Below are positions 1-64,000 of a DNA stretch of 64,000 nt, in pieces. A program made the translations under genes and the position numbers. Every line of letters begins with the position of its first letter. Within the stretch, counting starts at the first letter, position 1. A model generated the notes under the pieces. It saw only the letters and a list, made by a program, of their open reading frames with translations. It was not told the DNA's origin and ran no database searches. The DNA is taken from NCBI GenBank assembly GCA_000632805.1, contig CP007444.1:1054001-1118000 (forward strand), given 5' to 3'. The stretch comes from Dyella jiangningensis (GTDB lineage: Bacteria > Pseudomonadota > Gammaproteobacteria > Xanthomonadales > Rhodanobacteraceae).

Positions 1-257
1 ATGATCGCCTGGGTCAGTATTTCGGGGGCCAGTGTCACATAGTGAGATGTGCGTCGCATTTGGCCTTGGCCCGTTGTCAGCCATTTACCGGACACCTCTA
101 GCACGTCCGCAATCACGGCCAATTGACCCGTAGCACCCTGGTCGCCGGTTTCTATCCCCGCCAGCGTGGAATAGGGCATCTCGATAGCTGTCGCCAGCTC
201 CTTGCGGGACATGCCTCTGGCCTCCCGCGCCTGTCTGATTCGTTCGCCTATGGTCAT
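1..257 (-). CDS. CI-like phage repressor, XRE-type HTH, C-terminus outside window
   Basis: The 85 visible residues begin MTIGERIRQAREARGMSRKE, a typical XRE helix-turn-helix (helices at about residues 3-60, recognition segment around MPYSTLAGIE). The end resembles the hinge that precedes the peptidase-like domain of CI repressors. ATG at 255-257 is the start; the gene runs off the left edge. It is divergent from the early operon and faces the operator at 287-313, as expected for the lysogeny repressor. No in-frame TAG is present, so it can be made with the ordinary host code. The exact repressor family cannot be set without the missing C-terminus. Confidence 0.85.
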   Translation of the reverse strand, partial: MTIGERIRQAREARGMSRKELATAIEMPYSTLAGIETGDQGATGQLAVIADVLEVSGKWLTTGQGQMRRTSHYVTLAPEILTQAI

Positions 258-286
258 GGCGATATTGTTGCGGCCATAAGATTCCC

Positions 287-322
287 TATCCCGTTGACAT
301 GTGCTACGGGATAACGTAGGAT
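287..322 (+). promoter_or_regulatory. Early rightward promoter with overlapping repressor operator
   Basis: A perfect inverted repeat TATCCCGT (287-294) / ACGGGATA (306-313) flanks 11 bases. It overlaps a consensus -35 box TTGACA (294-299), a 17-base spacer and a TAGGAT -10 (317-322). The layout fits a lambdoid pR: repressor bound to the repeat would cover the -35 and spacer. The leftward promoter of the repressor must lie in 258-290 but is not clear. The leader 323-407 has no credible gene. Confidence 0.75.
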
Positions 323-407
323 TGGGGCTGTGGGTCGTGGGACTGGTTTCCATGGCCTTTTATTCGGCTCCTAACCCATAAGCCAACGCAAACCAGAGTG
401 GGCAATC

Positions 408-800
408 ATGCACCAACAAGAAATGCGAATCCTTGGACAGGTTCCGCAGCTCGACCTTGTAGATGAAGGACTTATCGAGCGCTGCGAGAGCTTCCAGCAG
501 GCGCTTGCCGTGTCCCGTGCCATGGGTCGCCGCAAGCCTTCCGATGGCGTGATTGCCGATGTGGTTGGCGTCCTGCCTTGCGTCTGGTCGCGTATCCAGA
601 ACAAGCCGAAGAACCGACCGGCCTATATGCCGGAGACGGGCTACAAGTCCCTGTGCGATGCCGTGGGCAATGTTGGCGTCGTGCAGTGGTTGGCTAACCA
701 GGTCGGCATGACGCTTGTCCCGAAGCGGGAAACGCGAGAGCAGCAATTGCGCCGCGAGCTGGAAGAAATCGAGCGCGCTCGGGTGGGGAGGGCGGCATGA
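408..800 (+). CDS. Putative early regulator in the Cro/CII position
   Basis: This 130-residue protein is the first gene of the rightward early operon. Residues about 70-105 (YKSLCDAVGNVGVVQWLANQ) look like the helical tail of phage DNA-binding regulators, in which a conserved AxGN motif is followed by a helix; the C-terminus is a charged helix. Its place right after the operator suggests a Cro- or CII-type role, but I do not recognise a defined family. It overlaps the next gene by ATGA and contains no TAG. The start has only a weak ribosome site. Confidence 0.7.
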   Translation: MHQQEMRILGQVPQLDLVDEGLIERCESFQQALAVSRAMGRRKPSDGVIADVVGVLPCVWSRIQNKPKNRPAYMPETGYKSLCDAVGNVGVVQWLANQVGMTLVPKRETREQQLRRELEEIERARVGRAA

Positions 801-1153
801 GTCGCGTTGTAAGCCAGGAAGAATTCGCGGCCCGCATCTGCTCCATTCTGGCAAATGTGAATGACTGTGGGTACGTCACTGGCCCTGGTCGGTCTGGCGC
901 GGTTGCTGCTGTGTATGCATCTCACATCTTGCATATTCCATTTATTCCGTTTGGGTCGAAGGCGCCGCTACACCTCGGACGCATATTGTTGATCGATACG
1001 GCCACCGAAAGCGGACAGACATTGCGTAAGTCGGCGAGGCGCTATGCGCACGCCAATCCTCGCGTTATTGCCTGTTACAGCGAGCCTCCGCGCGTGATGT
1101 TTTGGTACGAAGCGCCTAAGCCACAGTTTTATAGACATGAGGTGGCCGCATGA
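797..1153 (+). CDS. Phosphoribosyltransferase-like protein
   Basis: The 118-residue protein carries a type I phosphoribosyltransferase-like core. LGRILLIDTATESGQTLR (about residues 75-92) matches the PRPP-binding loop pattern, hydrophobic strand, acidic pair, then [ST]GxT. An upstream glycine-rich segment YVTGPGRSGAVAA resembles the first PRTase loop. The protein is short for an active PRTase, and the usual D-D pair of the PRPP loop is here D-T, so catalysis is uncertain. It overlaps both neighbours by ATGA. Its role in an early phage operon is unknown. Confidence 0.65.
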   Translation: MSRVVSQEEFAARICSILANVNDCGYVTGPGRSGAVAAVYASHILHIPFIPFGSKAPLHLGRILLIDTATESGQTLRKSARRYAHANPRVIACYSEPPRVMFWYEAPKPQFYRHEVAA

Positions 1154-1281
1154 CCGACCAACCCGAAAACGAACCGCTGCCGTTCGACCTGACCGGCTGG
1201 CAACCCATCGCTAACGCCGTCCGTGAGCACATCAAGCAGATGCATGGGCGGGAACTGACTGAGATACCGGAGGCTGCATGA
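1150..1281 (+). CDS. Small early hypothetical protein (43 aa)
   Basis: A 43-residue frame overlaps the upstream stop (ATGA) and the downstream start (ATGA), which supports translation. The peptide is acidic and helical, with FDLTGWQPIANAVREHIKQM in the middle. No family is recognised. Confidence 0.6.
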   Translation: MTDQPENEPLPFDLTGWQPIANAVREHIKQMHGRELTEIPEAA

Positions 1282-1583
1282 GCAGGTTCTACAAGGGGAA
1301 ACGTGTCCGTGTGGTGTGGTCGCTATTAACTCCCCAGGCTGTCGGAAAGGTTGGAACCATTCTTGGGCCGCCAAATCCCAATTTGCCATTTGAGGGAGGA
1401 ACTCCAAACGGAACAGAGTGGCAGGTTGGTATAGATGATTGGAATGGATCGAGTCGTATACCGGGAACGCTAAATTCATTTTGTCCATGCGAAGAACAGC
1501 TCGAACCCGCCACCGACTCCTACGACGTCACCACCTGGGACAGCTGCGTATGGCAGCCCGAGCATTTGAGGGGGGTGGTATGA
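1278..1583 (+). CDS. Early hypothetical protein
   Basis: This 101-residue protein starts within the ATGA overlap and ends in another. It is rich in beta-prone residues, with an early segment GKRVRVVWSLLTPQAVGKVG that resembles an SH3-like or KOW-like strand pair, followed by a short Cys pair (FCPCEE). No function can be assigned. Coupled translation with the flanking genes suggests it is a normal member of the early operon. Confidence 0.65.
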   Translation: MSRFYKGKRVRVVWSLLTPQAVGKVGTILGPPNPNLPFEGGTPNGTEWQVGIDDWNGSSRIPGTLNSFCPCEEQLEPATDSYDVTTWDSCVWQPEHLRGVV

Positions 1584-1792
1584 GCGCGCTTCCCATTACT
1601 AACCCGCTTCAGAAGTTCATACAGAAGCCTACACGCGGCCAAGCCATCAAGGCTAAGTGTGCCGAATGCATGGGATGCACTGCGGAAAACGCCGAACCGG
1701 GCTTCCGCAGTTTGATCCGTGACTGCACATCGCGCAGCTGTCCGCTTTGGACATTCCGCCCGTATCAGGCCAAGCCGGAGTCGCCCGCATGA
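1580..1792 (+). CDS. Small zinc-ribbon-like phage protein
   Basis: The 70-residue protein has four paired cysteines: CAECMGC at about residues 29-35 and DCTSRSC at 49-55, followed by PLWTFRPY. This pattern is common in small uncharacterised phage proteins that begin with a KAIKAKC-type motif, and suggests a structural zinc site. An upstream in-frame ATG at 1,439 exists, but the ATG at 1,580 overlaps the previous stop and is preferred. The function is unknown. Confidence 0.72.
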   Translation: MSALPITNPLQKFIQKPTRGQAIKAKCAECMGCTAENAEPGFRSLIRDCTSRSCPLWTFRPYQAKPESPA

Positions 1793-1866
1793 CCTAGCCA
1801 GCACCACTAACGCTTTCCATTCCCTGGGAGGGGGATCAAGCGGCGCAGTTGAAGTACAGGGGGTGA
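1789..1866 (+). CDS. Possible 25-aa peptide containing a TAG at codon 3
   Basis: An ATG at 1,789 overlaps the previous stop (ATGA). With TAG at 1,795 read as Gln, the frame continues to TGA at 1,866 as a 25-residue peptide ending six bases before the next gene. Under the standard code it would be a dipeptide. The overlap is suggestive, but the peptide has no recognised relative and may be chance. Confidence 0.3.
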
Positions 1867-1872
1867 CCTCTC

Positions 1873-2568
1873 ATGCGGGACTACGGAAAGATTCACACGT
1901 CGTTCTGGTCGAGCGACACGCTATCAACGCTGGACACCGATGCACGTCTGCTTGCCGTGTATCTGCTTACGTCTCCACACACGAATGCATCGGGTGCTTT
2001 CCGGCTGCCGGAAGCCTATGCATGCGAAGACCTTGGATGGTCTGTGGAACGGTTGCGAAACGGTTTCAAAACCCTTTCAGATGCCAATTTCGCCAAGCGT
2101 TGCGAGGCGACTAAGTGGGTGTGGGTGTGCAAGTTCCACGAGTGGAACAGGCCCGACAACCCGAACATCAAGAAGGCGGTCGTCAAGCTGGTTGATTCGA
2201 TCCCTTCAACGGTCCCGTTCAGGGACGAAGTTATGTCTTCGTGGAAATTTTCTGAAACGGTTTCCGAACCGTTAGGAAACACTCCATCTCCATCTCCATC
2301 TCCATCTCCATCTCCATCTCTAGGCGAACTTCCGCTTGACGACGGAACCGAGTTTTCGGTGACCGAGCCTTTTGTCGCTGAGCTACGCAAGGGATACCCG
2401 AGCATCGACGTTATCGCCGAGGTAGCGAAGATGCGGACATGGCTGATCGCCAATCCGGGCAACCGCAAGACTCGCCGTGGCATTGGTCGGTTCATCACCA
2501 GCTGGCTATCCAGGGCCACGCCTGCCGCTCCTGCTGCACCTAAACCGCCCAAGCGCAAGGAGCTGTGA
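1873..2568 (+). CDS. Replication initiator (lambda O-type position)
   Basis: This 231-residue protein lies just before the helicase gene, the position of lambda O or P22 18. The N-terminus (RDYGKIHTSFWSS, DARLLAVYLLTSPH) matches the winged-helix domain of phage replication proteins that begin with a Y-x-K-I-xxxFW pattern. A serine-proline linker of six SP units (about residues 137-149) joins it to a C-terminal helical domain and a basic tail. It overlaps the helicase start by ATGA. The family name is inferred from the N-terminal motif and position. Confidence 0.75.
   Translation: MRDYGKIHTSFWSSDTLSTLDTDARLLAVYLLTSPHTNASGAFRLPEAYACEDLGWSVERLRNGFKTLSDANFAKRCEATKWVWVCKFHEWNRPDNPNIKKAVVKLVDSIPSTVPFRDEVMSSWKFSETVSEPLGNTPSPSPSPSPSPSLGELPLDDGTEFSVTEPFVAELRKGYPSIDVIAEVAKMRTWLIANPGNRKTRRGIGRFITSWLSRATPAAPAAPKPPKRKEL
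2282..2317 (+). repeat. Hexanucleotide tandem repeat (ctccat)x6 inside the initiator gene
   Basis: Six exact tandem copies of ctccat encode the Pro-Ser linker of the initiator. As the unit is six bases, copy-number change alters linker length without breaking the frame. Confidence 0.95.
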
Positions 2569-3911
2569 TGACCGTCACCGCATCCGAAGCCCGCGCCATG
2601 GGTATCCGTCTGCCGCCTCAGTCCGTGGAGGCCGAGCAGGCCGTGTTGGGTGGCCTGATGCTGGCCCCCGACAAGATCGAGGCCGTCTCTACGCAACTCG
2701 GCGTGGCCGACTTTTACCGTAAGGATCACCAGCTCGTTTACCGCGCCATGCTGGAACTGTCCGGCCGTGGACAGCCCTGTGACGCCGTGACGCTGGGTGA
2801 CTGGTTTGAGGCTAACGGGTTCGCCGAGATGATGGGCGGCGCGGGCTACCTGATCGAACTGGCGAACACGACGCCTAGCGCAGCCAACATCGACGCCTAT
2901 GCGCAGATCATCCGGGAGAAGTCGGTACGCCGCCAGGTAATCGACCGCGCTAGCTCCATGGTGGAGCAGGCTTACGGGGCCGATGGCGACGCTACGACAC
3001 TGGTCGATGGTGGCATCACGGAATTGATGGCCTTGCAGAAGATCGAGGCCCGCGCCGAATTCACCATCAAGCAGGTCTTGAAAGCGGCCTACGAGGAAGC
3101 GCAACGGGCGCGTGATCTTGGCCTGTCCATCCCTGGCATTCCGACCGGCCTGCATCGCCTTGATTACGTCCTTGGCGGCTGGCACGAATCAGACTTGGTT
3201 GTCGTAGGCGCTCGCCCCGCGATGGGCAAGACGGCTCTCCTGCTCAACTTCCTGGTGTCCTGCAAGGTGAAGTGCGGACTAATTTCCGCCGAGCAGCCCA
3301 TGCAACAGATCGGTGCCCGCCTACTTTCGCTGAAGTCCCATGTGGAAGCCGAGAAGATGCGCAGCGGTCGGTTCCAGGCGGAGGACTACGGTCGCCTTTC
3401 GAATGCCATTGCAGAGCTAGAGGAACGGACCATTCAGGTATACGACCGCAGTTCACCCACGATTGCCGACGTTAACCGCATCGCTCGCAAGTGGAAGCAC
3501 GAAAGCGGCATTCGCATCCTGTTTGTGGACTACATCCAGCGCATCAAGTCGGTGGGATCGAGCCGCAACGCCAATAAGTCCGAGCGCGTGGGTGAAGTGG
3601 TGCAGGGCCTGAAGAATCTGGCCCGCGATTTGGAAATCCCCGTTATCGCCTTGGCTCAGGTGGCGCGTGAAGTGGACAAGCGCGAGGACAAGCAGCCGGG
3701 CATGGGAGACCTGTCCGACTCGTCCGAAATCGAGAAGGAAGCCGATCAGGTCATCACCCTCTACCGGCCCCACGTCCACGACGAGAACGCTGACGAGACG
3801 CTAGCCATTCTCAGTATTGAGAAGAATCGCCACGGACAAACCGGCATCGTGAAAGCGGCCTGGATTCCTTCAAGTATGCGATTTGAAAACTATGGGGGTT
3901 GCCATGACTGA
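2565..3911 (+). CDS. Replicative DNA helicase, DnaB family
   Basis: The 448-residue protein has the DnaB N-terminal domain (PPQSVEAEQAVLGGLMLAPD, then the FY..H..IY-like segment) and a RecA-like domain with Walker A GARPAMGKTALL at about residue 217 and Walker B ILFVDYIQRI at about 320. The late motif IALAQVAREVDKRED and the GDLSDSSEIEKEAD segment are also present. It would unwind the phage origin with the upstream initiator. The length is near that of bacterial DnaB. It contains no TAG despite many Gln codons. Confidence 0.93.
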   Translation: MMTVTASEARAMGIRLPPQSVEAEQAVLGGLMLAPDKIEAVSTQLGVADFYRKDHQLVYRAMLELSGRGQPCDAVTLGDWFEANGFAEMMGGAGYLIELANTTPSAANIDAYAQIIREKSVRRQVIDRASSMVEQAYGADGDATTLVDGGITELMALQKIEARAEFTIKQVLKAAYEEAQRARDLGLSIPGIPTGLHRLDYVLGGWHESDLVVVGARPAMGKTALLLNFLVSCKVKCGLISAEQPMQQIGARLLSLKSHVEAEKMRSGRFQAEDYGRLSNAIAELEERTIQVYDRSSPTIADVNRIARKWKHESGIRILFVDYIQRIKSVGSSRNANKSERVGEVVQGLKNLARDLEIPVIALAQVAREVDKREDKQPGMGDLSDSSEIEKEADQVITLYRPHVHDENADETLAILSIEKNRHGQTGIVKAAWIPSSMRFENYGGCHD

Positions 3912-4350
3912 GGGCGCGAATGAGGTTAGGCATCCACGATACGAAACAAACAAGAAATGGAGAGAAAGTAACCGCGAGAGAGTAAATGAAAACGCCAGGC
4001 GATGGCGCGCGAAGAACACAGACAAGTCTAGATCGGCAGAAAAGAAATGGAGGGCATCTAACAAGGAGAGAAAGGCCGATGCTCAGCGACGAAGAAATAT
4101 AGGGACGGATGGCGCGGAAATCTTCAACAAGCAGAACGCAATGTGCGCCATTTGTGATGCGAGTCTGCTTGAAAACGGCGAGAAAAAGTCGTCAGCGCAT
4201 CTAGACCACGACCATTCGACCGGAAAGGCCCGTGGCTGGCTCTGTAGGACATGCAATATCGGGTTAGGAATGTTCAAGGACAGAACTGATCTTCTCTCAA
4301 GGGCCATTAGTTATTTGAGGTCACATGAAAACTATGACGACCGCGCTTGA
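3904..4350 (+). CDS. Recombination endonuclease VII (HNH-type)
   Basis: The C-terminal half has the endonuclease VII pattern: CAICDASL, then AHLDHDHSTGKARGWLCRTCN, with four zinc-binding Cys and the catalytic DHDH cluster. The N-terminal 70 residues are very basic and helical, with ARRWRAKNTDKS-like repeats. These enzymes resolve branched phage DNA. Start codons at 3,883 (TTG) and 3,892 are possible; ATG 3,904 fits the overlap with the helicase stop. Lower GC and AGA-rich codon use than the neighbours suggest separate acquisition. Confidence 0.85.
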   Translation: MTEGANEVRHPRYETNKKWRESNRERVNENARRWRAKNTDKSRSAEKKWRASNKERKADAQRRRNIGTDGAEIFNKQNAMCAICDASLLENGEKKSSAHLDHDHSTGKARGWLCRTCNIGLGMFKDRTDLLSRAISYLRSHENYDDRA

Positions 4351-4591
4351 TCTGGTTCGTGCTGATCTTGAGGCCATCGAGAAGCGCAGGCAGCGGATGC
4401 GCGAGTCGATGCCAGGAACCGCAGCCATTGTTGACGAATTCCGAAAGGCATTCGGTGAAGTGAAGGTCAGGCAAGCAAAGGAAGGCGATAAGGAAGTCGG
4501 CAAACCCCAACCCTTCGACGGCATCGATGTTGATCGACTGATTCGCTACTACGACCGCCGAACCAACGTCATCCGAGAGAAGCGAAAATGA
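4325..4591 (+). CDS. Early hypothetical protein (88 aa)
   Basis: A charged, helical 88-residue protein that overlaps the endonuclease VII end by 26 bases and the ninB start by ATGA. No family is recognised. Position between a resolvase and NinB suggests a recombination-related accessory, but nothing in the sequence shows it. A second in-frame ATG lies at 4,334. Confidence 0.6.
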   Translation: MKTMTTALDLVRADLEAIEKRRQRMRESMPGTAAIVDEFRKAFGEVKVRQAKEGDKEVGKPQPFDGIDVDRLIRYYDRRTNVIREKRK

Positions 4592-5001
4592 CCACCTTCA
4601 CCCTAGACGCCATGAATGCCCGTCCGACGATGGTCCGCGTGTGGAACGAGGTTGTGCGGGTTACGGGAATGGGCAAGAAGGTTCGCGTGAAGGTCGATGA
4701 AGCGGCTAGCCGTCGCAGCGTGGAGCAGTCGGACAAATTCCACGCCATTTGCTACGAGATTTCGCAGCAGCGTATGTGGGCAGGTAAGCACGTTGATACA
4801 GAGGGCTGGAAGCGTCTTCTCGTGGATAGCTATTGCCGAGTCACCAACAAGCAACAAGGGCAGGTTGTGCCGAGTCTGGATGGTGCCAGTGTGGTCAACC
4901 TTGGAGCACAAACCCGCCGCATGACCGTGGCTGAAATGTCCGAGCTGATCGAGTTTGCCACGAGCTGGGCGATTGAAAACGGAGTGGAACTACATCAATG
5001 A
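4588..5001 (+). CDS. ninB: NinB-like recombination protein
   Basis: The 137-residue protein matches NinB of lambdoid phages: a strand-rich N-terminus (KVRVKVDEAASRRSVEQSDK), WKRLLVDSYCRVTNK in the middle, and the diagnostic end QTRRMTVAEMSELIEFATSW followed by ENGV. NinB (lambda Orf) is a single-strand-DNA-associated recombination mediator. Length is close to the family norm. It overlaps the next gene by ATGA. Confidence 0.88.
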   Translation: MTTFTLDAMNARPTMVRVWNEVVRVTGMGKKVRVKVDEAASRRSVEQSDKFHAICYEISQQRMWAGKHVDTEGWKRLLVDSYCRVTNKQQGQVVPSLDGASVVNLGAQTRRMTVAEMSELIEFATSWAIENGVELHQ

Positions 5002-5279
5002 ACGCAGAAGAGAAACGCTGGTGCAACGCCGTACACATGCTTGAGACATGCTCCCTGTGTGGCGCCTACGGCATCCAATGGAGCCACCGAAACGAGGGTA
5101 AGGGCATTGGGCTAAAGACTCCGCCATACATGTCTGCCGCCCTTTGCTAGGAGTGCCATTACGCCATCGACAACGGCAAGCAATTGAGCCGTGACGAGAG
5201 GCGAGCACTCATGGACAAGGCAATCGTTATCACGCACGCCAGGCTAATCGAAAACGGCCTGCTGATCCTGAAGAGGTAA
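4998..5279 (+). CDS. YbcO/DUF1364-like nuclease with one internal TAG
   Basis: The frame encodes 93 residues with Cys pairs CSLCG and C-x-ECH, a SHRNEGKG segment and a DNGKQLSRDERRALMD tail. These match the small HNH-like YbcO/DUF1364 proteins of the nin region. A single TAG at 5,148 falls between the second zinc Cys and ECH (ALC-TAG-ECH) and the frame continues to TAA at 5,277. The downstream half holds the conserved D-GK and RRALMD motifs, so the TAG is probably read as an amino acid (Gln by analogy with the late genes). It is the only well-supported TAG in the early operon. Confidence 0.72.
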
Positions 5280-5281
5280 TC

Positions 5282-5788
5282 ATGTACCAGATTCGCCACA
5301 CCAAGCCCGCAGACGCCGCCGCACAGATCCTCATGACCATCACGAAGGAGGGCGGATACTGGTGGGTTCATGCAGATGAAGACGAAGGGTTCCGCATGGC
5401 AAAGCTTGGCTCCCTCTATGGTGATCAGCTAGCTAGGTCTGGATCACCATGCCTGACCGGGCCATACAGCGCCGATATCTCACTTGATGCGTTAATCATC
5501 GCATTGCGTAAGGCACAAGCAGCCGAATCATCCAAGCATGCCATAGGCCTTCGTATTCCGTTCCACGAGCGCGACTTCGAGGGTAAAAAGCGCATCCGCG
5601 ATCAGATTATGACGGCACTGGATAGCCAAGCCATGACCGTTCCTCAAATGGCTGACCTATTCCAGGCGCGGATAGAAGACGTGAAGGTTGCAATGCGACT
5701 GCTGGTGAGTCGAAAAGAAGTAGAGCGCGCTGGCGTGGCTCGTAGCGGTGTTGGAGCGAAACTTAACTTCTGGCGGAAGGTGGCCTAA
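5282..5788 (+). CDS. Early hypothetical protein with C-terminal winged-helix-like segment
   Basis: This 168-residue protein has an unassigned N-terminal half. The C-terminal half (RDQIMTALDSQAMTVPQMAD, then DVKVAMRLLVSRKEVERAGV) has the pattern of a winged-helix DNA-binding domain. It overlaps the next gene by TAATG. A regulatory or DNA-binding role is possible but unproved. Confidence 0.65.
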   Translation: MYQIRHTKPADAAAQILMTITKEGGYWWVHADEDEGFRMAKLGSLYGDQLARSGSPCLTGPYSADISLDALIIALRKAQAAESSKHAIGLRIPFHERDFEGKKRIRDQIMTALDSQAMTVPQMADLFQARIEDVKVAMRLLVSRKEVERAGVARSGVGAKLNFWRKVA

Positions 5789-6123
5789 TGACCGGCAAGT
5801 CACCCACGCAAAACTCATTGGCGGTCCTCCGTGCGCTCGGCTATGAGTGCTGGATTGTCGAGTACTGGAATAGCTTCACTCGCAAGCGTGTCGATCTGTT
5901 CGGCATGTTCGACATTCTGGCGCTTCGTGACGGCGAAACGCTAGCTGTGCAGACAACCACGTCAGGCGTTGCAGCACGCGTCAAGAAGATTACCGACTCG
6001 CCATACCTGGATGCTGTGCGCAAAGCAGGTTGGCGAATTGAGGTGCATGGATGGCGTAAGGCTCCCAAGGTCAAGGGCGGCAAAGCACAAATCTGGAAAC
6101 AACGAGTCGTAGACCTTAGCTAA
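5788..6123 (+). CDS. PD-(D/E)xK nuclease-like protein
   Basis: The 111-residue protein resembles small phage nucleases of the VRR-NUC/Holliday-resolvase type: an early RALGYECWIVEYWN helix, a strand pair VDLFGMFDILALRDGETLAVQTT, then VAARVKKI and a closing WRIEVHGWRK strand. In the active-site position the usual E-x-K is Q-x-T, which could mean loss of cleavage or a known Q variant. It is translationally coupled to the upstream gene. Confidence 0.6.
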   Translation: MTGKSPTQNSLAVLRALGYECWIVEYWNSFTRKRVDLFGMFDILALRDGETLAVQTTTSGVAARVKKITDSPYLDAVRKAGWRIEVHGWRKAPKVKGGKAQIWKQRVVDLS

Positions 6124-6133
6124 GGGGTGAGCC

Positions 6134-6415
6134 GTGAGCTACGAAACCATCGCTGAAATCATCATGGACGCTGAGCGCCGTGCCGTGTTGGCCGGCGTTC
6201 CTGCCGCGGAGGCACGAACTATCCTTATGAAGGCTGAGGCCGCTCTAGTGAATGCCATGGCTAATAGTGATCGTCGCGACCGTCAGTTCTTGTTGGATCT
6301 GAAGGAGCACGGCGCTAACGTGCTCGCTGGACGCTTCGGCGTGAGCCGCGCCCAGGTATACGTGATGCGCAATCGTGTACTTAACAAAGTGTCTAAAAAT
6401 AGCGGCGCCGTATAG
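6134..6415 (+). CDS. HTH protein, the only phage gene that may stop at TAG
   Basis: A GTG start at 6,134 follows a strong AAGGGGTGA ribosome site. The protein has a C-terminal helix-turn-helix (FGVSRAQVYVMRNRVLNK). At 93 aa it meets TAG (6,413-6,415), which lies inside a perfect palindrome. If TAG is read through, the frame runs to TGA at 6,512-6,514, adding 32 residues and overlapping the next gene out of frame. The added tail is unlike the rest, so this TAG may be a genuine stop in early translation. A regulatory role is plausible. Confidence 0.7.
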   Translation: MSYETIAEIIMDAERRAVLAGVPAAEARTILMKAEAALVNAMANSDRRDRQFLLDLKEHGANVLAGRFGVSRAQVYVMRNRVLNKVSKNSGAV

Positions 6416-6427
6416 ACATCTATACGG
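6408..6427. promoter_or_regulatory. Perfect 8-bp palindrome over a TAG codon
   Basis: CCGTATAG (6,408-6,415) and CTATACGG (6,420-6,427) form an exact inverted repeat around ACAT. There is no following T-run, so it is not a standard terminator. It could be an RNA hairpin that influences TAG decoding or an operator for the upstream HTH protein. Confidence 0.7.
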
Positions 6428-6461
6428 TCCAATAGGCACAACCGAACGAGGGTTGTGCCAG

Positions 6462-6656
6462 ATGAAAAAGCGTACCGCAGTCTTTGGCTGGACAAAGCTG
6501 TTCCAGCGTACTGAGTCAAACATCAAGGCATCGGTTGCTCGTCTAAATGTTCACGATCCGAAAGATGCCGAAAAGATCAAACAGGCGGCTGAGCTTCAGT
6601 CAAACCTTAATCAGCTTCACCGAAAGCGAGTAAAGATGCTGCGGGGTGAGGCATGA
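6462..6656 (+). CDS. Small basic early protein (64 aa)
   Basis: The frame starts at ATG 6,462 (MKKRTAVFGWTKLFQR) and overlaps the next start by ATGA. It is a basic two-helix protein of unknown function. An upstream in-frame start at 6,375 would overlap the HTH gene and is not preferred. Confidence 0.6.
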   Translation: MKKRTAVFGWTKLFQRTESNIKASVARLNVHDPKDAEKIKQAAELQSNLNQLHRKRVKMLRGEA

Positions 6657-7204
6657 GCCAGCCCATCCGCCAATTCGCAACCGGCGCCACTCGCGACGCC
6701 GACACGAACAAAGCTGACTACGAGGGCTTCCTCAGCCCTCTAGCCTTGCGTCGATATGGCGAGTACATGAACCGTCATCGCAAGCAATCTGATGGCTCGC
6801 TGCGTGATTCGGATAATTGGCAGCGCGGGATTCCCCTGGACGCGTACATGAAGTCGGCATTCCGGCACTTCATGGATGTTTGGTCTGCACATCGCGGCCT
6901 TAGTACGTCCACGGGCGAGAGCATCGAGGAAGAACTCTGCGCACTGATCTTCAATGCGTCCGGCTATCTGCATGAGCTGTTGAAGGCTAAGCAGCATGGA
7001 AGCCAATGCATTAAAGGTCATCGTGAGGTGGCATCTAGCGATGCGTTGGAATCTATTCGTCGCGAAATTGAAGAGACGCCTAAGAGTAAGCCACTCATTC
7101 CGCGCAACGACGACATGCGCCCCATCTTTATGGGCCATCACCCCATGAACGCCGAAACGTTGCGCGATGAGTACACCCGCGACGACAACTCTACGGGAGT
7201 TTGA
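6653..7204 (+). CDS. dATP/dGTP diphosphohydrolase-like protein (DUF5664 type)
   Basis: The N-terminal 120 residues match the phage family with RQFATGATRDADTNKADYEG, then LRRYGEYMNRHRKQSDGSLR, DNWQRGIPLDAYMKSAFRHF and a closing FNASGYLHELL helix. This domain is known as the N-terminal part of phage dATP/dGTP diphosphohydrolases, which alter nucleotide pools. The C-terminal 60 residues are unassigned. It overlaps its upstream neighbour by ATGA and sits one base before the next gene. Confidence 0.72.
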   Translation: MSQPIRQFATGATRDADTNKADYEGFLSPLALRRYGEYMNRHRKQSDGSLRDSDNWQRGIPLDAYMKSAFRHFMDVWSAHRGLSTSTGESIEEELCALIFNASGYLHELLKAKQHGSQCIKGHREVASSDALESIRREIEETPKSKPLIPRNDDMRPIFMGHHPMNAETLRDEYTRDDNSTGV

Positions 7205-7205
7205 A

Positions 7206-7439
7206 ATGTCCGAGTCGAAATCTCGCACGCCGTGGTATGCCGGCCTTGGAAAGAACATCTTCCTGTTCATGGTTGGCCTCAATTATTTTGGATATACCCA
7301 TTATCCGTGGGACTCCTTCGTCAAATGGGCCTGGATTGGTGTAACGGTAGGTCTTTGCCTTCAGTTTCTGCTTGGCGTTCTGTATGCATTGAAGGCATTT
7401 CTTGAATGGTTGTTGCTTCGTCTTGGCGAAAACGAATGA
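7206..7439 (+). CDS. Small membrane protein with two transmembrane segments
   Basis: The 77-residue protein has two hydrophobic stretches (about residues 14-30 and 39-65, the second ending LKAFLEWLLLRLG). It overlaps the exonuclease start by ATGA. It lies in the early operon, not in the lysis cassette, so an early membrane role such as host takeover or exclusion is possible; the sequence gives no more. Confidence 0.6.
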   Translation: MSESKSRTPWYAGLGKNIFLFMVGLNYFGYTHYPWDSFVKWAWIGVTVGLCLQFLLGVLYALKAFLEWLLLRLGENE

Positions 7440-8173
7440 AGATCCTAACGATCGACATCGAGACGCGCCCCAACGAGGTCTATACGTGGGGGCTGTGGAA
7501 TCAGAATGTGGGGCTGAGCCAGATCAAGCAGCCCGGATCTTTGCTGTGTTTCGCCGCCAAGTTCCGCGGTGAGCGTCAGGTGCATTTCCATAGTGCCTGG
7601 GAGGATGGCGAGAAAGGCATGGCAAGGAAACTGCGCGCCCTGTTCAACGAGGCGGATGCGGTATGCGGCTGGAACAGCGATAAGTTCGATATCCGCTGGG
7701 TCTATGCGCAGTTCCTCAAGCATGGCATGGGCAAGCCATCGCCTTTCGCCAAGGTTGACTTGATGAAGTCCGTCAAGCGTCAAGTAGCGTTGCCCAGCTA
7801 TAAGCTGGACTACGTGGCGCGGTGGCTTGGCGTGGGCTCCAAGGTCGATACAGGCGGGTTTGAGCTATGGCTTGACGTGATGGCCGGCGATGCCAAGGCC
7901 CAAGGGTTGATGCGCAAGTACAACATCAACGACACCAAGCTGACGGAAGCGGTGTTTGATCGCCTCCACGAGCGCGGCTGGGTGCTTGGGTTGCCTAATC
8001 ACTCCATCACGGAGGGTGACGCCTGCCCAAACTGTGGCAGCGACAACCTGCGTTGCGAAGGTACGCGCGAGACAAAGACGCGGAGCTATCAGCGGTATCA
8101 GTGCCGTGAATGCCTCACCTGGATTCGGTCAGTTAACTCGTTGCCTCGAAAGGCGAGCATGGTGGTGGCGTGA
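7436..8173 (+). CDS. DnaQ-like 3'-5' exonuclease with C-terminal zinc ribbon
   Basis: The start ILTIDIETRPNEVYTWG carries the DxE of the DEDD exonuclease fold. A middle segment CGWNSDKFDIRWVYAQF holds the second Asp block, and NINDTKLTEAVF the last. The C-terminus adds CPNCGSDNLRC and CRECLTW, a four-Cys zinc ribbon. Similar RNase H-fold proteins occur in phage replication modules. Length is 245 residues from ATG 7,436, which overlaps the previous stop. Confidence 0.8.
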   Translation: MKILTIDIETRPNEVYTWGLWNQNVGLSQIKQPGSLLCFAAKFRGERQVHFHSAWEDGEKGMARKLRALFNEADAVCGWNSDKFDIRWVYAQFLKHGMGKPSPFAKVDLMKSVKRQVALPSYKLDYVARWLGVGSKVDTGGFELWLDVMAGDAKAQGLMRKYNINDTKLTEAVFDRLHERGWVLGLPNHSITEGDACPNCGSDNLRCEGTRETKTRSYQRYQCRECLTWIRSVNSLPRKASMVVA

Positions 8174-8547
8174 TGGACTATCGCGTCTACCTTGGTGGAT
8201 TCCAGCCGGTTGAAGGCGTCCTTTTCCTAAAGGCCGGGATGACAAGTGATGTCAAGTCAAGGATGCAGCATTACGCAAGCATGTTGCCTGGCGGATTGTC
8301 GTTCTTATGGACTGCGAAAGTAGAAAGTAGGCGTGATGCGTTTAGCGGTGAACATGCGCTCATGTCTGCCCTTGAGGCCATTGAAGGCATTAATCCGATC
8401 AGTGGCGAATGGTTTAGATGTGAGGGCGTTTTCGGGAAAAGCGCTGCTATAGATGAGCTTTTAAAGATTGGAACGGCGCACTGGCAGGTGGTAACTGGGG
8501 CCGTAGCTCCATTCGGTGGCGGTAAGCGCGGACGAGGCAGGGCATGA
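8173..8547 (+). CDS. GIY-YIG-like protein (T5orf172/MUG113 type)
   Basis: The 124-residue protein has the compact pattern of the T5orf172/MUG113 branch: VLFLKAGMTSDVKSRMQHYA (the K-G-x-T-x-D-x-x-x-R core), then GEHALMSALEAI and SGEWFRC. The family is related to GIY-YIG nucleases. The tail is Gly-Arg rich. It is coupled to both neighbours by overlaps. Nuclease activity is inferred only from the family. Confidence 0.7.
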   Translation: MDYRVYLGGFQPVEGVLFLKAGMTSDVKSRMQHYASMLPGGLSFLWTAKVESRRDAFSGEHALMSALEAIEGINPISGEWFRCEGVFGKSAAIDELLKIGTAHWQVVTGAVAPFGGGKRGRGRA

Positions 8548-9050
8548 GCATCATAGATAAGACTGTATTAGTGCCCTGCTATGACGTGCGCGGGCACGAC
8601 ACTGAGACTTCGCTGATAGGGCCAATCACAGAGCGGATTATTGACGCTGACCGTTTCGTTCGGTGTGAATTTCAAAACGGCATGCCCAATTGGATGCTAT
8701 ACCGGACGGCATTGGCTGGCGATTCTCTGTACCTGCCTAAGCTTCGCCAGTGGGTCATTGCCTTCACGCTGGTCTATGCCATGGATGGCGGCGTTAAACG
8801 CGAGGCCATCACCGATGAGCTAATCGGCTGTGCAGCCCTTGATGCCCTGTCGATGCTCGTTTACCTGCGTCCGCTTCAGGGCTACCGCATCACTGCCGAA
8901 GCCATCGGGACGAACCACAAGACCTACTGGCGCCTGCGCGAGGCCGTCTACAAGCGCATGAAGGCAAGCTTGGACGAATATTGGATTCGGATGCTCGCCG
9001 CTTACTGGCAGGTAGCCCTAGTAGAACGAAAAATGACTAGGAAATCCTGA
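8544..9050 (+). CDS. Putative late-gene regulator in the position of antiterminator Q
   Basis: This 168-residue protein is the last gene before the lysis cassette, where lambdoid phages place Q. Its C-terminal part (EAIGTNHKTYWRLREAVYKR) looks like a helix-turn-helix, and the sequence is otherwise helical. I do not recognise it as a defined Q family member. If it is the late activator it would switch on the amber-rich operon downstream. It overlaps the GIY-YIG gene by ATGA and has no TAG. Confidence 0.6.
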   Translation: MSIIDKTVLVPCYDVRGHDTETSLIGPITERIIDADRFVRCEFQNGMPNWMLYRTALAGDSLYLPKLRQWVIAFTLVYAMDGGVKREAITDELIGCAALDALSMLVYLRPLQGYRITAEAIGTNHKTYWRLREAVYKRMKASLDEYWIRMLAAYWQVALVERKMTRKS

Positions 9051-9168
9051 ACGCCGAGGGGCAACGCCGTAAACCGCTTATAGACTGACAAGGTAGTCGA
9101 ACAGTGGTGTCTCCACCGGCTACCGCCGCTGCGACCGCAACGGCCAGCGGCACTGATTAGGGGTGACC
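9051..9168 (+). promoter_or_regulatory. Early/late boundary with two hairpins, likely late promoter or leader
   Basis: No gene fits here. One hairpin pairs GGTAG (9,092) with CTACC (9,120-9,124) and inside it GTGG with CCAC. A second pairs CCGCTG (9,126) with CAGCGG (9,145). AACGCCG occurs twice (9,050 and 9,063). The position equals the pR'-qut region of lambdoid phages. A TATAGA at 9,080 could be a -10, without a clear -35. No tRNA cloverleaf was found on either strand. Confidence 0.5.
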
Positions 9169-9429
9169 ATGAGCGACGAGACGGACGACGACGATCTGCC
9201 CCAGCTTGACGTTCAGTGGGATAGCGAAGGCTCGTCCGAATACGTGCAGTGCGCGACGTGCCAAGTGATAGCCCCTGCCGGTTGGGAGGCTGCCGCTGCA
9301 AAGCTTGGCGCTGTCCTGTTCCGTATCCAGGAGAAGACCGGCGATGTGGAAGTTCTGGAATCCTTGGACAAGCCGTGGCGACAAGCCGGTAAAGCCGCAC
9401 GTACCGGCGCCGTTTCAGCGGTCAAATAA
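9169..9429 (+). CDS. Small acidic protein with CxxC motif
   Basis: The 86-residue protein starts at ATG 9,169 after a GGGGTGA ribosome site, opens with an Asp run (DETDDDD) and has a CATC pair at about residue 28. It ends in TAA one base before the endolysin gene. It lacks TAG. The function is unknown; GTG 9,163 is an alternative start. Confidence 0.6.
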   Translation: MSDETDDDDLPQLDVQWDSEGSSEYVQCATCQVIAPAGWEAAAAKLGAVLFRIQEKTGDVEVLESLDKPWRQAGKAARTGAVSAVK

Positions 9430-9430
9430 G

Positions 9431-9964
9431 ATGGATTCCGCCACCCTACAGGCAGCCGTAGGCTGTGACGCGTCGCATGGCGATACCTACGCTCCGTTCA
9501 TGACGGAGGCCATGCAGAAGTTCGGCATTGGCACGACTGACCGCTAGGCCATGTTCCTTGCTTAGGTGGGGCATGAGTCGGGAAGTCTCCGATATGCCAC
9601 CGAGTTATGGGGTCCGACGCCGGCATAGGAGCGATACGAGGGAAATCCTCAGCTAGGCAACACGTAGCCCGGAGATGGTTTCAAGTTTCGCGGCCGGGGG
9701 CTGATCCAGCTTACCGGTCGCAAGAATTACCAAGCATGCAGTACGGCGCTAGGCGTGGACTTCATCACCCAGCCCGACTTGCTTGCTCAGCCGTATTACG
9801 CCGCACTGTCTGCCGCCTGGTTTTGGGCCAGTCACGGGCTAAACGAAGTTGCCGATACCGGCGATTTCGAGAAAGTAACCAAGATCATCAACGGCGGTTT
9901 GAACGGACAGGCTGACCGCCTTGCACGTCTCGCCCAAGCTTAGAACGCGTTGCAGGGGACGTGA
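9431..9964 (+). CDS. Endolysin, glycoside hydrolase family 19, five TAG codons
   Basis: With TAG read as Gln this is a 177-residue GH19 enzyme that would cut peptidoglycan. Landmarks in order are AMFLA-TAG-VGHESG with the catalytic Glu, ELWGPTPA-TAG-ERYEG, LGNT-TAG-PGDG, then FRGRGLIQLTGRKNY and INGGLNG. In the family the residue before VGHESG and the one in LGNTxPGDG are Gln, so TAG replaces conserved Gln near the active site. TAGs lie at 9,545, 9,563, 9,626, 9,665 and 9,941; the gene also uses CAG eight times and CAA twice. In the standard code only a 38-residue stub would form. Confidence 0.9.
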
Positions 9965-9965
9965 A

Positions 9966-10163
9966 ATGTTGCGAGACGAAGTGATTGATTCGGTGAAGGC
10001 TATGGGCGTTGCGGCCTTTACCGGAGCGAGTTGGCTCAACATCAGCTTCGGCTAGTTCATCACGTTTGTGGGTGGTCTATACACCCTGATCGTGGCAGGT
10101 GAAAAGTTCTACAAGGGCGGCCAATGGCTGCTGAAGAAGTTCAAGAAGCCCCCGGAGGGCTGA
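9966..10163 (+). CDS. Holin-like protein, one TAG
   Basis: The 65-residue protein has one or two hydrophobic segments (VAAFTGASWLNISFG and FITFVGGLYTLIVAGEKFY) and a Lys-rich tail, as in small phage holins. TAG at 10,053 lies inside the membrane region (SFG-TAG-FITF) and would truncate it to 29 residues. The gene begins one base after the endolysin stop. It would form the membrane lesion that lets the endolysin out. A 15-codon frame at 10,166-10,213 follows, with no evident role. Confidence 0.75.
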
Positions 10164-10216
10164 CCATGGCTGATAAAACTGGCTTCAACGCATCGGATCG
10201 GGACGGTATCTGACCT

Positions 10217-10810
10217 ATGCGCACCATCCTGCTGGCTCTAGTCCTCTTTGTCGCAGGGTGCGCATCTAACCCGGTCGGCATGGTGCATGACACCACGCAC
10301 CATCTGGCGATGACAGGATTGTTCGGTCAGGGCAGTTGCAGCGGTACGGCCATCGGTCCTCATGCGATCCTGACAGCTGAACACTGCATATCCGGTGTGT
10401 ACAGCTTGTCAGTAGACGGCAAGACGGTGGCGATCAAGAGTGTGCTGCTTGACCATGCCGACCATGCGATTGTCATCACAGACACATGGTTCGATGACTT
10501 CGCCTATGTGGCCGACGAACCGGGATAGGGCGAGCAGATCTTCATCTGCGGCAATCCCGGCGAGTTGACCGACCAGTGCCGATTCGGTCGGGTGAGTGGG
10601 TATCAGGTCGAAGAGAACCGCCGCTGGACGCTGTACGACATTAACGCGTTCTTCGGTGACTCGGGCTCAGCCATTTTCGACATGCAGGGCCGTATCGTCG
10701 GGGTGGTTTCCATCATGGTTCCTCAGGTCTACGGGCAGGGTTACATGAAGCTGATGGGGGGACTACCGCTGGCATTTACCAAGGAACAATGGACCAAGGC
10801 CCATGGCTAA
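10217..10810 (+). CDS. Trypsin-like serine protease lipoprotein, one TAG
   Basis: The protein opens with a lipoprotein signal (ILLALVLFVAGC, lipobox Cys at residue 15). The chymotrypsin fold is marked by CSGTAIGPHAILTAEHC (catalytic His) and FFGDSGSAIFDMQGRIVGVV (catalytic Ser); a central Asp is likely in LLDHADHAIV. TAG at 10,526 splits it between the two lobes (EPG-TAG-GEQIF), so the Ser is made only by readthrough. The mature protein would sit in the envelope. Position inside the lysis cassette suggests a role in envelope breakdown or exclusion, which is unusual. Confidence 0.82.
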
Positions 10811-10880
10811 GGTCGTCCTCACGTTTGCAGGATTGCTCTGCGTGGTCCTGTATGTCTATTTCAGCAAGCCTTGCGAGTGA
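10803..10880 (+). CDS. 25-aa single-pass membrane peptide
   Basis: A tiny frame overlaps the protease stop and encodes one hydrophobic helix (VLTFAGLLCVVLYVYF) with a charged end. It may be a small lysis accessory such as an antiholin or spanin part. Confidence is limited by size. Confidence 0.45.
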   Translation: MAKVVLTFAGLLCVVLYVYFSKPCE

Positions 10881-10882
10881 TC

Positions 10883-10978
10883 ATGAGTCCTGATTCCGTA
10901 CATGAGATTTGCGATGCCGCAATCATGATTGTCATCATCGTTATGGCTATGTGGCCCGAGCGAGCTGACAAGGAATAA
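10883..10978 (+). CDS. 31-aa small membrane peptide
   Basis: A frame three bases after the previous stop encodes a hydrophobic core (AAIMIVIIVMAMW) between charged ends, and stops two bases before the 3TM holin gene. Packing in the lysis cassette supports it; function is unknown. Confidence 0.45.
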   Translation: MSPDSVHEICDAAIMIVIIVMAMWPERADKE

Positions 10979-10980
10979 CC

Positions 10981-11392
10981 CATGAGCCTCACCGGACTTG
11001 GCGAAGTTTCCGACCTCGCAACGACCATCATCAACAAGTTCTGGCCGGATAAGACATAGGCCGAGAAAGACCAGGCTGCGCTCGCCCTGCAAGAGTTTCA
11101 AGGCGAGCTTGCACAGCTTCAGGGTCAGCTTGAGGTAGACAAGGCTGAGGCATCCAATGCTTCGGTATTCGTTGCTGGCTGGCGCCCCGCTGTGGGCTGG
11201 GTGTGTGCCTTGGCGTTTGGATGGACCTATGTCCTTGCACCTATTGTGGCTTATGCCGCCAAGCTGGCAGGCAGCACGGTTGTATTGCCGGTCCTCGACC
11301 TATCCCAGCTCTCTCCTGTCCTGATGGGCATGTTGGGCCTGGGTGTCATGCGGACCTTTGAGAAGGTCAACGGGATCAAGGCTGGTCACTAA
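10981..11392 (+). CDS. 3TM-type holin, one TAG
   Basis: Read through TAG at 11,057 this is a 136-residue protein. The N-terminal part ends in a Gln-rich helix (QEFQGELAQLQGQLE). It is followed by the conserved GWRPAVGWVCALAFGW segment and further membrane helices at TYVLAPIVAYAA and MGMLGLGVMRTFEK. This matches the family of three-helix holins found in tailed phages and gene transfer agents. The TAG follows WPDKT; in the standard code only 25 residues form and the whole membrane part is lost. Confidence 0.8.
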
Positions 11393-11643
11393 TGTCTGAT
11401 GGGGCGCGCGTAGGTGCAAACGACGGCTCTAACCCGTCTAACGTCGGCGCAATTCCGACCGCCCCCGCCATTGAGGCAAAGAAGGAAAGGGCGCGCAAGT
11501 TGTTTAGCGTACTCGCAAAAGCTGATTTCAGCGCAGAAAGCCAGCTTCCCATATATATCAACAGGGACATATACGTTGACGATTTCACCGGCATCTAGGT
11601 AAGCGAAGACTGGTGGCCCGGGGACGAACATGACACCCCTTGA
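11392..11643 (+). CDS. Hypothetical late protein, one TAG near the end
   Basis: The frame starts in a TAATG overlap and encodes 68 residues up to TAG 11,596. Readthrough adds VSEDWWPGDEHDTP and ends at TGA 11,641-11,643, overlapping the next start by 14 bases. No family is recognised. The acidic, Trp-rich tail looks like a genuine protein end. Confidence 0.55.
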
Positions 11644-11830
11644 CGTACTGGACGAGCGAGCCAGCGATCTACTTGGCGAATTCCTCGCAGAGAATGAGAT
11701 TGCGCTGCTGATCCATACCAAGGGTAACGATGTGCGCGTGATCGCACCTGACTACCAACGTCACTATCTGGCAAAGATGCTCAGGATTGCAGCGAGCATG
11801 CTTGAGACGCCGGATCATTCACTCAATTGA
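11630..11830 (+). CDS. Small late hypothetical protein (66 aa)
   Basis: A compact, acidic helical protein with no TAG (LLGEFLAENEIALLIHTKGN, DYQRHYLAKMLRIA). It lies before the terminase genes. The function is unknown. Confidence 0.6.
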   Translation: MTPLDVLDERASDLLGEFLAENEIALLIHTKGNDVRVIAPDYQRHYLAKMLRIAASMLETPDHSLN

Positions 11831-11864
11831 ACAATGGCGTTCTCATTGAGAACAAGACTGAACA

Positions 11865-12134
11865 ATGGCCTTCAAAAAGGGACAATCAGGCAATCCGGGC
11901 GGTCGTCCTAAGCTATTGGGCGAAGTCTAGGAGGCTGCCAGGAAGTTCACTGCTGACGCGGTGAAGACGCTGGCAGAGATCATGAAGGACAAGGAATAGC
12001 CGCCTGCTGCGCGCGTGAAGGCGTCGGAAGTCCTGCTAGATCGTGGCTGGGGCAAGCCGGGCCAGTCGCTTGAAATGACTGGCAAGGATGGTGGGCCGCT
12101 TGTTATCGCCACCAATTTGGATGAGCAGGTTTGA
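11865..12134 (+). CDS. Small terminase-like protein, two TAGs
   Basis: The 89-residue protein begins FKKGQSGNPGGRPKLLGEV, the start motif of a small phage DNA-packaging/DUF5681-like family. It continues with a helix (ARRKFTADAV-like) and PAARVKASEVLLDRGWGKPG. TAGs at 11,928 (LGEV-TAG-EAA) and 11,997 (KDKE-TAG-PPAAR) sit in helices; Gln fits both. It is followed directly by the large terminase, whose TTG start overlaps its TGA. The role as DNA-recognition subunit is inferred from position and family. Confidence 0.78.
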
Positions 12135-13474
12135 AGTTCACCGCCAAGCAGGAAGCCGCCTAGACCGTTCTAGCTGGCCCTGCCACGCACATCATGCTGT
12201 TTGGCGGGTCGCGTAGTGGCAAGACCTTCCTGCTGGTGCGGAACGTCGTGATGCGCGCCCTGAAGGCTCCCAAGAGTCGGCACGCCATCCTTCGTTTCCG
12301 GTTCAACCACGTGAAGGCGTCAATTGTCGCCGACACGTTTCCGAAGGTAATGGACCTGTGCTTCAAGGGCGTCCGCTGGGACTTGAACAAGACCGAGTGG
12401 TTTGCTGAGCTGCCCAACGGCAGCTAGATTTGGTTTGCGGGGCTGGACGACAAGGAACGCACCGAGAAGATCCTCGGCCAGGAATACGCCACCATTTATC
12501 TGAACGAGTGTTCACAGATTCCATGGGGAAGCGTTGGCGTGGCGCTGACGCGACTGGCTCAGAAGGTGACGCAGCAGATTGAGGGTCGGGAAGATAGGCC
12601 GCTTCAGCCCCGTATGTACTATGACTGCAATCCGCCGAGTAAGGCGCATTGGTCGTATCTGGTCTTCATCCAGAAGCGAGATCCCGAGACGAAGGCTAAT
12701 CTGCCCCGTCCTGACGATTACGCGAACTTCCAGATCAACCCGCAGGACAACGCGGAGAATCTGTCGGATGGCTACCTCGACACGCTCAGCGGCCTTAGTG
12801 CGCGGCTTAGGAAGCGATTCCTAGACGGCAACTTTGCCGATGCGACGCCCAACCAGCTGTTCGCAGCGGAGACTATCGACAAGTGGAGAGCGCATGAGCT
12901 TCCTGACATGGTTAGGGTCATTGTTGGGGTCGATCCTTCCGGATCAGGGGATGTGGACAACGCTGATAACGATGCCATCGGTATCGTCGTCGGCGGACTT
13001 GGTACTGACGGCAACGCCTACCTGCTTGAAGATTGCACGGTCAAAGCAGGCCCCAAAACCTGGGGCGATATCGCTGCGAGTGCCTACGACCGACATTCTG
13101 CGGACATTGTTGTTGGCGAAATCAACTTCGGCGGCGCGATGGTCAAGCACGTCATCGAAACCGCAAGGCCGCGAACGCCGTTCAAGTAGGTCACGGCATC
13201 ACGCGGAAAGGCCGTACGTGCAGAACCCTTTTCCGCTCTGTATGAGCAAGGCAAGATTCGTCACGCAGGCACCTTTAACGAACTGGAAGACGAGCTGACG
13301 GCCTTCTCTACCGTGGGCTATCTCGGCGAATACTCCCCGAACCGTGCCGATGCGTGGATTTGGGTACTGACTGAACTGTTCCCGGGCATTGTGAAGCCAC
13401 GCAAAGAGAAAACCGAGGTCAAGATGCCGCTCCGTCTCAATCTGTCAAACACCAACACGGGCTGGATGCAGTGA
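12131..13474 (+). CDS. Large terminase, three TAGs
   Basis: A TTG start overlapping the upstream TGA gives 447 residues. Walker A is GGSRSGKT at about residue 26 and the Walker B-like segment is TIYLNECSQIPW. The nuclease domain begins VGVDPSGSGDVDNADND and includes the acidic cluster of the RNase H fold. TAGs at 12,161 (EAA-TAG-T), 12,425 (NGS-TAG-IWFAG) and 13,187 (PFK-TAG-VTASRGK) fall where related terminases carry Gln or polar residues. Without readthrough the ATPase and nuclease would be in separate fragments. It drives DNA into the procapsid through the portal. Confidence 0.9.
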
Positions 13475-15534
13475 AAGACGAGGAAAAGATCGTCCGCGAG
13501 GCCTAGAAGCGCTTCAAGCGCTGCCAGGATTGGGAGTCCCAGGCCCGTGACAACTTCCTGGAAGACTATAAGTTCGCCAATGGTGACGCGGACAATGGCT
13601 ACCAGTGGCCGAACGAGTTGCGCAAGACGCGATCGATCGACAACCGTCCCGCCCTGACAATCAACAAGACCCGTCAACACAACCTACAGATCATCAACGA
13701 CTGCCGGTAGAACAAGGCGTCGGTCAGGGTGAGCCCGGTAGGCGGTGGCGCGACCAAGGAGGCCGCAGACGTCTTTGAGGGGATGGTTCGGCATATCGAG
13801 TACATCTCCAACGCCCAAAGCGTCTACGACACGGCCAACACCTTCCAGGTCTAGGCGGGCATTGGCTACTGGCGCGTTGTCACCGACTACCCGAACGATA
13901 AGACGTTCGACCAGGAAATCTACCTACGCCGCGTCCGTGACCCGCTGTCGGTTTATCTGGACCCGGATATCAACGAGTTTGACGGTTCGGATGCGCGTTT
14001 CGGCTTCGTCTTCGAAGACATGCCGCGCGAAATCTTCGAGAAGGAATATCCGAAGCTCAAGGATCAGGTGCCGCGCAACACCCTGAACGAGGGTGGCGAT
14101 TGGGTCACGAAAGACCATGTGCGTGTCGCTGAGTATTACCGCAAGACGGAGAAGAAAGACCTACTCATCTCGCTGGCTGATGGCGTGGTCAAGGCTTCCG
14201 ACCTTCCGCCTGAGATTCGCGACGAGCTGCTGGCCGATCCGAACACCAAATCCCGCGACATTATCGAGCAGCAGATCGAGTGGTATCTGATCGCAGGCTC
14301 GGAGATTGCCGAAAAGCGGGAATGGCTTGGCAAGTACGTCCCGATTGTCCGCGTGGTGGGCGAAGAAACGGTCATTGACGGCCAGCTGGACCGTAAGGGT
14401 CATACGCGAGCCCTGAAAGACCCGCAGCGCACTTACAACTACTGGACCTCGGCAGCGGTCGAACACGTCGCCTTGCAGTCAAAGACGCCCTATATCGCTC
14501 CCGCACAGGCGATTGAGGGTTACGAGACGTATTGGGAATCGGCCAACCGCGATAACTTCTCGGTGCTGCCCTACAACGGTCTGGATGACGCAGGCAATCC
14601 AATTGCTCCCCCGCAGCGCCAGGCAGCGCCCGAATTCTCGCCGGCCTACATGCAGGGTATGCAGGTCGCTGCACAGGAGATGATGCTTGTCTCCGGCCAG
14701 TACGAGTCTCAGATGGGCGAGAAGTCCAATGAGCGTACTGGCATTGCGATTCAGGAACGGCAGCGCAAGGCGGACAACTCGACCTATCACTATGTGGATC
14801 ATCAGGCTGTCGCTATCCGGTTCACGGGCCGCATCCTGATCGACCTGATCCCGAAGATTTACGACACGCAGCGCGTGATTCGCATCCTGGCGGAGAACGG
14901 TGACCAGTCGCAGGTGATGATCGACCCCACAGCCCAGCAGGCTTATCAGGCTCAGCAAGGCGCCGTAGAGGCCATCTTCAACCCGCGCGTGGGTGAGTAT
15001 GACGTCATCTCTGAAGTCGGTCCGGCATTCGCTACCAAGCGTGAGGAAGCGTTCAACGCCCTGACGCAGATTGCCACGCAGTCGCCCGAGCTGATGCAGG
15101 TTGCTGGTGACTTGGTCATGAAGGCCGCTGACTTCCCGATGGCGGAAGAGTTGGCCGAACGTCTCAAGAACATGGTGCCGCCGCAGGCCTTGGGTGGTCC
15201 GAGTCCGCAGGTCATGCAGCTTCAGCAGCAGCTCCAAGCCTGTCAGAAGGCGCTAGAGAGCGTCACGCAGCATCTTGCCGACGAGAAGAATAGGCGCACG
15301 TCGGTGGAGCAGCAGAAGGATATCGACGCATTCAAGGCGGAAACAGACCGCATGGATGCCCTGAAGGATGTTAACCCGGCTGTGCTTGAGCCCATCCTCA
15401 AGAAGCTGGTGTACGAGTCATTGCGTGAAAGTCTAAGTCCTGTCGTGGCCGCGAGCGTTACGGCCATGGCTGCCGCGTAGAAACCCGAACCGGAAGGGGA
15501 AACCGGGCCTAATCCAACATAGAGCGAGTCATGA
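13471..15534 (+). CDS. Portal protein, P22-type, five TAGs
   Basis: GTG 13,471 overlaps the terminase stop. The 687-residue product resembles the P22 portal family (about 725 aa): NRPALTINKTRQHNLQIIND, EGMVRHIEYISNAQSVYDTA, TFQV-TAG-AGIGYWR, then EKSNERTGIAIQERQR and a C-terminal Gln-rich barrel. TAGs at 13,504, 13,708 (DCR-TAG-NK) and 13,852 sit in highly conserved positions that are Gln in relatives I recall. The last two (15,478, 15,520) extend the protein to a TGA that overlaps the scaffold ATG, as do other gene pairs here. Confidence 0.92.
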
Positions 15535-16265
15535 GCGAAAACGAAGACGGTTCCCTGACCGAAGAACAGGTGCAGACCCCCGCTGAAGAAGTTGCCGTTT
15601 CGGGGACGGAAGAAGTAAGCCAGCCTGAGGCTGAAAAGCCCGAAGGCTAGGGTGAGGAACAGCCCAAGGAACGCACGCCATGGTTCCAGAAGCGTATCGA
15701 TGAACTCACCCGGGAGAAATGGGAAGCTCGCCGTGAGGCGGATGCTGCAAAGGCTCTCGCTGAGCAGTTGCGCAACCGTCAGCCCGGTGACGAAGCGAAG
15801 CCCGAGATTCCCGACGTGGAAGCGTTGGCGGTCAAGAAGGCTCAAGAGCTGTTCGAACAGAAAAGCTTTAACGAGGCGTGCAACACCACTTACCAGAAGG
15901 GCAAGGAGTCCTTTCAGGACTTTGACGAAGCTGTGAAGGGTCACTCGCTGCTGGGTGACTTGGGCCAGCGTCGCGAGTACTTGGAAGCAATCAACAGCCT
16001 GCCCAATGGGCCGCAAGTCTATCACCACCTCGGCAAGCATCTGGACGACGCCGCGCATATCCTGTCGCTCCCTCCCGTCAAGATGGCTTTGGAGCTGACG
16101 AAAGTCAGTGACAAGCTGTCCAAACCTGCTCCTGTGTCGAAAGCCCCTGCACCGATCAAGCCGCTAGGCGGTGGTGGTTCGCATGAAACGGACCCCTCCA
16201 AAATGTCCATTGATGAATGGATCAAGTGGCGCGACGATCAGGCGGACAAGGCACGTCACCGTTAA
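15531..16265 (+). CDS. Scaffolding protein, one TAG
   Basis: The 244-residue protein is acidic and Glu/Gln-rich at the start, with TPWFQKRIDELTREKWEARR and long helices after it, and ends HETDPSKMSIDEWIKWRDDQ. This is the pattern of P22-like scaffolds placed between portal and coat. TAG at 15,648 lies in the acidic N-terminal region (PEG-TAG-GEEQ). The scaffold directs coat assembly and leaves the procapsid. Confidence 0.82.
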
Positions 16266-16282
16266 TTCATTGAGAGAATCTC

Positions 16283-17491
16283 ATGTCTAATACTCTGCTT
16301 ACCCGCTAGGAAATCACCCGAGAGGCGGTACGACTGTTCCGCAACTCCAACGCGTTCATCGCATCCATCGACAAGTAGTACAGCGACGAATTCGCCCGCG
16401 ACGGTGCGAAGATCGGCAACTCGCTGCGTATCCGCCTGCCCAATGACTTCACCGTAACCACGGGCACGGTCACTGCCTCGCCGCAGAACACCGTCGAACA
16501 GAACACCACGCTGACCCTGACCAATCAGGACCACGTGGACTTGCAGTACAGCTCGCAGGATCTGACCCTGACGTTGCAGGACTACTCGGAGCGCATCCTC
16601 GCTCCGGCTGTTAACAACCTGGCGGCTGTCGTGGCGGCTAACGTCATGTCGGGTGCGGAGTCGATCTGTAACTACGTCTCCAAGCTCAACGGCAGTGCGG
16701 TGGATACCCCGACCGCTAACGAGTGGCTGCTTGCTGGTGCCTATCTGGACCAGAACTCGGCCCCGCGTGGTCGTCGTCGCGCCATCCTCGACCCGCTGAC
16801 CCAGGCTCGCACGGTTTCCAGTCTGGCCGGCCTGTTCAACCCGACCGGCACCGTCTCCAAGCAGTTCACCTCGGGTGAAATGATGGGTCCGGCGCTGGGC
16901 ATTGAGCAGTGGGCAATGGACCAGACTGTCCTCAAGCACACCACGGGCGCCTACAGCACGCTGGGTACGGTGTCGGGTGCAAGCCAGACGGGTTCCAGCA
17001 TCACCACCTCGGCGCTGGCTGGTCCGCTCAAGAAGGGCGATATCATCACCTTTGCGGGTGTGAACGCGGTCAACCGCCTGACCAAGAACTCGGTCGGTCA
17101 GCTGCGTCAGTTCGTGGTCACGGCTGATGTGGCCGGTGGTGCAACCTCGATCCCGATTTATCCGGCGCTGATTCCGGGCCCGTCCGTGCAGTACCAGACG
17201 GTTGACGTGTCTCCGGCGAGTGGTGCGGCTATCACGGTCGTGTCGCAGGCGAGCGAAGTGTATCGCAAGAACTTCGTGCTGCGTCCTGAGGCCGTGACCC
17301 TGGCAACTGCCGACCTGGTGATGCCGAAGGGTGTGCATGACGCCGGTCGTGAGTCCTACGACGGTATCTCCATGCGCATGGTCAGTCAGTACAACGTCTC
17401 GACGGATCAGTTCATCACCCGTCTGGACATTCTGTACGGCTGGCAGTGGGTGCGACCGGAGTGGGCGTGCGTCGTGGCCGACAAGCTGTAA
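16283..17491 (+). CDS. Major coat protein, P22 gp5-like, two TAGs
   Basis: The 402-residue protein begins MSNTLLTR-TAG-EITREAV and LFRNSNAFIASIDK-TAG-YSDEF, matching the N-arm of P22-type coat proteins. It continues with DGAKIGNSLRIRLPNDF and GPALGIEQWAMDQTVLKHTT, and closes with YNVSTDQFITRLDILYGW. Both TAGs (16,307 and 16,376) are in the first 32 codons, so no coat protein can be made without readthrough. A RBS lies in GAGAGAATCTC before ATG. Length is close to P22 gp5 (430). Confidence 0.92.
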
Positions 17492-17536
17492 TCCATCGGG
17501 GCGGTCTTCGGGCCGCCCCATCTCTCGGAGACATTC

Positions 17537-17836
17537 ATGCCTAACTATTCTGGCGTTTCTACCGACGAGCTTGCCGGCGTTAAGGTCGATACCGTGGTTA
17601 ACGGTTCATCCTAGCCCGTCATCTCGGTCAGCCCCACTGGTTCCCCGTTCACTTACACCGCTCCCGCTTACGGCACGCTCAATATCTCGGGTGGCACCGT
17701 GTCTCAGGTCGCCATCAAGCGTGGCGGCGTGAGTACCAACCTCGGTGGCGTAGTGGGTCATTTCCTGGCGTCCAAGGGTGACCAGTACGTCATCACCTAT
17801 TCGGTGGCCCCGACCCTGAGCTTTATCCCGAACTGA
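17537..17836 (+). CDS. Small late protein sharing a beta domain with the 20,154 gene, one TAG
   Basis: A 99-residue protein with TAG at 17,612 (NGSS-TAG-PVIS). Its C-terminal 65 residues (GSPFTYTAPAYGTLNISGGT to SVAPTLSFIPN) resemble the end of the gene at 20,154-20,711 (ASPFTYTATTGGEVAISGGT to TAAPTMNFLPL). This suggests a shared beta-sandwich used on the head or tail, perhaps as decoration. No named family is recognised. Confidence 0.7.
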
Positions 17837-17837
17837 T

Positions 17838-17981
17838 ATGGACTATTCCAAGCTGGTTTTCCCGCCCTACGAGTACCATGAATACCCTAAATGGGTGGAG
17901 GGCAAGGATGGCCCTGTGATTGTGCAGAATGCCGAGGAAGAAGCGGCTGTGAAGAAACCAACCAAGCGCGAGACTAAGTAA
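17838..17981 (+). CDS. Small late protein (47 aa)
   Basis: The frame starts two bases after the previous stop and overlaps the next start by one base. It begins MDYSKLVFPPYEYHEYPKW and ends in a Lys/Glu-rich tail. Short proteins of this type often sit after phage coat genes; function is not known. Confidence 0.6.
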   Translation: MDYSKLVFPPYEYHEYPKWVEGKDGPVIVQNAEEEAAVKKPTKRETK

Positions 17982-18703
17982 TGTCCAATCCGCTACCGAA
18001 TGCCAGCAGCATCATCAATCTCGCGCTGAAGATGGCCGGCGTTCTCGGTATCGGCCAAACGGCGTCGGCGGAAGATTCCAACGACGCCCTCACCTTGCTT
18101 AACGCCATGCTGGCCTAGTGGCAGCGTAAGCGTTGGCTGGTTTACTCGCTGGATGATGTGAGCTTTGCTGCCACGGGTGCGCAGTCCTATACCGTGGGTG
18201 CAGGGCAGAGCATCAACATCACGCGACCGGATCGCATCGAAGCAGCCTTTGTTCGCCTGGTGAATGGCCCGCAGGCCGTGGACTATCCGCTGGACGTGCT
18301 GGGAAGCCGCGAGGACTACAACAAGATCGCCCTCAAAGGCTTGTCCACGTTCCCGCAGATCGCGTTCTATGACGCCGCTTACCCTTACGGCAACCTCTAT
18401 ATCTGGCCGGCGCCGACCAATCAGTACACCATCCATATCTCTGTCAAGACGCAGCTCAGCAGCTTTGCCTCGCTGACCTAGAACATGGTGTTGCCGCCTG
18501 AATATCAGGAGGCGATCATCTTCAATCTCGCAGCTCGTCTTCGGCCTATGTACGGCCTGCCGCCCGAGCAGTCCATCATCGCGCTGGCTAAGTCGTCCCT
18601 AAGCGTGATCCGTGGGGCGAATGCGCAGATTCCACGCCTGACGTTACCAGTTCAGGTGACGCGAGACTCGCTCTACAACATTTTTGGCGATCAGAGCTAC
18701 TGA
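17981..18703 (+). CDS. Head-to-tail adaptor, P22 gp4-like, two TAGs
   Basis: The 240-residue protein opens with helices (IINLALKMAGVLGIGQTASA, DALTLLNAMLA-TAG-WQRKR) typical of the P22 gp4 packaged-DNA stabiliser. It then has a beta-rich centre and LPPEYQEAIIFNLAARL near the end. TAG at 18,116 is in LNAMLAxWQ, a place occupied by Gln or Glu in such proteins; the second is at 18,479. The protein would close the portal after packaging, ahead of gp10. Confidence 0.82.
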
Positions 18704-20157
18704 TGCAAATCAGCCTGCTATCGGGTGCCTATGAGGCGCGCAGCATCATTGCATCGGCTCAGCGATGCGTGAACCTGTACCCGCAAGTGAATCAATTGGA
18801 ATCGTTCCAGGGCATGCCGTAGACGGCAGGCTCACCGACGCTCATCACGCATTACCCGACGCCAGGGCTGACGTTGCTTGCCACGGCTACCTCTAACGTG
18901 TGGCGCTGCCTCTATAAGGCTACCAACGGCACGCTGTATGGTGTTTGTGGCTAGAACGTCTATTCGATCAGCCCATCTTGGGCTTTGACGCTTCTCGGCA
19001 CCATTGCCGGCAATACGACGCCGTGTTCCATGGCGGACAACGGCACCACCCTTGTACTTGTTGACGGGACAACCAGTGGCTACACCATCACGCTCGCGAC
19101 AGGCGTCTTTGCTCCGCTGGTTGATCCGACGGGTGCATTTGTGGGCGCTGATCGCGTTAGGTATCTGGACACCTTCTTCATCTTCAACAAAAAAGGCACG
19201 CCGATCTTCTACACGTCGCTGAGCAATAGCACAACGTTTGATCCGACGTACTTTGCCAGCAAGACCGGCGCGGGCGATATCCTCGTGTCTATCGAGGTCA
19301 TGCACCGGGAAATCTGGCTGCTTGGCACCAAGACCACGGAAATCTGGTTTGATGCCGGTTCGGCAGCGTTCCCGTTCCAGTCTGTACCGGGCGCCTTCAT
19401 CCAGCACGGATGCGTTGCCCCGGAATCGGTTTGCACGCAGGACATGGCGGTCTTCTGGCTATCCCAGGACCCTCAGGGTCAGGCCATTGTTCTGATGGGC
19501 AGCAACTACAACGCCACGCGCATCTCGACCCATGCGATTGAACATGCGTTTGCTCAGTACAGTACGATTTCTGACGCCATCGGCTACATCTACCAGGAAG
19601 AAGGGCATATGTTCTATGTCCTCAACTTCCCGATCGCCGATGCGACGTGGGTTTACGACATTTCGTCCGGCTTGTGGCACGAACGGACGTGGAATGATAC
19701 CAATGGCTTCGAACATCGCCACCGCTCCAACGTCTTTGCCTTTGCTTACGGCACTTATGTCGTCGGTGACTGGCAAAATGGCAATCTGTACGCTCTTGAC
19801 CAGAACAACTACACAGACAACGGGGCGCCAATTGTCCGCACTCGCGCTTTCCCGCACGTCCTGAACGAGCTGAAACGCGTCATCTATCGAAAGTTTGTGG
19901 CAGATATACAGACGGGCGCCCAAACCGATCCGACACAGGCTGCTCCGCTCATATCGCTTCGTTGGAGCAATGATCGTGGGGCGAGTTGGAGCAACTACAT
20001 TACCTAGCCCTTGGGGGCAGTGGGTCAGTTCATCCAGCAGGTTCAGTTCTTGCGTCTTGGGTTGTCCCGTGACCGCGTGTTTGAGCTGTCATGGTCCTCT
20101 CCGGTGATGACGGCGCTTAATGGTGCCTACGTGGAAGTGGAGGCATCGGCGTCATGA
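18703..20157 (+). CDS. Packaged-DNA stabilisation protein, P22 gp10-like, three TAGs
   Basis: The 484-residue protein (P22 gp10 is 472) begins QISLLSGAYEARSIIASAQR then CVNLYPQVNQ. It has repeated beta blades (VRYLDTFFIFNKKGTP; ISVEVMHREIWLLGTKTTE-like; GGWQNGNLYALDQ-like), consistent with a propeller that extends the tail hub. TAGs are at 18,820 (GMP-TAG-TAG, where the second TAG is Thr-Ala-Gly by frame), 18,952 (VCG-TAG-NVYSI) and 20,005 (NYIT-TAG-PLGAVG). The stop overlaps the next ATG. Confidence 0.85.
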
Positions 20158-20711
20158 GCAACTTTCCGCAGCTCAATATGCCATTCGTGGACAAGAGCGG
20201 GAACATTACGACGCCCTGGATGCGCCTGCTTCAGCAGATGTGGCTTAATCAGGGTGGCGCGAGTGGAAGCCTCGCTGCGCCGGCTGCTGGTAATGCCAAT
20301 CAGCAGTTTAACGTTGCCACGGCCACTTCTAACTCTAATGCCGTTCCCCTTGCCCAGGCTGACAGCCGCTATGCCCCCGTGGCCGGCAATCAAACGCAGT
20401 CGTTTCAGGTGGGCAATGCCGCTGCCGGAAGCAATCAGGCCATTCGTCGCTCACAGGTGGAGGCGCTTTTCCCGTCCTTTGCCGGTGCCGGCGCAGCCAT
20501 CGTTCCGATTACCGTCACAGCCTCACCTTTCACCTACACCGCGACGACTGGCGGTGAGGTGGCTATCTCCGGTGGAACCATCACATCTGTTCAGATCACC
20601 CGTGGCGCCAGTACGATAACGGTCGGAACGGGAAACATCTCTGTGCGTAACGGCGACGCCGTGAAGGTGACCTATACCGCCGCACCTACCATGAATTTCT
20701 TGCCCCTATGA
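20154..20711 (+). CDS. Tail-associated protein without TAG
   Basis: A 185-residue protein that starts FPQLNMPFVDKSGNITTPWM, a common opening of podoviral neck or fibre accessory proteins, followed by an Ala/Asn/Gln-rich stretch and a C-terminal beta domain shared with the 17,537 gene. It has many CAG codons but no TAG. Both ends overlap neighbouring genes by ATGA. The exact role is unknown. Confidence 0.7.
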   Translation: MSNFPQLNMPFVDKSGNITTPWMRLLQQMWLNQGGASGSLAAPAAGNANQQFNVATATSNSNAVPLAQADSRYAPVAGNQTQSFQVGNAAAGSNQAIRRSQVEALFPSFAGAGAAIVPITVTASPFTYTATTGGEVAISGGTITSVQITRGASTITVGTGNISVRNGDAVKVTYTAAPTMNFLPL

Positions 20712-21307
20712 AAAACTTTCTGCGCCTTGCGCAAGGCATCGACGTGATGCCTCTGCTTGCCAAGATCACCCGAAATCCCGAGTGGTGGACGGAAGATACT
20801 TATCTGCGGTCCTATCCTTAGGGGCCGTTCGGTGAGATTGACAGCCTGATCCTCAGGTTCCCTCCGCGCACGGTCTTTGAGATGCAGGAAGATGCGGAGA
20901 AGCATCTCAATGCGCCGGGGTATGACCAGCACGAATGCGTCGATCAGGAGATTTACGGGCGATTGCCGGAGGCCCGTGCTCTTGTCATGCAGTTGATGGC
21001 ACGGGTGGGTGGTACGCGTTTGGGCCGAGTCATCATCAACCGTATCCAGCCCGGTGGCCGCATCTTCCAGCATGCGGATACACCGGCCCACGCCAACTAC
21101 TGGCACCGTCACCATATCGTCCTGTAGAGCGCGCCGGGCGTCGTCTTTGAAGCAGGCGACGAGCAGGTTTACATGGCACCCGGTGAATTGTGGTGGTTCG
21201 ACAACGGCAAGGAAAGGGCCGATGGTTCTGAACCGCCTAAACATCAAGTCTGGAACAACAGCGCCGTTGAGCGCATCCATATGATTGTTGACGTGAGGAT
21301 TGCCTGA
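20708..21307 (+). CDS. Aspartyl/asparaginyl beta-hydroxylase-like 2OG-Fe(II) oxygenase, two TAGs
   Basis: The 199-residue protein has a cupin core with HAD (FQHADTPAHANYWHRHHIVL) and a distal His (PKHQVWNNSAVERIHMI), the metal triad of 2OG-dependent dioxygenases; RIH may bind 2-oxoglutarate. TAGs are at 20,819 (SYP-TAG-GPF) and 21,125 (HIVL-TAG-SAPG); without readthrough the distal His is lost. Related enzymes occur in several phages with unknown targets. It may hydroxylate a virion or host protein. Confidence 0.8.
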
Positions 21308-21381
21308 TGTGGATCTATGACCTTGAGGAAGGCCAGGAAGTGTTTGAATACCTGATGGAACAGGTTTTGGGTGGCGAATGA
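21307..21381 (+). CDS. 24-aa late peptide
   Basis: The frame overlaps the hydroxylase stop by one base and the acetyltransferase start by ATGA. It is an acidic helix (IYDLEEGQEVFEYLMEQVLG). The double overlap supports translation, possibly as a coupling peptide. Confidence 0.5.
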   Translation: MWIYDLEEGQEVFEYLMEQVLGGE

Positions 21382-21833
21382 TCACCTTTGCCGTTGAGCC
21401 GCTTGAGACGTTTGAGCGCGAAGGCGCCGAACTGTTCGACAAGCATTGGGACGAGGTGGCGATCAACAAGGATGTCATCAAGCTCAATATCGATTGGCCT
21501 CAGTACCGCGTGCAGGAAGCCATGGGCGCCTTCTGTGGGGTGGTGGCTCGCCACAAGGGAAAGATCATCGGGTATTGGGTGGGCTTCATCCGTCCGCACT
21601 TTCACTACGCCGACAGCTTGACAGCCTACACGGATATCTATTTCGTGGATAAGGCGTATCGCAAGTCTGGCGTTGGCGCAGACTTGTTCAAACACGTTGA
21701 AAAAGTCCTGAAGTAGCGTGGGGTTCAGAAGATTTTCACTGCCACTAAGCTTCATCTAAACCATTCGGCACTGTTCAAAGCTGCCGGATACCACGAAACC
21801 GAAATCGTGTTTACGAAGCTTTTGGAGGGTTAA
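21378..21833 (+). CDS. GNAT-family N-acetyltransferase, one TAG
   Basis: The 151-residue protein has the GNAT order: a basic N-terminal strand-helix, GKIIGYWVGFIRPH, ADSLTAYTDIYFVDKAYRKS and the acetyl-CoA loop KSGVGADLF, then HLNHSALFKAAGYHETE. TAG at 21,714 follows VEKVLK in the helix after the CoA loop; the last 39 residues, with the closing strands, come only by readthrough. Such phage acetyltransferases occur near ejection genes in P22-like phages. The substrate is unknown. Confidence 0.82.
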
Positions 21834-21835
21834 CC

Positions 21836-22504
21836 ATGGTAGCGGCAGCAGTCGGCGTCGGCGCGGCAACAGGCCTCATTGGCTCCGCTATGTCGTCTAG
21901 CGCATCCAAGAGCGCGGCGAAGTAGCAAGCTCAGGCGGCAAACAACGCTGCCAACCTATCCATGCAGCAGTACAATCAGACGCGACAGGATCTGAGCCCA
22001 TATACATGGTCTGGTGTCAATGTCGGCATGAATGGCTTGGATTCTCGTATGAACGAGTTGACGGCCAATTTCAACCCGACCATGGAGTAGCTAGTCTAGA
22101 CTCCCGGTTATCAGTTCACGCTTGATCAGGGCCTTAAGGCCGCGCAGAACGGATATGCCGCTAAGGGTCTAGGTGTGTCCGGCGCAGCCATGAAGGGGGC
22201 GGCGGACTATGCCTCGGGCCTTGCATAGAACACGCTTTCTCTTGATCAGCAAATCTGGTCAGCCAATCAACAAAACGCTTACAACAAGCTCATGGGTGTG
22301 GCTAGTCTTGGCGAGAATGCGGCAGCACAAACGGGTTCGCTCGGGCAGGGCTATACCAATAGTGCAGTTAATGCTCAGATTGGTGGAGCGAATGCGCTAG
22401 CGGCGGGATAGGTAGGTTCGGCCAATGCATGGGCTAATGGTCTTAACGGCATTGGTAATGCTGCATCGACGTATGCCATGTACAACGCACTGAAGCCAAC
22501 CTGA
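21836..22504 (+). CDS. Ejection/internal virion protein, five TAGs
   Basis: The 222-residue protein has a Gly/Ala-rich hydrophobic start (AAAVGVGAATGLIGSAM), then Gln- and Ala-rich helices and TPGYQFTLDQGLKAAQNGYA, a motif known from phage DNA-transfer proteins. TAGs are at 21,923 (AAK-TAG-QAQ), 22,088 and 22,097 (TME-TAG-LV-TAG-TPGYQF), 22,226 and 22,409. Five TAGs in 223 codons, all in Gln-rich context, is among the highest densities in the window. It probably corresponds to the first of three ejection proteins (P22 gp7-like place). Confidence 0.8.
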
Positions 22505-22517
22505 GGCGGACTAAGAG

Positions 22518-23942
22518 ATGGTCGATATTGATGCAAGCATTCCGTTGCGCGCTGGCGCCAATGTTCAGCCGGTTAATCCGCTGTAGAACTTTGCGCAGGC
22601 GACGGAACTCGCCAATGCCCAGCAAAACCTACTTAATCAGCGCGCCCAGCAGGCGGCTGGACAAGAGTTTCAGGCATCCATTCGCCCGGATGGAACGCTA
22701 GATACCAATCTGCTCAACCAAAGGCTAGCCGCTAATCCGCTGGCTGCGCGTGCCGCTATTGGTGCCTCACAGGCGGGTCAGACCAACGTGCAGACGGCCC
22801 TTTCCAATTTGGGCCTGACGCAGGAATAGGGATATCAGCGAGCCACATACGTGGGTAATGCCCTTGGCTCAATTCTCGCCACGGGCAAGCCTGTCTCGAT
22901 GAAGGACGTGCAGAATGTTGTAGGTGAGCTGGTGGCGACACATGCCATGCCAGCAAAGGAGGGGGCACAGCTCATTGCGCAGGCCGCGTCGGTTCCTCCC
23001 GAGCAATTGACCTCCATGGCTCAGCACTTTTACGCCATGGCGCAGCATTCGGCTTAGATGCTAGCACCGACCGTAAGCGCTATCGATAATGGACCGAATA
23101 TCGGTCTGGTCAACACCAACCAGATGGCGGGTCCGGTGGGCCAGCCGATCGCCACGTTCGGTAAGGGACTTTCTCCGAGCGAGAACGCCCAACAGGTTTC
23201 CGTGGTTGGCCCGAACAACACGCCTAGCATCATGTCGCTTCAGGACGTGCTCAGGGCTCAGCAGGCCAGCAAGCAGGGTGGAAGGGGTGGCTTGGTGCAG
23301 ACCGGCCTTGCGCCTGGCGTTTCCTCCGCTATTGAGGTGGCCTCCAAGGGCGGCGCGGAAATGGGCCAGCAGCTCATTCAAGAGGCTTCGGCCCTTCCGC
23401 AGCAACGCGCAGCGCTTCAGCAGGTTCAGTCGGAAATCGATGCGGCCAATCCGGGCCCGCTCAACGACAAGCTGGCGAAGCTTGGCGGCGTGCTCACGCA
23501 GTTGGGTATCCCGAGTGAGCAGGCGACGGCCTCTCAGCTCATGCATAAGGCCAGCATGTTGAACGTCCTTGGCACGGTGTCCAGCGGACTCGGCACGCCC
23601 ACGGACGGCAAGATGACCGCCGTGCTTACCTCCACGCCTAACGGTGATATGACGCCGCAGGCGGCTAAGGCAGCCACAGGCATGTTGTTGGGCCTGACCG
23701 ACTACAAGCAGGCCAAGGCTGATGCGTGGCAGAAGTATCAGGAACAGAACGGCCCGCAGTCGTTCCAGCAGTTCCAGTCGGAATGGAACAAGACGGTCCC
23801 CAATGCTGCCGCTTTCCAGTTCAACCATCTGCCGCAGGCCGAGCAGGCGAAGTATTGGAACTCGCTGGACAAGAGCCAGAAACAACAGCTCCTTGGCACC
23901 ATGTCTGCTTTCGGCATGCAGTTGACGAAGAATGGCAAGTGA
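22518..23942 (+). CDS. Second ejection protein (P22 gp20-like place), three TAGs
   Basis: The 474-residue protein is Ala/Gln-rich and helical, with LLNQRAQQAAGQEFQ, MKDVQNVVGELVATHAMPA and FQQFQSEWNKTVPN. TAGs lie at 22,584 (NPL-TAG-NFAQA), 22,827 (LTQE-TAG-GYQ) and 23,055. The region after the third TAG could be misread as a separate gene starting at 23,058, but the frame is continuous. Its end overlaps the next ATG by 11 bases. Assignment rests on composition and position before the transglycosylase. Confidence 0.75.
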
Positions 23943-26184
23943 TTACAGCCAACTGATCGCATCGGCGGAGTAGAAGTACAACCTGCCGCCTGGTGTACTT
24001 GCCGGTCTTGTCCAGACGGAGAGCGGGGGTAATCCGCGCGCCACGTCTAACCAAGGTGCTCGCGGTCTGACGCAGATCATGCCGGCGAACGATGCCTCTC
24101 TAGGCGTCAACAATGCCTATGACCCTGCATAGAGCATTGATGCGGGAGCCAAGCTTCTGGCGGAAAACCTCAAGGCCAGCAAGGGCGATGTGATCCAAGC
24201 CCTAAAGATGTACCACGGCGGACCCGATACGTCGCAGTGGGGTCCGAAGACGAAAGCCTATCCTGGCAAGGTGCTATCCAACATGCCGCAGACGCAAGCC
24301 CAATCGGTTGATGACGTTGATGCCATGTTTGGCGCGCAGCCGTCTTCTTCGGCATCGCTGGCACAAGCTCCCAAGGCCATGAGCGTGGAAGATGCAGATG
24401 CCATGTTTGCGCCGCAGGCATCGGCTCAGCCTGAGGCCAAGCAAAGCTGGTCGGATTACCTCAAGAGCCAATATGGCTTGGTGGTCAACCAGTACAAGCA
24501 GGCCGGCCAGAAGATCCTCGACGCTAACAACAAGCTTGGCGCTGGTATTGCGTATGGCGTAAAGCAGGTGATCGACAAGCCTGCCGAATGGGTCATCAAC
24601 CATGAGGGAAATCTTCCTCAACAGGCGCAAAACTTCCTGACGGACCATGGTTTCTCGCCCGAAACAGCCTAGACGTTGTTCCCGATGGGCAAGCAAAACA
24701 ACCTTGCCGGAATTATCAGTGGGCAGCCGTCACAAGCTCAGGCTCAGGATGATGCGATCAAGGCCAATCTCTTGGCTCAATATGGCGATACGCCGCAGTT
24801 TGAGATTGGTAAGCTTGCCGGACAGACTGCCGTAACCGCCCCCGCTTTGCAGTTTGGCGGGGCATTGTTCGGTACGGGCGCCAAGGCTCTAGCGGGTGGG
24901 GCGAGTGAACTGTCTCCGGCGCTTGGGCGTGTCGTGGATAGCGCAGCCAACTTCCTACAGGGGCAGGGTGGTGCTGGGGCTTCTGGTGTGGGTGGTGTCC
25001 TGACCCGTGCCGCTTCTAAGGCCGCTGCTGGTGCCTCTGGTGGCGCTGCCTTTAATGCCCTTACCGGCGCTCCTGTGGGTGCTGGCGCAGGCATTGGCGC
25101 CGCGATTGGTGGCGCTGCCAGCCCGTTGGGGGATGTAGCGCAGAAGGCTGCGCAATCGGCCATTCCCATGCTGGATGCGGAAACACGCGCACTAGCGCAG
25201 AAGGCTGAAAACCTCGGCATCAAGCTTCGTGCCCCGCAGATCACGGACGCGCCCTTTGTTCGATATGCCGATTCGACACTACGCAATCTTCCCGCCATGG
25301 GCTATGGCGAGACGGATGCTCTGTTGCGCGGACAATTCAACAACGCCCTGGCGAAGCAGATGGGTCAGGACGCCCCAAAGATCACGCCGCAGGTGATGCA
25401 GAACGCCAAGACGACCTTGGGCAACAAGTACGATGAACTCGTGCCTCAGTTGGCCGTAAAGCCGGATGAAACGTTGTTGTCGAAGCTTGCCGAAATTCAG
25501 GGAACCGCATCGCAGACAATTACCGATCAGGAGCTTGGCCTCGTCAACAAGCAGATTGACAACGTTCTGAATGGCTTCAAGGATGGTCAGGATATGCCGG
25601 GCGAATATGCCCATAACCTGATCAAGAAGGGTTCGCCGCTAGATCGCCTGATGAACTCGACCAATCCCAACGTGGCTCACATCGTTGGTGATATTCGCTC
25701 GGCCCTGAACGACGCCATGCAGCGCAGCGCACCGGATCAGGTTGCCAAGGAACTGGCGCAGACCAATGCGCAATACAAGGCCATGAAGACCATTGAGCCA
25801 CTGGTGGCTAAATCGCCTACGGGCGATATCAGCCCTGCCGCTCTTATGACGCAGGTCAGCAAAAACTATGGAGGCATGGCCTACAACGGCGGTGGCGACA
25901 TGGGCGACCTGGCCCGTATTGGGCAACGCTTCCTGAAGGAACCGCCGCAGAGTGGCACGAGTCCGCGCCAGATGATCATGAATGCGCTTGGCGGTATCGG
26001 TGGCATCGGAGCTGTTGCAGCTAGTCCCGAGTTGGGACTTTCGCATATCGCTGCTGGCGCCGGTCTTGCTGGAACAGTGGCAGCGGGTCGCGGCCTCAAG
26101 TAGCTGATCAACAGCGACGCCTATTACAACGCCCTGATGGGTCGCCCCAATGGCGAAGTGACCAACTGGCTATTGCAGCGTTAA
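23932..26184 (+). CDS. Ejection protein with lytic transglycosylase domain, four TAGs
   Basis: The 750-residue protein begins with an SLT-type lytic transglycosylase domain: LPPGVLAGLVQTESGGNPRA with the catalytic Glu, ARGLTQIMP, AYDPA-TAG-SIDAGAKLL and ALKMYHGG. In the family the residue before SIDAGA is usually Gln or Glu. TAGs are at 23,971, 24,130, 24,670 and 26,101. The centre is Gly/Ala-rich and may insert into membranes; the rest is helical. It would open the peptidoglycan for DNA entry (P22 gp16-like place). Confidence 0.85.
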
Positions 26185-26429
26185 AACTTGCCCCATTTCT
26201 TCTCGATGGCATCGAGATGGCGTTTAGCGGCGCGCCGGTCGGGGAGGCAGAAAATCATGTCCACGACACGCAAGAACAGCCATAGCGCTACACACGCCTT
26301 AAGAATATCAAGGCCATGCCTTTGATAAAAGGCGATGGTATAGAGCGAGTCATGAGAGATAAGGGCAATTGCCAAGAGAAGAACCAAGACACTCTTTTCG
26401 CACCAAGTGAAATACTTACTGGAAAGCAT
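26181..26429 (-). CDS. Leftward small membrane protein, moron (superinfection-exclusion candidate)
   Basis: An 82-residue protein runs against the late operon between the last ejection gene and the tail genes, where P22 places its immI/sieA region. It has two hydrophobic segments (SVLVLLLAIALISH and ACVALWLFLRVVDMIF) and a basic tail (DRRAAKRHLDAIEKKW). It has no TAG and ends in TAA, so the lysogen can make it. An exclusion role is inferred from place and topology only. Confidence 0.65.
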   Translation of the reverse strand: MLSSKYFTWCEKSVLVLLLAIALISHDSLYTIAFYQRHGLDILKACVALWLFLRVVDMIFCLPDRRAAKRHLDAIEKKWGKF

Positions 26430-26440
26430 CGGACAACCTC

Positions 26441-27028
26441 ATGAGCTATCGAATCCCTAACGGCAAAAGCCAGTTTTTCGATGCCAATGGAAACCCTCTC
26501 TCTGGCGGTAGTGTAGCGTATTATCAGCCCGGTACGTTGACACCGGTAAATACGTATCAAGATTAGGCACTTACAACGATCAACCCGAATCCCATTACGC
26601 TGGATTCGGCAGGCGAATGTGTAGCCTGGGGACCGGATTCCACGGTATACCGGCAGATCGTCAAGGACGCTTAGGGTAATCAGATTTGGGACGCCGTGAC
26701 GGGTATTGGTGGTTTTGCTAATCCCATGACGAGCCAGGGTGATTTGATTGTCGGTGGAGCCTCTGGCGCAGCTTCTAGGCTCGCCATTGGGGCGAACCGA
26801 CAGGTTCCCATCTCCAACGGCACGACGCTCGCATATGGCTCCCTGACGGCCTCTGACGTGGGTGCCGATCCTGCCGGGGCAGCCTCTAGCCTTGGCGGTA
26901 TTGGTGGGCAGGCCACGCTTGTTCTTTCCGGCTACAGCATCGGAACCAATGTTGGCGTGATTACCGTCTCGGCCTCCGGTCCTTCCGGTACGCCGGTCAA
27001 TGGTTAGATTTGGTTCCAGCACGCATGA
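26441..27028 (+). CDS. Tail protein with P22-type head-binding domain, three TAGs
   Basis: The 195-residue protein begins with a P22 tailspike-like head-binding domain (GKSQFFDANGNPLSGGSVAY, TLTPVNTYQD-TAG-ALTTINPNP, IVKDA-TAG-GNQIWDAVT) and ends in a beta-rich stretch. The same domain starts the 27,522 gene, where the second TAG position is CAA. TAGs are at 26,564, 26,672 and 27,005. It would bind the tail hub and perhaps carry the next protein. Confidence 0.83.
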
Positions 27029-27522
27029 TGTATCTCGGTAATGGAGGATCTTGGGCCTAGCTCACGAACCTTTACATCGGTGTGGGCGGCGCATGGAAGC
27101 AGATCACAGGCGCTTGGATTGGCGTTAATGGTTCGTGGAAGTCGCTCACCTAGCTTCCACTGAGTGCTTCGGCTAGTCCATCCTCGCTCTCTGCCTCAGG
27201 ACATAGCAATAGCCCCACATCAACGCGCCTTAGCCTGACCACGGCATCAACCACCGTATCTGTTTCGAATGGCAGTGGCAGTTATTCCCATAGCTGGTCG
27301 GTATCGTTCAACCCAAGCGGATCGACGGACAGCAGCGGTACGTGCTCGGCAAATTCCTCAACGTCGGCAACCACCACGTTCACCGGCCAGAGCTGTAACG
27401 GTGTGAATTCACCCGGCACAGATAACTATGTCGCTGTCGATACCATTACGGATCTTGTGACAGGAGCCTAGACAACGGTATCCGTCCCCATCGCGCTTAC
27501 CAACACTTTCGTGGGTCCATAA
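27025..27522 (+). CDS. Tail-associated Ser/Thr-rich protein, three TAGs
   Basis: The 165-residue protein has two GxW motifs (YIGVGGAWKQITGAWIGVNG) and then a Ser/Thr-rich Ig-like part (TASTTVSVSNGSGSYSHSW, ATTTFTGQSCNG). TAGs lie at 27,058 (SWA-TAG-LTN), 27,151 (SLT-TAG-LPL) and 27,469 (VTGA-TAG-TTVS). It overlaps both flanking tail genes. The Ig-like part suggests surface adhesion. ATG 27,028 is an alternative start. Confidence 0.72.
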
Positions 27523-29330
27523 TGAGCTTGCCACTTACCAATGCCAAAAAACAGTATCAGGACCAGAACGGCAACCCGCTGGCGGGTGGATCGGTTGCCT
27601 ATTACATTCCTTCGACCTTGACGCCTGTCAATACCTATCAGGACTAGGCATTGACCATCCTAAATCCGAGCCCCGTTATTCTCGATGCCAATGGTCAGGC
27701 GGTCGCATGGATTGCGGACGGCACAAGCGTTCGGGAAATCGTTAAAGATGCCCAAGGCAATCAAATCTGGGATTAGGTTACCGCTATTGGGTATGGGGCA
27801 AGTGGCCTAGGGGCATCTTCCGGATCGACCTTGGTCGGGTTTATTCAAGCGGGCACGGGAGCCTAGCAGCGCACCTCTCAGGATAAGATGCGCGATTTCA
27901 TCAGCGTTAAGGATTATGGCGCTAAGGGCGATGGTATTACAGACGATACCACCGCCATCTAGAACACCATCAACTATGCCACCTCGGTAGGCAAGGCTGC
28001 GTACTTCCCGGCGGGAACCTACCTTACGGGACTGCTGACTCTTCCTGCCAACACGATACTGATCGGTGAGAATGCCGAGAAAACAACTCTCAAGCTCAAG
28101 AATGGCGCCAACACGAGCGTCATTCAGTCGGCCAGTTTCGCTGCCAACGCGCTTGGTGGCTCCAACAACCTGGGCGATGTCGGCATCATCATTCATCGCC
28201 TGTCAATCGACGGCAACGCGGCCAACAACACCAGCTCGGGCAACTTGGTCGGTGTCGGTATCGGCATCTATGGCGAGCGTCCGGTGCTCCGCGAGGTCTA
28301 CATCAAGAACACGGCAGGGCATGGCCTGCTGACGGATGGCCCATCGTCCGGTGCTCCGGCTGGCGACTACTTCAGTATGGAAGGCCATTTCGAACGGATC
28401 TTCATTGATACGGTGCAGAAACACGGCTGGTACTTCAACGGGCCCCATGACAGCACCATCCTGCATTGCGTCGCGGTTGATGCAGGGCAGGCTACAACGA
28501 ATACCTGGGACGCGCTCTACGCCAACAGTCCGGCCCGATGGTTCAGCTTCCACGGATGGACTCGAAGCCTCGGCAAGCGTCACCGCTATGCGGCAAACAT
28601 CCAGTCCGGTGCAGCGGGTAGCCAGTTTATCGGTGGTCAGTTTGAAGGTTCCGAGTCGGCCAACGTTAACCTGCTGGCCAATAACTGCTAGTTTGATAAC
28701 ACTTGCAACTATTACGCCCCTTTCGGCACCTACAACATCTTCATGGGAGGCCAGTGCTCTGGCAATGATGTGCGTGGCTGGGTTGGTCCGGCGCAGGGTG
28801 GCCCCAACCCTGTCGGTCTGGCGATCAGCAACACCGGCACAGGTAACGTGATCGGCAATAACGTCGATCTCGTCATGTCGGGGCAATTGAACTCGAACAT
28901 CTTCTTCGGTTCCGACGACAAAGGCCACAACACGATCAGGGTCAATGCCTATCAGACTTCGGGGTCGAGGTATACCGGCACGCCCCATGCATCTGACGTC
29001 ATCGAGCTGAATCTATTTGGCAGCACGACCCCAAGTCTTACTAATGGTCGTCCCGTGGCATGGGTGAGCTTCGATGGCACCGTGGCGACACCAACGATCA
29101 AGTCATCATTCAACGTGCTTAGTGTGACCAAGGCAAGCACTGGCCACTATACGATCAACTTCGTTGGCACCATAACGGGTGGCACCGCAACAGTCGTGGC
29201 AAGTTCCGATGCCCTTCATGTCGCTGGAGCACCTTACGCCAACAACACGACCAGTCAGGATATCGTCTGCAACAACCTTAGCGGCGTTGCTGCTGATGCC
29301 ATGGTGCATGTCAGCATATATTCAATCTGA
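27522..29330 (+). CDS. Tailspike with P22 head-binding domain and beta-helix, five TAGs
   Basis: The 602-residue protein (P22 gp9 is 666) has a head-binding domain (residues 1-115), then VKDYGAKGDGITDDTTAI-TAG-NTI, the pectate-lyase-3-like entry of a right-handed beta-helix, and a C-terminal beta cap. In GDGxTDDTxAIQ relatives the residue after AI is Gln, exactly where TAG 27,960 sits. The other TAGs are 27,645, 27,774, 27,864 and 28,689. It probably binds and cuts host O-polysaccharide. Its end overlaps the convergent Lar-like gene by nine bases. Confidence 0.9.
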
Positions 29331-29531
29331 TTCGCACGTCACGACACGCCGGTTCCACGCCTCCCAGGCTTCATCAATGGATGCACTCCACGAGCTTACT
29401 GAGGCGCCTGGACAATTATGGCGTGATTGAGAACCACACTTGACGAGGTAAACCGGGATAAATCGCTGATCGTCACAGACCAAAATTGGACCATGTCCGC
29501 AAAATGGGCAAGTCGCCTTGACTGATTCCAT
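29322..29531 (-). CDS. Lar-like zinc-finger protein (restriction alleviation family)
   Basis: The 69-residue protein has CPFCGHGPILVC near the start, C-x-NCPGAS in the middle and DEAWEAWNRR near the end, the pattern of the Lar restriction-alleviation family. A strong GGGGAAGAGG ribosome site precedes ATG 29,531. It reads toward the tailspike, overlapping its end, and is the last phage gene before attR. It has no TAG, so it is available in lysogens or on entry. The function is inferred from the motif; many Lar-like phage proteins are untested. Confidence 0.72.
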   Translation of the reverse strand: MESVKATCPFCGHGPILVCDDQRFIPVYLVKCGSQSRHNCPGASVSSWSASIDEAWEAWNRRVVTCESD

Positions 29532-29665
29532 TCCTCTTCCCCTGCGTTGATGAACGCGATGTAAGTATAGCTTCAGCTATGTTTGGTGGCGTTAAGATGA
29601 TTGAGTGGTCACACCATGGTCACAGAAAGCCTCGCAACCCGCATTAATACTGACTATGCCTTACC
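29532..29665. other. Phage right end, noncoding
   Basis: No gene fits here. ATAGCT-TC-AGCTAT (29,567) is a small palindrome, and TGGTCAC occurs twice, four bases apart, near 29,608-29,625. Such short repeats next to an attachment site may be integrase arm sites, but this is a guess. Confidence 0.5.
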
Positions 29666-29711
29666 CCTCCTAAGGGGAAGGTCGTACGTTCGAATCGTAT
29701 CGGGGGCACCA
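29666..29711 (+). other. attR: 3' half of a tRNA-Arg(CCT) gene
   Basis: The sequence holds an anticodon loop CTCCTAA (29,667-29,673), a variable loop, a T-arm with TTCGAAT (29,689-29,695) and an acceptor strand CGGGGGC followed by ACCA. The matching GCCCCCG 5' strand and D-arm are absent upstream, so this is a remnant and not a gene. This matches integration in a tRNA-Arg(CCT), the argW-type site used by several lambdoid phages; the intact copy should lie left of the window at attL. Confidence 0.85.
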
Positions 29712-29728
29712 TTCCAGGCGTCGCGAAG

Positions 29729-29750
29729 GGCCGGCACATGCCGGCCTTTT
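29729..29750 (+). terminator. Terminator of the original tRNA-Arg gene
   Basis: GGCCGGC-ACAT-GCCGGCC is followed by TTTT. It lies 18 bases after the tRNA remnant and would have ended the host tRNA transcript. The stretch from here to 29,961 has no credible gene. Confidence 0.85.
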
Positions 29751-29961
29751 GCGTTTCAGGCTGACGAAGACGCAGGGCGCGAAATCCATGCTGCGGCAGC
29801 ACAAATTTCGCCAGTCATGCACGCCTGGCGTGCGTCGTCAGTCATCCGTCGGGGTGTGACGCCATGGCGCTCTCTCGATTTCTTGCGCAGGCAGAGATCG
29901 CGGATTCCACCTTAAATCGGGCAACGCGTTGTGCGCGTGGCTCCTGCGTATCCGTGACGCC

Positions 29962-30603
29962 TTACGTGAGCATCCCGTGCTCACGCGCATAGGCATAGAC
30001 GTCAAGGTCGCTCTTGAGGCCAAGCTTGGCCATGCCGTCCATCTTCTGCCGGCTGATGGTCTTGACGCTGCGCTTGAGCTGGCTTGCGATCTCCGACACG
30101 GTGAAGCCCGATGCGAACAGGCGCAGCACTTCGGTCTCGCGTTTGGACAGCACGGGTTGCGCCGAGAGGCTCGCACCCGCCCGTGCGATGTCGAGCGTTT
30201 TACGGATGGCCGAGCTCAGGTAATCACGTCCATGGGACACCGCCTGCACCGCCAGGGTCAGCTCGGTCAACGCGTCGGACTTGCCCAGCAGGCCGCGCAC
30301 GCCCGTTGCCAGGATGGCATTGAGTACGCCGGCGTTGTTGACCATGGTCAGCACGATCACCGGCAACGTTGGCCACCGCCGGCGGATGAGGCCGAGCATG
30401 TGAAGGCCGTCGGCGACCTGGCCGCCGGGCATGCTGAAATCCGTGAGGACGATGTCGCAGGGGTGGGCATGGATCGCTTCGATCAGTTCGGCAGGTGAGC
30501 TGACATCCGCGACCACCGAAGTTTGCGAGTGGTTCTCCAGCAGGGTGCGGACGCCGCTGCGGACAATGGGATGGTCATCGGCCAGAATGATGCGCAAGGT
30601 CAT
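29962..30603 (-). CDS. NarL/LuxR-family response regulator
   Basis: The 213-residue protein has an N-terminal receiver (IILADDHPIVRSGV, phospho-acceptor Asp in DIVLTDFSMPGG, a Thr in IVLTMV and Lys in LLGKSD) and a LuxR-type HTH at the end (LSKRETEVLRLFASGFTVSE, then KRSVKTISRQKMDGMAKLG). It is divergent from the hybrid kinase at 30,779, an arrangement of the BvgA/BvgS and EvgA/EvgS type. The kinase is the likely phosphodonor. Confidence 0.9.
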   Translation of the reverse strand: MTLRIILADDHPIVRSGVRTLLENHSQTSVVADVSSPAELIEAIHAHPCDIVLTDFSMPGGQVADGLHMLGLIRRRWPTLPVIVLTMVNNAGVLNAILATGVRGLLGKSDALTELTLAVQAVSHGRDYLSSAIRKTLDIARAGASLSAQPVLSKRETEVLRLFASGFTVSEIASQLKRSVKTISRQKMDGMAKLGLKSDLDVYAYAREHGMLT

Positions 30604-30778
30604 GGCTGTTCAGGTCGCACGCCAGTTTGGCCTGTAGGTTATCCGATTGCGCATGGCAAGCAGATACGACAAACCCCTACTCGTTGTCGGGGCATCTTCA
30701 GACGATTCTTATAGAGCATGATGTAGTCGGGTCACTAAGCTCCACCCCTCCCTGGCTGGCTGGAATCCGGGCGCCCCC

Positions 30779-33700
30779 ATGGACGTCAACGACGCTTTTC
30801 ACAGTGACGCGACAACCTGCTGTCCAGGGCATCGGCTGCCGGGGACAGGCCATCCAGGGCGGCCCGGGGTTCCATGGTTGCTGGTCATTTGCTGGTATCT
30901 CATGACAGCTTGTGCCTTCGCGGCGCAAGGCGTCGGCGGACAGACTGATACGGCGTCTGCCGTCGAGGAGCCGAACAGCAGCTTGCTATCGCTGACACCC
31001 GAAGAGGACGCCTGGCGTCGCCAGCATCCTGTCGTGAATGTAGGGGTTTACGCAGGCGACCATTTGCCGGCGGAGACCTGGGTGGCAGGACGCCCGGAAG
31101 GGTTCGGTATCGACTATGCGCGGCTGCTGGCAGGCAAGGTAGGCCTGCGACTCGTCTTCCATCCCTATACCGACGCCCAGGTCACGGCCTCGGATCGGTC
31201 GGACAGCCCATATGACCTGTTGGCGGCCATGTCGACGTTGCAGGCAGAGCGTGCCGGCTTCGACATGCTGAAACCTTACGGACAGGGACTTTTGATCCTC
31301 GTTGGCCGCAAAGGCGACGAGCGCATCCGTTCCGAGAGCGATCTGGACCACGCGCGCATCGCCATCGAGCGGGACTTTCACCGTGTCGGAGATCTGCTCG
31401 CCAGGCGCTTTCCCGAGGCGACCATCGTGTTCGCGGATGACGGCCGGCAAGCCTTGAACCTGGTGGCCACGGGCAAGGCTGATGCTTATATCGGCGCCAC
31501 GCCATCGCGCACGCAAATGCTCCTGCTCGAACGTCGCGACGATGATCTCGTCACCCTTGGTCCCCTGGACTTGCCGCCAATCAGTATCGGGTTGGCGGTA
31601 CCGCGTGGCCGGACGATGCTGCTGCAGCTCTTGCGCAAGGCCGAAGCCGCCGTTACGGCCGAAGAGCTTGCGCGACTGCGCCTGCGCTGGGGCTTGAGTA
31701 CCGACCCTTCGTCCGTTGCGCGCGAGCCCACGACGTCCGAGCGTGATTGGCTGCGCACCCTGCCGACGCTGCGCGTGGGTTATGAAACCGATCGTTATCC
31801 GTATACGTTTCGAAACACGCAGGGACAATTCGACGGGCTCGCCGCCGACTACATCAAGGTCTTGCAGGGGCAACTGGGCCTGCGCGTCGAGCACGTGCCT
31901 GCGAAAGACTGGGTTGAACTGCAGCGCATGGTGCGCGCTGGCGAAATCGACATGGTCGCCGCGGCCATGCCGGACGATTTCAGTGCGCAGTCCATAGTGT
32001 TCAGTCGCAGCTACGAGCATTTTCCAGCCGTCATCGTCGCGCGGACGCGTGGTCAGGCGTTGTTGGGCCCTGACGACCTCGCCGGGCACGTCGTGGCCGT
32101 GCGCGACGAAGCAGGCTTGCTGTCGCATCTGCGCAGGCTTACGCCTGATGCGCATTGGCAGCCGGTGGGCAGCAACGAGGAAGGGCTGGCCATGGTGGCC
32201 GCGCGCCACGCGGACGCCTACGTGGGTACGCTGCCTGCGTTGGATGCGCTCATTCGCGACCGTTACGCAGCGACCCTCCGCGTGGTGGGTCCGGCAGGCG
32301 TCGATCAGGACTTCACCGTGGGTATCGCCAATCGCTATGAGCGATTGGCGCCGATGGTCAACCGCGTATTCGCAAGCGTCAAGGACAGTCAACGCCAGGC
32401 GATCCGCGGACGCTGGTTGACCGCGCAGTACCACTATGGCGTGCCTTGGGCATGGGTGATGGCGGGGCTGGCCGTTGCGCTGCTGATCGTCGGCCTCGTG
32501 AGCATTTCCTACTTGCGGCAACGTCGCGCCATGCGCGCGCAGCGCGATGCGGAGCAGGCCCTGGCCGCGCAATTGAAATTCCAGCAAGCCTTGCTTGAGA
32601 CGATCCCCTATCCCGTTTTCGTCAAGGACGAGGAAGGCCGGTATCTGGCGGTCAATCGCGCCTACGAAGACATGTTCGGCTGCTCACGGGACAGCTTGCT
32701 GGGCCGCACCATGATCGAGACGAGGCATGCCGCGGGCCTGGATGCCGCGATCCTGCATGAGGCCGACATGCAGGCGATGGCGCAGAACCACGGCGGTCAG
32801 CGCGAGCTCTACATCGGACCGCGGGAAGAGGGCGGTGAAGCCCACGATGCCCTGCTGTGGCGACATACGTTCGAGCGTGGCACCGGACAGGGCCGTGGTT
32901 TATTGGGCACCTTGGTGGATGTGAGCGATCTGCGACGCGCCGAGGCGCGCGCGCTCGCTTCAGAGCAGAAGCTCATCGACACCAACGAAAGTCTGCCGGG
33001 CGTGGTCATGCGCGTCCGCTATTCGCGCGATGGGCTCAGCAGTTTTGCCTACGTCGGCGGACAGACCGTGGCCTTGTTCGGCCTCACCCATGACGAGTTG
33101 CTGCAAGGGCTACGCCGCCCGTTCGACGTGATGCTGGAGGAGGACAAGCCGCAGGTGCGCCGTGCGATCGAACGGGTGCGTGCGGGCGAAGGGGCCCACG
33201 GCGTGGAATACCGCGTGGCATCTCCCGCTGGTACGCGATGGGTACGCGCATCGTTTGGTCCGCCACGCGCGGAAGACGATGGCGTAGTCAGCTGCAGCGT
33301 CTTCTGCATCGACATCAGCAACGAGAAGGCGCAAGCCCAGGCCTTGTTGGAGGCAAAGGCGGCGGCCGAAGCGGCGGTGGCTGCAAAGAGTGCTTTCCTC
33401 GCCATGATGAGCCACGAAATCCGCACGCCGATGGCGGGCGTGCTCAGTCTGGTCGAATTGCTCGGCAAGACTTCGCTCGATGGCGAGCAGACCCACATGC
33501 TGGACATGGTGCACGACTCGTCGGAAACCTTGCTGCAGATCCTGGATGACATCCTCGACTTCTCCCGCATCGAGGCTGGGCGGCTGCAGCTGAACGAGCA
33601 TGCCTTCGACCTGCGCGCCATGACGGACGGCGTGCTCGGCCTGTTCGCATCGCTGGCAAGGGAGAAGGGCGTGCGTCTGTACGCCAGCCTCGACTGGCGT

Positions 33701-35188
33701 CTCGCAGGCAAGTATCGGGGCGACATGACGCGGGTACGGCAGATCATCACCAACCTGCTGAGCAACGCGCTGAAGTTCACGTCGAAGGGGCGCGTCGAAC
33801 TGCACATGGAGCTGCTGGAAGACACCGGCGCAGGCCATCGCCTCGGCATTACCGTATCGGACACCGGCATCGGCATGTCGCAGGATCAGCTCGATCGCCT
33901 GTTCCAGCCCTTTGTCCAGGCGGAGGCTTCCACGTCTCGCCGTTACGGCGGCACCGGGCTTGGCCTGACCATCTGCCGTCGCCTGGCACACATGATGAGC
34001 GGTGAGATCCGTCTCGCCAGCACGCCCGGTTTCGGCACGCAGGCGACCTTCGAAGTGCCCCTGTCCGTGGAACAACCTTTGCGGCCGCAGCCTGCGCTGG
34101 CGGGAAAAAAGGCGCTGCTGTGTACGGCAGACATCCTGCTGGAGCGCGAACTGTCCAACACGTTGTCTGCCCTGGGCATGTCCATCATTGGCGCCGATGC
34201 GATGGACTTGCAGGGGTACGCCCCGGAAGACATCGATATCTATGTCGTGGACCTCGAACTGGCCACGCGCGGCGTGCTTCCCGATGGCGTACGGGTGATC
34301 CGGTTGCTGGATGTTCCCGATCCACGCGGCTTCTATCGCGAGCAGGGCGAAGTGGTTCTGGGCGGCCAGCCGTTGCTGTGGCGTTCGGCGGTTGACGCCT
34401 GCCATGTCGCACTGGGCTTGCCGATGCCGCCTCACGCAGCGGCTGAAAGCGCCGGGCACCAACGGCACGATGCGCGCATCCTCGTGGCGGAAGACCACCC
34501 CATCAATCGTGCCGTCATCAGCCGTCAGCTCGAACGGCTCGGCTATCCGCACACGATCGTGGAGAACGGGCAGGAAGCCCTGCGAACGTTGGCGACGGCG
34601 CGCTACGACCTGCTCATCACCGACTGCCATATGCCGGTGCTGGACGGCTATGCGCTGGCGCGTCGTATTCGCGAGCACGAAAATGGCGATACGCATCTTC
34701 CGATCGTTGCGTTGTCGGCCAGCGCACTTCCCGAGGAGGTCTCGCGTTGCCGCGAAGCAGGCATGGATGAATTCCTCGCCAAGCCCGTGCAACTGGCGGA
34801 ACTCGGCGCCATGCTGTCGGCCTGCCTGACGGACGGATCTGCTCGTCGCTCCGTAAACCCGGGGTCGTCGGTACCACCGGATCGATGGCGCCTGCTCCTG
34901 GACACGTTCGGATCGCCAGCGCGCGTACGCGACGTATTGCGTAGCCTCATCGCGGCCACGAGACAGGATCTGGAGTCATTGGATCACGCATTGCAGCGTG
35001 GCGATGACGAACAGCAGCGTCAGATGCTGCACCGCATTCGCGGCGCCTTGCGCCTTCTGGGCGACGATGCACCCGAAGGAACCGGCGACGCCATGGAACA
35101 GCGGAACGAGCTCGTGCGTTATGTGGGTGAGCTCGAGGTGCTGGTCGATCGATACGATCAGCGCATGGGCACTGGTTCCGTCCATTAG
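30779..35188 (+). CDS. BvgS/EvgS-type hybrid sensor kinase
   Basis: The 1,469-residue protein has a signal segment (about 31-50), two periplasmic solute-binding-like (Venus flytrap) domains (about 80-305 and 325-545), a membrane helix near 555-580, and two PAS domains. A HisKA-HATPase core follows (SHEIRTPMAGVLSL with the His near 877; DTGIGMSQDQL; GGTGLGL), then a receiver (Asp in LITDCHMPVLDG near 1,282) and an Hpt domain with LHRIRGALRLLG near 1,419. It would sense a small ligand and pass phosphate to the divergent regulator. It ends in TAG, showing that the host uses TAG as a stop. ATG 30,902 is an alternative start that would shorten the signal. Confidence 0.93.
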   Translation: MDVNDAFHSDATTCCPGHRLPGTGHPGRPGVPWLLVICWYLMTACAFAAQGVGGQTDTASAVEEPNSSLLSLTPEEDAWRRQHPVVNVGVYAGDHLPAETWVAGRPEGFGIDYARLLAGKVGLRLVFHPYTDAQVTASDRSDSPYDLLAAMSTLQAERAGFDMLKPYGQGLLILVGRKGDERIRSESDLDHARIAIERDFHRVGDLLARRFPEATIVFADDGRQALNLVATGKADAYIGATPSRTQMLLLERRDDDLVTLGPLDLPPISIGLAVPRGRTMLLQLLRKAEAAVTAEELARLRLRWGLSTDPSSVAREPTTSERDWLRTLPTLRVGYETDRYPYTFRNTQGQFDGLAADYIKVLQGQLGLRVEHVPAKDWVELQRMVRAGEIDMVAAAMPDDFSAQSIVFSRSYEHFPAVIVARTRGQALLGPDDLAGHVVAVRDEAGLLSHLRRLTPDAHWQPVGSNEEGLAMVAARHADAYVGTLPALDALIRDRYAATLRVVGPAGVDQDFTVGIANRYERLAPMVNRVFASVKDSQRQAIRGRWLTAQYHYGVPWAWVMAGLAVALLIVGLVSISYLRQRRAMRAQRDAEQALAAQLKFQQALLETIPYPVFVKDEEGRYLAVNRAYEDMFGCSRDSLLGRTMIETRHAAGLDAAILHEADMQAMAQNHGGQRELYIGPREEGGEAHDALLWRHTFERGTGQGRGLLGTLVDVSDLRRAEARALASEQKLIDTNESLPGVVMRVRYSRDGLSSFAYVGGQTVALFGLTHDELLQGLRRPFDVMLEEDKPQVRRAIERVRAGEGAHGVEYRVASPAGTRWVRASFGPPRAEDDGVVSCSVFCIDISNEKAQAQALLEAKAAAEAAVAAKSAFLAMMSHEIRTPMAGVLSLVELLGKTSLDGEQTHMLDMVHDSSETLLQILDDILDFSRIEAGRLQLNEHAFDLRAMTDGVLGLFASLAREKGVRLYASLDWRLAGKYRGDMTRVRQIITNLLSNALKFTSKGRVELHMELLEDTGAGHRLGITVSDTGIGMSQDQLDRLFQPFVQAEASTSRRYGGTGLGLTICRRLAHMMSGEIRLASTPGFGTQATFEVPLSVEQPLRPQPALAGKKALLCTADILLERELSNTLSALGMSIIGADAMDLQGYAPEDIDIYVVDLELATRGVLPDGVRVIRLLDVPDPRGFYREQGEVVLGGQPLLWRSAVDACHVALGLPMPPHAAAESAGHQRHDARILVAEDHPINRAVISRQLERLGYPHTIVENGQEALRTLATARYDLLITDCHMPVLDGYALARRIREHENGDTHLPIVALSASALPEEVSRCREAGMDEFLAKPVQLAELGAMLSACLTDGSARRSVNPGSSVPPDRWRLLLDTFGSPARVRDVLRSLIAATRQDLESLDHALQRGDDEQQRQMLHRIRGALRLLGDDAPEGTGDAMEQRNELVRYVGELEVLVDRYDQRMGTGSVH

Positions 35189-35376
35189 GCCCTCTCCACT
35201 GACTCCGCGGGTCAGCGAGGCCGCAAGAACTAACGTTGGCACCCATGACCTTTGCCACGTTTGCCATGGTGTAAGTCGTTCGTAAGCTTCGACAGCCTAG
35301 CCCCCACACCGATGGACGTGTCCCCACGCGTCCGTACCCCTGATCAAGTGGCGAGGCCCGGAAATGGAGTCCGCGC

Positions 35377-35706
35377 ATGGCCGTGCTTGTCGGTATCTAT
35401 CTTCTGAAATGCCAGTCCGTCGAGATTCCGCGCGATGGCGCGAGCTCATGGACGGCCACCTGGACGCTGTTGCGTTCCCCCTCGGGCAATCAGCTCGATT
35501 GGGAACCCCTGACACGACGCGATATCGAGAAGACTTTCTTTCGCGAGGCCGATGCATTGCGCGCGGCGCAGGATCAAGGAGCGACCTTCGCTCGCATGCT
35601 GCAGGGCGATGATGGACTCGAGCCGATGCCGTGGAGCGAACTCCACGAGGCGATGCCCATGCGCGAGGCGGTGCTTCCCCTGAGGAAATCCTGCGCCATT
35701 CACTGA
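35377..35706 (+). CDS. Hypothetical protein (109 aa)
   Basis: An isolated frame with MAVLVGIYLLKCQSVEIPRD and a helical second half (RDIEKTFFREADALRAAQDQ). No family is recognised, and another frame over the same bases is also open, so it is a weak call. The upstream gap 35,189-35,376 shows nothing clear. Confidence 0.4.
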   Translation: MAVLVGIYLLKCQSVEIPRDGASSWTATWTLLRSPSGNQLDWEPLTRRDIEKTFFREADALRAAQDQGATFARMLQGDDGLEPMPWSELHEAMPMREAVLPLRKSCAIH

Positions 35707-35762
35707 CGGCGCATGAGCTTATTTCTTTTTGGCCGAACCACGTTCCCATGGCATCGGCACAT

Positions 35763-35790
35763 AAAAAAGCCCGCACTGATGCGGGCTTTT
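35763..35790. terminator. Bidirectional terminator
   Basis: AAAAAAGCCCGC / GCGGGCTTTT form a stem with A- and T-runs on both sides. It ends tRNA-Leu from the right and could end the 35,377 gene from the left. Confidence 0.9.
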
Positions 35791-35802
35791 CTATTCGAGT
35801 AT

Positions 35803-35888
35803 TGGTACCGGTGAGAGGACTCGAACCTCCACTCTGTCGCCAGAAGCGGATTTTGAGTCCGCCGCGTCTACCATTCCGCCACACCGGC
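35803..35888 (-). tRNA. tRNA-Leu (anticodon CAA)
   Basis: On the minus strand the gene runs GCCGGTG...CACCGGTACCA with an encoded CCA. It has a D-arm GGAATGGTAGACGC, an anticodon stem GCGGA/TCCGC around loop CTCAAAA (anticodon CAA), a long variable arm typical of Leu, and a T-arm with GGTTCGAGTCC. Confidence 0.95.
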
Positions 35889-35913
35889 ATTGCAGCGGGG
35901 CATTATGCCGTGT

Positions 35914-36492
35914 TCAGTGCACCGGGTCGAGACCCAGTTGACGATCACTGCGCTGGTAATGGTCCTGGCCGAGTGGCTGGAAGACAGCGCAATGGGTCAT
36001 CTGGCCCGAATAGATGTGCAGGCTCACGGCGACAGCGTCGTCGCTGGGGTTGCGGATGGTGTGGTACTCGTGCGGCGGAATCAGGCTGCCGGCGGAGCCG
36101 GGGCCGGCCTGGATCGAACCCACCGGCTGGAAGCGGTAGTGGCCATCTTCATCGGCGAGGCGCTCGTACTGCACGACTTCGAGCGCGCCGCTCCAGACGC
36201 CTTCCACGCACCACATGCCGCAATGGTCGTGGATCGGGGTGCCCTGGCCGGGGCCCCAGGTCATCGCCACCACGCAGTAGCCGTGGTCTTCGCTACGGTA
36301 CAGCTCGCGGCGCGCGTAGCGGCCTTCCGCGGTCTCGAACACGCATTCGGGCAGCTTCACTTCCCTACCGCGAATGAGCTTGCACAAGCTGTTGCGCAGG
36401 CTGTCCGTGACGGCGCGCGTGGAGTCCTCCGCCACGGCGGCGTCGATGGCGTCGATGAGCTGGCGGGAGCCGGGAAAGTCGAGGGTGAGCAT
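35914..36492 (-). CDS. Cysteine dioxygenase
   Basis: The 192-residue protein carries the cysteine dioxygenase cupin: TPIHDHCGMWCVEGVWSG gives the first two iron His (HDH), and LIPPHEYHTIRN the third. The Cys in DHCGMW stands where mammalian CDO has its crosslinked Cys. It oxidises L-cysteine to cysteine sulfinate. It lies downstream of the MetX-type acyltransferase on the same strand, linking it to sulfur amino-acid turnover. A homologous thiol dioxygenase with another substrate (3-mercaptopropionate) is possible. Confidence 0.88.
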   Translation of the reverse strand: MLTLDFPGSRQLIDAIDAAVAEDSTRAVTDSLRNSLCKLIRGREVKLPECVFETAEGRYARRELYRSEDHGYCVVAMTWGPGQGTPIHDHCGMWCVEGVWSGALEVVQYERLADEDGHYRFQPVGSIQAGPGSAGSLIPPHEYHTIRNPSDDAVAVSLHIYSGQMTHCAVFQPLGQDHYQRSDRQLGLDPVH

Positions 36493-36559
36493 GGCGTTCT
36501 CGGAAGGTGATGCTGCTGTCCCATCTTAACAGCGCGGGGCAGGAGGCGCAGTCGGCCGT

Positions 36560-37663
36560 TCAGAGTCGGCCGAGGAAGCCGCCTATAGCGCGACTGTAGT
36601 TGGGAATGTCGACCAGGAAGGCATCGTGGCCCTGCGGGGAATTCAGCGCCACGAACTCCACGTCGGCGCCCGCGGCACGCAAACCGTCGGCGATCTGTTC
36701 CTGTTGCTCCAGCGGGAAGAGGATGTCGGTGCTTACGCCGATCACCATCGCCTTCTCGATGTGGATGCGCTTGAGTCCTTCCATCACGTTGCCATTGCCG
36801 TATTCGGCAATGTCGAACCAGTCGCTCGCGCGCGAGAGATAGAGATAGCTGTTGGGATCGAAGGTGTGCACGAAGCGCTGTGCATGGCCTTCCAGGTACG
36901 ACTCCACTTCGAATTCCATGCCGAAGGGGTTGTCGTCGCGTTGTTCGGGATCGAGCCGGATGCGCGCGAAACGGCCGTTCCATTCCATCGCCGAGCGATA
37001 GGTGATCACGCCGAGCTTACGCGCGATGCTCATGCCTGCCTCGGGATAGTGCGCGTCGTCGTAGCGACCGCTGTTCCAATCGGGATCGAGGCGGATAGCT
37101 TCGCGCTGCAACGAGCGGATGGCGATGGCGAACGGTTGCGCCTGGGGCGCCGTGTCCACGCTGATGTGAGCGCGCACGCTGCCCGGGTGCAGCACCATAT
37201 AGGCCAGTGCGCTCATGCCACCCATCGAGCAGCCGATGAGGCAGGCCAGCTGTTCGATGCCCAGGCTGGTAACGGCGGCGTGTGCCGCATTGGCGACGTC
37301 TTCCAGCGACAGTTCGGGAAAATCCAGCCGATAGGATTCGCCCGTCGCCGGGTTGATCGATGCGGCGCAAGTCGAGCCCTTGTCGCTGCCCAGCGAATTC
37401 ACGCAGATGACATACCAGCGTGAGGTATCGATGGCCTTGCCGGGCCCGATCATCGCTTCCCACCAGCCAGGCGACGGATCTTCGTCGTTGGAGGCGGCGT
37501 GTGCGCTAGGCGAGAGGCCGGTGAGGATCAGCACCGCGTTGTCGCGTGCCGGGCTCAGTTCGCCCCAGGTTTCATAGGCGACGCGCGCGCCGTGGAGTTC
37601 TCCGCCGCGCTTCATCGCAAAGGGCGAGGGAAGAGCGAAGTAGCGGCGCGCGTCGTGATTCAT
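36560..37663 (-). CDS. metX: MetX-type acyltransferase (homoserine or serine O-acyltransferase)
   Basis: An alpha/beta hydrolase of 367 residues with SSGLSPSAHA-like oxyanion region (ILTGLSPSAHAA), the nucleophile in GCSMGGMSALAYM, Asp in GVSTDILFPLEQQ and His in PQGHDAFL. The family makes O-acetyl- or O-succinyl-homoserine; some members in the Xanthomonas group are serine O-succinyltransferases that feed cysteine synthesis. GCSMGG instead of the commoner GGSMGG, and the cysteine dioxygenase next door, make the serine enzyme plausible. ATG 37,663 overlaps the ccmI stop (TGATG), so it belongs to the ccm transcript. Confidence 0.88.
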   Translation of the reverse strand: MNHDARRYFALPSPFAMKRGGELHGARVAYETWGELSPARDNAVLILTGLSPSAHAASNDEDPSPGWWEAMIGPGKAIDTSRWYVICVNSLGSDKGSTCAASINPATGESYRLDFPELSLEDVANAAHAAVTSLGIEQLACLIGCSMGGMSALAYMVLHPGSVRAHISVDTAPQAQPFAIAIRSLQREAIRLDPDWNSGRYDDAHYPEAGMSIARKLGVITYRSAMEWNGRFARIRLDPEQRDDNPFGMEFEVESYLEGHAQRFVHTFDPNSYLYLSRASDWFDIAEYGNGNVMEGLKRIHIEKAMVIGVSTDILFPLEQQEQIADGLRAAGADVEFVALNSPQGHDAFLVDIPNYSRAIGGFLGRL

Positions 37664-38709
37664 CAATGAACCTTGTCGATGGTGATCCTGATCGGGTTGC
37701 GCGTGCCGACGTCGACCACGCCGGCGTCGCCTTCGAGGTCGCCCGCCTGCGGCATGGCCTGCCCACTCTTGCTGATGCGGGCACCGACGAACACGCGCGA
37801 TGCCGAGGATAGTTTGAACTGGGGCGTCATGCCCATCGCGTCGGTAAGCGTCACCGTGGCGGGGAGAGCGGCGGCGTCCAGTTTCGCCACGGCCAGCGGC
37901 ATGGGCGGCCCCTGCTCGGCGCGTGCATACACGAACAGCGTGTCGCCGCGGCCCAGCTTGTCCTTGAGGGCAGGGGAAAGCGATACCTGCACCTGCAATG
38001 CGGGCCCCTGTGCCTCGGCGGCGGGCGTCTCGGGCGCCGTCTTGCCGGGGTTGCCGGCACGCGCGTCAGCCACGGCAATCTGTTCGACGACAGCCTTGGC
38101 CACGTTGGAACCCGGGTCGAGCTGGGCCTGCAACTGGCGCCAGGTGGTGGCCGCCTCGGCGTAGTGGTCGTGCTGGAACTGGCTGATGCCCAGCAGCCAA
38201 AGGCCGCGCTGGCTCTGCGGGTCGAGCTTCACGGCGCGCTCCAGCAGTTCCAGCGCGCGCCCGTCGATGCGATGGTCCTCGCGCTGCAGCGAGTCGGCTT
38301 CTGCCCAGCCCACCATGGCGGCGCTGTTGTCCGCGTCGATCCGCATCGCCTGTTCGTAGGCGGCGCGTGCCTCGACGGCGCGATGCATCACGCCGTAGGT
38401 CTGCGCAAGCAGCATCCAGCCCTGCAGATCATCCGGTTGCTGTGCCAGATGAGCCTTCAGCTCACCGACGGCGTCGTCGATGCTCATGCTCTTGGGCTGG
38501 TGCGCCACGCCATCGAGCGCCACCGGCGTGCCCACGCCGAGATAGAGGCTGATGGCCGCGATCGGCAGCAGGAAGGCCAGCGCCAGGGCCAGCACGAAAA
38601 CCTTGCGGGAGCGACCCTGCTGGCGGCCATGACGCATCAGTGGCCATAGCAGCAGGAACAACGCCGCGGCGATCATCGCTGCGGCGATCAGGAAGAAAGC
38701 CAGTTTCAC
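37663..38709 (-). CDS. ccmI: Cytochrome c maturation protein CcmI (TPR)
   Basis: From GTG 38,709 (overlapping the ccmH stop as GTGA) the protein is 348 residues. It has two membrane helices (LAFFLIAAAMIAAALFLLLW, VFVLALALAFLLPIAAISLY) joined by a basic loop, then TPR helices (DLQGWMLLAQTYGVM, EARAAYEQAMRID) and a C-terminal periplasmic beta domain. CcmI holds apocytochrome c for haem attachment. Confidence 0.88.
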   Translation of the reverse strand: MKLAFFLIAAAMIAAALFLLLWPLMRHGRQQGRSRKVFVLALALAFLLPIAAISLYLGVGTPVALDGVAHQPKSMSIDDAVGELKAHLAQQPDDLQGWMLLAQTYGVMHRAVEARAAYEQAMRIDADNSAAMVGWAEADSLQREDHRIDGRALELLERAVKLDPQSQRGLWLLGISQFQHDHYAEAATTWRQLQAQLDPGSNVAKAVVEQIAVADARAGNPGKTAPETPAAEAQGPALQVQVSLSPALKDKLGRGDTLFVYARAEQGPPMPLAVAKLDAAALPATVTLTDAMGMTPQFKLSSASRVFVGARISKSGQAMPQAGDLEGDAGVVDVGTRNPIRITIDKVH

Positions 38710-39227
38710 CAATCGTCCCCTTCGTCGTTCGGCTTCTCGTCCTGCACCGCGACCGGCGCGGCACGGCCACGGCGACGTACGGTGACCACGACCACCACGG
38801 CGCCGGCCAGCAGGATCGCCAGCGGGCCGAACCACAACAACACCGTGCTGGATTTCACCGGCGGGTCGTACAGCACGAAATCGGAATAGCGATCGACCAG
38901 GTATTGCTTGATCTCGTCGTCGCTCTTGCCCTGCTGCATCAGATCGAACACTTCGTGGCGCAGATCGCGCGCGAGGTCCGCGTTGGAATCGGCGAGATTC
39001 TCGTTCTGGCAGACCAGGCAGCGCAGTTCGCGCGTGAGCGCCTGGAAGCGGACTTCCTGGGCGTGGTCCTTGAAGGGCAGCGGGTCGATGGCCTGAGCGA
39101 ACGACACGCTCGTTAGGAACAATAGCCCCAACTGTAGGAGCGCACCCAGTGCGCGATCACGGAACTTGCGCTGCGTAGGCTTTTCGCGCACCGGGTGCGT
39201 TCCTACAAAAAGAGTTCTCGCGCTCAC
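38706..39227 (-). CDS. ccmH: Cytochrome c maturation protein CcmH
   Basis: The protein has the CcmH signature LRCLVCQNENLADSNADLAR with the redox CxxC, then a single membrane helix (STVLLWFGPLAILLAGAVVV). GTG 39,227 overlaps the ccmG stop, giving 173 residues. The first 25 or so residues are encoded by a REP-like palindrome (39,133-39,207), so the natural start may be nearer GLLFLTSVSFAQA. CcmH reduces apocytochrome c and works with CcmF and CcmI. Confidence 0.87.
   Translation of the reverse strand: MSARTLFVGTHPVREKPTQRKFRDRALGALLQLGLLFLTSVSFAQAIDPLPFKDHAQEVRFQALTRELRCLVCQNENLADSNADLARDLRHEVFDLMQQGKSDDEIKQYLVDRYSDFVLYDPPVKSSTVLLWFGPLAILLAGAVVVVVTVRRRGRAAPVAVQDEKPNDEGDDW
39133..39207. repeat. 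REP-like long palindrome between ccmG and ccmH
   Basis: TGTAGGAGCGCACCCAGTGC (39,133 on) and its near-exact complement ending TGCGTTCCTACA (39,207) match at 22 of 24 positions around a central spacer. Such GTAGGAGCGCACC palindromes are dispersed in genomes of this bacterial group. Here the element stays in frame with ccmH. Confidence 0.85.
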
Positions 39228-39769
39228 GGAGCGGGCTCCTTGGCCAGCGCGGCAATGGCGGGCTTCAGTTCCTTTTCGATCACTTCCGGCGTCAACGGAC
39301 CGATGCGTTTGTAGCGGATCACGCCCTTGCCATCGACCAGAAAACTCTCGGGTGCGCCGTACACGCCGAAGTCGATCGCCGTACGGCCTTCCTGATCGGC
39401 GATGACCATGTCGTACGGATTGCCGTGCTTGGTCAGCCAGGCCTTCGCGTCTTCCGGTGCGTCCTTGTAGTTGTAGCCGACGATGGGCACGCCGATGGAC
39501 TTGCCTTGTGTCATCAGCACCGGATGTTCCTCGCCGCAGGCGATGCACCAGCTGGCGAAGACATTGATGAGATACGGCTTGCCCAGCAGGTTGTCACGGC
39601 TGACTGTCTGGGACGGATCATCCAGCTTCGGAAGCACGAAGGCGGGCGCCGGCTTGTTGATCAGCGGCGAAGGCACTTCGCGCTGGTCGTGCTGGGTGTT
39701 CCACCAGATGCCGAAACCGAACAAAGCCACCAGCAGCAGGAAACCGAAGAAGGGCAGCAGGCGACTCAT
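39224..39769 (-). CDS. ccmG: Thiol:disulfide interchange protein CcmG/DsbE
   Basis: The 181-residue protein has an N-terminal anchor (LPFFGFLLLVALFGFGIWW) and a thioredoxin fold with FASWCIACGEEHP (CxxC) and YGAPESFLVDGKG. CcmG normally has WCxPC or WCxxC; here it is WCIAC. It keeps apocytochrome cysteines reduced. It overlaps ccmF by ATGA. Confidence 0.92.
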   Translation of the reverse strand: MSRLLPFFGFLLLVALFGFGIWWNTQHDQREVPSPLINKPAPAFVLPKLDDPSQTVSRDNLLGKPYLINVFASWCIACGEEHPVLMTQGKSIGVPIVGYNYKDAPEDAKAWLTKHGNPYDMVIADQEGRTAIDFGVYGAPESFLVDGKGVIRYKRIGPLTPEVIEKELKPAIAALAKEPAP

Positions 39770-41739
39770 GCGCGCGATTCCTGCAAGGCGGCTGCCGGGA
39801 CGGCTTCGGTTTCAGCCACGCGCTTGGTGCGGAAGCGGCGATCCGCAGCGGCGAAGAAGCCGCCGAGCATCATGAACAGGCCACCAGCCCAGATCCAGCG
39901 GACGAAGGGCTTGTCGTAGAGGCGAAGCGCCCAGGCGCCTTCCGGCTGCGTGCGATCCATCGGCTCGCCCAGCGCGACATAAAGATCGCGGAACAGGCCG
40001 GGGTTGATCGCCGATTCCGTCTGCACCTGGCCGCGCGTATAGGTGCGTTTCTGCGGGTGCATCGCGGCGATCTCGCGACCCGAGCGCATGACCGTCACCG
40101 TGCCCTGGTCGCCTTGCCAGTTGGGGCCGGTGGTGTGCTGCACGCCGTCAAAGCGGAAGTCGTAGCCGCCGATGCTGGAGGTCTGGCCGGGGCTCATGCG
40201 TACGTCGCGCTCGACGCTCAGTGCATTGGTGAGCAGCACGCCGGCGAGAAACACACCGACGCCGAAGTGCGCCAGCAGCATGCCGGCCATTTCTGCCGGA
40301 TAGCGACGACCCGCCGGCATTTCGCGCCAGCGCTTGAACACATACAGCAGCGTGCCGAAACCGCACCACACCGCCGCTGCCGTGCCGGCGATCGCCTTGC
40401 CTTCACCGTCGGTGAGCAACGCAGCAACGATCGCGCAAGCCACTGCCGCGAGGCCGGCGCGCCACATCACGCGCTTGAGCACCGGCGTATCGCTCTTGCC
40501 CCAGCGCAGGTACGGACCAAACGGCAGCAGCACCACCACCGGGATCATCAGCAGCGTGAACAGGAAACCGAAGTAGGGTGGTCCCACCGAGATCTTGCCG
40601 AGGTTCAGCGCATCGCCGAGCAGCGGGAACAACGTGCCCAGCAGCACCATCGCGGCCGCCACGGTCAGCATCAGGTTGCCGATGAGAATCGCCGTTTCGC
40701 GCGACACCACGCTAAACGGCTTGCCGCCGGCGACCTTGGGCGCACGCAGCGCGTAGAGCAGCAGCGAGCCACCCACCACCACGGCGAGGAAGCACAGGAT
40801 GAACAGGCCGCGCTTAGGGTCGGAGGCGAATGCATGCACCGAAGTAAGCACGCCAGAACGCACGAGGAAGGTGCCCAGCAGCGACAGCGAGAAAGCGAAG
40901 ATCGACAACAGGATGGTCCACGCGCGCAGGCCGCCGCGTTTCTCCGTCACCGCCTGTGCGTGGATCAGTGCTGCGCCCACCAGCCACGGCATGAAGCTGG
41001 CGTTCTCCACCGGATCCCAGAACCACCAGCCGCCCCAGCCCAGCTCGGCATACGCCCACCAGCTGCCGGCGACGATACCCGCGGAGAGGAAACCCCAGGC
41101 AACGTTGGTCCACGGGCGCGCCCAGCGCACCCAGGCCTGCTCCAGTTCACCACCCAGCAGCGCGGCGATGGAGAACGCAAATGCCACCGAGAAGCCCACG
41201 TAGCCCATGTAGAGCACGGGCGGGTGGAAGGTCATGCCCGGATCCTGCAGCACCGGGTTGAGATCGCCGCCGTCCGGCGGCATCGGCAACAGGCGCATGA
41301 ACGGGTTGGACGTGAAGATGATGAAGGCGAGAAAGCCCACCGACACCAGGCCGAGCACACCCAGCACCCGCGCGATGAACACCTCGGGCAGGCGACGGCT
41401 CAGCACGGCCAGCGCCAGCGTCCACAGGTTGAGGATGAAGATCCACAGCAGCAGCGAACCTTCGTGCGCGCCCCACACGGCCGCGATGCGGTAGTACCAA
41501 GGTAGCGCGAGGTTGGAGTTGTCGGCGACGTACTGCACCGAGAAGTCGAACTGCAGGAACGCCCAAACCAGCAGCAGGAAGGCCATGGTGACGAACACCG
41601 CCTGGCCCGTCGCGGCAGTGCGCGCGACGGCCATCAGCGCGCGGTTGTTGCGCCATGCGCCGACCAGCGGCAACACACCCTGCGCAAACGCCAGCAGCAG
41701 GGCGAGGATCAGGGCGAGTTGCCCGAGTTCCGGAGTCAT
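39766..41739 (-). CDS. ccmF: Cytochrome c haem lyase subunit CcmF
   Basis: A 657-residue multi-spanning protein with the WWD motif [19 protein letters not shown], conserved His regions ([22 protein letters not shown]) and [18 protein letters not shown]. CcmF takes haem from CcmE and attaches it to apocytochrome with CcmH. Length is in the family range. It overlaps both neighbours by ATGA. Confidence 0.96.
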
Positions 41740-42203
41740 TGCGGTTTGTCCTGGCCAGCGGCCTCGTTGACCTGTTTGCCCTGGTGCGCCTTGGCCATCG
41801 CGTCCTTCAGCTCCTTGGGCATGTAGGTTTCGTCATGCTTGGCGAGCACTTCGGTGGCGATGAAACGTGCGTTGTCCATGTGGCCCGTGGCGATCACCGA
41901 CTGGTTGTCGCGGAACAGATCGGGAAGGATGCCGGTGTATTCCACCGGCATCGAACCGCTCGCATCGACCACGGTGAAGGTGACCTTCAACGAGTCGCTG
42001 CTGCGCTGGATCGAACCGGCCTTCACCATGCCGCCGAGGCGGAACGTCTTGTAGCTGCGTGCCTCGCCCGTCTGCACCTGGCTCGGGGTGAACAGGTAGT
42101 TCATGTTCTGCTGCAGCGCGAACACGGTCAGTCCGACCGCGACGACGGCCGCTGCGACCACGAGGAGAACGATGATGAGCCTGCGCTTGCGGGTGGGATT
42201 CAT
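41736..42203 (-). CDS. ccmE: Haem chaperone CcmE
   Basis: The 155-residue protein has an N-terminal anchor ([20 protein letters not shown]), an OB-fold with [11 protein letters not shown] and [13 protein letters not shown], and the haem-binding His in [10 protein letters not shown]. It carries haem covalently from CcmC to CcmF. ATG 42,203 is chosen over an upstream frame start. Confidence 0.94.
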
Positions 42204-42222
42204 AAGACTCTGTAGGTGCCCG

Positions 42223-42423
42223 TCATGGCACTGAAGGGTTGCGTTGCTGTCGCGCGGCCTGCCGCGCCATGCGTCCGCGCAGTTCACGCAGCTGTCGACG
42301 GCGACGGAAGCCAGGGCTGAGGTAGTCGGCGATCAGCACGATGAAGAACAGCGCGAACGACGGCCACACATAGGCGGCATAGCCGCCCATGGCGATGAAG
42401 TGGTCCCACGAGAACGGCGTCAT
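42223..42423 (-). CDS. ccmD: Haem exporter accessory CcmD
   Basis: A 66-residue protein with one membrane helix ([20 protein letters not shown]) and a basic tail, starting in an ATGA overlap with ccmC. It matches CcmD in size, place and the [11 protein letters not shown] start. It helps release holo-CcmE from CcmC. Confidence 0.88.
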
Positions 42424-43178
42424 CGCAGGCCCTCCTTCTCGGCAATCTGGCGCACCCAGTCCTTGCCGCTTTCCAGCGACAGCAGGTCGGTGCGCACGCG
42501 GCCAAACAGGCTCGCGATGTAATAGAACTTGGTGGCGAACATCATGGTCAGCAACGGCCACAGCATGTCGCTGCTCATCTTCGACGGGCCGAGAATGCGC
42601 ACGGTGGAGCCCTGGTGCAGCGTGTTCCACCAGTTCACCGAGAAATGCACGATGGGCACGTTGATGATGCCGATGATGGCGAGGAAGGCCGCGGCGCGCG
42701 CGCCCTGGCGGCGATCCTCGAACGAGTGGTACAGGCCGATCACGCCGAGATACAGGAACAGCAGCACGAGTTCGGAGGTGAGTCGCGCATCCCAGGTCCA
42801 CCAGGTGCCCCACATCGGCTTGCCCCACAGCGAACCGGTGACCAGGGTGATGAAGGTGAATGCCGCGCCGATCGGCGCCGATTCCATCGCCACCACTTCG
42901 GCCAGCTTGATGCGCCATACCAGCGAGATGAAAGCGGCCACCGCCATCACGCCATAGATGAACAGGCTCATCCAGGCACTGGGCACGTGGATGAAGATGA
43001 TGCGGTAGGCGTCGCCCTGCTGGTAATCGGCAGGCGCCAGCACCAGCCCGCCGTACAGCGCGATGGCGCCGAGCACGAGGGCCAGCGCCAATGCCCACGG
43101 GCGCAGCACGCCGGCGAACCGGTAGAAGTTCGGCGGCGAGCTGAGCTTGTGCACCCAGAGCGGGATCCAGTTAGCCAT
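42420..43178 (-). CDS. ccmC: Haem transporter CcmC
   Basis: The 252-residue six-helix protein has the WWD motif WGTWWTWDARLTSELVL and flanking His (IFIHVPSAWMS, PIVHFSVNWWNTLHQG). It loads haem on CcmE. It lies four bases from ccmB. Confidence 0.95.
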   Translation of the reverse strand: MANWIPLWVHKLSSPPNFYRFAGVLRPWALALALVLGAIALYGGLVLAPADYQQGDAYRIIFIHVPSAWMSLFIYGVMAVAAFISLVWRIKLAEVVAMESAPIGAAFTFITLVTGSLWGKPMWGTWWTWDARLTSELVLLFLYLGVIGLYHSFEDRRQGARAAAFLAIIGIINVPIVHFSVNWWNTLHQGSTVRILGPSKMSSDMLWPLLTMMFATKFYYIASLFGRVRTDLLSLESGKDWVRQIAEKEGLR

Positions 43179-43182
43179 CGTC

Positions 43183-43869
43183 TTATGCGTCCAGAGCTAT
43201 CCGAAGGGCGGCGGCGCAGGCAAGCGGCGCCAGCACCAGGGCCATGACCAGCGCGGCCCCCAACCAGGCGATGGGAGCGAGCCACGGCAGCCCCTGTTGT
43301 GCCGCGGCGACGGCGCCGGCGGCGAAGATCACCACTGGCACGCAAAGCGGCAGCAGCATCAAGGCAAGCAGCATACCAGAGCGCCGACTGCCGGCCGTCA
43401 GCGCCACCAGGACCGCACCCAGCAGGCTGAGTAAGGGCGTGGCGAGCAGCAAGGCGTAGATCAGCACCGGCATCACCGGCGCCGGCAGATGCAGCATGCC
43501 GGCCAGCAGCGGCGCGACCACGATCAGCGGCAGCGCGGTGGTGATCCAGTGCGCCAGGATCTTCATGGCCAGCATCAGCGCCAGCGGCTGCGGCGAGAGC
43601 ATCAGCAGCTCCAGCGAGCCATCCTCGATGTCGCTGCGGAACATCGCATCCAGCGCGAGCAGCATGGCCAGCAGCATGGTCAGCAGCACCACGCCGCCGG
43701 CAATGCGCTGCAGCAGCGCGTCTTCCGGGCCCAGCGCGAACGGGAACAGGGTGACCACGATCAGCGCATAGAGCACCGGCATGGTGATGTCGCCACGGCG
43801 GCGCCAGGCCAGGGTGAGGTCGCGGCGCAACACGGCGGCGCAGGCGGAAGCAAGCGTCGCGTGGCTCAT
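43183..43869 (-). CDS. ccmB: Haem exporter permease CcmB
   Basis: A 228-residue membrane protein with six hydrophobic segments and the motif DIEDGSLELLMLSPQPLAL typical of CcmB. It pairs with CcmA as an ABC transporter. It overlaps ccmA by ATGA and ends in TAA. Confidence 0.94.
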   Translation of the reverse strand: MSHATLASACAAVLRRDLTLAWRRRGDITMPVLYALIVVTLFPFALGPEDALLQRIAGGVVLLTMLLAMLLALDAMFRSDIEDGSLELLMLSPQPLALMLAMKILAHWITTALPLIVVAPLLAGMLHLPAPVMPVLIYALLLATPLLSLLGAVLVALTAGSRRSGMLLALMLLPLCVPVVIFAAGAVAAAQQGLPWLAPIAWLGAALVMALVLAPLACAAALRIALDA

Positions 43870-44504
43870 GCGTGCATGCGCACCCGTGTCGGTTCGCCGC
43901 CCAGGAAGCTCACCGCGCCATGGCTGGTCACCAGCGCGGCGCCGCCTTCGGCCGAGTGCTCGGCCAGCAGGCGGTTCACCAGTTCGATGCCGGTACGGTC
44001 GAGGTTGGCGTAGGGCTCATCCAGCAGCCACAGCGTGGCCGGTAGCAGCAGCAGGCGGGCCAGGGCGGCGCGCTTCTTCTGGCCGGCGGAAAGGCGGCGG
44101 ACGGGCTCGTCCTCATAACCGCCCAGGCCGATGCTGGACAGCACGCTCGCCACGTTCCGGCGGTCGCGCATGCCGTAGGTGCCGGCGGCGACGGCGAGGT
44201 TCTCGCGCGCGCTGAGATCGCTCTTCAGGCCCAAATGGTGGCCGAGGAACAAGGTGTCTCCCAGGTGTTCGATGCGCCGCCAGGGCAGGCCGCGCCAGCT
44301 CAGTTCGCCCTCGTCCAGGCGCAGCAGGCCGGCCAGGATGCGCAGCAAGGTGGTCTTGCCGCTGCCGTTGTCGCCTTCGACCAGCGCCACTTCGCCTTCA
44401 CGCAGGCGAAAGTCCAAGGGGCCGAACACGGGTTCGTCCTGGCGGTAGAAGGCGAGGCCCCGCGCTTCCAGCAGGATCGGGGCAGTGGCAGACAGGTTAG
44501 TCAT
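43866..44504 (-). CDS. ccmA: Haem exporter ATP-binding protein CcmA
   Basis: The 212-residue ABC ATPase has Walker A EGDNGSGKTTLLRIL, signature RRLSAGQKKRAALARLLLL and Walker B LWLLDEPYANLD. It is the first gene of the ccm operon; ATG 44,504 is chosen. It powers the CcmC-CcmE release step. Confidence 0.95.
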   Translation of the reverse strand: MTNLSATAPILLEARGLAFYRQDEPVFGPLDFRLREGEVALVEGDNGSGKTTLLRILAGLLRLDEGELSWRGLPWRRIEHLGDTLFLGHHLGLKSDLSARENLAVAAGTYGMRDRRNVASVLSSIGLGGYEDEPVRRLSAGQKKRAALARLLLLPATLWLLDEPYANLDRTGIELVNRLLAEHSAEGGAALVTSHGAVSFLGGEPTRVRMHA

Positions 44505-44590
44505 CGCGCGATTGTCCGCAAACGCTGACAGGCTTGTCCATGCGGCGTGCTGCCGCCAAGCGGTCCGGGAGACGCGGCGTGCCGTGCCGG

Positions 44591-44998
44591 TCACGGCAGG
44601 CGCAATTGCGCCGCTTGGTCTCCGTTGCCGTGCACATAGCCACGCTGGCCAAAGCGAAAGGCCAGGAGGTCGAGCTGCTCCGTGCCGAGGCCCACCACAA
44701 AGAGGCTGCCCTCCCGCCATCCGTTGTTGCCGACACCGACGCCCGGCACGATCAGTCGGGTCGCGGGCAATTTACGCAGTGCCTGCAACAGCGATCGCTG
44801 GGCCTGGCGGTTTTGCGAACGAAGGCGCGGTCGCGAGCGTGGATTCCAAGCCGTGATGAAGCCCCACGGCTGTCCTTTCACGTGGCCGGCAAGCGAGGCG
44901 GGCAGGGGATGACCGATGCGGATGCTCGCGTACCCGCCGCCACCGAGGCGCACCCGGTAATCGGTGCCTCGGTAGGCGGCGAGCAGTGTGTCATCCAT
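44591..44998 (-). CDS. DUF3293-like protein
   Basis: The 135-residue protein has GFITAWNPRSRPRLRSQNRQ and GREGSLFVVGL-like segments (WREGSLFVVGLGTEQLDLLA), the pattern of DUF3293. It overlaps the stop of the kynurenine monooxygenase gene by eight bases. The function is unknown. Confidence 0.75.
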   Translation of the reverse strand: MDDTLLAAYRGTDYRVRLGGGGYASIRIGHPLPASLAGHVKGQPWGFITAWNPRSRPRLRSQNRQAQRSLLQALRKLPATRLIVPGVGVGNNGWREGSLFVVGLGTEQLDLLAFRFGQRGYVHGNGDQAAQLRLP

Positions 44999-46388
44999 GC
45001 AGATCGGGAAGCGGCGGCAAGGTGGCCTGCAGCGTGGCCGCGGCCGCGTCCAGGTCGACCGAACCCGCCTGCGTCGAGCCGCGCAGCAGCTGCTCCAGCA
45101 ACACATCCTGGGCGCGCCCGCGCTCATAGGCGTAGGCGTAGGGCAGGTGGGTGAAGGTGACCATGCGATAGCGCGCCATGAAATGCTGCGGCACGCGCTC
45201 GGCCAGCAGCGCGCCGAGCTCGCGCTTGGCCAGGTAATGCGGGTCCGCCACCGAATCGCGCATCTCCACGTAGTTTTCCAGCGCCATGGCAGCGATCGCG
45301 TCGCTGTTGGGCTGGCGGATGCGCTGGAATTCGGCGAACACGTCGGCGGTATCGCCCGGCGCCTCCGCCATCAGCGAGGCCAGTACGACGGTGTCCTCGA
45401 AACCGCAGTTCATGCCCTGTCCGTGGAACGGCACGATGGCATGCGCCGCGTCGCCCACCAGCAGGGCCTTGCCGCCCAGGTGCCACTGCTGCAGGTACAG
45501 CGTGGACAGCGTGCCGACCGGGTGGCCGTCGTAGTCGTTCGCGAAATCTGGGATGAGCGGCAGCACATCCGGGAAATCGTGTTCGAAGAACGCGCGCGCG
45601 GCGCGGGCATCGGGCAGCGTCGAGAAGCTCGGATGGGCGCCATGCGCGGGCAGGAACAACGTGACGGTGAAGCTGCCCTCGGTGTTGGGCAAAGCGATGC
45701 ACATGTAGCCGCCGCGGGGCCAGATGTGCAGTGCATGCGGCTCCAGCGCGAACTGATCGTGGCCACCGCTGCGGTCCACCAGCTCTGCCGCGAGCGTACT
45801 CGCCGGCGGGATTTCCAGCTCCTTGTAGGCGTGGCCCAATGCTTCCACGCGCTCGCCCAGCGGCGTGTGGTGGTTCATGGCGGCGCGCAGCGCCGAGCCC
45901 GCGCCATCGGCACCGATCACGACCGGGGCGTCGATCTCGCGCACGGCGCCGGCCTCATCGGCAAGCCGGATGCGTCCTGCATCGAAGTCCGCGTTGACCA
46001 GCGACTGCCCGAAATGAAAACGCACGCCGGCCGCTTCGGCGGCATCGAGCAGCAGCATGTTGAGTGCGCCACGCGAGACTGACCAGATCACCTCGCTGTC
46101 GTCGACGCCGTAGCGTTGCAGGCCCGAGCGTCCATCGCGGGTGTGCACCATGCGACCGCGCATCATCACCGCGCGTTGCAGCACATCGTTGGCGAGGCCG
46201 GCCTGGCGCAGGGCATGCAGGCCACGCTCGGCCAGCGCAAGGTTGATCGACCGGCCACCGACGAAACCGGCGACGCGCGGATCCGGGCGTTTCTCGAATA
46301 CATCGACCTTGAAAGCACGCCCGGCGAGTTGCTGGGCCAGCAGCGCGCCAACCAGGCCGCCGCCGATAAGGGTGATTTGCTGCGCCAT
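44991..46388 (-). CDS. kmo: Kynurenine 3-monooxygenase
   Basis: A 465-residue FAD monooxygenase with ITLIGGGLVGALLAQQL, GGRSINLALAERGLHAL and GDAAHAIVPFHGQGMNCGFE (the second FAD motif). Kynurenine monooxygenase gives 3-hydroxykynurenine on the way from Trp to quinolinate and NAD. ATG 46,388 is used; the 204-base gap upstream has an imperfect hairpin near 46,562-46,592 and no gene. Confidence 0.9.
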   Translation of the reverse strand: MAQQITLIGGGLVGALLAQQLAGRAFKVDVFEKRPDPRVAGFVGGRSINLALAERGLHALRQAGLANDVLQRAVMMRGRMVHTRDGRSGLQRYGVDDSEVIWSVSRGALNMLLLDAAEAAGVRFHFGQSLVNADFDAGRIRLADEAGAVREIDAPVVIGADGAGSALRAAMNHHTPLGERVEALGHAYKELEIPPASTLAAELVDRSGGHDQFALEPHALHIWPRGGYMCIALPNTEGSFTVTLFLPAHGAHPSFSTLPDARAARAFFEHDFPDVLPLIPDFANDYDGHPVGTLSTLYLQQWHLGGKALLVGDAAHAIVPFHGQGMNCGFEDTVVLASLMAEAPGDTADVFAEFQRIRQPNSDAIAAMALENYVEMRDSVADPHYLAKRELGALLAERVPQHFMARYRMVTFTHLPYAYAYERGRAQDVLLEQLLRGSTQAGSVDLDAAAATLQATLPPLPDLHG

Positions 46389-46592
46389 GGGGCTCCGCTG
46401 AAAGTGGCCAACGCGTCGGGCGCTAAGAGTAGCGGGTTGCCTTGGTGCAGGCGAAGCGGCGGGCATGTGCCATGCCGGGAGACCGTGCGGGGCTTGGTGA
46501 CGCGCGCCGTCGGAGTGGTCGGTGCTCGGTGTGTGGGCAAAGCCGCAGAGCCAGAGATAACGACGGCTCGAGCGGTGCCGCCCGAGCCGTGT

Positions 46593-47354
46593 TCAGAAGC
46601 TCATGAAGTACCCGCCGTTGACCGGCAGGTTCGCGCCCGTGATGTAGCCCGCGTCATCGGCCGTCAGAAACGCCACGGCACGCGCGATGTCGCCCGGCGA
46701 ACCCAGGCGTCCCACCGGAATGTCCGAGATGATCTGCTCGCGGATGTTTTCTGGCACGGCAGCCACCAGCGCGGTATCGCAATAGCCGGGCGAGACCGTG
46801 TTCACCGTGACGCCCTTGCGCGCGGTTTCGCGCGCCAGCGCCATGCCGAAGCCATGCACGCCGGCCTTGGCCGCGGAGTAGTTGGTCTGCCCGAACTGAC
46901 CGGTCTGCCCATTCACCGAGCTCAGGTTCACGATGCGACCGAATCCACGGTCGCTCATGCCTTCGACCACGTTGCGACACATGTTGAACACGCCGTCGAG
47001 GTTCACGCGCATCAGCTCGTGCCATTGCTGCGGAGTCATCTTGCGCAGGCTGGTGTCGCGCGTGATGCCGGCGGCGTTGACCAGGATGTCGACGCTGCCG
47101 TGCTGTTGCTGCACCCGTTCGATCAGGCTGGCGCAACTCTCGAACTGGCTGACGTCAGCGGGCTCGAACTTCACCGCGCCATCGAGATCGGCGAGTTCAC
47201 GCTGGAAAGCATGCAGGCGCTCTTCGCGTGCGGGCAGGTCTGCGGCGATTACCTGCCGGCCAGCCTGTGCGAGCTGACGGCAGATCTCGGTACCGAGGCC
47301 GCCGATGCCTCCGGTCACGATGGCAACGCGCGGACGATGGGCGGAAGAACTCAT
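46593..47354 (-). CDS. phaB: Acetoacetyl-CoA reductase PhaB
   Basis: The 253-residue short-chain dehydrogenase has VAIVTGGIGGLGTEICRQL, NAAGITRDTSLRKMT, the catalytic Ser-Tyr-Lys in NLSSVNGQTGQFGQTNYSAAK, and a closing ITGANLPVNGGYFMSF. This end is typical of PhaB, which makes 3-hydroxybutyryl-CoA for polyhydroxyalkanoate. It lies upstream of phaR in the opposite order to transcription; no phaC is in the window. Confidence 0.9.
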   Translation of the reverse strand: MSSSAHRPRVAIVTGGIGGLGTEICRQLAQAGRQVIAADLPAREERLHAFQRELADLDGAVKFEPADVSQFESCASLIERVQQQHGSVDILVNAAGITRDTSLRKMTPQQWHELMRVNLDGVFNMCRNVVEGMSDRGFGRIVNLSSVNGQTGQFGQTNYSAAKAGVHGFGMALARETARKGVTVNTVSPGYCDTALVAAVPENIREQIISDIPVGRLGSPGDIARAVAFLTADDAGYITGANLPVNGGYFMSF

Positions 47355-47418
47355 GTGAAGGACTCGTGCACATGCCGCAGGGCAGCACGTGTTGTGCTGC
47401 AGCGGCGTCTAAAACGGA

Positions 47419-47443
47419 ACGGCCGGCTTAGATTGCCGGCCGT
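47419..47443. terminator. Palindrome downstream of phaR
   Basis: ACGGCCGGC-TTAGATT-GCCGGCCGT is a perfect 9-bp stem. It lacks a long T-run but lies five bases after the phaR stop and fits a terminator. Confidence 0.65.
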
Positions 47444-47447
47444 AGGT

Positions 47448-47927
47448 TCAGGGCTTCTTGTTGCCGCGAGGCGGCTGGCCCTGGCTTGCTGTATTAAGCA
47501 GGCCGCTCTGCATGTTGCGCCAGGCTTCCATATTGCGCTCGGTCAGATCGTTGAGCATCGACCAGGGCGTCTGGCCCAGCAGGCTGTTGAGCTGGGTACG
47601 GAACTGCTGCTGCTGGTCGAGGAAGACCTGCAGGCTGCGCTCCAGATAAGGACCCATGAAGCCCTGCAACGAATCACCGTAGAAACGGATGATCTGGCTA
47701 AGCAGCTGGGGCGACAGCATCGGCTGCCCCTTCTCCTCGTGCTCGGAGATGATCTGCAGCAGCACCGAGCGGGTTAGGTCCTCGCCGCTCTTGGCGTCGC
47801 GGACCTCGAAGGTTTCGCCGTCCAACACCAGCTGACGGACCTCTTCCAGCGTGATGTAGCTGGAGATCTCCGTGTCGTAGAGCCGACGGTTCGGATACTT
47901 CTTGATGATGCGGATCGTTTGTGCCAT
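47448..47927 (-). CDS. phaR: Polyhydroxyalkanoate synthesis regulator PhaR
   Basis: The 159-residue protein begins TIRIIKKYPNRRLYDTEISS, the diagnostic PhaR DNA- and polymer-binding domain, then GEDLTRSVLLQIISEHEEKG and a C-terminal helical region. PhaR represses phasin genes until polymer binds it. ATG 47,927 fits the family start better than ATG 47,933. Confidence 0.92.
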   Translation of the reverse strand: MAQTIRIIKKYPNRRLYDTEISSYITLEEVRQLVLDGETFEVRDAKSGEDLTRSVLLQIISEHEEKGQPMLSPQLLSQIIRFYGDSLQGFMGPYLERSLQVFLDQQQQFRTQLNSLLGQTPWSMLNDLTERNMEAWRNMQSGLLNTASQGQPPRGNKKP

Positions 47928-48015
47928 GCACACAAACTAACAGAAGGTATTGCGGCGCACCAGTCATCCGTGACTAAGGTCATGCTGCACTCGGGAGTGC
48001 AGCAATCGTTAAATA

Positions 48016-49578
48016 TCAGTGACCTACCGCGCCGCCGGCGCTGCCAAAGGGCGGCTTGGCGAACCAGAGCACGGGGATCAGCAGCACGAACAGCACCGTG
48101 CACATCCAGAAGATGTCGTTGACGGCGAGCGTCAGCGCCTCCCGGTTCACCAGCTGGTCGGCGATCCCCAGCGCCTGCGTCTGGCCGAAGCCGCCATGGC
48201 GCAGGCCCTGCAGCACCTGGGTGGCGGCCGGATTGGACGGCGCCACGTACTCGCTGAGGGTGGCGTGGTGCAGGATGCCCCGGTGCTGCCACAGCGTGAC
48301 CGTCACGGCGGTGGAGACGCTGGAGCCCAGCGTACGGAAGAAATTGGCCAGGCCGGAGGCGCTGGCGATCTGATCCGCGGGCAGGCCGGCCAGGTAGATC
48401 TGGTTGAGCGGGATGAAGAAGCAGGGAATCGCAATGCCCATCACGAAGCGCGGCAGCACCAGCGAGCTGAACGAAGCGGAACTGTCGAACGTGGAAAACC
48501 AGTACGACGTGGCCGCGAACATGATGAACGAGAAGGTCACCACCGCCCGCAGTTCCAGCCGGTGCATGTTTCGTCCCAGCAGGGGCGACAGCAGGAAGGC
48601 CAGGATGCCCACCGGCGCCGTGGCGAGGCCCGCCCAGGTGGCCGTGTAGCCCAGCGTGGTCTGCAGCCACAACGGGAATACCACGTTGATGCCGAAGAAG
48701 GCGAACATGCCCAGCGACAGCGCCGTCACGCCCACGGTGAAGTTGCGTTGTCGAAACAGGCTGAGGTCGATCACCGGGTGCTTGGCATGAAGCTCCCACA
48801 CCACCAGGAAGACCAGGCAGACCAGCGCGACCAGGCCCAGCGTGGTGATCATCGGCGACGAGAACCAGTCATGGTCGTTGCCGTTGTCCAGCATGAACTG
48901 CAGGCAGCCCACGCCGGCCACCAGCAACACCAGGCCAATGACGTCGATGGGTGTCTGGAAAGTCTTGGTCTCGCGCTTGCGCAGCAGCGACCAGGTGATG
49001 GCGCCGGCGGCAATGCCGACGGGCAGGTTGATGTAGAAGATCCATGGCCACGAGAAGTTGTCGGTCAGGTAGCCGCCGAGAATCGGGCCGAAGATCGGTG
49101 CCACCACTACGGTCATCGCCCACAGCGCGAGTGCAATGCCTTGCTTGGCCTTCGGGTAGCTCGCCAGCAGCAGCGTGAGGGACAAGGCCACCATCGGGCC
49201 CGATCCTGCGCCCTGCATCAGGCGGGCGATCACCAGCATCGGCATCGACGTGGCGAGGCCGCACATCATCGAGAACACCACGAACAGGAACACCGAGAAG
49301 ACGAAGGTCTTCACTTCGCCGAAGCGCCGCGCGATCCAGCCGGTGAGCGGCTGCATGATCGCGCTGGCCAGCGAGTAGGAACTGATGGTCCAGGTGCCTT
49401 CGCTCGCGCTCACGCCGAGGCTGCCCGCGATATGCGGCACCGCGACGTTCACGATGGTCATGTCCAGCACCTCCATGAAGGTGCTGAATGCGACCGCGAT
49501 GGTCAGAAGGACCAGTGCGGTGCCATGCAAGGGCGGTAAGCCCTCGGCGGTCTTCTCTTCGTTCGATTGGTCGGCCAT
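48016..49578 (-). CDS. emrB: DHA2-family multidrug exporter EmrB
   Basis: A 520-residue major facilitator with 14 likely helices. Landmarks are LDMTIVNVAVPHIAGSLGVS (motif D1), GWIARRFGEVKTF (motif A) and VVAPIFGPILGGYLTD (motif C). It forms a tripartite pump with the adjacent EmrA and outer-membrane factor, under the MarR regulator at the operon start. Confidence 0.92.
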   Translation of the reverse strand: MADQSNEEKTAEGLPPLHGTALVLLTIAVAFSTFMEVLDMTIVNVAVPHIAGSLGVSASEGTWTISSYSLASAIMQPLTGWIARRFGEVKTFVFSVFLFVVFSMMCGLATSMPMLVIARLMQGAGSGPMVALSLTLLLASYPKAKQGIALALWAMTVVVAPIFGPILGGYLTDNFSWPWIFYINLPVGIAAGAITWSLLRKRETKTFQTPIDVIGLVLLVAGVGCLQFMLDNGNDHDWFSSPMITTLGLVALVCLVFLVVWELHAKHPVIDLSLFRQRNFTVGVTALSLGMFAFFGINVVFPLWLQTTLGYTATWAGLATAPVGILAFLLSPLLGRNMHRLELRAVVTFSFIMFAATSYWFSTFDSSASFSSLVLPRFVMGIAIPCFFIPLNQIYLAGLPADQIASASGLANFFRTLGSSVSTAVTVTLWQHRGILHHATLSEYVAPSNPAATQVLQGLRHGGFGQTQALGIADQLVNREALTLAVNDIFWMCTVLFVLLIPVLWFAKPPFGSAGGAVGH

Positions 49579-49596
49579 GGCGGCGTATCCGTCTCG

Positions 49597-50799
49597 TCAG
49601 TCCGCGGAGCCCTGGCGAACGTTTGCCTTGATGATCTTCTCGGCCTCCGCGTCCGCCTTGCTGGCCATCTGCTCATAGACATCGGTCTGGGCGATCGGCT
49701 GACCGCTGCCCTGCGGTGCCATCATCGCGCCCTTGTCGTTGGTGATGTCCACCGTCACTTCAGTGGACAGGCCCACGCGCAGCGGATGCTGGTCGAGTTC
49801 CTTGTCGTCCAGCGCGATGCGCACCGGCACGCGCTGGATCACCTTGATCCAGTTGCCCGTGGCGTTTTGCGCGGGCAGCAGCGAGAACACGCTGCCCGTG
49901 CCGGCGCCCAGGCCGATCACCTTGCCGTGGAATTCCACGCTGCCGCCGTAGACGTCCGACTCGATCTTCGCCGGCTGACCCACGCGGATATGGCGCAGCT
50001 GGTTTTCCTTGAAGTTCGCGTCCACCCACAGGTCGTGCAGCGGCACCACAGTCATCAACTGCTGGCCCGGCTGCACGCTGTTGCCGAGCTGCACGCTGCG
50101 CTGGGCGACGTAACCCGTCACCGGCGCGTAGATGCTGTTGCGCTGTGCGGCAATCCACGCGGCGCGAAAGTTCGCGCGTGCCTGTTCCACTGCCGGGTTG
50201 TTGGTGACCACGGTACCTTCGATGGCTGCGTGCGCGGCCTGCGCCTGTGCCTGCGCCGCATCGAGCGCGGCCTGCGCCTGATCAACACCATCGCGCAGGT
50301 GCTGCACCACTTCCGGCGCTTCGGCCTGCTCGGCGATCAGCGGCTGGCGGCGGGCCAGGTCGGCCTGCGCCTTCTTCAGGTCCACTTTCGCCTTGGCAAC
50401 CTGCGCATCGGCGCTGCTAGCGGAATCCGTCTGCTGGCGCACCTGTCGCACGGCCTGCGCGAGCGCGCTGCTGGCCTGCTGCAGGCGCACGTCGGCATCC
50501 GTGTTGTCGAGCTTCACCAGCACCTGGCCGGCTTCGACGCGTTGCGTGTCGTCCGCCAGGATGGCCACCACGGTGCCCGGCACCTGGGCGGAAATCGCGA
50601 CCTGGTTGCCGCCCACGTAGGCGTTGTCGGTCTTCTCGCGGGTGGAGAACACGAACAACCACAGCAACACCCATGCGATGCCCGCGAGGATGAACACCGT
50701 CGCCACGATCAGCAGTGCATGGCGGCGCTTGGCTGGATCCTTCGCGGCCATGCCGCTGTCGTTGTCCTGCGGTTTGGCGTTGGAATCAGTGGCGCTCAT
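49597..50799 (-). CDS. emrA: Membrane fusion protein EmrA
   Basis: The 400-residue HlyD-type adaptor has an N-terminal anchor (HALLIVATVFILAGIAWVLL), the biotinyl-lipoyl segment NAYVGGNQVAISAQVPGTV, a long coiled coil and a barrel with YAPVTGYVAQRSVQLGNSVQ. ATG 50,799 is preferred over the longer frame. It overlaps the end of the outer-membrane factor gene. Confidence 0.92.
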   Translation of the reverse strand: MSATDSNAKPQDNDSGMAAKDPAKRRHALLIVATVFILAGIAWVLLWLFVFSTREKTDNAYVGGNQVAISAQVPGTVVAILADDTQRVEAGQVLVKLDNTDADVRLQQASSALAQAVRQVRQQTDSASSADAQVAKAKVDLKKAQADLARRQPLIAEQAEAPEVVQHLRDGVDQAQAALDAAQAQAQAAHAAIEGTVVTNNPAVEQARANFRAAWIAAQRNSIYAPVTGYVAQRSVQLGNSVQPGQQLMTVVPLHDLWVDANFKENQLRHIRVGQPAKIESDVYGGSVEFHGKVIGLGAGTGSVFSLLPAQNATGNWIKVIQRVPVRIALDDKELDQHPLRVGLSTEVTVDITNDKGAMMAPQGSGQPIAQTDVYEQMASKADAEAEKIIKANVRQGSAD

Positions 50800-52291
50800 G
50801 GGCGGCGTCTCCGGAAAGGTTCGATGCGGAAGATGAGGTGTCGCTGGCGGCCTGTTCGGGCGTGACGGCGCGGTAACCGCCGCCAAGGGCCTTGATCAGC
50901 GAAATGTCGGTGGACAGCGCCTGCGCATGCAGGGAGAGCTCGTCATCCTGCTGCTGCAGCAACTGTCCCTTGGCGGCGAGTGTTTCGCGCTGGTCGCTCA
51001 CGCCGCGGCGCACTCGCGACTGCGCATTGGCAAGCAGGCTCTGGTTCGCCGCGATCTCGCTTGCCTGTTCCTTGCGGCGGCCTTCGATCTGCTGCGCGGT
51101 AAGGCTCTGCGTGGCGACATCCCGTGCGGCGCCGAGCACGGTGCTGTTGTATTGCGCCACGGCCGCATCGAGCTGTGCCTTGCTCACTCCGTAGTTCGCT
51201 TCGAGCAGCCCGCCGGTGAAGATGGGCAGATGCAGCGCCGGTGTCAGTGCGAACACGCGGTTGCCGGCATTGAACATCTTGTCCAGGTCGATGCTGGAGA
51301 GCCCGGCCATCGCGCTGATGCTGATGTCCGGGTAGAACTCCGCACGAGCCACATCGGTCTGGCGCAGCGCCGCTTCCACCTGCCAGCGACTGGCCGCGAT
51401 GTCGGCACGTCGCGCCATCAGGTCCACGCCGACGTTGTCCGGCAAGCCGCCGGTGACGTCGGGCAGGGCGTGCGGCTGAAGAGGCGGCAGTTGCGAGGGA
51501 GCCACGCCTACCAGGCTGGCCAACGCGGCCTGGCGGATCTTCGCCGAGCTCTGCAGTGCCACCAGCATCTGCCGCGTAGCGGCAAGCTGCGCCTTCGCCG
51601 ACTGCACAGTATCCGGGCGATCCACGCCCTGGCGCACCCGCAGCTCGGCCATGCGCAACAACTGTTCCTGCGTCTGCACGCCTTGTTGCGCAATGTCGAT
51701 GCGCGCCTCGTCGGCGAGCCACCCGAAATACGTATCGGCGACCGTGCTCTGGATCGCCAGCGCGGCGGCGCTGTGCTGTGCTTCGGCGGCGTGCGCCTGG
51801 TCCACGGCCGATTCGATGGTCGCGCGCTTCTTGCCCCACCAATCGAAGTCGTATTGCGCCTGCACGCCGATGTCGCCCTGGTTGTACCAGGTGAAGCCAA
51901 GGAACTTCGGCGGAATGAGGCCGTTCTCGCTCAGTCGCTGGCGTTCGACTTGCGCGCTTCCGTTCACGTTGAGTCCGGCCTGCGCCGTGGCCGCACGGAT
52001 GGACTGCTGCGCAGATGCGACACGGGAGCGTGCCTGCTCAATGTCCGGCGAGTCCTTCATCGCAAGCGCGATGAGGGAGTCAAGCTGCGGATCGTTGTAC
52101 TGGCGCCACCACTCGGCGTCGGGCCAGCCGGCGCGATGACCCGCGTCCAGCCCTGCGAGCGGGACGTCGTCGCGTATGGCGGGATGCCCGAGCTTGGCCG
52201 GAATGGAGCAGCCGACCACGGCCAGGGCGACGGCACAGGCGAGCAGCATGCGCGGCAGCTGGCCCTGGCGAATCGGAACACGTGAACTCAT
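50786..52291 (-). CDS. Outer-membrane efflux lipoprotein (NodT/OprM type)
   Basis: The 501-residue protein has a lipoprotein signal (LLACAVALAVVGC), two TolC-like repeats (helix signatures ARSRVASAQQSIRAATAQ and ARADIAASRWQVEAAL-like) and ends in disordered Ser-rich sequence. It is the outer channel for EmrAB. ATG 52,291 overlaps the marR stop. Confidence 0.9.
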   Translation of the reverse strand: MSSRVPIRQGQLPRMLLACAVALAVVGCSIPAKLGHPAIRDDVPLAGLDAGHRAGWPDAEWWRQYNDPQLDSLIALAMKDSPDIEQARSRVASAQQSIRAATAQAGLNVNGSAQVERQRLSENGLIPPKFLGFTWYNQGDIGVQAQYDFDWWGKKRATIESAVDQAHAAEAQHSAAALAIQSTVADTYFGWLADEARIDIAQQGVQTQEQLLRMAELRVRQGVDRPDTVQSAKAQLAATRQMLVALQSSAKIRQAALASLVGVAPSQLPPLQPHALPDVTGGLPDNVGVDLMARRADIAASRWQVEAALRQTDVARAEFYPDISISAMAGLSSIDLDKMFNAGNRVFALTPALHLPIFTGGLLEANYGVSKAQLDAAVAQYNSTVLGAARDVATQSLTAQQIEGRRKEQASEIAANQSLLANAQSRVRRGVSDQRETLAAKGQLLQQQDDELSLHAQALSTDISLIKALGGGYRAVTPEQAASDTSSSASNLSGDAAHERH

Positions 52292-52812
52292 GGACTGGGA
52301 TCCGAAGATTGAAGAGAGTCGATGTTCAGCGCGACCTGGCGCAGAAGGCGTTCGAGCGTGCGCTTGTCGCTTGCACTCAATGACGCATAAGCGCCGAGCA
52401 CCTTGGGAAAGAGCGGCGGGAGAATCTTGCGCACCAGGCGTTTCCCCGTCGGCGTGATGTTCAGGACGATGCGTCGCCGGTCTTCCGCGCTGTGGGAGCG
52501 TGCGGCAAGTCCTGCTTTCACCAGCGCATTGCCGATGCGCGTCATGTTGGTGGCGCCCTGTTGTGCGAAACCACACAGCTCGCTGGGCGTGGCGCCCTCG
52601 GGGCTGCTGTAGAGCGCCATCAGCGTGCGGAAGTCGCTGTCGTTCAGTCCATGCGGCTTGAGATACGCCTCCACCTCGCCGAGCAGGGTGCCGCCCACCA
52701 GCAACAACAGGCGGGTCAGGCGGACCTCCTGCTGCGGAGCATCCGGGATCATTTCGCCCACGCGGGCGATCCCTGCATCCATGCGGTTGAGCCCTTCACG
52801 GAGGTTGCTCAT
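52288..52812 (-). CDS. MarR-family regulator
   Basis: The 174-residue protein has a MarR winged helix: GLNDSDFRTLMALYSSPEGA, PSELCGFAQQGATNMTRIGN and RSHSAEDRRRIVLNITPTGK. It heads the efflux operon and probably represses it. Its promoter lies in 52,813-52,924. Confidence 0.9.
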   Translation of the reverse strand: MSNLREGLNRMDAGIARVGEMIPDAPQQEVRLTRLLLLVGGTLLGEVEAYLKPHGLNDSDFRTLMALYSSPEGATPSELCGFAQQGATNMTRIGNALVKAGLAARSHSAEDRRRIVLNITPTGKRLVRKILPPLFPKVLGAYASLSASDKRTLERLLRQVALNIDSLQSSDPSP

Positions 52813-52924
52813 TTCATCAAAGGATATTTCACTGGTGAAGTATTACCGTACACGCGTCGCACCGAAGATCACAAGTGCCGCGTCAATGTGCGGCGAATTG
52901 CTGGTTCACAAAACGATCTTGCGG

Positions 52925-53698
52925 TCAGACCCGGGTGAAATTGAACAGCGAGCTCGCGTTCGCCGTGGTGATCGCGGCGATCGCCTCCTCGCTTTCGTCA
53001 CGTAGTTGCGCGATGACCTGAAGTACTTCGGTGAGGTTTGCCGGCTCGTTGCGCTCGCCGCGGTGGCGTGCGCCGGGCTGGTCCGGGGAGTCCGTCTCGA
53101 GCAGGAGGTATTCCATGGGCATCGTCGCGACGATACGGCGAAGGCGTTGTGCGCGCTCATACGTGACGGGCCCGCCAATGCCGAGATGGAATCCCATGTC
53201 CCAAAGCCGCTCGGCTTGTTGCTGGCTACCCGAGAAACTGTGGACCACGCCGCGCAGCCCACCCATGCGTTTCATGGTCGACGTGACCTCGTCCACGGCG
53301 CGACGGGCATGGACGATCACGGGCAGGTCGAAGTCGCGAGCGATGTGCAATTGCCGCTGGAAATACTCGCGCTGCCGTTCAGGGGCCAGATCGGAAACGA
53401 AATAGTCGAGACCAATCTCGCCGACCGCCACCGCGCGATGGGTCTTCAATTGCACCACCAGCGCGTCCAGATGTTCCGGGCGGTGCTGGTCAAGGAACAT
53501 CGGGTGCATGCCATAAGCGGGGTGCGCCTGCGGGTTTGCCTCGCAGATGGCCGCAATGCGAGCCCAGGAAGCCTGGTCGACGGCGGGGACCACGATGTGT
53601 CGTATGCCTGCCTCGCGAGCGCGCTCGAACATGGCAGGCCGGTCGGCCGCAAAGCCGTCGTCGTCGATATGCGCATGGCTGTCAGTGAGTTCGAGCAC
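52925..53698 (-). CDS. TatD-family DNase
   Basis: The 257-residue TIM-barrel hydrolase has LTDSHAHIDDDGF, VAVGEIGLDYF, VIVHARRAVDEV, GVVHSFSGS and LLLETDSPDQPG, which hold all the metal ligands of TatD. These enzymes act as 3'-5' exonucleases or peptidyl-tRNA hydrolases. It stands alone. Confidence 0.92.
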   Translation of the reverse strand: MLELTDSHAHIDDDGFAADRPAMFERAREAGIRHIVVPAVDQASWARIAAICEANPQAHPAYGMHPMFLDQHRPEHLDALVVQLKTHRAVAVGEIGLDYFVSDLAPERQREYFQRQLHIARDFDLPVIVHARRAVDEVTSTMKRMGGLRGVVHSFSGSQQQAERLWDMGFHLGIGGPVTYERAQRLRRIVATMPMEYLLLETDSPDQPGARHRGERNEPANLTEVLQVIAQLRDESEEAIAAITTANASSLFNFTRV

Positions 53699-53838
53699 AG
53701 ATTAAGGCTTCCTGTCCGCCGAAAATGGCTGGCTGAGGTCTAAGCGAGCATTCAGTGAATCAAGGGTTCAATTGGCAGCACGTACGGATCGATTCAGGCG
53801 GTTGCGGGGTGCGCCGCCGATCCAGACAGGAGAACATT

Positions 53839-54423
53839 ATGAACAGGTTGGTCGCTTCAGCGCTGCATGTTGGCATCGGCGCTGTGTTGGTGTTGGGACT
53901 TTCGGCGTGCAACCGCGACGCCAATGCCGACGGTGGCGTGGGTGGCACGGCGCAGCAGGCCGCTGGCCAGGATGGTGCGAAGTACGCCCGCGTGGTGAGT
54001 GTGACGCCCGTGCGCGAGCAGGCCTCGGCGCCGCAGCAGGTATGCCATGACGAAGTGGTGACGCAGCACAAGCCGGTGCAGGACACGCACCAGATCGCAG
54101 GCACCGCCATTGGCGCCGTCGCGGGTGGCCTGTTGGGCAATCAGATCGGTGGCGGCAAGGGCCGTACGCTTGCCACGGTGGCAGGCGCCGTCGGCGGTGG
54201 TTATGCCGGCCACGAAATCCAGGCAAATCATCAGCGCAATGCCACCACGCAAACCACACAGCGTCGGTGCGAAACGGTGCCGGGCAATGGTGGCGACAAG
54301 GTGGTGGCATACGACGTGAGTTACGAGTACAACGGTGTGACCCGCACGGTGCGCATGGATCACGATCCGGGCGACAAGCTGCAGGTACAGGAAGGTGTGG
54401 TAGCCGTTTCCGACGCTCACTGA
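53839..54423 (+). CDS. Glycine-zipper 2TM lipoprotein
   Basis: The 194-residue protein starts at ATG 53,839 with a lipoprotein signal (VGIGAVLVLGLSAC). It has a glycine zipper (IAGTAIGAVAGGLLGNQIGG, then LATVAGAVGGGYAGHEIQ) and a C-terminal VAYDVSYEYNGVTRTVRMDH domain, the pattern of the SlyB/YmgG-type family. It probably affects the outer membrane. The next gene encodes a paralogue. Confidence 0.85.
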   Translation: MNRLVASALHVGIGAVLVLGLSACNRDANADGGVGGTAQQAAGQDGAKYARVVSVTPVREQASAPQQVCHDEVVTQHKPVQDTHQIAGTAIGAVAGGLLGNQIGGGKGRTLATVAGAVGGGYAGHEIQANHQRNATTQTTQRRCETVPGNGGDKVVAYDVSYEYNGVTRTVRMDHDPGDKLQVQEGVVAVSDAH

Positions 54424-54434
54424 GGACTCACGCC

Positions 54435-54887
54435 ATGCAGACATTGCTTAGACATTTGGCTGTCGTTGGATTGATTTCAGTTCTGGCGCTTCTTTCCGGA
54501 TGCGAGACGCCGCCACAACGGCAGGTGGTCTACAGCGGAAGTTCCAATCGTTGCGAGCAATGTGGCGTGGTGAGTGATGTGCGCCAGATACAGACACAGA
54601 AGGGCTCGTCGCCGCTCGGCATGGTCATCGGCGGCATTGCCGGTGGCGTGATCGGCAATCAGTTCGGCGGTGGCAGCGGCAAGGCCCTGACGACGGTGGC
54701 TGGTGCCGTGGCGGGCGGCGCCATCGGCAACCAGGTCGGCAAGAATTCCGGCGGTCCCGATGTCGCCTGGCAGGTCACGGTAAAGCTGGACGACGGCCGG
54801 TACGCGACCGTCACGCAGGCGGCGGACCCGCAGGTGCGCCCCGGCGATTACGTGCAGATCCGCAACAACCTCGTCTATCGACTTTGA
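54435..54887 (+). CDS. Glycine-zipper lipoprotein, SlyB-like
   Basis: The 150-residue protein has a lipobox (LISVLALLSGC), a zipper (GMVIGGIAGGVIGNQFGGGS, TTVAGAVAGGAIGNQVGKN) and a C-terminal WQVTVKLDDGRYATVTQAAD domain, with GDYVQIRNNLVYRL at the end. It is closer to SlyB than its neighbour. The two genes form an operon ending at the terminator at 54,914. Confidence 0.87.
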   Translation: MQTLLRHLAVVGLISVLALLSGCETPPQRQVVYSGSSNRCEQCGVVSDVRQIQTQKGSSPLGMVIGGIAGGVIGNQFGGGSGKALTTVAGAVAGGAIGNQVGKNSGGPDVAWQVTVKLDDGRYATVTQAADPQVRPGDYVQIRNNLVYRL

Positions 54888-54913
54888 CGTAAAGACGTAT
54901 AGACGTCCAAATG

Positions 54914-54941
54914 AAAAGGCCCTCTTGCGAGGGCCTTTTTT
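54914..54941 (+). terminator. Rho-independent terminator
   Basis: AAAAGGCCCTC-TTGC-GAGGGCCTTTTTT lies 27 bases after the second lipoprotein gene and works in both directions, also ending the SleB-like gene. Confidence 0.93.
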
Positions 54942-54958
54942 ATAGGTTGATTTGTCCT

Positions 54959-55393
54959 TCAGTTCACCGCGTAGAACGCGTGGTCGCCGATTGTCTTGAC
55001 GACGCGCTTGGTCGACCACGTAGGGGCCACGGCGAGCGTGGCGAAGTGGTCGGCCTGCGGTACGTACACCGTGCGTTCGCCCTTGGGCAGGCTCCAGTTG
55101 CTGATCGAGTCACCAGCAATCTTCCATGCCTTGGTCCAGGAGTTCACGTCGGTCACTTCAAAATTTTGCGCTGTCGTCGTCAGTGCGAACTGACGCGGTG
55201 AGGTCACGACCTCACAAACGCTGTCGCCCCAGGTGCCGCGATCACGGCGGCGAAGAGCAACCTCGGCCACCGCGTACTGCCCGATGGTCGATTCACTGCG
55301 TGCCTCGAGATACACCGTCGTGGCCAGGCAGGTCTGGTCCGCGAGGGGCTGGGGCAGCACGGACGCCAACCACAACAGCATCGAAAGTTTCAT
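54959..55393 (-). CDS. Cell-wall hydrolase, SleB type
   Basis: The 144-residue protein has a signal peptide (LSMLLWLASVLPQPLA) and the SleB/Hydrolase_2 motif CLATTVYLEARSESTIGQYA with its catalytic Glu, followed by AVAEVALRRRDRGTWGDSVC. It is short for the family but complete. It would act on peptidoglycan in the periplasm. Confidence 0.8.
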   Translation of the reverse strand: MKLSMLLWLASVLPQPLADQTCLATTVYLEARSESTIGQYAVAEVALRRRDRGTWGDSVCEVVTSPRQFALTTTAQNFEVTDVNSWTKAWKIAGDSISNWSLPKGERTVYVPQADHFATLAVAPTWSTKRVVKTIGDHAFYAVN

Positions 55394-55853
55394 CGTCTGC
55401 CTCCAACGTGCTGTACGCGCGAAGCCGGTGATGCGTGACTTCGAGCGCCGTTGCGGTGGACGGGCGGGCAGGCCGTTCCACCTGGATTGAACACCTTGGC
55501 CGAAACTTGTGGCCATGGCGGTTTGCCACGGGATTGTGGCCAGTCGAGCGGCTGATCCGGTGCCACTCTCAACTTGTTCGTGCTGCAACGGCTTGGTTCG
55601 GTTACGACGACCGCGTTGCCTGCAACTACACCGCATCGATGGCGGTTTTTACGCCGGCGTTATCAGCCGGGTCGCGCTGATCCGGACCCCTCCGGTTCGT
55701 CGCGTATGTCAGCACCCGTGGGCAATGGGTGCTACTGAATTGGCTGGCGGAGACTAGTGGCGAGTTTCCGATCTGGCAAGTGCCTGGCAGTTCAGGTTCA
55801 CATTATGCTCACGTTGACTGAAGCGTTCGCGAATCCGTGCGCAAGCACTTGCT
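55394..55853. other. 460-bp gap without a convincing gene
   Basis: Short open frames exist on both strands (for example 55,435-55,680), but none has a good start, a recognised motif or protein-like composition. The promoter of the SleB-like gene should lie at the left end. Confidence 0.6.
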
Positions 55854-56687
55854 TCATGCCGGCCAGCTCTTCTCGATGTGCATCGTGATGACTTCGTCTG
55901 CGATGTCGAACGTACTGTTTTGCAGTGACGTCGCGAGCTGGTCATCGATCACCGCGAGAGCAAGCGTGCGTGCTCCGTCATGGGCGACATCGAGCACTTG
56001 CACGGCTCCGTCGTCGCCATGGCGCAGCAAGGTGCCCCCAGTCAAGTACTGCGACAATACGACGCAATGCATATGCCGCTTGTGTCCACCGCGGTAGTGA
56101 AGCCGCGCCACGATCTCTTGTCCGGGATAACAGCCCTTGGCGAACGACACGGCCTGCAGGCGTTCGAAAGAGAGGGCCGGCGGAAGCAGGGTGCCGAGCA
56201 CGTTCTCGGGCAGCCAGGGCCAGCCGGCGAGAACTTGCGGCCTTTGCCAGGCCTCATCGTTGCGCTCGGCGCCTATGACAAGACTGTGGTCACCGCAGCC
56301 GATCCTGTAAGCATCGCCTTCACGAGCGACAGCGTAAGTGTCCAATGCCTGGCCGGTGCCCAGGTGGCGTGGCGCGAGTGCAGTCAGCCTGACCTTGGCG
56401 CGAAACACATAGCGCTGCAGTGACTGCGCCATCGCGGCGGCGTCGCCCCCACGCAACAGCAGCAGCAAGGCATCTTCCGCAACGCGGGCGAGATGGAAAA
56501 ACGCGAGCACCCGGCCTTGTGCATCGAGCCACGCACTGAACTGCCATTGCCCGACGGCGAGCGCCTGGACATCGCTGGTGAACTGGGATTGGGCAAACGC
56601 AACGGCGTCGGCGCCTTCGATCGACAGGGTCTGTGCGGAGTGGTGTGTAACCATAAGTGGGCGAGGTGAGGGCAGGGCGTCCGCCAT
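55854..56687 (-). CDS. ygfZ: YgfZ-like folate-binding protein
   Basis: The 277-residue protein has the aminomethyltransferase-like fold and the signature KGCYPGQEIVAR, with the reactive Cys. YgfZ helps maintain certain Fe-S enzymes through tetrahydrofolate. It lies next to the succinate dehydrogenase cluster, as often in this group. An internal Met at residue 12 is an alternative start. Confidence 0.92.
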   Translation of the reverse strand: MADALPSPRPLMVTHHSAQTLSIEGADAVAFAQSQFTSDVQALAVGQWQFSAWLDAQGRVLAFFHLARVAEDALLLLLRGGDAAAMAQSLQRYVFRAKVRLTALAPRHLGTGQALDTYAVAREGDAYRIGCGDHSLVIGAERNDEAWQRPQVLAGWPWLPENVLGTLLPPALSFERLQAVSFAKGCYPGQEIVARLHYRGGHKRHMHCVVLSQYLTGGTLLRHGDDGAVQVLDVAHDGARTLALAVIDDQLATSLQNSTFDIADEVITMHIEKSWPA

Positions 56688-56781
56688 ACAAGTATGGTCC
56701 GCTTACTGTCAGACGATCACGTCGCCGTCAAGGTTGTGCTGCATTTACGCAAGTATTACGCTTTTACGGCTTTCACATACC

Positions 56782-56949
56782 ATGTCCGATACGTCCTCCC
56801 AACCAAAGTCCTCGCCGACTTCCGCTCCCGCGGAACAAGCGACCGTGCCTGCCGTTCCGGCCACGGAAAAGACCCCGGCTGAGCGGCCGGCCCCGGATCC
56901 CACGCGCTACGGCGACTGGGAAAAGAACGGGCGCTGTATCGACTTCTGA
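56782..56949 (+). CDS. DUF1674 protein (SDHAF4-like)
   Basis: A 55-residue protein with an Ala/Pro/Thr-rich start and the conserved end PDPTRYGDWEKNGRCIDF of DUF1674. The eukaryotic relative SDHAF4 assists assembly of flavinylated SdhA. Its position just before sdhC supports that job here. Confidence 0.88.
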   Translation: MSDTSSQPKSSPTSAPAEQATVPAVPATEKTPAERPAPDPTRYGDWEKNGRCIDF

Positions 56950-57038
56950 TTTTCGCCACGCCGGCCGATTGCGTCGGCAGCGTCGGAGATAGGGAAGGGC
57001 GGTAAAGGGCATCAGCGATTCCACCCAGGATAGCCGCC

Positions 57039-57434
57039 ATGGCAGACACGCAACGACCGCTCTCTCCACACATGGGCATATATAAGTGGCAGGTGCAGAT
57101 GGTGACGTCCATCTTGCATCGCGCGACCGGCATTGCCCTCTCCGTCGGAACTTTGCTCGTACTGTGGGGAGTGTTCTCCCTCGCCTCCGGCGAAGACAGC
57201 TACAACCAGTTCAAGACCTGCATCGGCAGCCCGATCGGTCTGGTTCTGCTGTTTGGCTGGACCTGGTCGCTGTTCTATCACCTGTGCAACGGCATCCGTC
57301 ATCTGCTGCAGGACGGTGGCATGGGTTATGCCATTCCGCAGTTCGTGCGTTCGAGTTGGCTGTCGATCATCGTCAGCATCGTGCTGACCGTGCTGGTGTG
57401 GGCCTACGTGTTGACTTCCGGAGGTGCCGCATGA
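57039..57434 (+). CDS. sdhC: Succinate dehydrogenase cytochrome b subunit
   Basis: The 131-residue protein has RPLSPHMGIYKW, HRATGIALSVGTLLVLWG and a haem-ligand region FYHLCNGIRHLLQD, with three membrane helices. It anchors the complex and binds quinone. It overlaps sdhD by ATGA. Confidence 0.95.
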   Translation: MADTQRPLSPHMGIYKWQVQMVTSILHRATGIALSVGTLLVLWGVFSLASGEDSYNQFKTCIGSPIGLVLLFGWTWSLFYHLCNGIRHLLQDGGMGYAIPQFVRSSWLSIIVSIVLTVLVWAYVLTSGGAA

Positions 57435-57844
57435 GCGCGAACGGCCAGAAGCATGACGTGCGCAGCGACCTGCGCAATCCGCTCAAGCGCGCCCGCGGGC
57501 TTGGCTCGGCGCAGTCCGGCGTCGGCCACTGGTGGACGCAGCGCGTCACGGCGGCGGCGCTGGTGTTCCTTGGCGTCTGGTTCGTGCTGACCGTGCTCAG
57601 CATGGTCCATGCCGACTACGCCACCGCCCGCGCCATCGTCGCCAAGCCGTGGAACGCGGTGCTGCTGGTGGCCTTCGTGCTCACCGTGTGCTGGCACGCC
57701 GTGCTCGGCCTGCAGATCGTGATCGAGGACTACGTGCATACGCGCTGGAAGGAAGTCTCCCTCCTGGTGCTGGTGAAGTTCATTGCAGTGCTTGGCACGC
57801 TGGCCACCCTGATGGCCGTGCTGCACGTGGCGCTGGGAGCCTGA
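57431..57844 (+). CDS. sdhD: Succinate dehydrogenase membrane anchor SdhD
   Basis: A 137-residue protein with three helices and [18 protein letters not shown] carrying the haem His. It starts in the ATGA overlap with sdhC and stops four bases before sdhA. Confidence 0.93.
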
Positions 57845-57848
57845 TTCC

Positions 57849-59636
57849 ATGGAAAGCTACAAGATCCAACAGCATAAGTACGACGTGATCGTGGTCGGCG
57901 CCGGCGGCGCGGGCCTGCGCGCCACCTTCGGCCTGGCCGAAAAGGGCCTCAAGGCCGCATGCATTACCAAGGTGTTCCCGACCCGCTCGCACACCGTGGC
58001 GGCGCAGGGCGGCATCTCGGCCGCGCTCGGCAACATGGGCGAGGACGACTGGCGCTTCCACTTCTACGACACCATCAAGGGCTCCGACTGGCTCGGCGAT
58101 CAGGACGCAATCGAATACATGTGCCGCGAGGCGATTCCGGCCATCATCGAGCTGGAACACTACGGCGTGCCGTTCTCGCGTACCGAGGAAGGCAAGATCT
58201 ACCAGCGTCCGTTCGGCGGCATGACCACCCACTACGGCAAGGGCACCGCGCAGCGCACCTGCGCCGCCGCCGACCGTACCGGCCACGCCATCCTGCACAC
58301 GCTGTACCAGCAGGCGCTGGCGCATGACGCCACGTTCTTCATCGAGTACTTCGCGATCGACCTCATCTTCGACGAAGAGGGCGTTTGCCGCGGCGTGCTC
58401 GCGCTGGACATGAACGAAGGCACGCTGCATTTCTTCCGCGGCCAGTCCGTGGTGCTTGCCACCGGCGGCTACGGCCGTGCGTACTTCAGCGCCACGTCGG
58501 CCCATACCTGCACCGGTGACGGCGGTGGCATGGTGCTGCGCGCGGGCCTGGCGCTGCAGGACATGGAGTTCGTGCAGTTCCATCCGACCGGCATCTACGG
58601 TTCGGGCTGCCTGATCACCGAGGGCGTGCGTGGCGAAGGTGGTTATCTCACCAACTCCAACGGCGAGCGCTTCATGGAGCGCTACGCGCCGAACGCCAAG
58701 GATCTCGCTTCGCGTGACGTGGTCAGCCGCGCCATGACGATGGAGATCCGCGAAGGCCGTGGCGTGGGCGAGCATAAGGACCACATCCACATCAACCTGA
58801 TGCACCTCGGCGCGGAAGTGATCCACGAGCGCCTGCCGGGCATTGCCGAGTCGGCGCGCATCTTTGCCGGTGTGGACGTGACCAAGGAACCGATTCCGGT
58901 GATCCCGACCGTTCACTACAACATGGGCGGCATCCCGACCAATTACCACGGTGAAGTGGTGCAGAAGCGCGGCGACGACGTCGACGCCGTCGTGCCGGGC
59001 CTGTTCGCCATCGGCGAAGCGGCCTGCGTGTCGGTGCACGGCGCCAACCGCCTGGGCTCCAACTCGCTGCTCGACCTGGTGGTGTTCGGTCGTGCCGTGG
59101 CCAACCGCTGCGCCGAGATTGTCACCCCGGGCGCACCGCACAAGGATCTGCCGGCCAGCGTGCTGGACAAGGCACTGGCCCGCTTCGATGGCCTGCGCAA
59201 CGCCAAGGGCAGCCAGCCGACCGCCAAGATCCGCGCGGAAATGCAGCGCACCATGCAGTCCGACGCCGCGGTGTTCCGTACCGGCGAATCGCTCAAGGAA
59301 GGCTGCGAGAAGATCTCCAAGGTGCGCGAGTCGTTCAAGGACGTCGGCGTCAGCGATCGTTCGCTGGTGTGGAACTCCGACCTGATCGAGACGCTGGAAC
59401 TGGCCAACCTGCTCGACCAGGCCGTGGCGACGATGTACTCGGCGGCGCAGCGCGAAGAGAGTCGTGGTGCCCATGCTCGTGAGGACTTCCCGGACCGTGA
59501 CGACCACAACTGGCAGAAGCACACGCTGGTGGCGGTCGACGAGAGCGGCAAGGCCAGCTTCGATTTCCGTCCGGTGCACATGTACACCATGACGAGCGAT
59601 GTCGAAGTCGTCCCGCCGAAGAAGCGCGTTTACTGA
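57849..59636 (+). CDS. sdhA: Succinate dehydrogenase flavoprotein subunit
   Basis: The 595-residue protein has [37 protein letters not shown] with the flavinylated His, and the catalytic region [20 protein letters not shown]. The end is typical of SdhA. It oxidises succinate in the citric acid cycle. Confidence 0.97.
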
Positions 59637-59727
59637 TCGCAAGCGGGGAACCTGATGGTTCCCCGGCGTTGTACCGGCGCTCGCAAGACGAGCTGTTACG
59701 ACAAGCACGAATTTAAGTGAGGCAAAC

Positions 59728-60507
59728 GTGGCAGAGTTTTCGCTACCCAAGAATTCCAAGGTCCAGCCGGGCAAGCACTTTCCGGCCAAGGACGCGAAGA
59801 AGCCCCGTACGTTCCGCATCTATCGCTGGAGCCCGGACGACGGCCAGAATCCGCGCATCGACACGTACGAGGTTGACCTCGCTGCGTGCGGTCCGATGGT
59901 TCTGGACGCGCTTCTGAAGATCAAGAACGAGATCGATCCGACGCTGACGCTGCGCCGTTCATGCCGCGAAGGCATCTGCGGTTCGTGCGCCATGAACATC
60001 GATGGCACGAACACGCTGGCCTGCACCAAGGCCATCGGCGATTGCGAGTCGGGCGACGTGAAGATCTATCCGCTGCCGCACATGCCGGTGGTGAAGGATC
60101 TGGTGCCGGACCTCACGCACTTCTACGCACAGTTCGCCTCGATCAAGCCGTGGCTGCGCACGCAGAGTGCGGCGCCGGACCGCGAGCGCCTGCAGTCGCC
60201 GGAAGACCGCAAGAAGCTCGACGGTCTCTACGAGTGCATCCTGTGCGCCTGCTGCTCCACCAGCTGCCCGAGCTACTGGTGGAATGGCGATCGTTATCTT
60301 GGTCCGGCCATCCTGCTGCAGGCTTATCGCTGGATCGTCGACAGCCGCGATGAAGACACCGGTGCCCGCCTGGACGACCTGGAAGATCCGTTCAAGCTGT
60401 ATCGCTGCCACACGATCATGAACTGCGCACGCACGTGTCCGAAGGGCCTGAATCCGGCCAAGGCGATTGCGGAGATCAAGAAGCTGATCGTCGAGCGTCG
60501 CTCGTAA
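59728..60507 (+). CDS. sdhB: Succinate dehydrogenase iron-sulfur subunit
   Basis: The 259-residue protein has all three cluster motifs: [33 protein letters not shown] and [17 protein letters not shown]. It passes electrons from FAD to quinone. Confidence 0.97.
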
Positions 60508-60520
60508 GCATTCGCTCTTT

Positions 60521-60641
60521 CCCTCTCCCCTTTGGGGAGAGGGCAGGGTGAGGGGCGGGGCTCGCGAATGAGCTTTCACTTGCCGGGACTGAGTCAAGAT
60601 TGGCCCCTCACCTCAGTCCTCTCCCCAGCGGGGAGAGGAAG
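60521..60641. repeat. Inverted pair of CTCTCCCC palindromes (BIME-like)
   Basis: CCCTCTCCCC-TTT-GGGGAGAGGG followed by CAGGGTGAGGGG (60,521 on) faces an inverted copy, CCCCTCACCTCAGTCC with CTCTCCCC-AGC-GGGGAGAG (60,604-60,641). This repeat type is common in Xanthomonas-group genomes. It could also end or stabilise the sdh transcript. Confidence 0.88.
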
Positions 60642-60667
60642 CATTCGGTAGGAGACGCCCCGCATTT

Positions 60668-60916
60668 ATGGACGAAGCCCGCATCAAACGTCTCCGGTGG
60701 CGCACGCGCCGCGGCACTCGCGAACTCGACGCGTTGTTCGGTGGCTGGCTGGACGAGCGTTTCGCCACCGCTGACGAAGCACAGCGACAGGCGTTCGACG
60801 AACTTCTCGATGTGCAGGACCCGGACCTTTGGGACTGGGTGATGGGTCACGCCAAGGCGACGCGCCCGGACTGGCAGGCCATCATCGATGACATCCGCGC
60901 CCGCCATCGGCTTTGA
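60668..60916 (+). CDS. sdhE: FAD assembly factor SdhE
   Basis: The 82-residue protein has RIKRLRWRTRRGTRELDALF with the RGxxE motif and FDELLDVQDPDLWDWVMGHA, typical of SdhE/YgfY, which flavinylates SdhA. It follows sdhB and overlaps the next gene. Confidence 0.92.
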   Translation: MDEARIKRLRWRTRRGTRELDALFGGWLDERFATADEAQRQAFDELLDVQDPDLWDWVMGHAKATRPDWQAIIDDIRARHRL

Positions 60917-61340
60917 ATACCAACCGTCGCGGTGGCTGGGTCGGGTGCTTCTGGCCGTGGCCGCGCTGGCGATGATGGCGCTCTGGCTGAGCGCTGTTCC
61001 GATACTTGCCAAGATCGTGCTGGCCGTGACGCTGGTGGTCGCAGCGGGCAGAGCTTGGTCTCGGTTTGCACGTTCTCCGGTCGTGGCTGCCGGCTGGAGC
61101 CAGCGAAGTGGCTGGACCCTGAGGATGGCCGATGGCGAGGACCAGCCTGCAACGCTACATGCCTTTCGCACGGCGGGAGACAGGCTCGTCTGGCTGCATC
61201 TCGCTGTGTCCGGCCCGCGGAGCATTTCGTTGCTGCTCGCGCCGGACAACAGCGACGGCGATATTCGCCGACGACTTCGCATGCGCCTGGCCTTGGCCTC
61301 GAATAGCGAGCGTCACGCCGCCGGGCACTCTGCCGGCTGA
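60888..61340 (+). CDS. YgfX/CptA-like membrane protein
   Basis: The 150-residue protein has two adjacent membrane helices (VLLAVAALAMMALWLSAVPI, KIVLAVTLVVAAG) and a cytoplasmic part with a SGWTLRMADGE-like strand. This is the architecture of YgfX, partner of SdhE/CptB. It overlaps sdhE by 29 bases. The reported toxin role of the family is debated. Confidence 0.75.
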   Translation: MTSAPAIGFEYQPSRWLGRVLLAVAALAMMALWLSAVPILAKIVLAVTLVVAAGRAWSRFARSPVVAAGWSQRSGWTLRMADGEDQPATLHAFRTAGDRLVWLHLAVSGPRSISLLLAPDNSDGDIRRRLRMRLALASNSERHAAGHSAG

Positions 61341-61428
61341 ACGCGGTCCTACGGTTTGGCCGCATCTCAGGCGATAATCAGCGCCATTCGGGCGGCCAGC
61401 CCCCAAGAACCCACAAGCGACCGCCCTA

Positions 61429-62676
61429 ATGTTCCGACCGCTCGAGTTATTCATCGGCCTGCGTTATACCCGCGCCAAGCGTCGCAACCAGTTCATCTCC
61501 TTTATCTCCACGGTCTCGATCGTGTGCATCGCCATCAGCGTCACCGCGCTGATCACGGTGATGTCGGTGATGAATGGCTTCGACGACGAGCTGCGCTCGC
61601 GCATCCTCGGCGCCATCTCGCACGCCACCGTGTCCGGCATGCCGGGGCAGAGCGTGCAGGACTGGCCGCGTGCGGTGCAGATCGCCGAAGCCAACAAGCA
61701 CGTGAAGGGCGCGGCGCCCTACGTGGAAACCGAGGCTTTCCTGCAGGCGCGCCGTCCGAGCGGTGCAGTGGTGCGTGGCATCGAGCCCGCGCAGGAACCC
61801 AAGGTATCGGACATCGGCCAGCACATGGTCGAAGGCCAGTTGAGCGATCTCACACCGGGCAGCTGGAACATCGTGCTCGGCCGCGAACTCGCGATGACGC
61901 TGGGTGTGGCCGTGGGCGACAAGGTCATCATGGCCGTGCCGGCGTTTCATTCGTCGCCTATCACGGGAAGCGTGCCGAACTTGCGCAGCTTCAAGGTGGC
62001 CGGCGTGTTCGAGATGGGCATGCAGGAGTTCGACTCGGGCCTTGCCTTGGTCAACATGGCCGACGCCGAGCGCATCAACCAGATCGATGGCCCAACCGGC
62101 ATTCGCCTGCGCCTCGATGACATGTTCAATGCGCGTAGCGTGGCCCACGAGCTTGCCGATCAGCTGGGACAGGTCTATCGCGTGGAAACCTGGATGGACA
62201 GCCACGCCAACTTCTTCTCCGCCATCTCGATGGAGAAGAAGGTGATGTTCATCATCCTCTCGCTCATCATTCTGGTCGCGGTGATCAACCTCATCTCCAT
62301 GCTTATGATGCTGGTGACCGACAAGCAGGCCGACATCGCCATCCTGCGCACGCTGGGTTCCACACCGCGTAGCATCATGGGCATGTTCATGGTGCAGGGG
62401 GTACTGGTGGGCTTTGTCGGCATCGGCTTCGGCGTGGCGCTGGGTTCGCTGCTGTCGTGGAAGCTGCCTGGCATCGTGAAATGGATCGAGCACGTTACCG
62501 GCGTGACCTTCCTGTCGCCGGACGTTTATTACATCAGCGAGCTGCCGAGCAAACTCAGTGCCAGTGACGTGGGCTGGGTGGCCTTGATCACTTTCCTGTT
62601 CTCGCTGCTGGCCACTCTTTATCCCGCATGGCGTGCGTCGCGCACCCAGCCCGCGCAGGCGCTGCGCTATGAGTAA
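61429..62676 (+). CDS. lolC: Lipoprotein-releasing permease LolC/E
   Basis: The 415-residue protein has [20 protein letters not shown], three further helices in the FtsX-like C-terminus ([40 protein letters not shown]) and a periplasmic domain. With LolD it frees lipoproteins from the inner membrane. Only one permease gene is seen, so it may form a homodimer (LolF type). Confidence 0.92.
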
Positions 62677-63373
62677 AGTCATGACCAACGACATCGTTCT
62701 GCGCGCCAGCCATATCGCCAAGGTTTACGAAGAAGGCGACTTGAAGACCGACGTACTGGCCGACGTGAGCTTTACGCTGAAACGCGGCGAGACACTGGCC
62801 ATCGTGGGTGCGTCGGGCTCGGGCAAGAGCACGCTGCTGCACATCATCGGTGGCCTGGACACGCTGACCCGCGGCGAGGTGGAAGTGGAGGGGAAGAATC
62901 TCTCGCGACTTTCCGATGCCGATCGTGGCCGCGTGCGCAATCGCTCGATGGGCTTCATCTACCAGTTCCATCACCTGTTGCCCGAATTCACCGCGCTGGA
63001 GAACGTGTGCATGCCGCTGCTGATCCGCGGCGTGGCGATCGCGGAAGCCGAGCGCCAGGCCAGCGAGCTGCTTGGGCGCGTAGGCCTGAGCCAGCGTCTT
63101 GGCCACAAGCCGGCCGAGTTGTCCGGTGGCGAGCGCCAACGTTGCGCCGTGGCGCGTGCACTGGTGACGCGGCCGGCGGTGGTGCTGGGCGACGAGCCCA
63201 CCGGCAACCTCGACGAGGGCAATGCAGCGCAGGTCTACGACCTGATGCTGGAGCTCAATCGCGAGATCGGTACCAGCTTCATCCTCGTGACGCATGACAG
63301 CCGGCTCGCCCAGCGCATGGATCGCACGCTGGAACTGCACAACGGCATGCTGCTGGACAAGATCTACGCCTGA
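62669..63373 (+). CDS. lolD: Lipoprotein-releasing ATPase LolD
   Basis: The 234-residue ABC ATPase has Walker [19 protein letters not shown], the Lol-type [18 protein letters not shown], signature [16 protein letters not shown] and Walker [16 protein letters not shown] 62,669 overlaps the permease stop; ATG 62,681 is also possible. Confidence 0.95.
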
Positions 63374-63385
63374 TCGTCGCGTGCT

Positions 63386-63416
63386 GTAGGTGTCGGCGAA
63401 AGGAGCCGATGCCTAC
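63386..63416. terminator. Palindrome downstream of lolD
   Basis: GTAGG-TG-TCGGC and GCCGA-TG-CCTAC pair around GAAAGGA. It resembles the GTAGG-type repeats seen at 39,133 and may act as a terminator or REP element. Confidence 0.6.
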
Positions 63417-63477
63417 GAGGTTTCGCGACGTGTCCCTGGCGCTGGCCCACTAAGCTGACTCCTTCCTTTGGAAGGGG

Positions 63478-64000
63478 ATGCGTGTGCGCAAGGATGGGGC
63501 GGTTGCGCCCGCGATCATGCTGTTGATCGGCGTATTGCTGGTTCAGTGGCTGCCGGTGCTGCCGCCACGTTGGGTCTGCATGGCCTTGGCTGCCTGTGCT
63601 CTGTTGATCATGGCTATCGCGCCGAGCTGGCGCCGGCTGGCATGGTGCGCATTCGGCTTCGCGTGGGCGTGCTGGCGCGGTGGCGTGGCGATGGATGCCC
63701 GCCTGCCGCGTGAACTGGAAGGCATGGATGTGCGCGTCGTGGGCCGCACGGTGGATCTTCCGTCGATGCGCGAGGATGCCACCGGTTTCCTGTTGTCGAT
63801 CGAGCATGCGACGCTGGGTGAGCAAATCGTGCCGCTGCATGGCCGCGTGCGCGTGAACTGGTACGACGATGCGCCATCCGTACCGCCGTGCAGTCGCTGG
63901 GAGCTCATCGTGCGGCTCAAGCGGCCGCGTGGCCTCATGAATCCGGGCGGCGCCGATAGCGAACGCACTGCTCTGGAACGCGGCGTCGTGGCGACCGGCT
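63478..64000 (+). CDS. ComEC/Rec2 competence protein, N-terminal part
   Basis: The frame starts at ATG 63,478 after GGAAGGGG and runs off the window. The visible 174 residues have hydrophobic helices (AIMLLIGVLLVQWLPVLPP, WVCMALAACALLIMAIAP) and a domain with VRVVGRTVDLPS, VRVNWYDDAP and a W-E-x-x-x-RLKRPRGLMNPGG segment. These match the N-terminal OB-like domain of ComEC, the DNA-uptake channel. Confidence 0.88.
   Translation, partial: MRVRKDGAVAPAIMLLIGVLLVQWLPVLPPRWVCMALAACALLIMAIAPSWRRLAWCAFGFAWACWRGGVAMDARLPRELEGMDVRVVGRTVDLPSMREDATGFLLSIEHATLGEQIVPLHGRVRVNWYDDAPSVPPCSRWELIVRLKRPRGLMNPGGADSERTALERGVVATG

What the first reader, a model, noticed from the sequence alone, without database searches (positions are those of the whole stretch)
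9431..29330. Amber-recoded lytic genes: TAG is read as glutamine across the late half of a P22-like prophage
Read in the standard code, 21 of the late genes are cut by TAG. Read with TAG=Gln, all become full-length with intact domains. First bases of the 54 TAGs: 9545, 9563, 9626, 9665, 9941, 10053, 10526, 11057, 11596, 11928, 11997, 12161, 12425, 13187, 13504, 13708, 13852, 15478, 15520, 15648, 16307, 16376, 17612, 18116, 18479, 18820, 18952, 20005, 20819, 21125, 21714, 21923, 22088, 22097, 22226, 22409, 22584, 22827, 23055, 23971, 24130, 24670, 26101, 26564, 26672, 27005, 27058, 27151, 27469, 27645, 27774, 27864, 27960, 28689. I found no in-frame TAA or TGA and no frameshift inside these genes. 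Stop-codon recoding (code 15, TAG=Gln) is known in other phage groups, mostly large gut phages. A temperate P22-like phage in a high-GC gammaproteobacterium would be a new setting, as far as I know.
Basis: partly seen in the sequence, partly recalled or inferred. Interest (0 to 1): 0.97.

Follow-up and report, generated by a model that had tools for sequence, protein, structure and literature searches.

The report
Prophage with a late-gene amber code
A dormant P22-like virus in a relative of Rhodanobacter has TAG stop codons inside 21 of its 23 late genes, often where related viruses have glutamine, and carries among them a small tRNA-like gene that is predicted to read TAG as glutamine, which would likely keep its virion and lysis proteins from being made until the virus awakens.

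Summary
Confirmed and extended. All 54 listed TAGs are real and in frame; 21 of 23 late ORFs carry at least one. Homologous columns name Gln for TAG (38 scorable sites, +47.0 nats, runner-up -11.5; +38.6 against -9.6 with the query masked and duplicates dropped). Selection is equally strong before and after the first TAG (dN/dS 0.108 and 0.103). Relatives, among them a prophage-like region of Rhodanobacter glycinis S10, are also recoded, with TAG, CAG and CAA interchanging. Between holin and terminase genes, relatives carry a CUA tRNA; the window has a reduced one at 11400-11470, unseen by default ARAGORN and by Rfam, with paired acceptor, anticodon and T stems, encoded CCA, G73 and an open 1-72 pair. 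It is probably transcribed with the late genes. TAGs are skewed to the 5' parts of genes in three phages. Recoded prophages in standard-code hosts are already reported, so this is a new variant of a known kind. Decoding and the lysogeny-lock role are inferred, not shown.

The parts
11400..11470 (+). candidate amber-suppressor tRNA gene, anticodon CUA, 71 nt with encoded CCA; reduced D arm, T loop CGCAATT
   Evidence: ARAGORN only at lowered threshold; acceptor pairs 2-71 to 7-66, 5 of 5 anticodon and 5 of 5 T-stem pairs, T1.C72 open, G73; MFE fold is cloverleaf-shaped, with five acceptor pairs, not better than shuffles; only hit to a cloverleaf+CTA+CCA scan in the window, 0 in four other 20-kb stretches of the genome, 0 in 200 shuffles of 30 kb (criteria set after seeing it); model R1 built without it hits it at 18.9 bits
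9431..9964 (+). endolysin (GH19 type), 5 TAG
   Evidence: PHROG 181 endolysin, PF00182; TAG count
9966..10163 (+). small late protein (holin-like by position and look only), 1 TAG
   Evidence: no family hit; TAG count
10217..10810 (+). trypsin-like protease of the lysis cassette, 1 TAG
   Evidence: PF13365, PHROG 9683
10982..11392 (+). 3-TM holin, 1 TAG
   Evidence: PF11351, PHROG 3427 holin
11392..11643 (+). ORF with 1 TAG whose 5' part is the tRNA gene; a 24-residue match in L058
11630..11830 (+). small late ORF without TAG
   Evidence: 94% identical in L058
11865..12134 (+). terminase small subunit, 2 TAG
   Evidence: PHROG 10899 (weak) and 15261
12131..13474 (+). terminase large subunit, 3 TAG
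   Evidence: PHROG 979
13471..15534 (+). P22-type portal, 5 TAG
   Evidence: PF16510 556.8 bits
15531..16265 (+). scaffolding protein, 1 TAG
   Evidence: PHROG 8865
16283..17491 (+). P22-type coat protein, 2 TAG
   Evidence: PF11651 139.8 bits, PHROG 283
17537..17836 (+). late ORF, 1 TAG
   Evidence: PHROG 31370 weak
17981..18703 (+). head-tail adaptor-like, 2 TAG
   Evidence: PHROG 12985, 637
18703..20157 (+). head closure Hc3-type, 3 TAG
   Evidence: PHROG 578
20154..20711 (+). late ORF without TAG (its homologues in L058 and L137 have one each)
20708..21307 (+). Asp/Asn beta-hydroxylase-like protein, 2 TAG
   Evidence: PF05118
21378..21833 (+). GNAT acetyltransferase, 1 TAG
   Evidence: PF00583
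21836..22504 (+). DNA ejection protein, 5 TAG
   Evidence: PHROG 598
22518..23942 (+). late protein between ejection-protein genes, 3 TAG
   Evidence: no family hit
23932..26184 (+). ejection protein with SLT transglycosylase domain, 4 TAG
   Evidence: PF01464, PHROG 26400
26441..27028 (+). tail-associated protein, 3 TAG
   Evidence: PHROG 26190
27010..27522 (+). late ORF, 3 TAG
   Evidence: PHROG 25859
27522..29330 (+). tail spike, pectate-lyase-like, 5 TAG
   Evidence: PF12708, PHROG 14558
4998..5279 (+). early HNH-type gene with an in-frame TAG at 5148 (exception to the late-only pattern)
   Evidence: PHROG 131
29664..29713 (.). attR: 50-bp copy of the 3' part of tRNA-Arg(CCT); attL is outside the window at L002:10194-10243
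   Evidence: integrase L002:10322-11317 minus strand, PF00589

Best explanation
A temperate P22-like prophage has in-frame TAG codons in 21 of its 23 late genes and a CUA-anticodon tRNA-like gene between its holin and terminase genes, and the predicted mechanism is that this tRNA, likely charged with glutamine and likely made only when the late genes are transcribed, reads those TAGs as glutamine. In the lysogen, which has host release factor RF1 and no CUA tRNA among the 51 tRNA genes that Rfam finds, leaked late messages would end early, because the TAGs sit preferentially in the 5' parts of genes; this is inferred. After induction the late transcript would carry both the messages and the tRNA, so decoding would rise with late transcription. 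Shown: the TAG positions, their alignment to Gln, purifying selection past them, conservation in relatives, and the tRNA-like gene's position and helices. Inferred: that the tRNA is expressed, charged with Gln and decodes UAG; that it is co-transcribed; that the effect is regulatory.
For: 54 of 54 TAGs in frame in 21 of 23 late ORFs. Codon inference TAG=Gln: +47.0 nats, next Ser -11.5; 38 sites; 1000 of 1000 bootstraps; control 60 of 61 sense codons; with TAGs masked in the query and identical homologues dropped, +38.6 against -9.6 over 37 sites. dN/dS against the L058 contig 0.108 before the first TAG (960 codons, including the two genes without TAG) and 0.103 after it (4801 codons). At window TAG sites eight relatives with TAG have TAG, CAG or CAA in 122 of 172 cells; L058 itself has TAG at 22 of the 39 sites aligned. 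CUA tRNA upstream of the terminase in L058, L060, L071, L137 and in L279, a TAG-bearing phage with another portal family; of 81 loci with more than 1100 nt upstream of terL, the 71 that are not from these contigs or the window's own have none by default ARAGORN. Window tRNA; in the 5.4-Mb genome model R1 gave 23 hits, 22 of them Rfam tRNA genes and the other this one (compared by eye). Among 46 host tRNA sequences only the two tRNA-Gln combine T1 and G73; the candidate has both, with C72 where they have A72. 5' bias of TAG in three phages, p 0.001, 0.002 and below 0.0003. None of 20 leftward early ORFs ends in TAG.
Against: The window's tRNA is atypical: Rfam's tRNA model does not report it even in a 111-base search, default ARAGORN misses it, the T loop lacks T54 and T55, the D arm is short; it could be decaying or inactive. 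Its fold is not better than shuffles (z -0.85, 40 of 200 at least as good). R1 alone is weak (E 0.09 over 20 sources, where an ordinary tRNA-Leu scored higher; E 1.51 genome-wide, below 21 ordinary tRNAs). The scan used criteria set after the candidate was seen. 10 of 38 scored TAG columns disfavour Gln (11 of 37) and 16 of 54 sites had under 3 homologues. Four of the eight relatives counted as recoded have only 1 to 3 TAGs (L071, L145, L146, L147), while seven other loci show a single TAA or TGA, so single stops are weak evidence. The TAG at 5148 lies in an early gene at a Pro-type column. In L137 the protease gene upstream of the tRNA has no TAG. GTA shows a 5' shift nearly as large as TAG (0.094 against 0.117), and CAA in the window is shifted too (p 0.012; not in L058 or L137), so a general codon ramp may explain part of the bias. 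The promoter and terminator scan gave nothing above shuffles; one of its two terminator-like sites, 10826-10852, would lie between lysis genes and tRNA.
Confidence: 0.8

Rival explanations
1. The prophage was recoded, but this copy has lost its decoder: the reduced tRNA at 11400-11470 is a decaying gene, and the prophage can no longer make its late proteins.
For: Non-canonical T loop and short D arm, no Rfam or default ARAGORN hit; the tRNAs of L058, L060, L071 and L137 in the same place are recognised by default.
Against: Acceptor (2 to 7), anticodon and T stems are fully paired in spite of many changes against relatives; L058 and L060 also have an unusual T loop, ATCGTTG; the late ORFs remain full-length and selected.
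Confidence: 0.13
2. The TAGs are read by something else, such as a host near-cognate Gln tRNA or a suppressor elsewhere in the cell, and the tRNA-like element is irrelevant.
For: The window's element is weak by every profile. PMC9610469 reports a CTA tRNA in only 13% of 285 TAG-recoded genomes (passage).
Against: 51 Rfam tRNA genes in the host genome, none with CUA anticodon; CUA tRNAs in the same place in L058, L060, L071 and L137, the other TAG-bearing P22-like contigs that contain the interval.
Confidence: 0.08
3. The late genes are pseudogenes with TAGs from biased C-to-T mutation or systematic miscalling of CAG.
For: CAG to TAG is one transition, and CAG is the commonest codon at these sites in relatives.
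Against: A separately assembled metagenome contig (L058) has TAG at 22 of 39 aligned sites at 74 to 87% DNA identity; equal dN/dS past the TAGs; CAA and CGA did not give TAA or TGA in the same frames, which stay open over full-length homologues.
Confidence: 0.01
4. TAG reads as Gln, but the recoding is neutral drift tolerated by a phage suppressor and has no regulatory role. (Overlaps with the best explanation except for the regulatory part.)
For: TAG share of Gln-type codons varies from 1 to 17% among relatives with TAG; TAG ends only 1 of 55 sampled host ORFs, so suppression would cost the host little; part of the 5' skew may be a codon ramp.
Against: TAG is frequent in late genes and nearly absent from early ones and skewed to the 5' parts in three phages; 20 of 22 window late genes are hit against 16.5 expected (p 0.016), though L058 (20 of 22, p 0.06) and L137 (7 of 10, p 0.96) do not show that excess.
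Confidence: 0.35

Closest known systems
TAG-recoded (code 15) gut phages: crAss-like, Lak, phAss-1 and others
   Same: In-frame TAG mainly in structural and lysis genes, phage CUA tRNAs in many (PMC10607447, introduction read); Gln at TAG detected in peptides (PMC9523058, one passage)
   Different: Described suppressor-tRNA phages are mostly large, 100-600 kb (passage of PMC13059738); this one is 39.5 kb, temperate, with a P22-type head, in a Rhodanobacter relative
Recoded prophages in standard-code hosts (Borges 2022, as cited in passages of PMC10746230, and in PMC10607447)
   Same: Integrated phage with another code in a standard-code host; a lysogeny-to-lysis role already proposed
   Different: Host group and P22-type virion; a reduced decoder tRNA between lysis and packaging genes; 5' skew of TAG measured. 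The primary paper could not be read. PMC12454387 counts 38 of 10,742 pig-gut prophages with alternative codes (passages), hosts' codes not seen by me
Theta-ribozyme-linked suppressor tRNAs of gut phages (PMC10879173, abstract and passages)
   Same: Suppressor tRNA tied to late gene expression
   Different: No HDV-like ribozyme reported by Rfam beside the tRNA; CCA is encoded here
Phage P22 (recalled)
   Same: Portal and coat families, ejection proteins, tail spike, integration at a tRNA gene, lysis genes before packaging genes
   Different: GH19-type endolysin and protease in the lysis cassette, a CUA tRNA before the terminase, TAG codons in late genes

Membership tests
TAG=Gln recoded phages | in-frame TAG in many genes that are otherwise full-length | tested here: met
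   54 TAG in 21 of 23 late ORFs, with family matches spanning them
TAG=Gln recoded phages | TAG columns conserved as Gln in homologues | tested here: met
   with 10 of 38 and 11 of 37 columns against
TAG=Gln recoded phages | phage-borne CUA tRNA | tested here: inconclusive
   clear in L058, L060, L071, L137; atypical in the window
TAG=Gln recoded phages | host uses the standard code | tested here: met
   RF1 at 537.9 bits; no host CUA tRNA among 51; 1 of 55 sampled host ORFs ends in TAG
TAG=Gln recoded phages | Gln found at TAG in protein | not testable with these tools
   needs mass spectrometry
Gln-accepting suppressor tRNA | G73, weak 1-72 pair, G2-C71, G3-C70, CUA anticodon (GlnRS elements recalled) | tested here: met
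   window, L058, L060, L071 all; L137 has C3-G70
Canonical tRNA | TTC-type T loop and full D arm | tested here: not met
   T loop CGCAATT, 15 nt between acceptor and anticodon stems
P22-like temperate podovirus | P22-type portal and coat, ejection proteins, tail spike | tested here: met
P22-like temperate podovirus | integrase and att repeat | tested here: met
P22-like temperate podovirus | short-tailed virion, inducible | not testable with these tools
   needs induction and microscopy
Theta-ribozyme-linked suppressor tRNA | HDV-like ribozyme next to the tRNA | tested here: inconclusive
   no Rfam hit; I did not check that Rfam holds theta ribozymes

The most novel reading that the evidence does not exclude
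The late operon is a self-contained code switch: a miniature suppressor tRNA encoded among the messages it decodes makes virion and lysis proteins untranslatable in the lysogen and translatable only together, and this lysis-tRNA block moves between phages with different heads. Reduced tRNAs like this one would explain many recoded phages reported as having no suppressor tRNA.
Probability: 0.4. Interest if true: 0.8.

Novelty: new variant of a known kind. Interest (0 to 1): 0.66.

Why it matters
The recoded phages in the papers I saw are mainly large or from gut metagenomes. This is a small temperate phage in a sequenced bacterium, with a recoded kin region in a named strain (Rhodanobacter glycinis S10), so the idea that recoding guards late gene expression could be tested by induction in culture. 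It also shows that a likely decoder tRNA can escape ARAGORN and Rfam yet be found by position and relatives, which bears on the report that only 13% of 285 TAG-recoded gut genomes have a CTA tRNA (PMC9610469, passage). Annotation in the standard code would cut most of the late genes.

Tried and rejected
Default ARAGORN and Rfam on the window (Rfam: bases 1-37000) and 40 kb upstream found only tRNA-Leu(CAA) and tRNA-Arg(CCT) as tRNAs. ARAGORN with introns gave nothing more at default threshold. A TCTAA...TTCRANTC pattern over the genome gave 4 matches (reversed-pattern control 4 forward and 3 reverse) and no CUA tRNA. In the order, 4 of 398 genomes matched TerL at E <= 0.001, the other three at 40% identity or less; one of these (G119) was listed with 1 TAG inside, and its 2.3-kb locus has no tRNA. 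In the family, 2 of 197 matched the coat protein, the second at 37% without stops. Of 6 named genome loci with TerL, only L137 is recoded. The 15-base anticodon-arm pattern gave 34 viral stretches; apart from the window's own contig only L279 has a CUA tRNA. A wider tRNA pattern gave 4, of which L369 has two CUA predictions but no match to this phage's proteins. TAA reported at one TerL site by blastn was not in frame in tblastn. TerL tree: one clade of the six recoded rows not rejected (p-AU 0.972), but two changes on the free tree; the number of origins is left open. The 5.8-billion-protein search and structure prediction were not used.

Full report
Observation. The ORFs were drawn to end at TAA or TGA, so the lack of internal TAA and TGA is by construction; their full-length family matches are not. 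The late genes hold 403 Gln-type codons (CAG 290, CAA 59, TAG 54). Early ORFs were drawn in the standard code, so TAG can show only at their ends: 2 of 19 rightward (5148 and 6413) and 0 of 20 leftward ORFs end in TAG. Counting both as sense codons against 203 CAG and CAA, Fisher p = 2.3e-8; with one it was 1.9e-9.

What carries it. The element is a prophage. A 50-bp identical repeat of the 3' part of tRNA-Arg(CCT) flanks it (L002:10194-10243 and window 29664-29713), next to an integrase; the length is 39,520 bases. An ORF with a helix-turn-helix look, judged by eye only, lies near the control region (L257:1326-1853). Portal and coat belong to the P22 Pfam families. The window is part of a single 5,396,991-base contig, given as 100% complete and 8.39% contaminated. 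Its 16S rRNA (Rfam 1595 bits) is 96% identical over 1475 bases to that of the genome of Rhodanobacter glycinis S10, so I place the host as a relative of Rhodanobacter.

What TAG means. For 38 of 54 sites with at least three homologues in loci without recoding, profile log-odds sum to +47.0 nats for Gln, -11.5 for Ser and -14.2 for Glu; Gln wins 1000 of 1000 bootstraps. The same procedure assigned 60 of 61 sense codons correctly (TTA, one site, failed). Gln is the top residue at 20 of 38 sites and disfavoured at 10. The query had Gln at the TAGs and homologues were not weighted; with X at the TAGs and identical homologues dropped the result is +38.6 for Gln against -9.6 for Ser over 37 sites, top at 17, disfavoured at 11. 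Between the window and the L058 contig, dN/dS is 0.108 over 960 codons before the first window TAG (251 of them from the two genes without TAG) and 0.103 over 4801 codons after it. So the parts after the TAGs are selected as protein.

Relatives. The TerL scan of viral contigs kept 80 of 301 relatives. Beside the window's own contig, L058 (86% DNA identity over 6.4 kb, 74 to 87% over its pieces), L059/L143, L060 and L071 carry in-frame TAG, as does L137 from R. glycinis S10, 1 of 6 named genome loci. L145, L146 and L147 have 3, 2 and 1. As background, four other loci have one TAA each and three more one TAA or TGA each, so the contigs with one to three TAGs are weak witnesses, except that L071 has a CUA tRNA. 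At window TAG sites these eight relatives have TAG, CAG or CAA in 122 of 172 cells. TAG share ranges from 1 to 17% of Gln-type codons in contigs with TAG and is 0 in L062, L070, L149 and L150. TerL rows do not reject one recoded clade (p-AU 0.972), but the free tree needs two changes. L279 bears TAG in portal, terminase and scaffold genes, with a portal of another family (PHROG 1216) and a CUA tRNA between protease and terminase genes.

The decoder. ARAGORN finds CUA tRNAs upstream of the terminase in L058, L060, L071 and L137. L059/L143, L145, L146 and L147 do not reach this interval. Of 81 loci with more than 1100 nt upstream of terL, four are the window's own contig (no hit by default), six are these four contigs (all with a CUA tRNA) and 71 others have none; two of the 71 have other tRNAs. 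The window holds at 11400-11470 a 71-nt cloverleaf: acceptor pairs 2-71 to 7-66, five anticodon and five T-stem pairs, CUA anticodon, encoded CCA. A scan for such a structure, with criteria set after seeing it, has one hit in the window, none in four other 20-kb stretches of the genome (both strands; one of them holds the prophage's left part) and none in 200 mononucleotide shuffles of window bases 1-30000. A covariance model from the four relatives, not including the window, hits it at 18.9 bits (E 0.0011 in 4 kb without filters, 0.09 over 20 sources, 1.51 genome-wide); genome-wide it has 23 hits, 22 of them ordinary tRNA genes and the other this one (in one search 150 of 3114 candidates were scored). 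Against it stand Rfam's silence, the T loop, the short D arm and a fold no better than shuffles. Position 1 is T with C72 in five of five sequences, with G73; among 46 host tRNA sequences only the two tRNA-Gln combine T1 and G73, with A72. GlnRS identity elements are recalled knowledge. No CUA anticodon occurs among the 51 tRNA genes that Rfam finds in the genome. RF1 is present. One of 55 host ORFs, chosen by length and GC3, ends in TAG.

How it likely works. The tRNA gene lies between lysis and packaging genes on the same strand. The scan of 8400-12300 found no promoter-like and two terminator-like sites, neither above shuffles, so joint transcription is inferred. TAGs lie earlier in genes than random Gln codons: mean relative position 0.379 against 0.485 (window, p 0.001), 0.393 against 0.487 (L058 contig, p 0.002), 0.284 against 0.496 (L137, ten genes, p below 0.0003) (gene starts in the relatives were chosen to match the window's). 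Pooled, TAG has a 5' shift of 0.117; the largest among 54 sense codons is GTA at 0.094, and CAA is shifted in the window (p 0.012) though not in the other two, so a codon ramp may contribute. The reading is a lock: unsuppressed messages give short fragments. The TAG at 5148, where the L058 and L137 contigs have Pro and L115 Val, does not fit a late-only rule; in L137 the upstream protease gene is free of TAG.

Known ground. Alternative codes in prophages of standard-code hosts are reported (passage of PMC10746230), 38 of 10,742 pig-gut prophages use alternative codes (passages of PMC12454387), and a lysogeny-to-lysis role is proposed (PMC10607447, introduction read). The source paper, Borges 2022, was not held. 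The listings of my searches showed no P22-like recoded phage of Gammaproteobacteria; most subscription papers are not in that library. I therefore call it a new variant of a known kind.

Noticed in passing
window 5148 (gene 4998-5279): In-frame TAG in an early HNH-type gene, at a column that is Pro or Val in relatives; either a truncated early gene or one that also depends on the decoder.
   Followed up: partly
window 20708-21307 and 21378-21833: An Asp/Asn beta-hydroxylase-like gene and a GNAT acetyltransferase gene sit inside the virion operon and are 97 to 99% identical in L058.
   Followed up: no
L058:9350-9439, L060:17-106: The CUA tRNAs of these two contigs have a long variable region of 19 nt and an unusual T loop ATCGTTG.
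   Followed up: partly
L279:5744-5818 (minus strand): A TAG-bearing phage with a different portal family shares the protease-tRNA(CUA) neighbourhood, which suggests module exchange.
   Followed up: partly
L369:3592-3665 and 4230-4299 (minus strand): A 163-kb viral contig has two CUA tRNA predictions 0.6 kb apart.
   Followed up: no
L055:10001-10075: A low-scoring host tRNA-Gly(TCC) copy whose anticodon loop reads CGTCCCC by eye, without the usual T at position 33.
   Followed up: no
L058:3802-4161: An early gene ends TAG, one codon, TGA, while its window homologue ends TAA: a backed-up TAG stop outside the late genes.
   Followed up: no
window 17537-17836 and 20154-20711; 26441-27028 and 27522-29330: Two pairs of late genes share a domain (PHROG 31370; PHROG 26190), as if parts of structural genes had been duplicated.
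   Followed up: no
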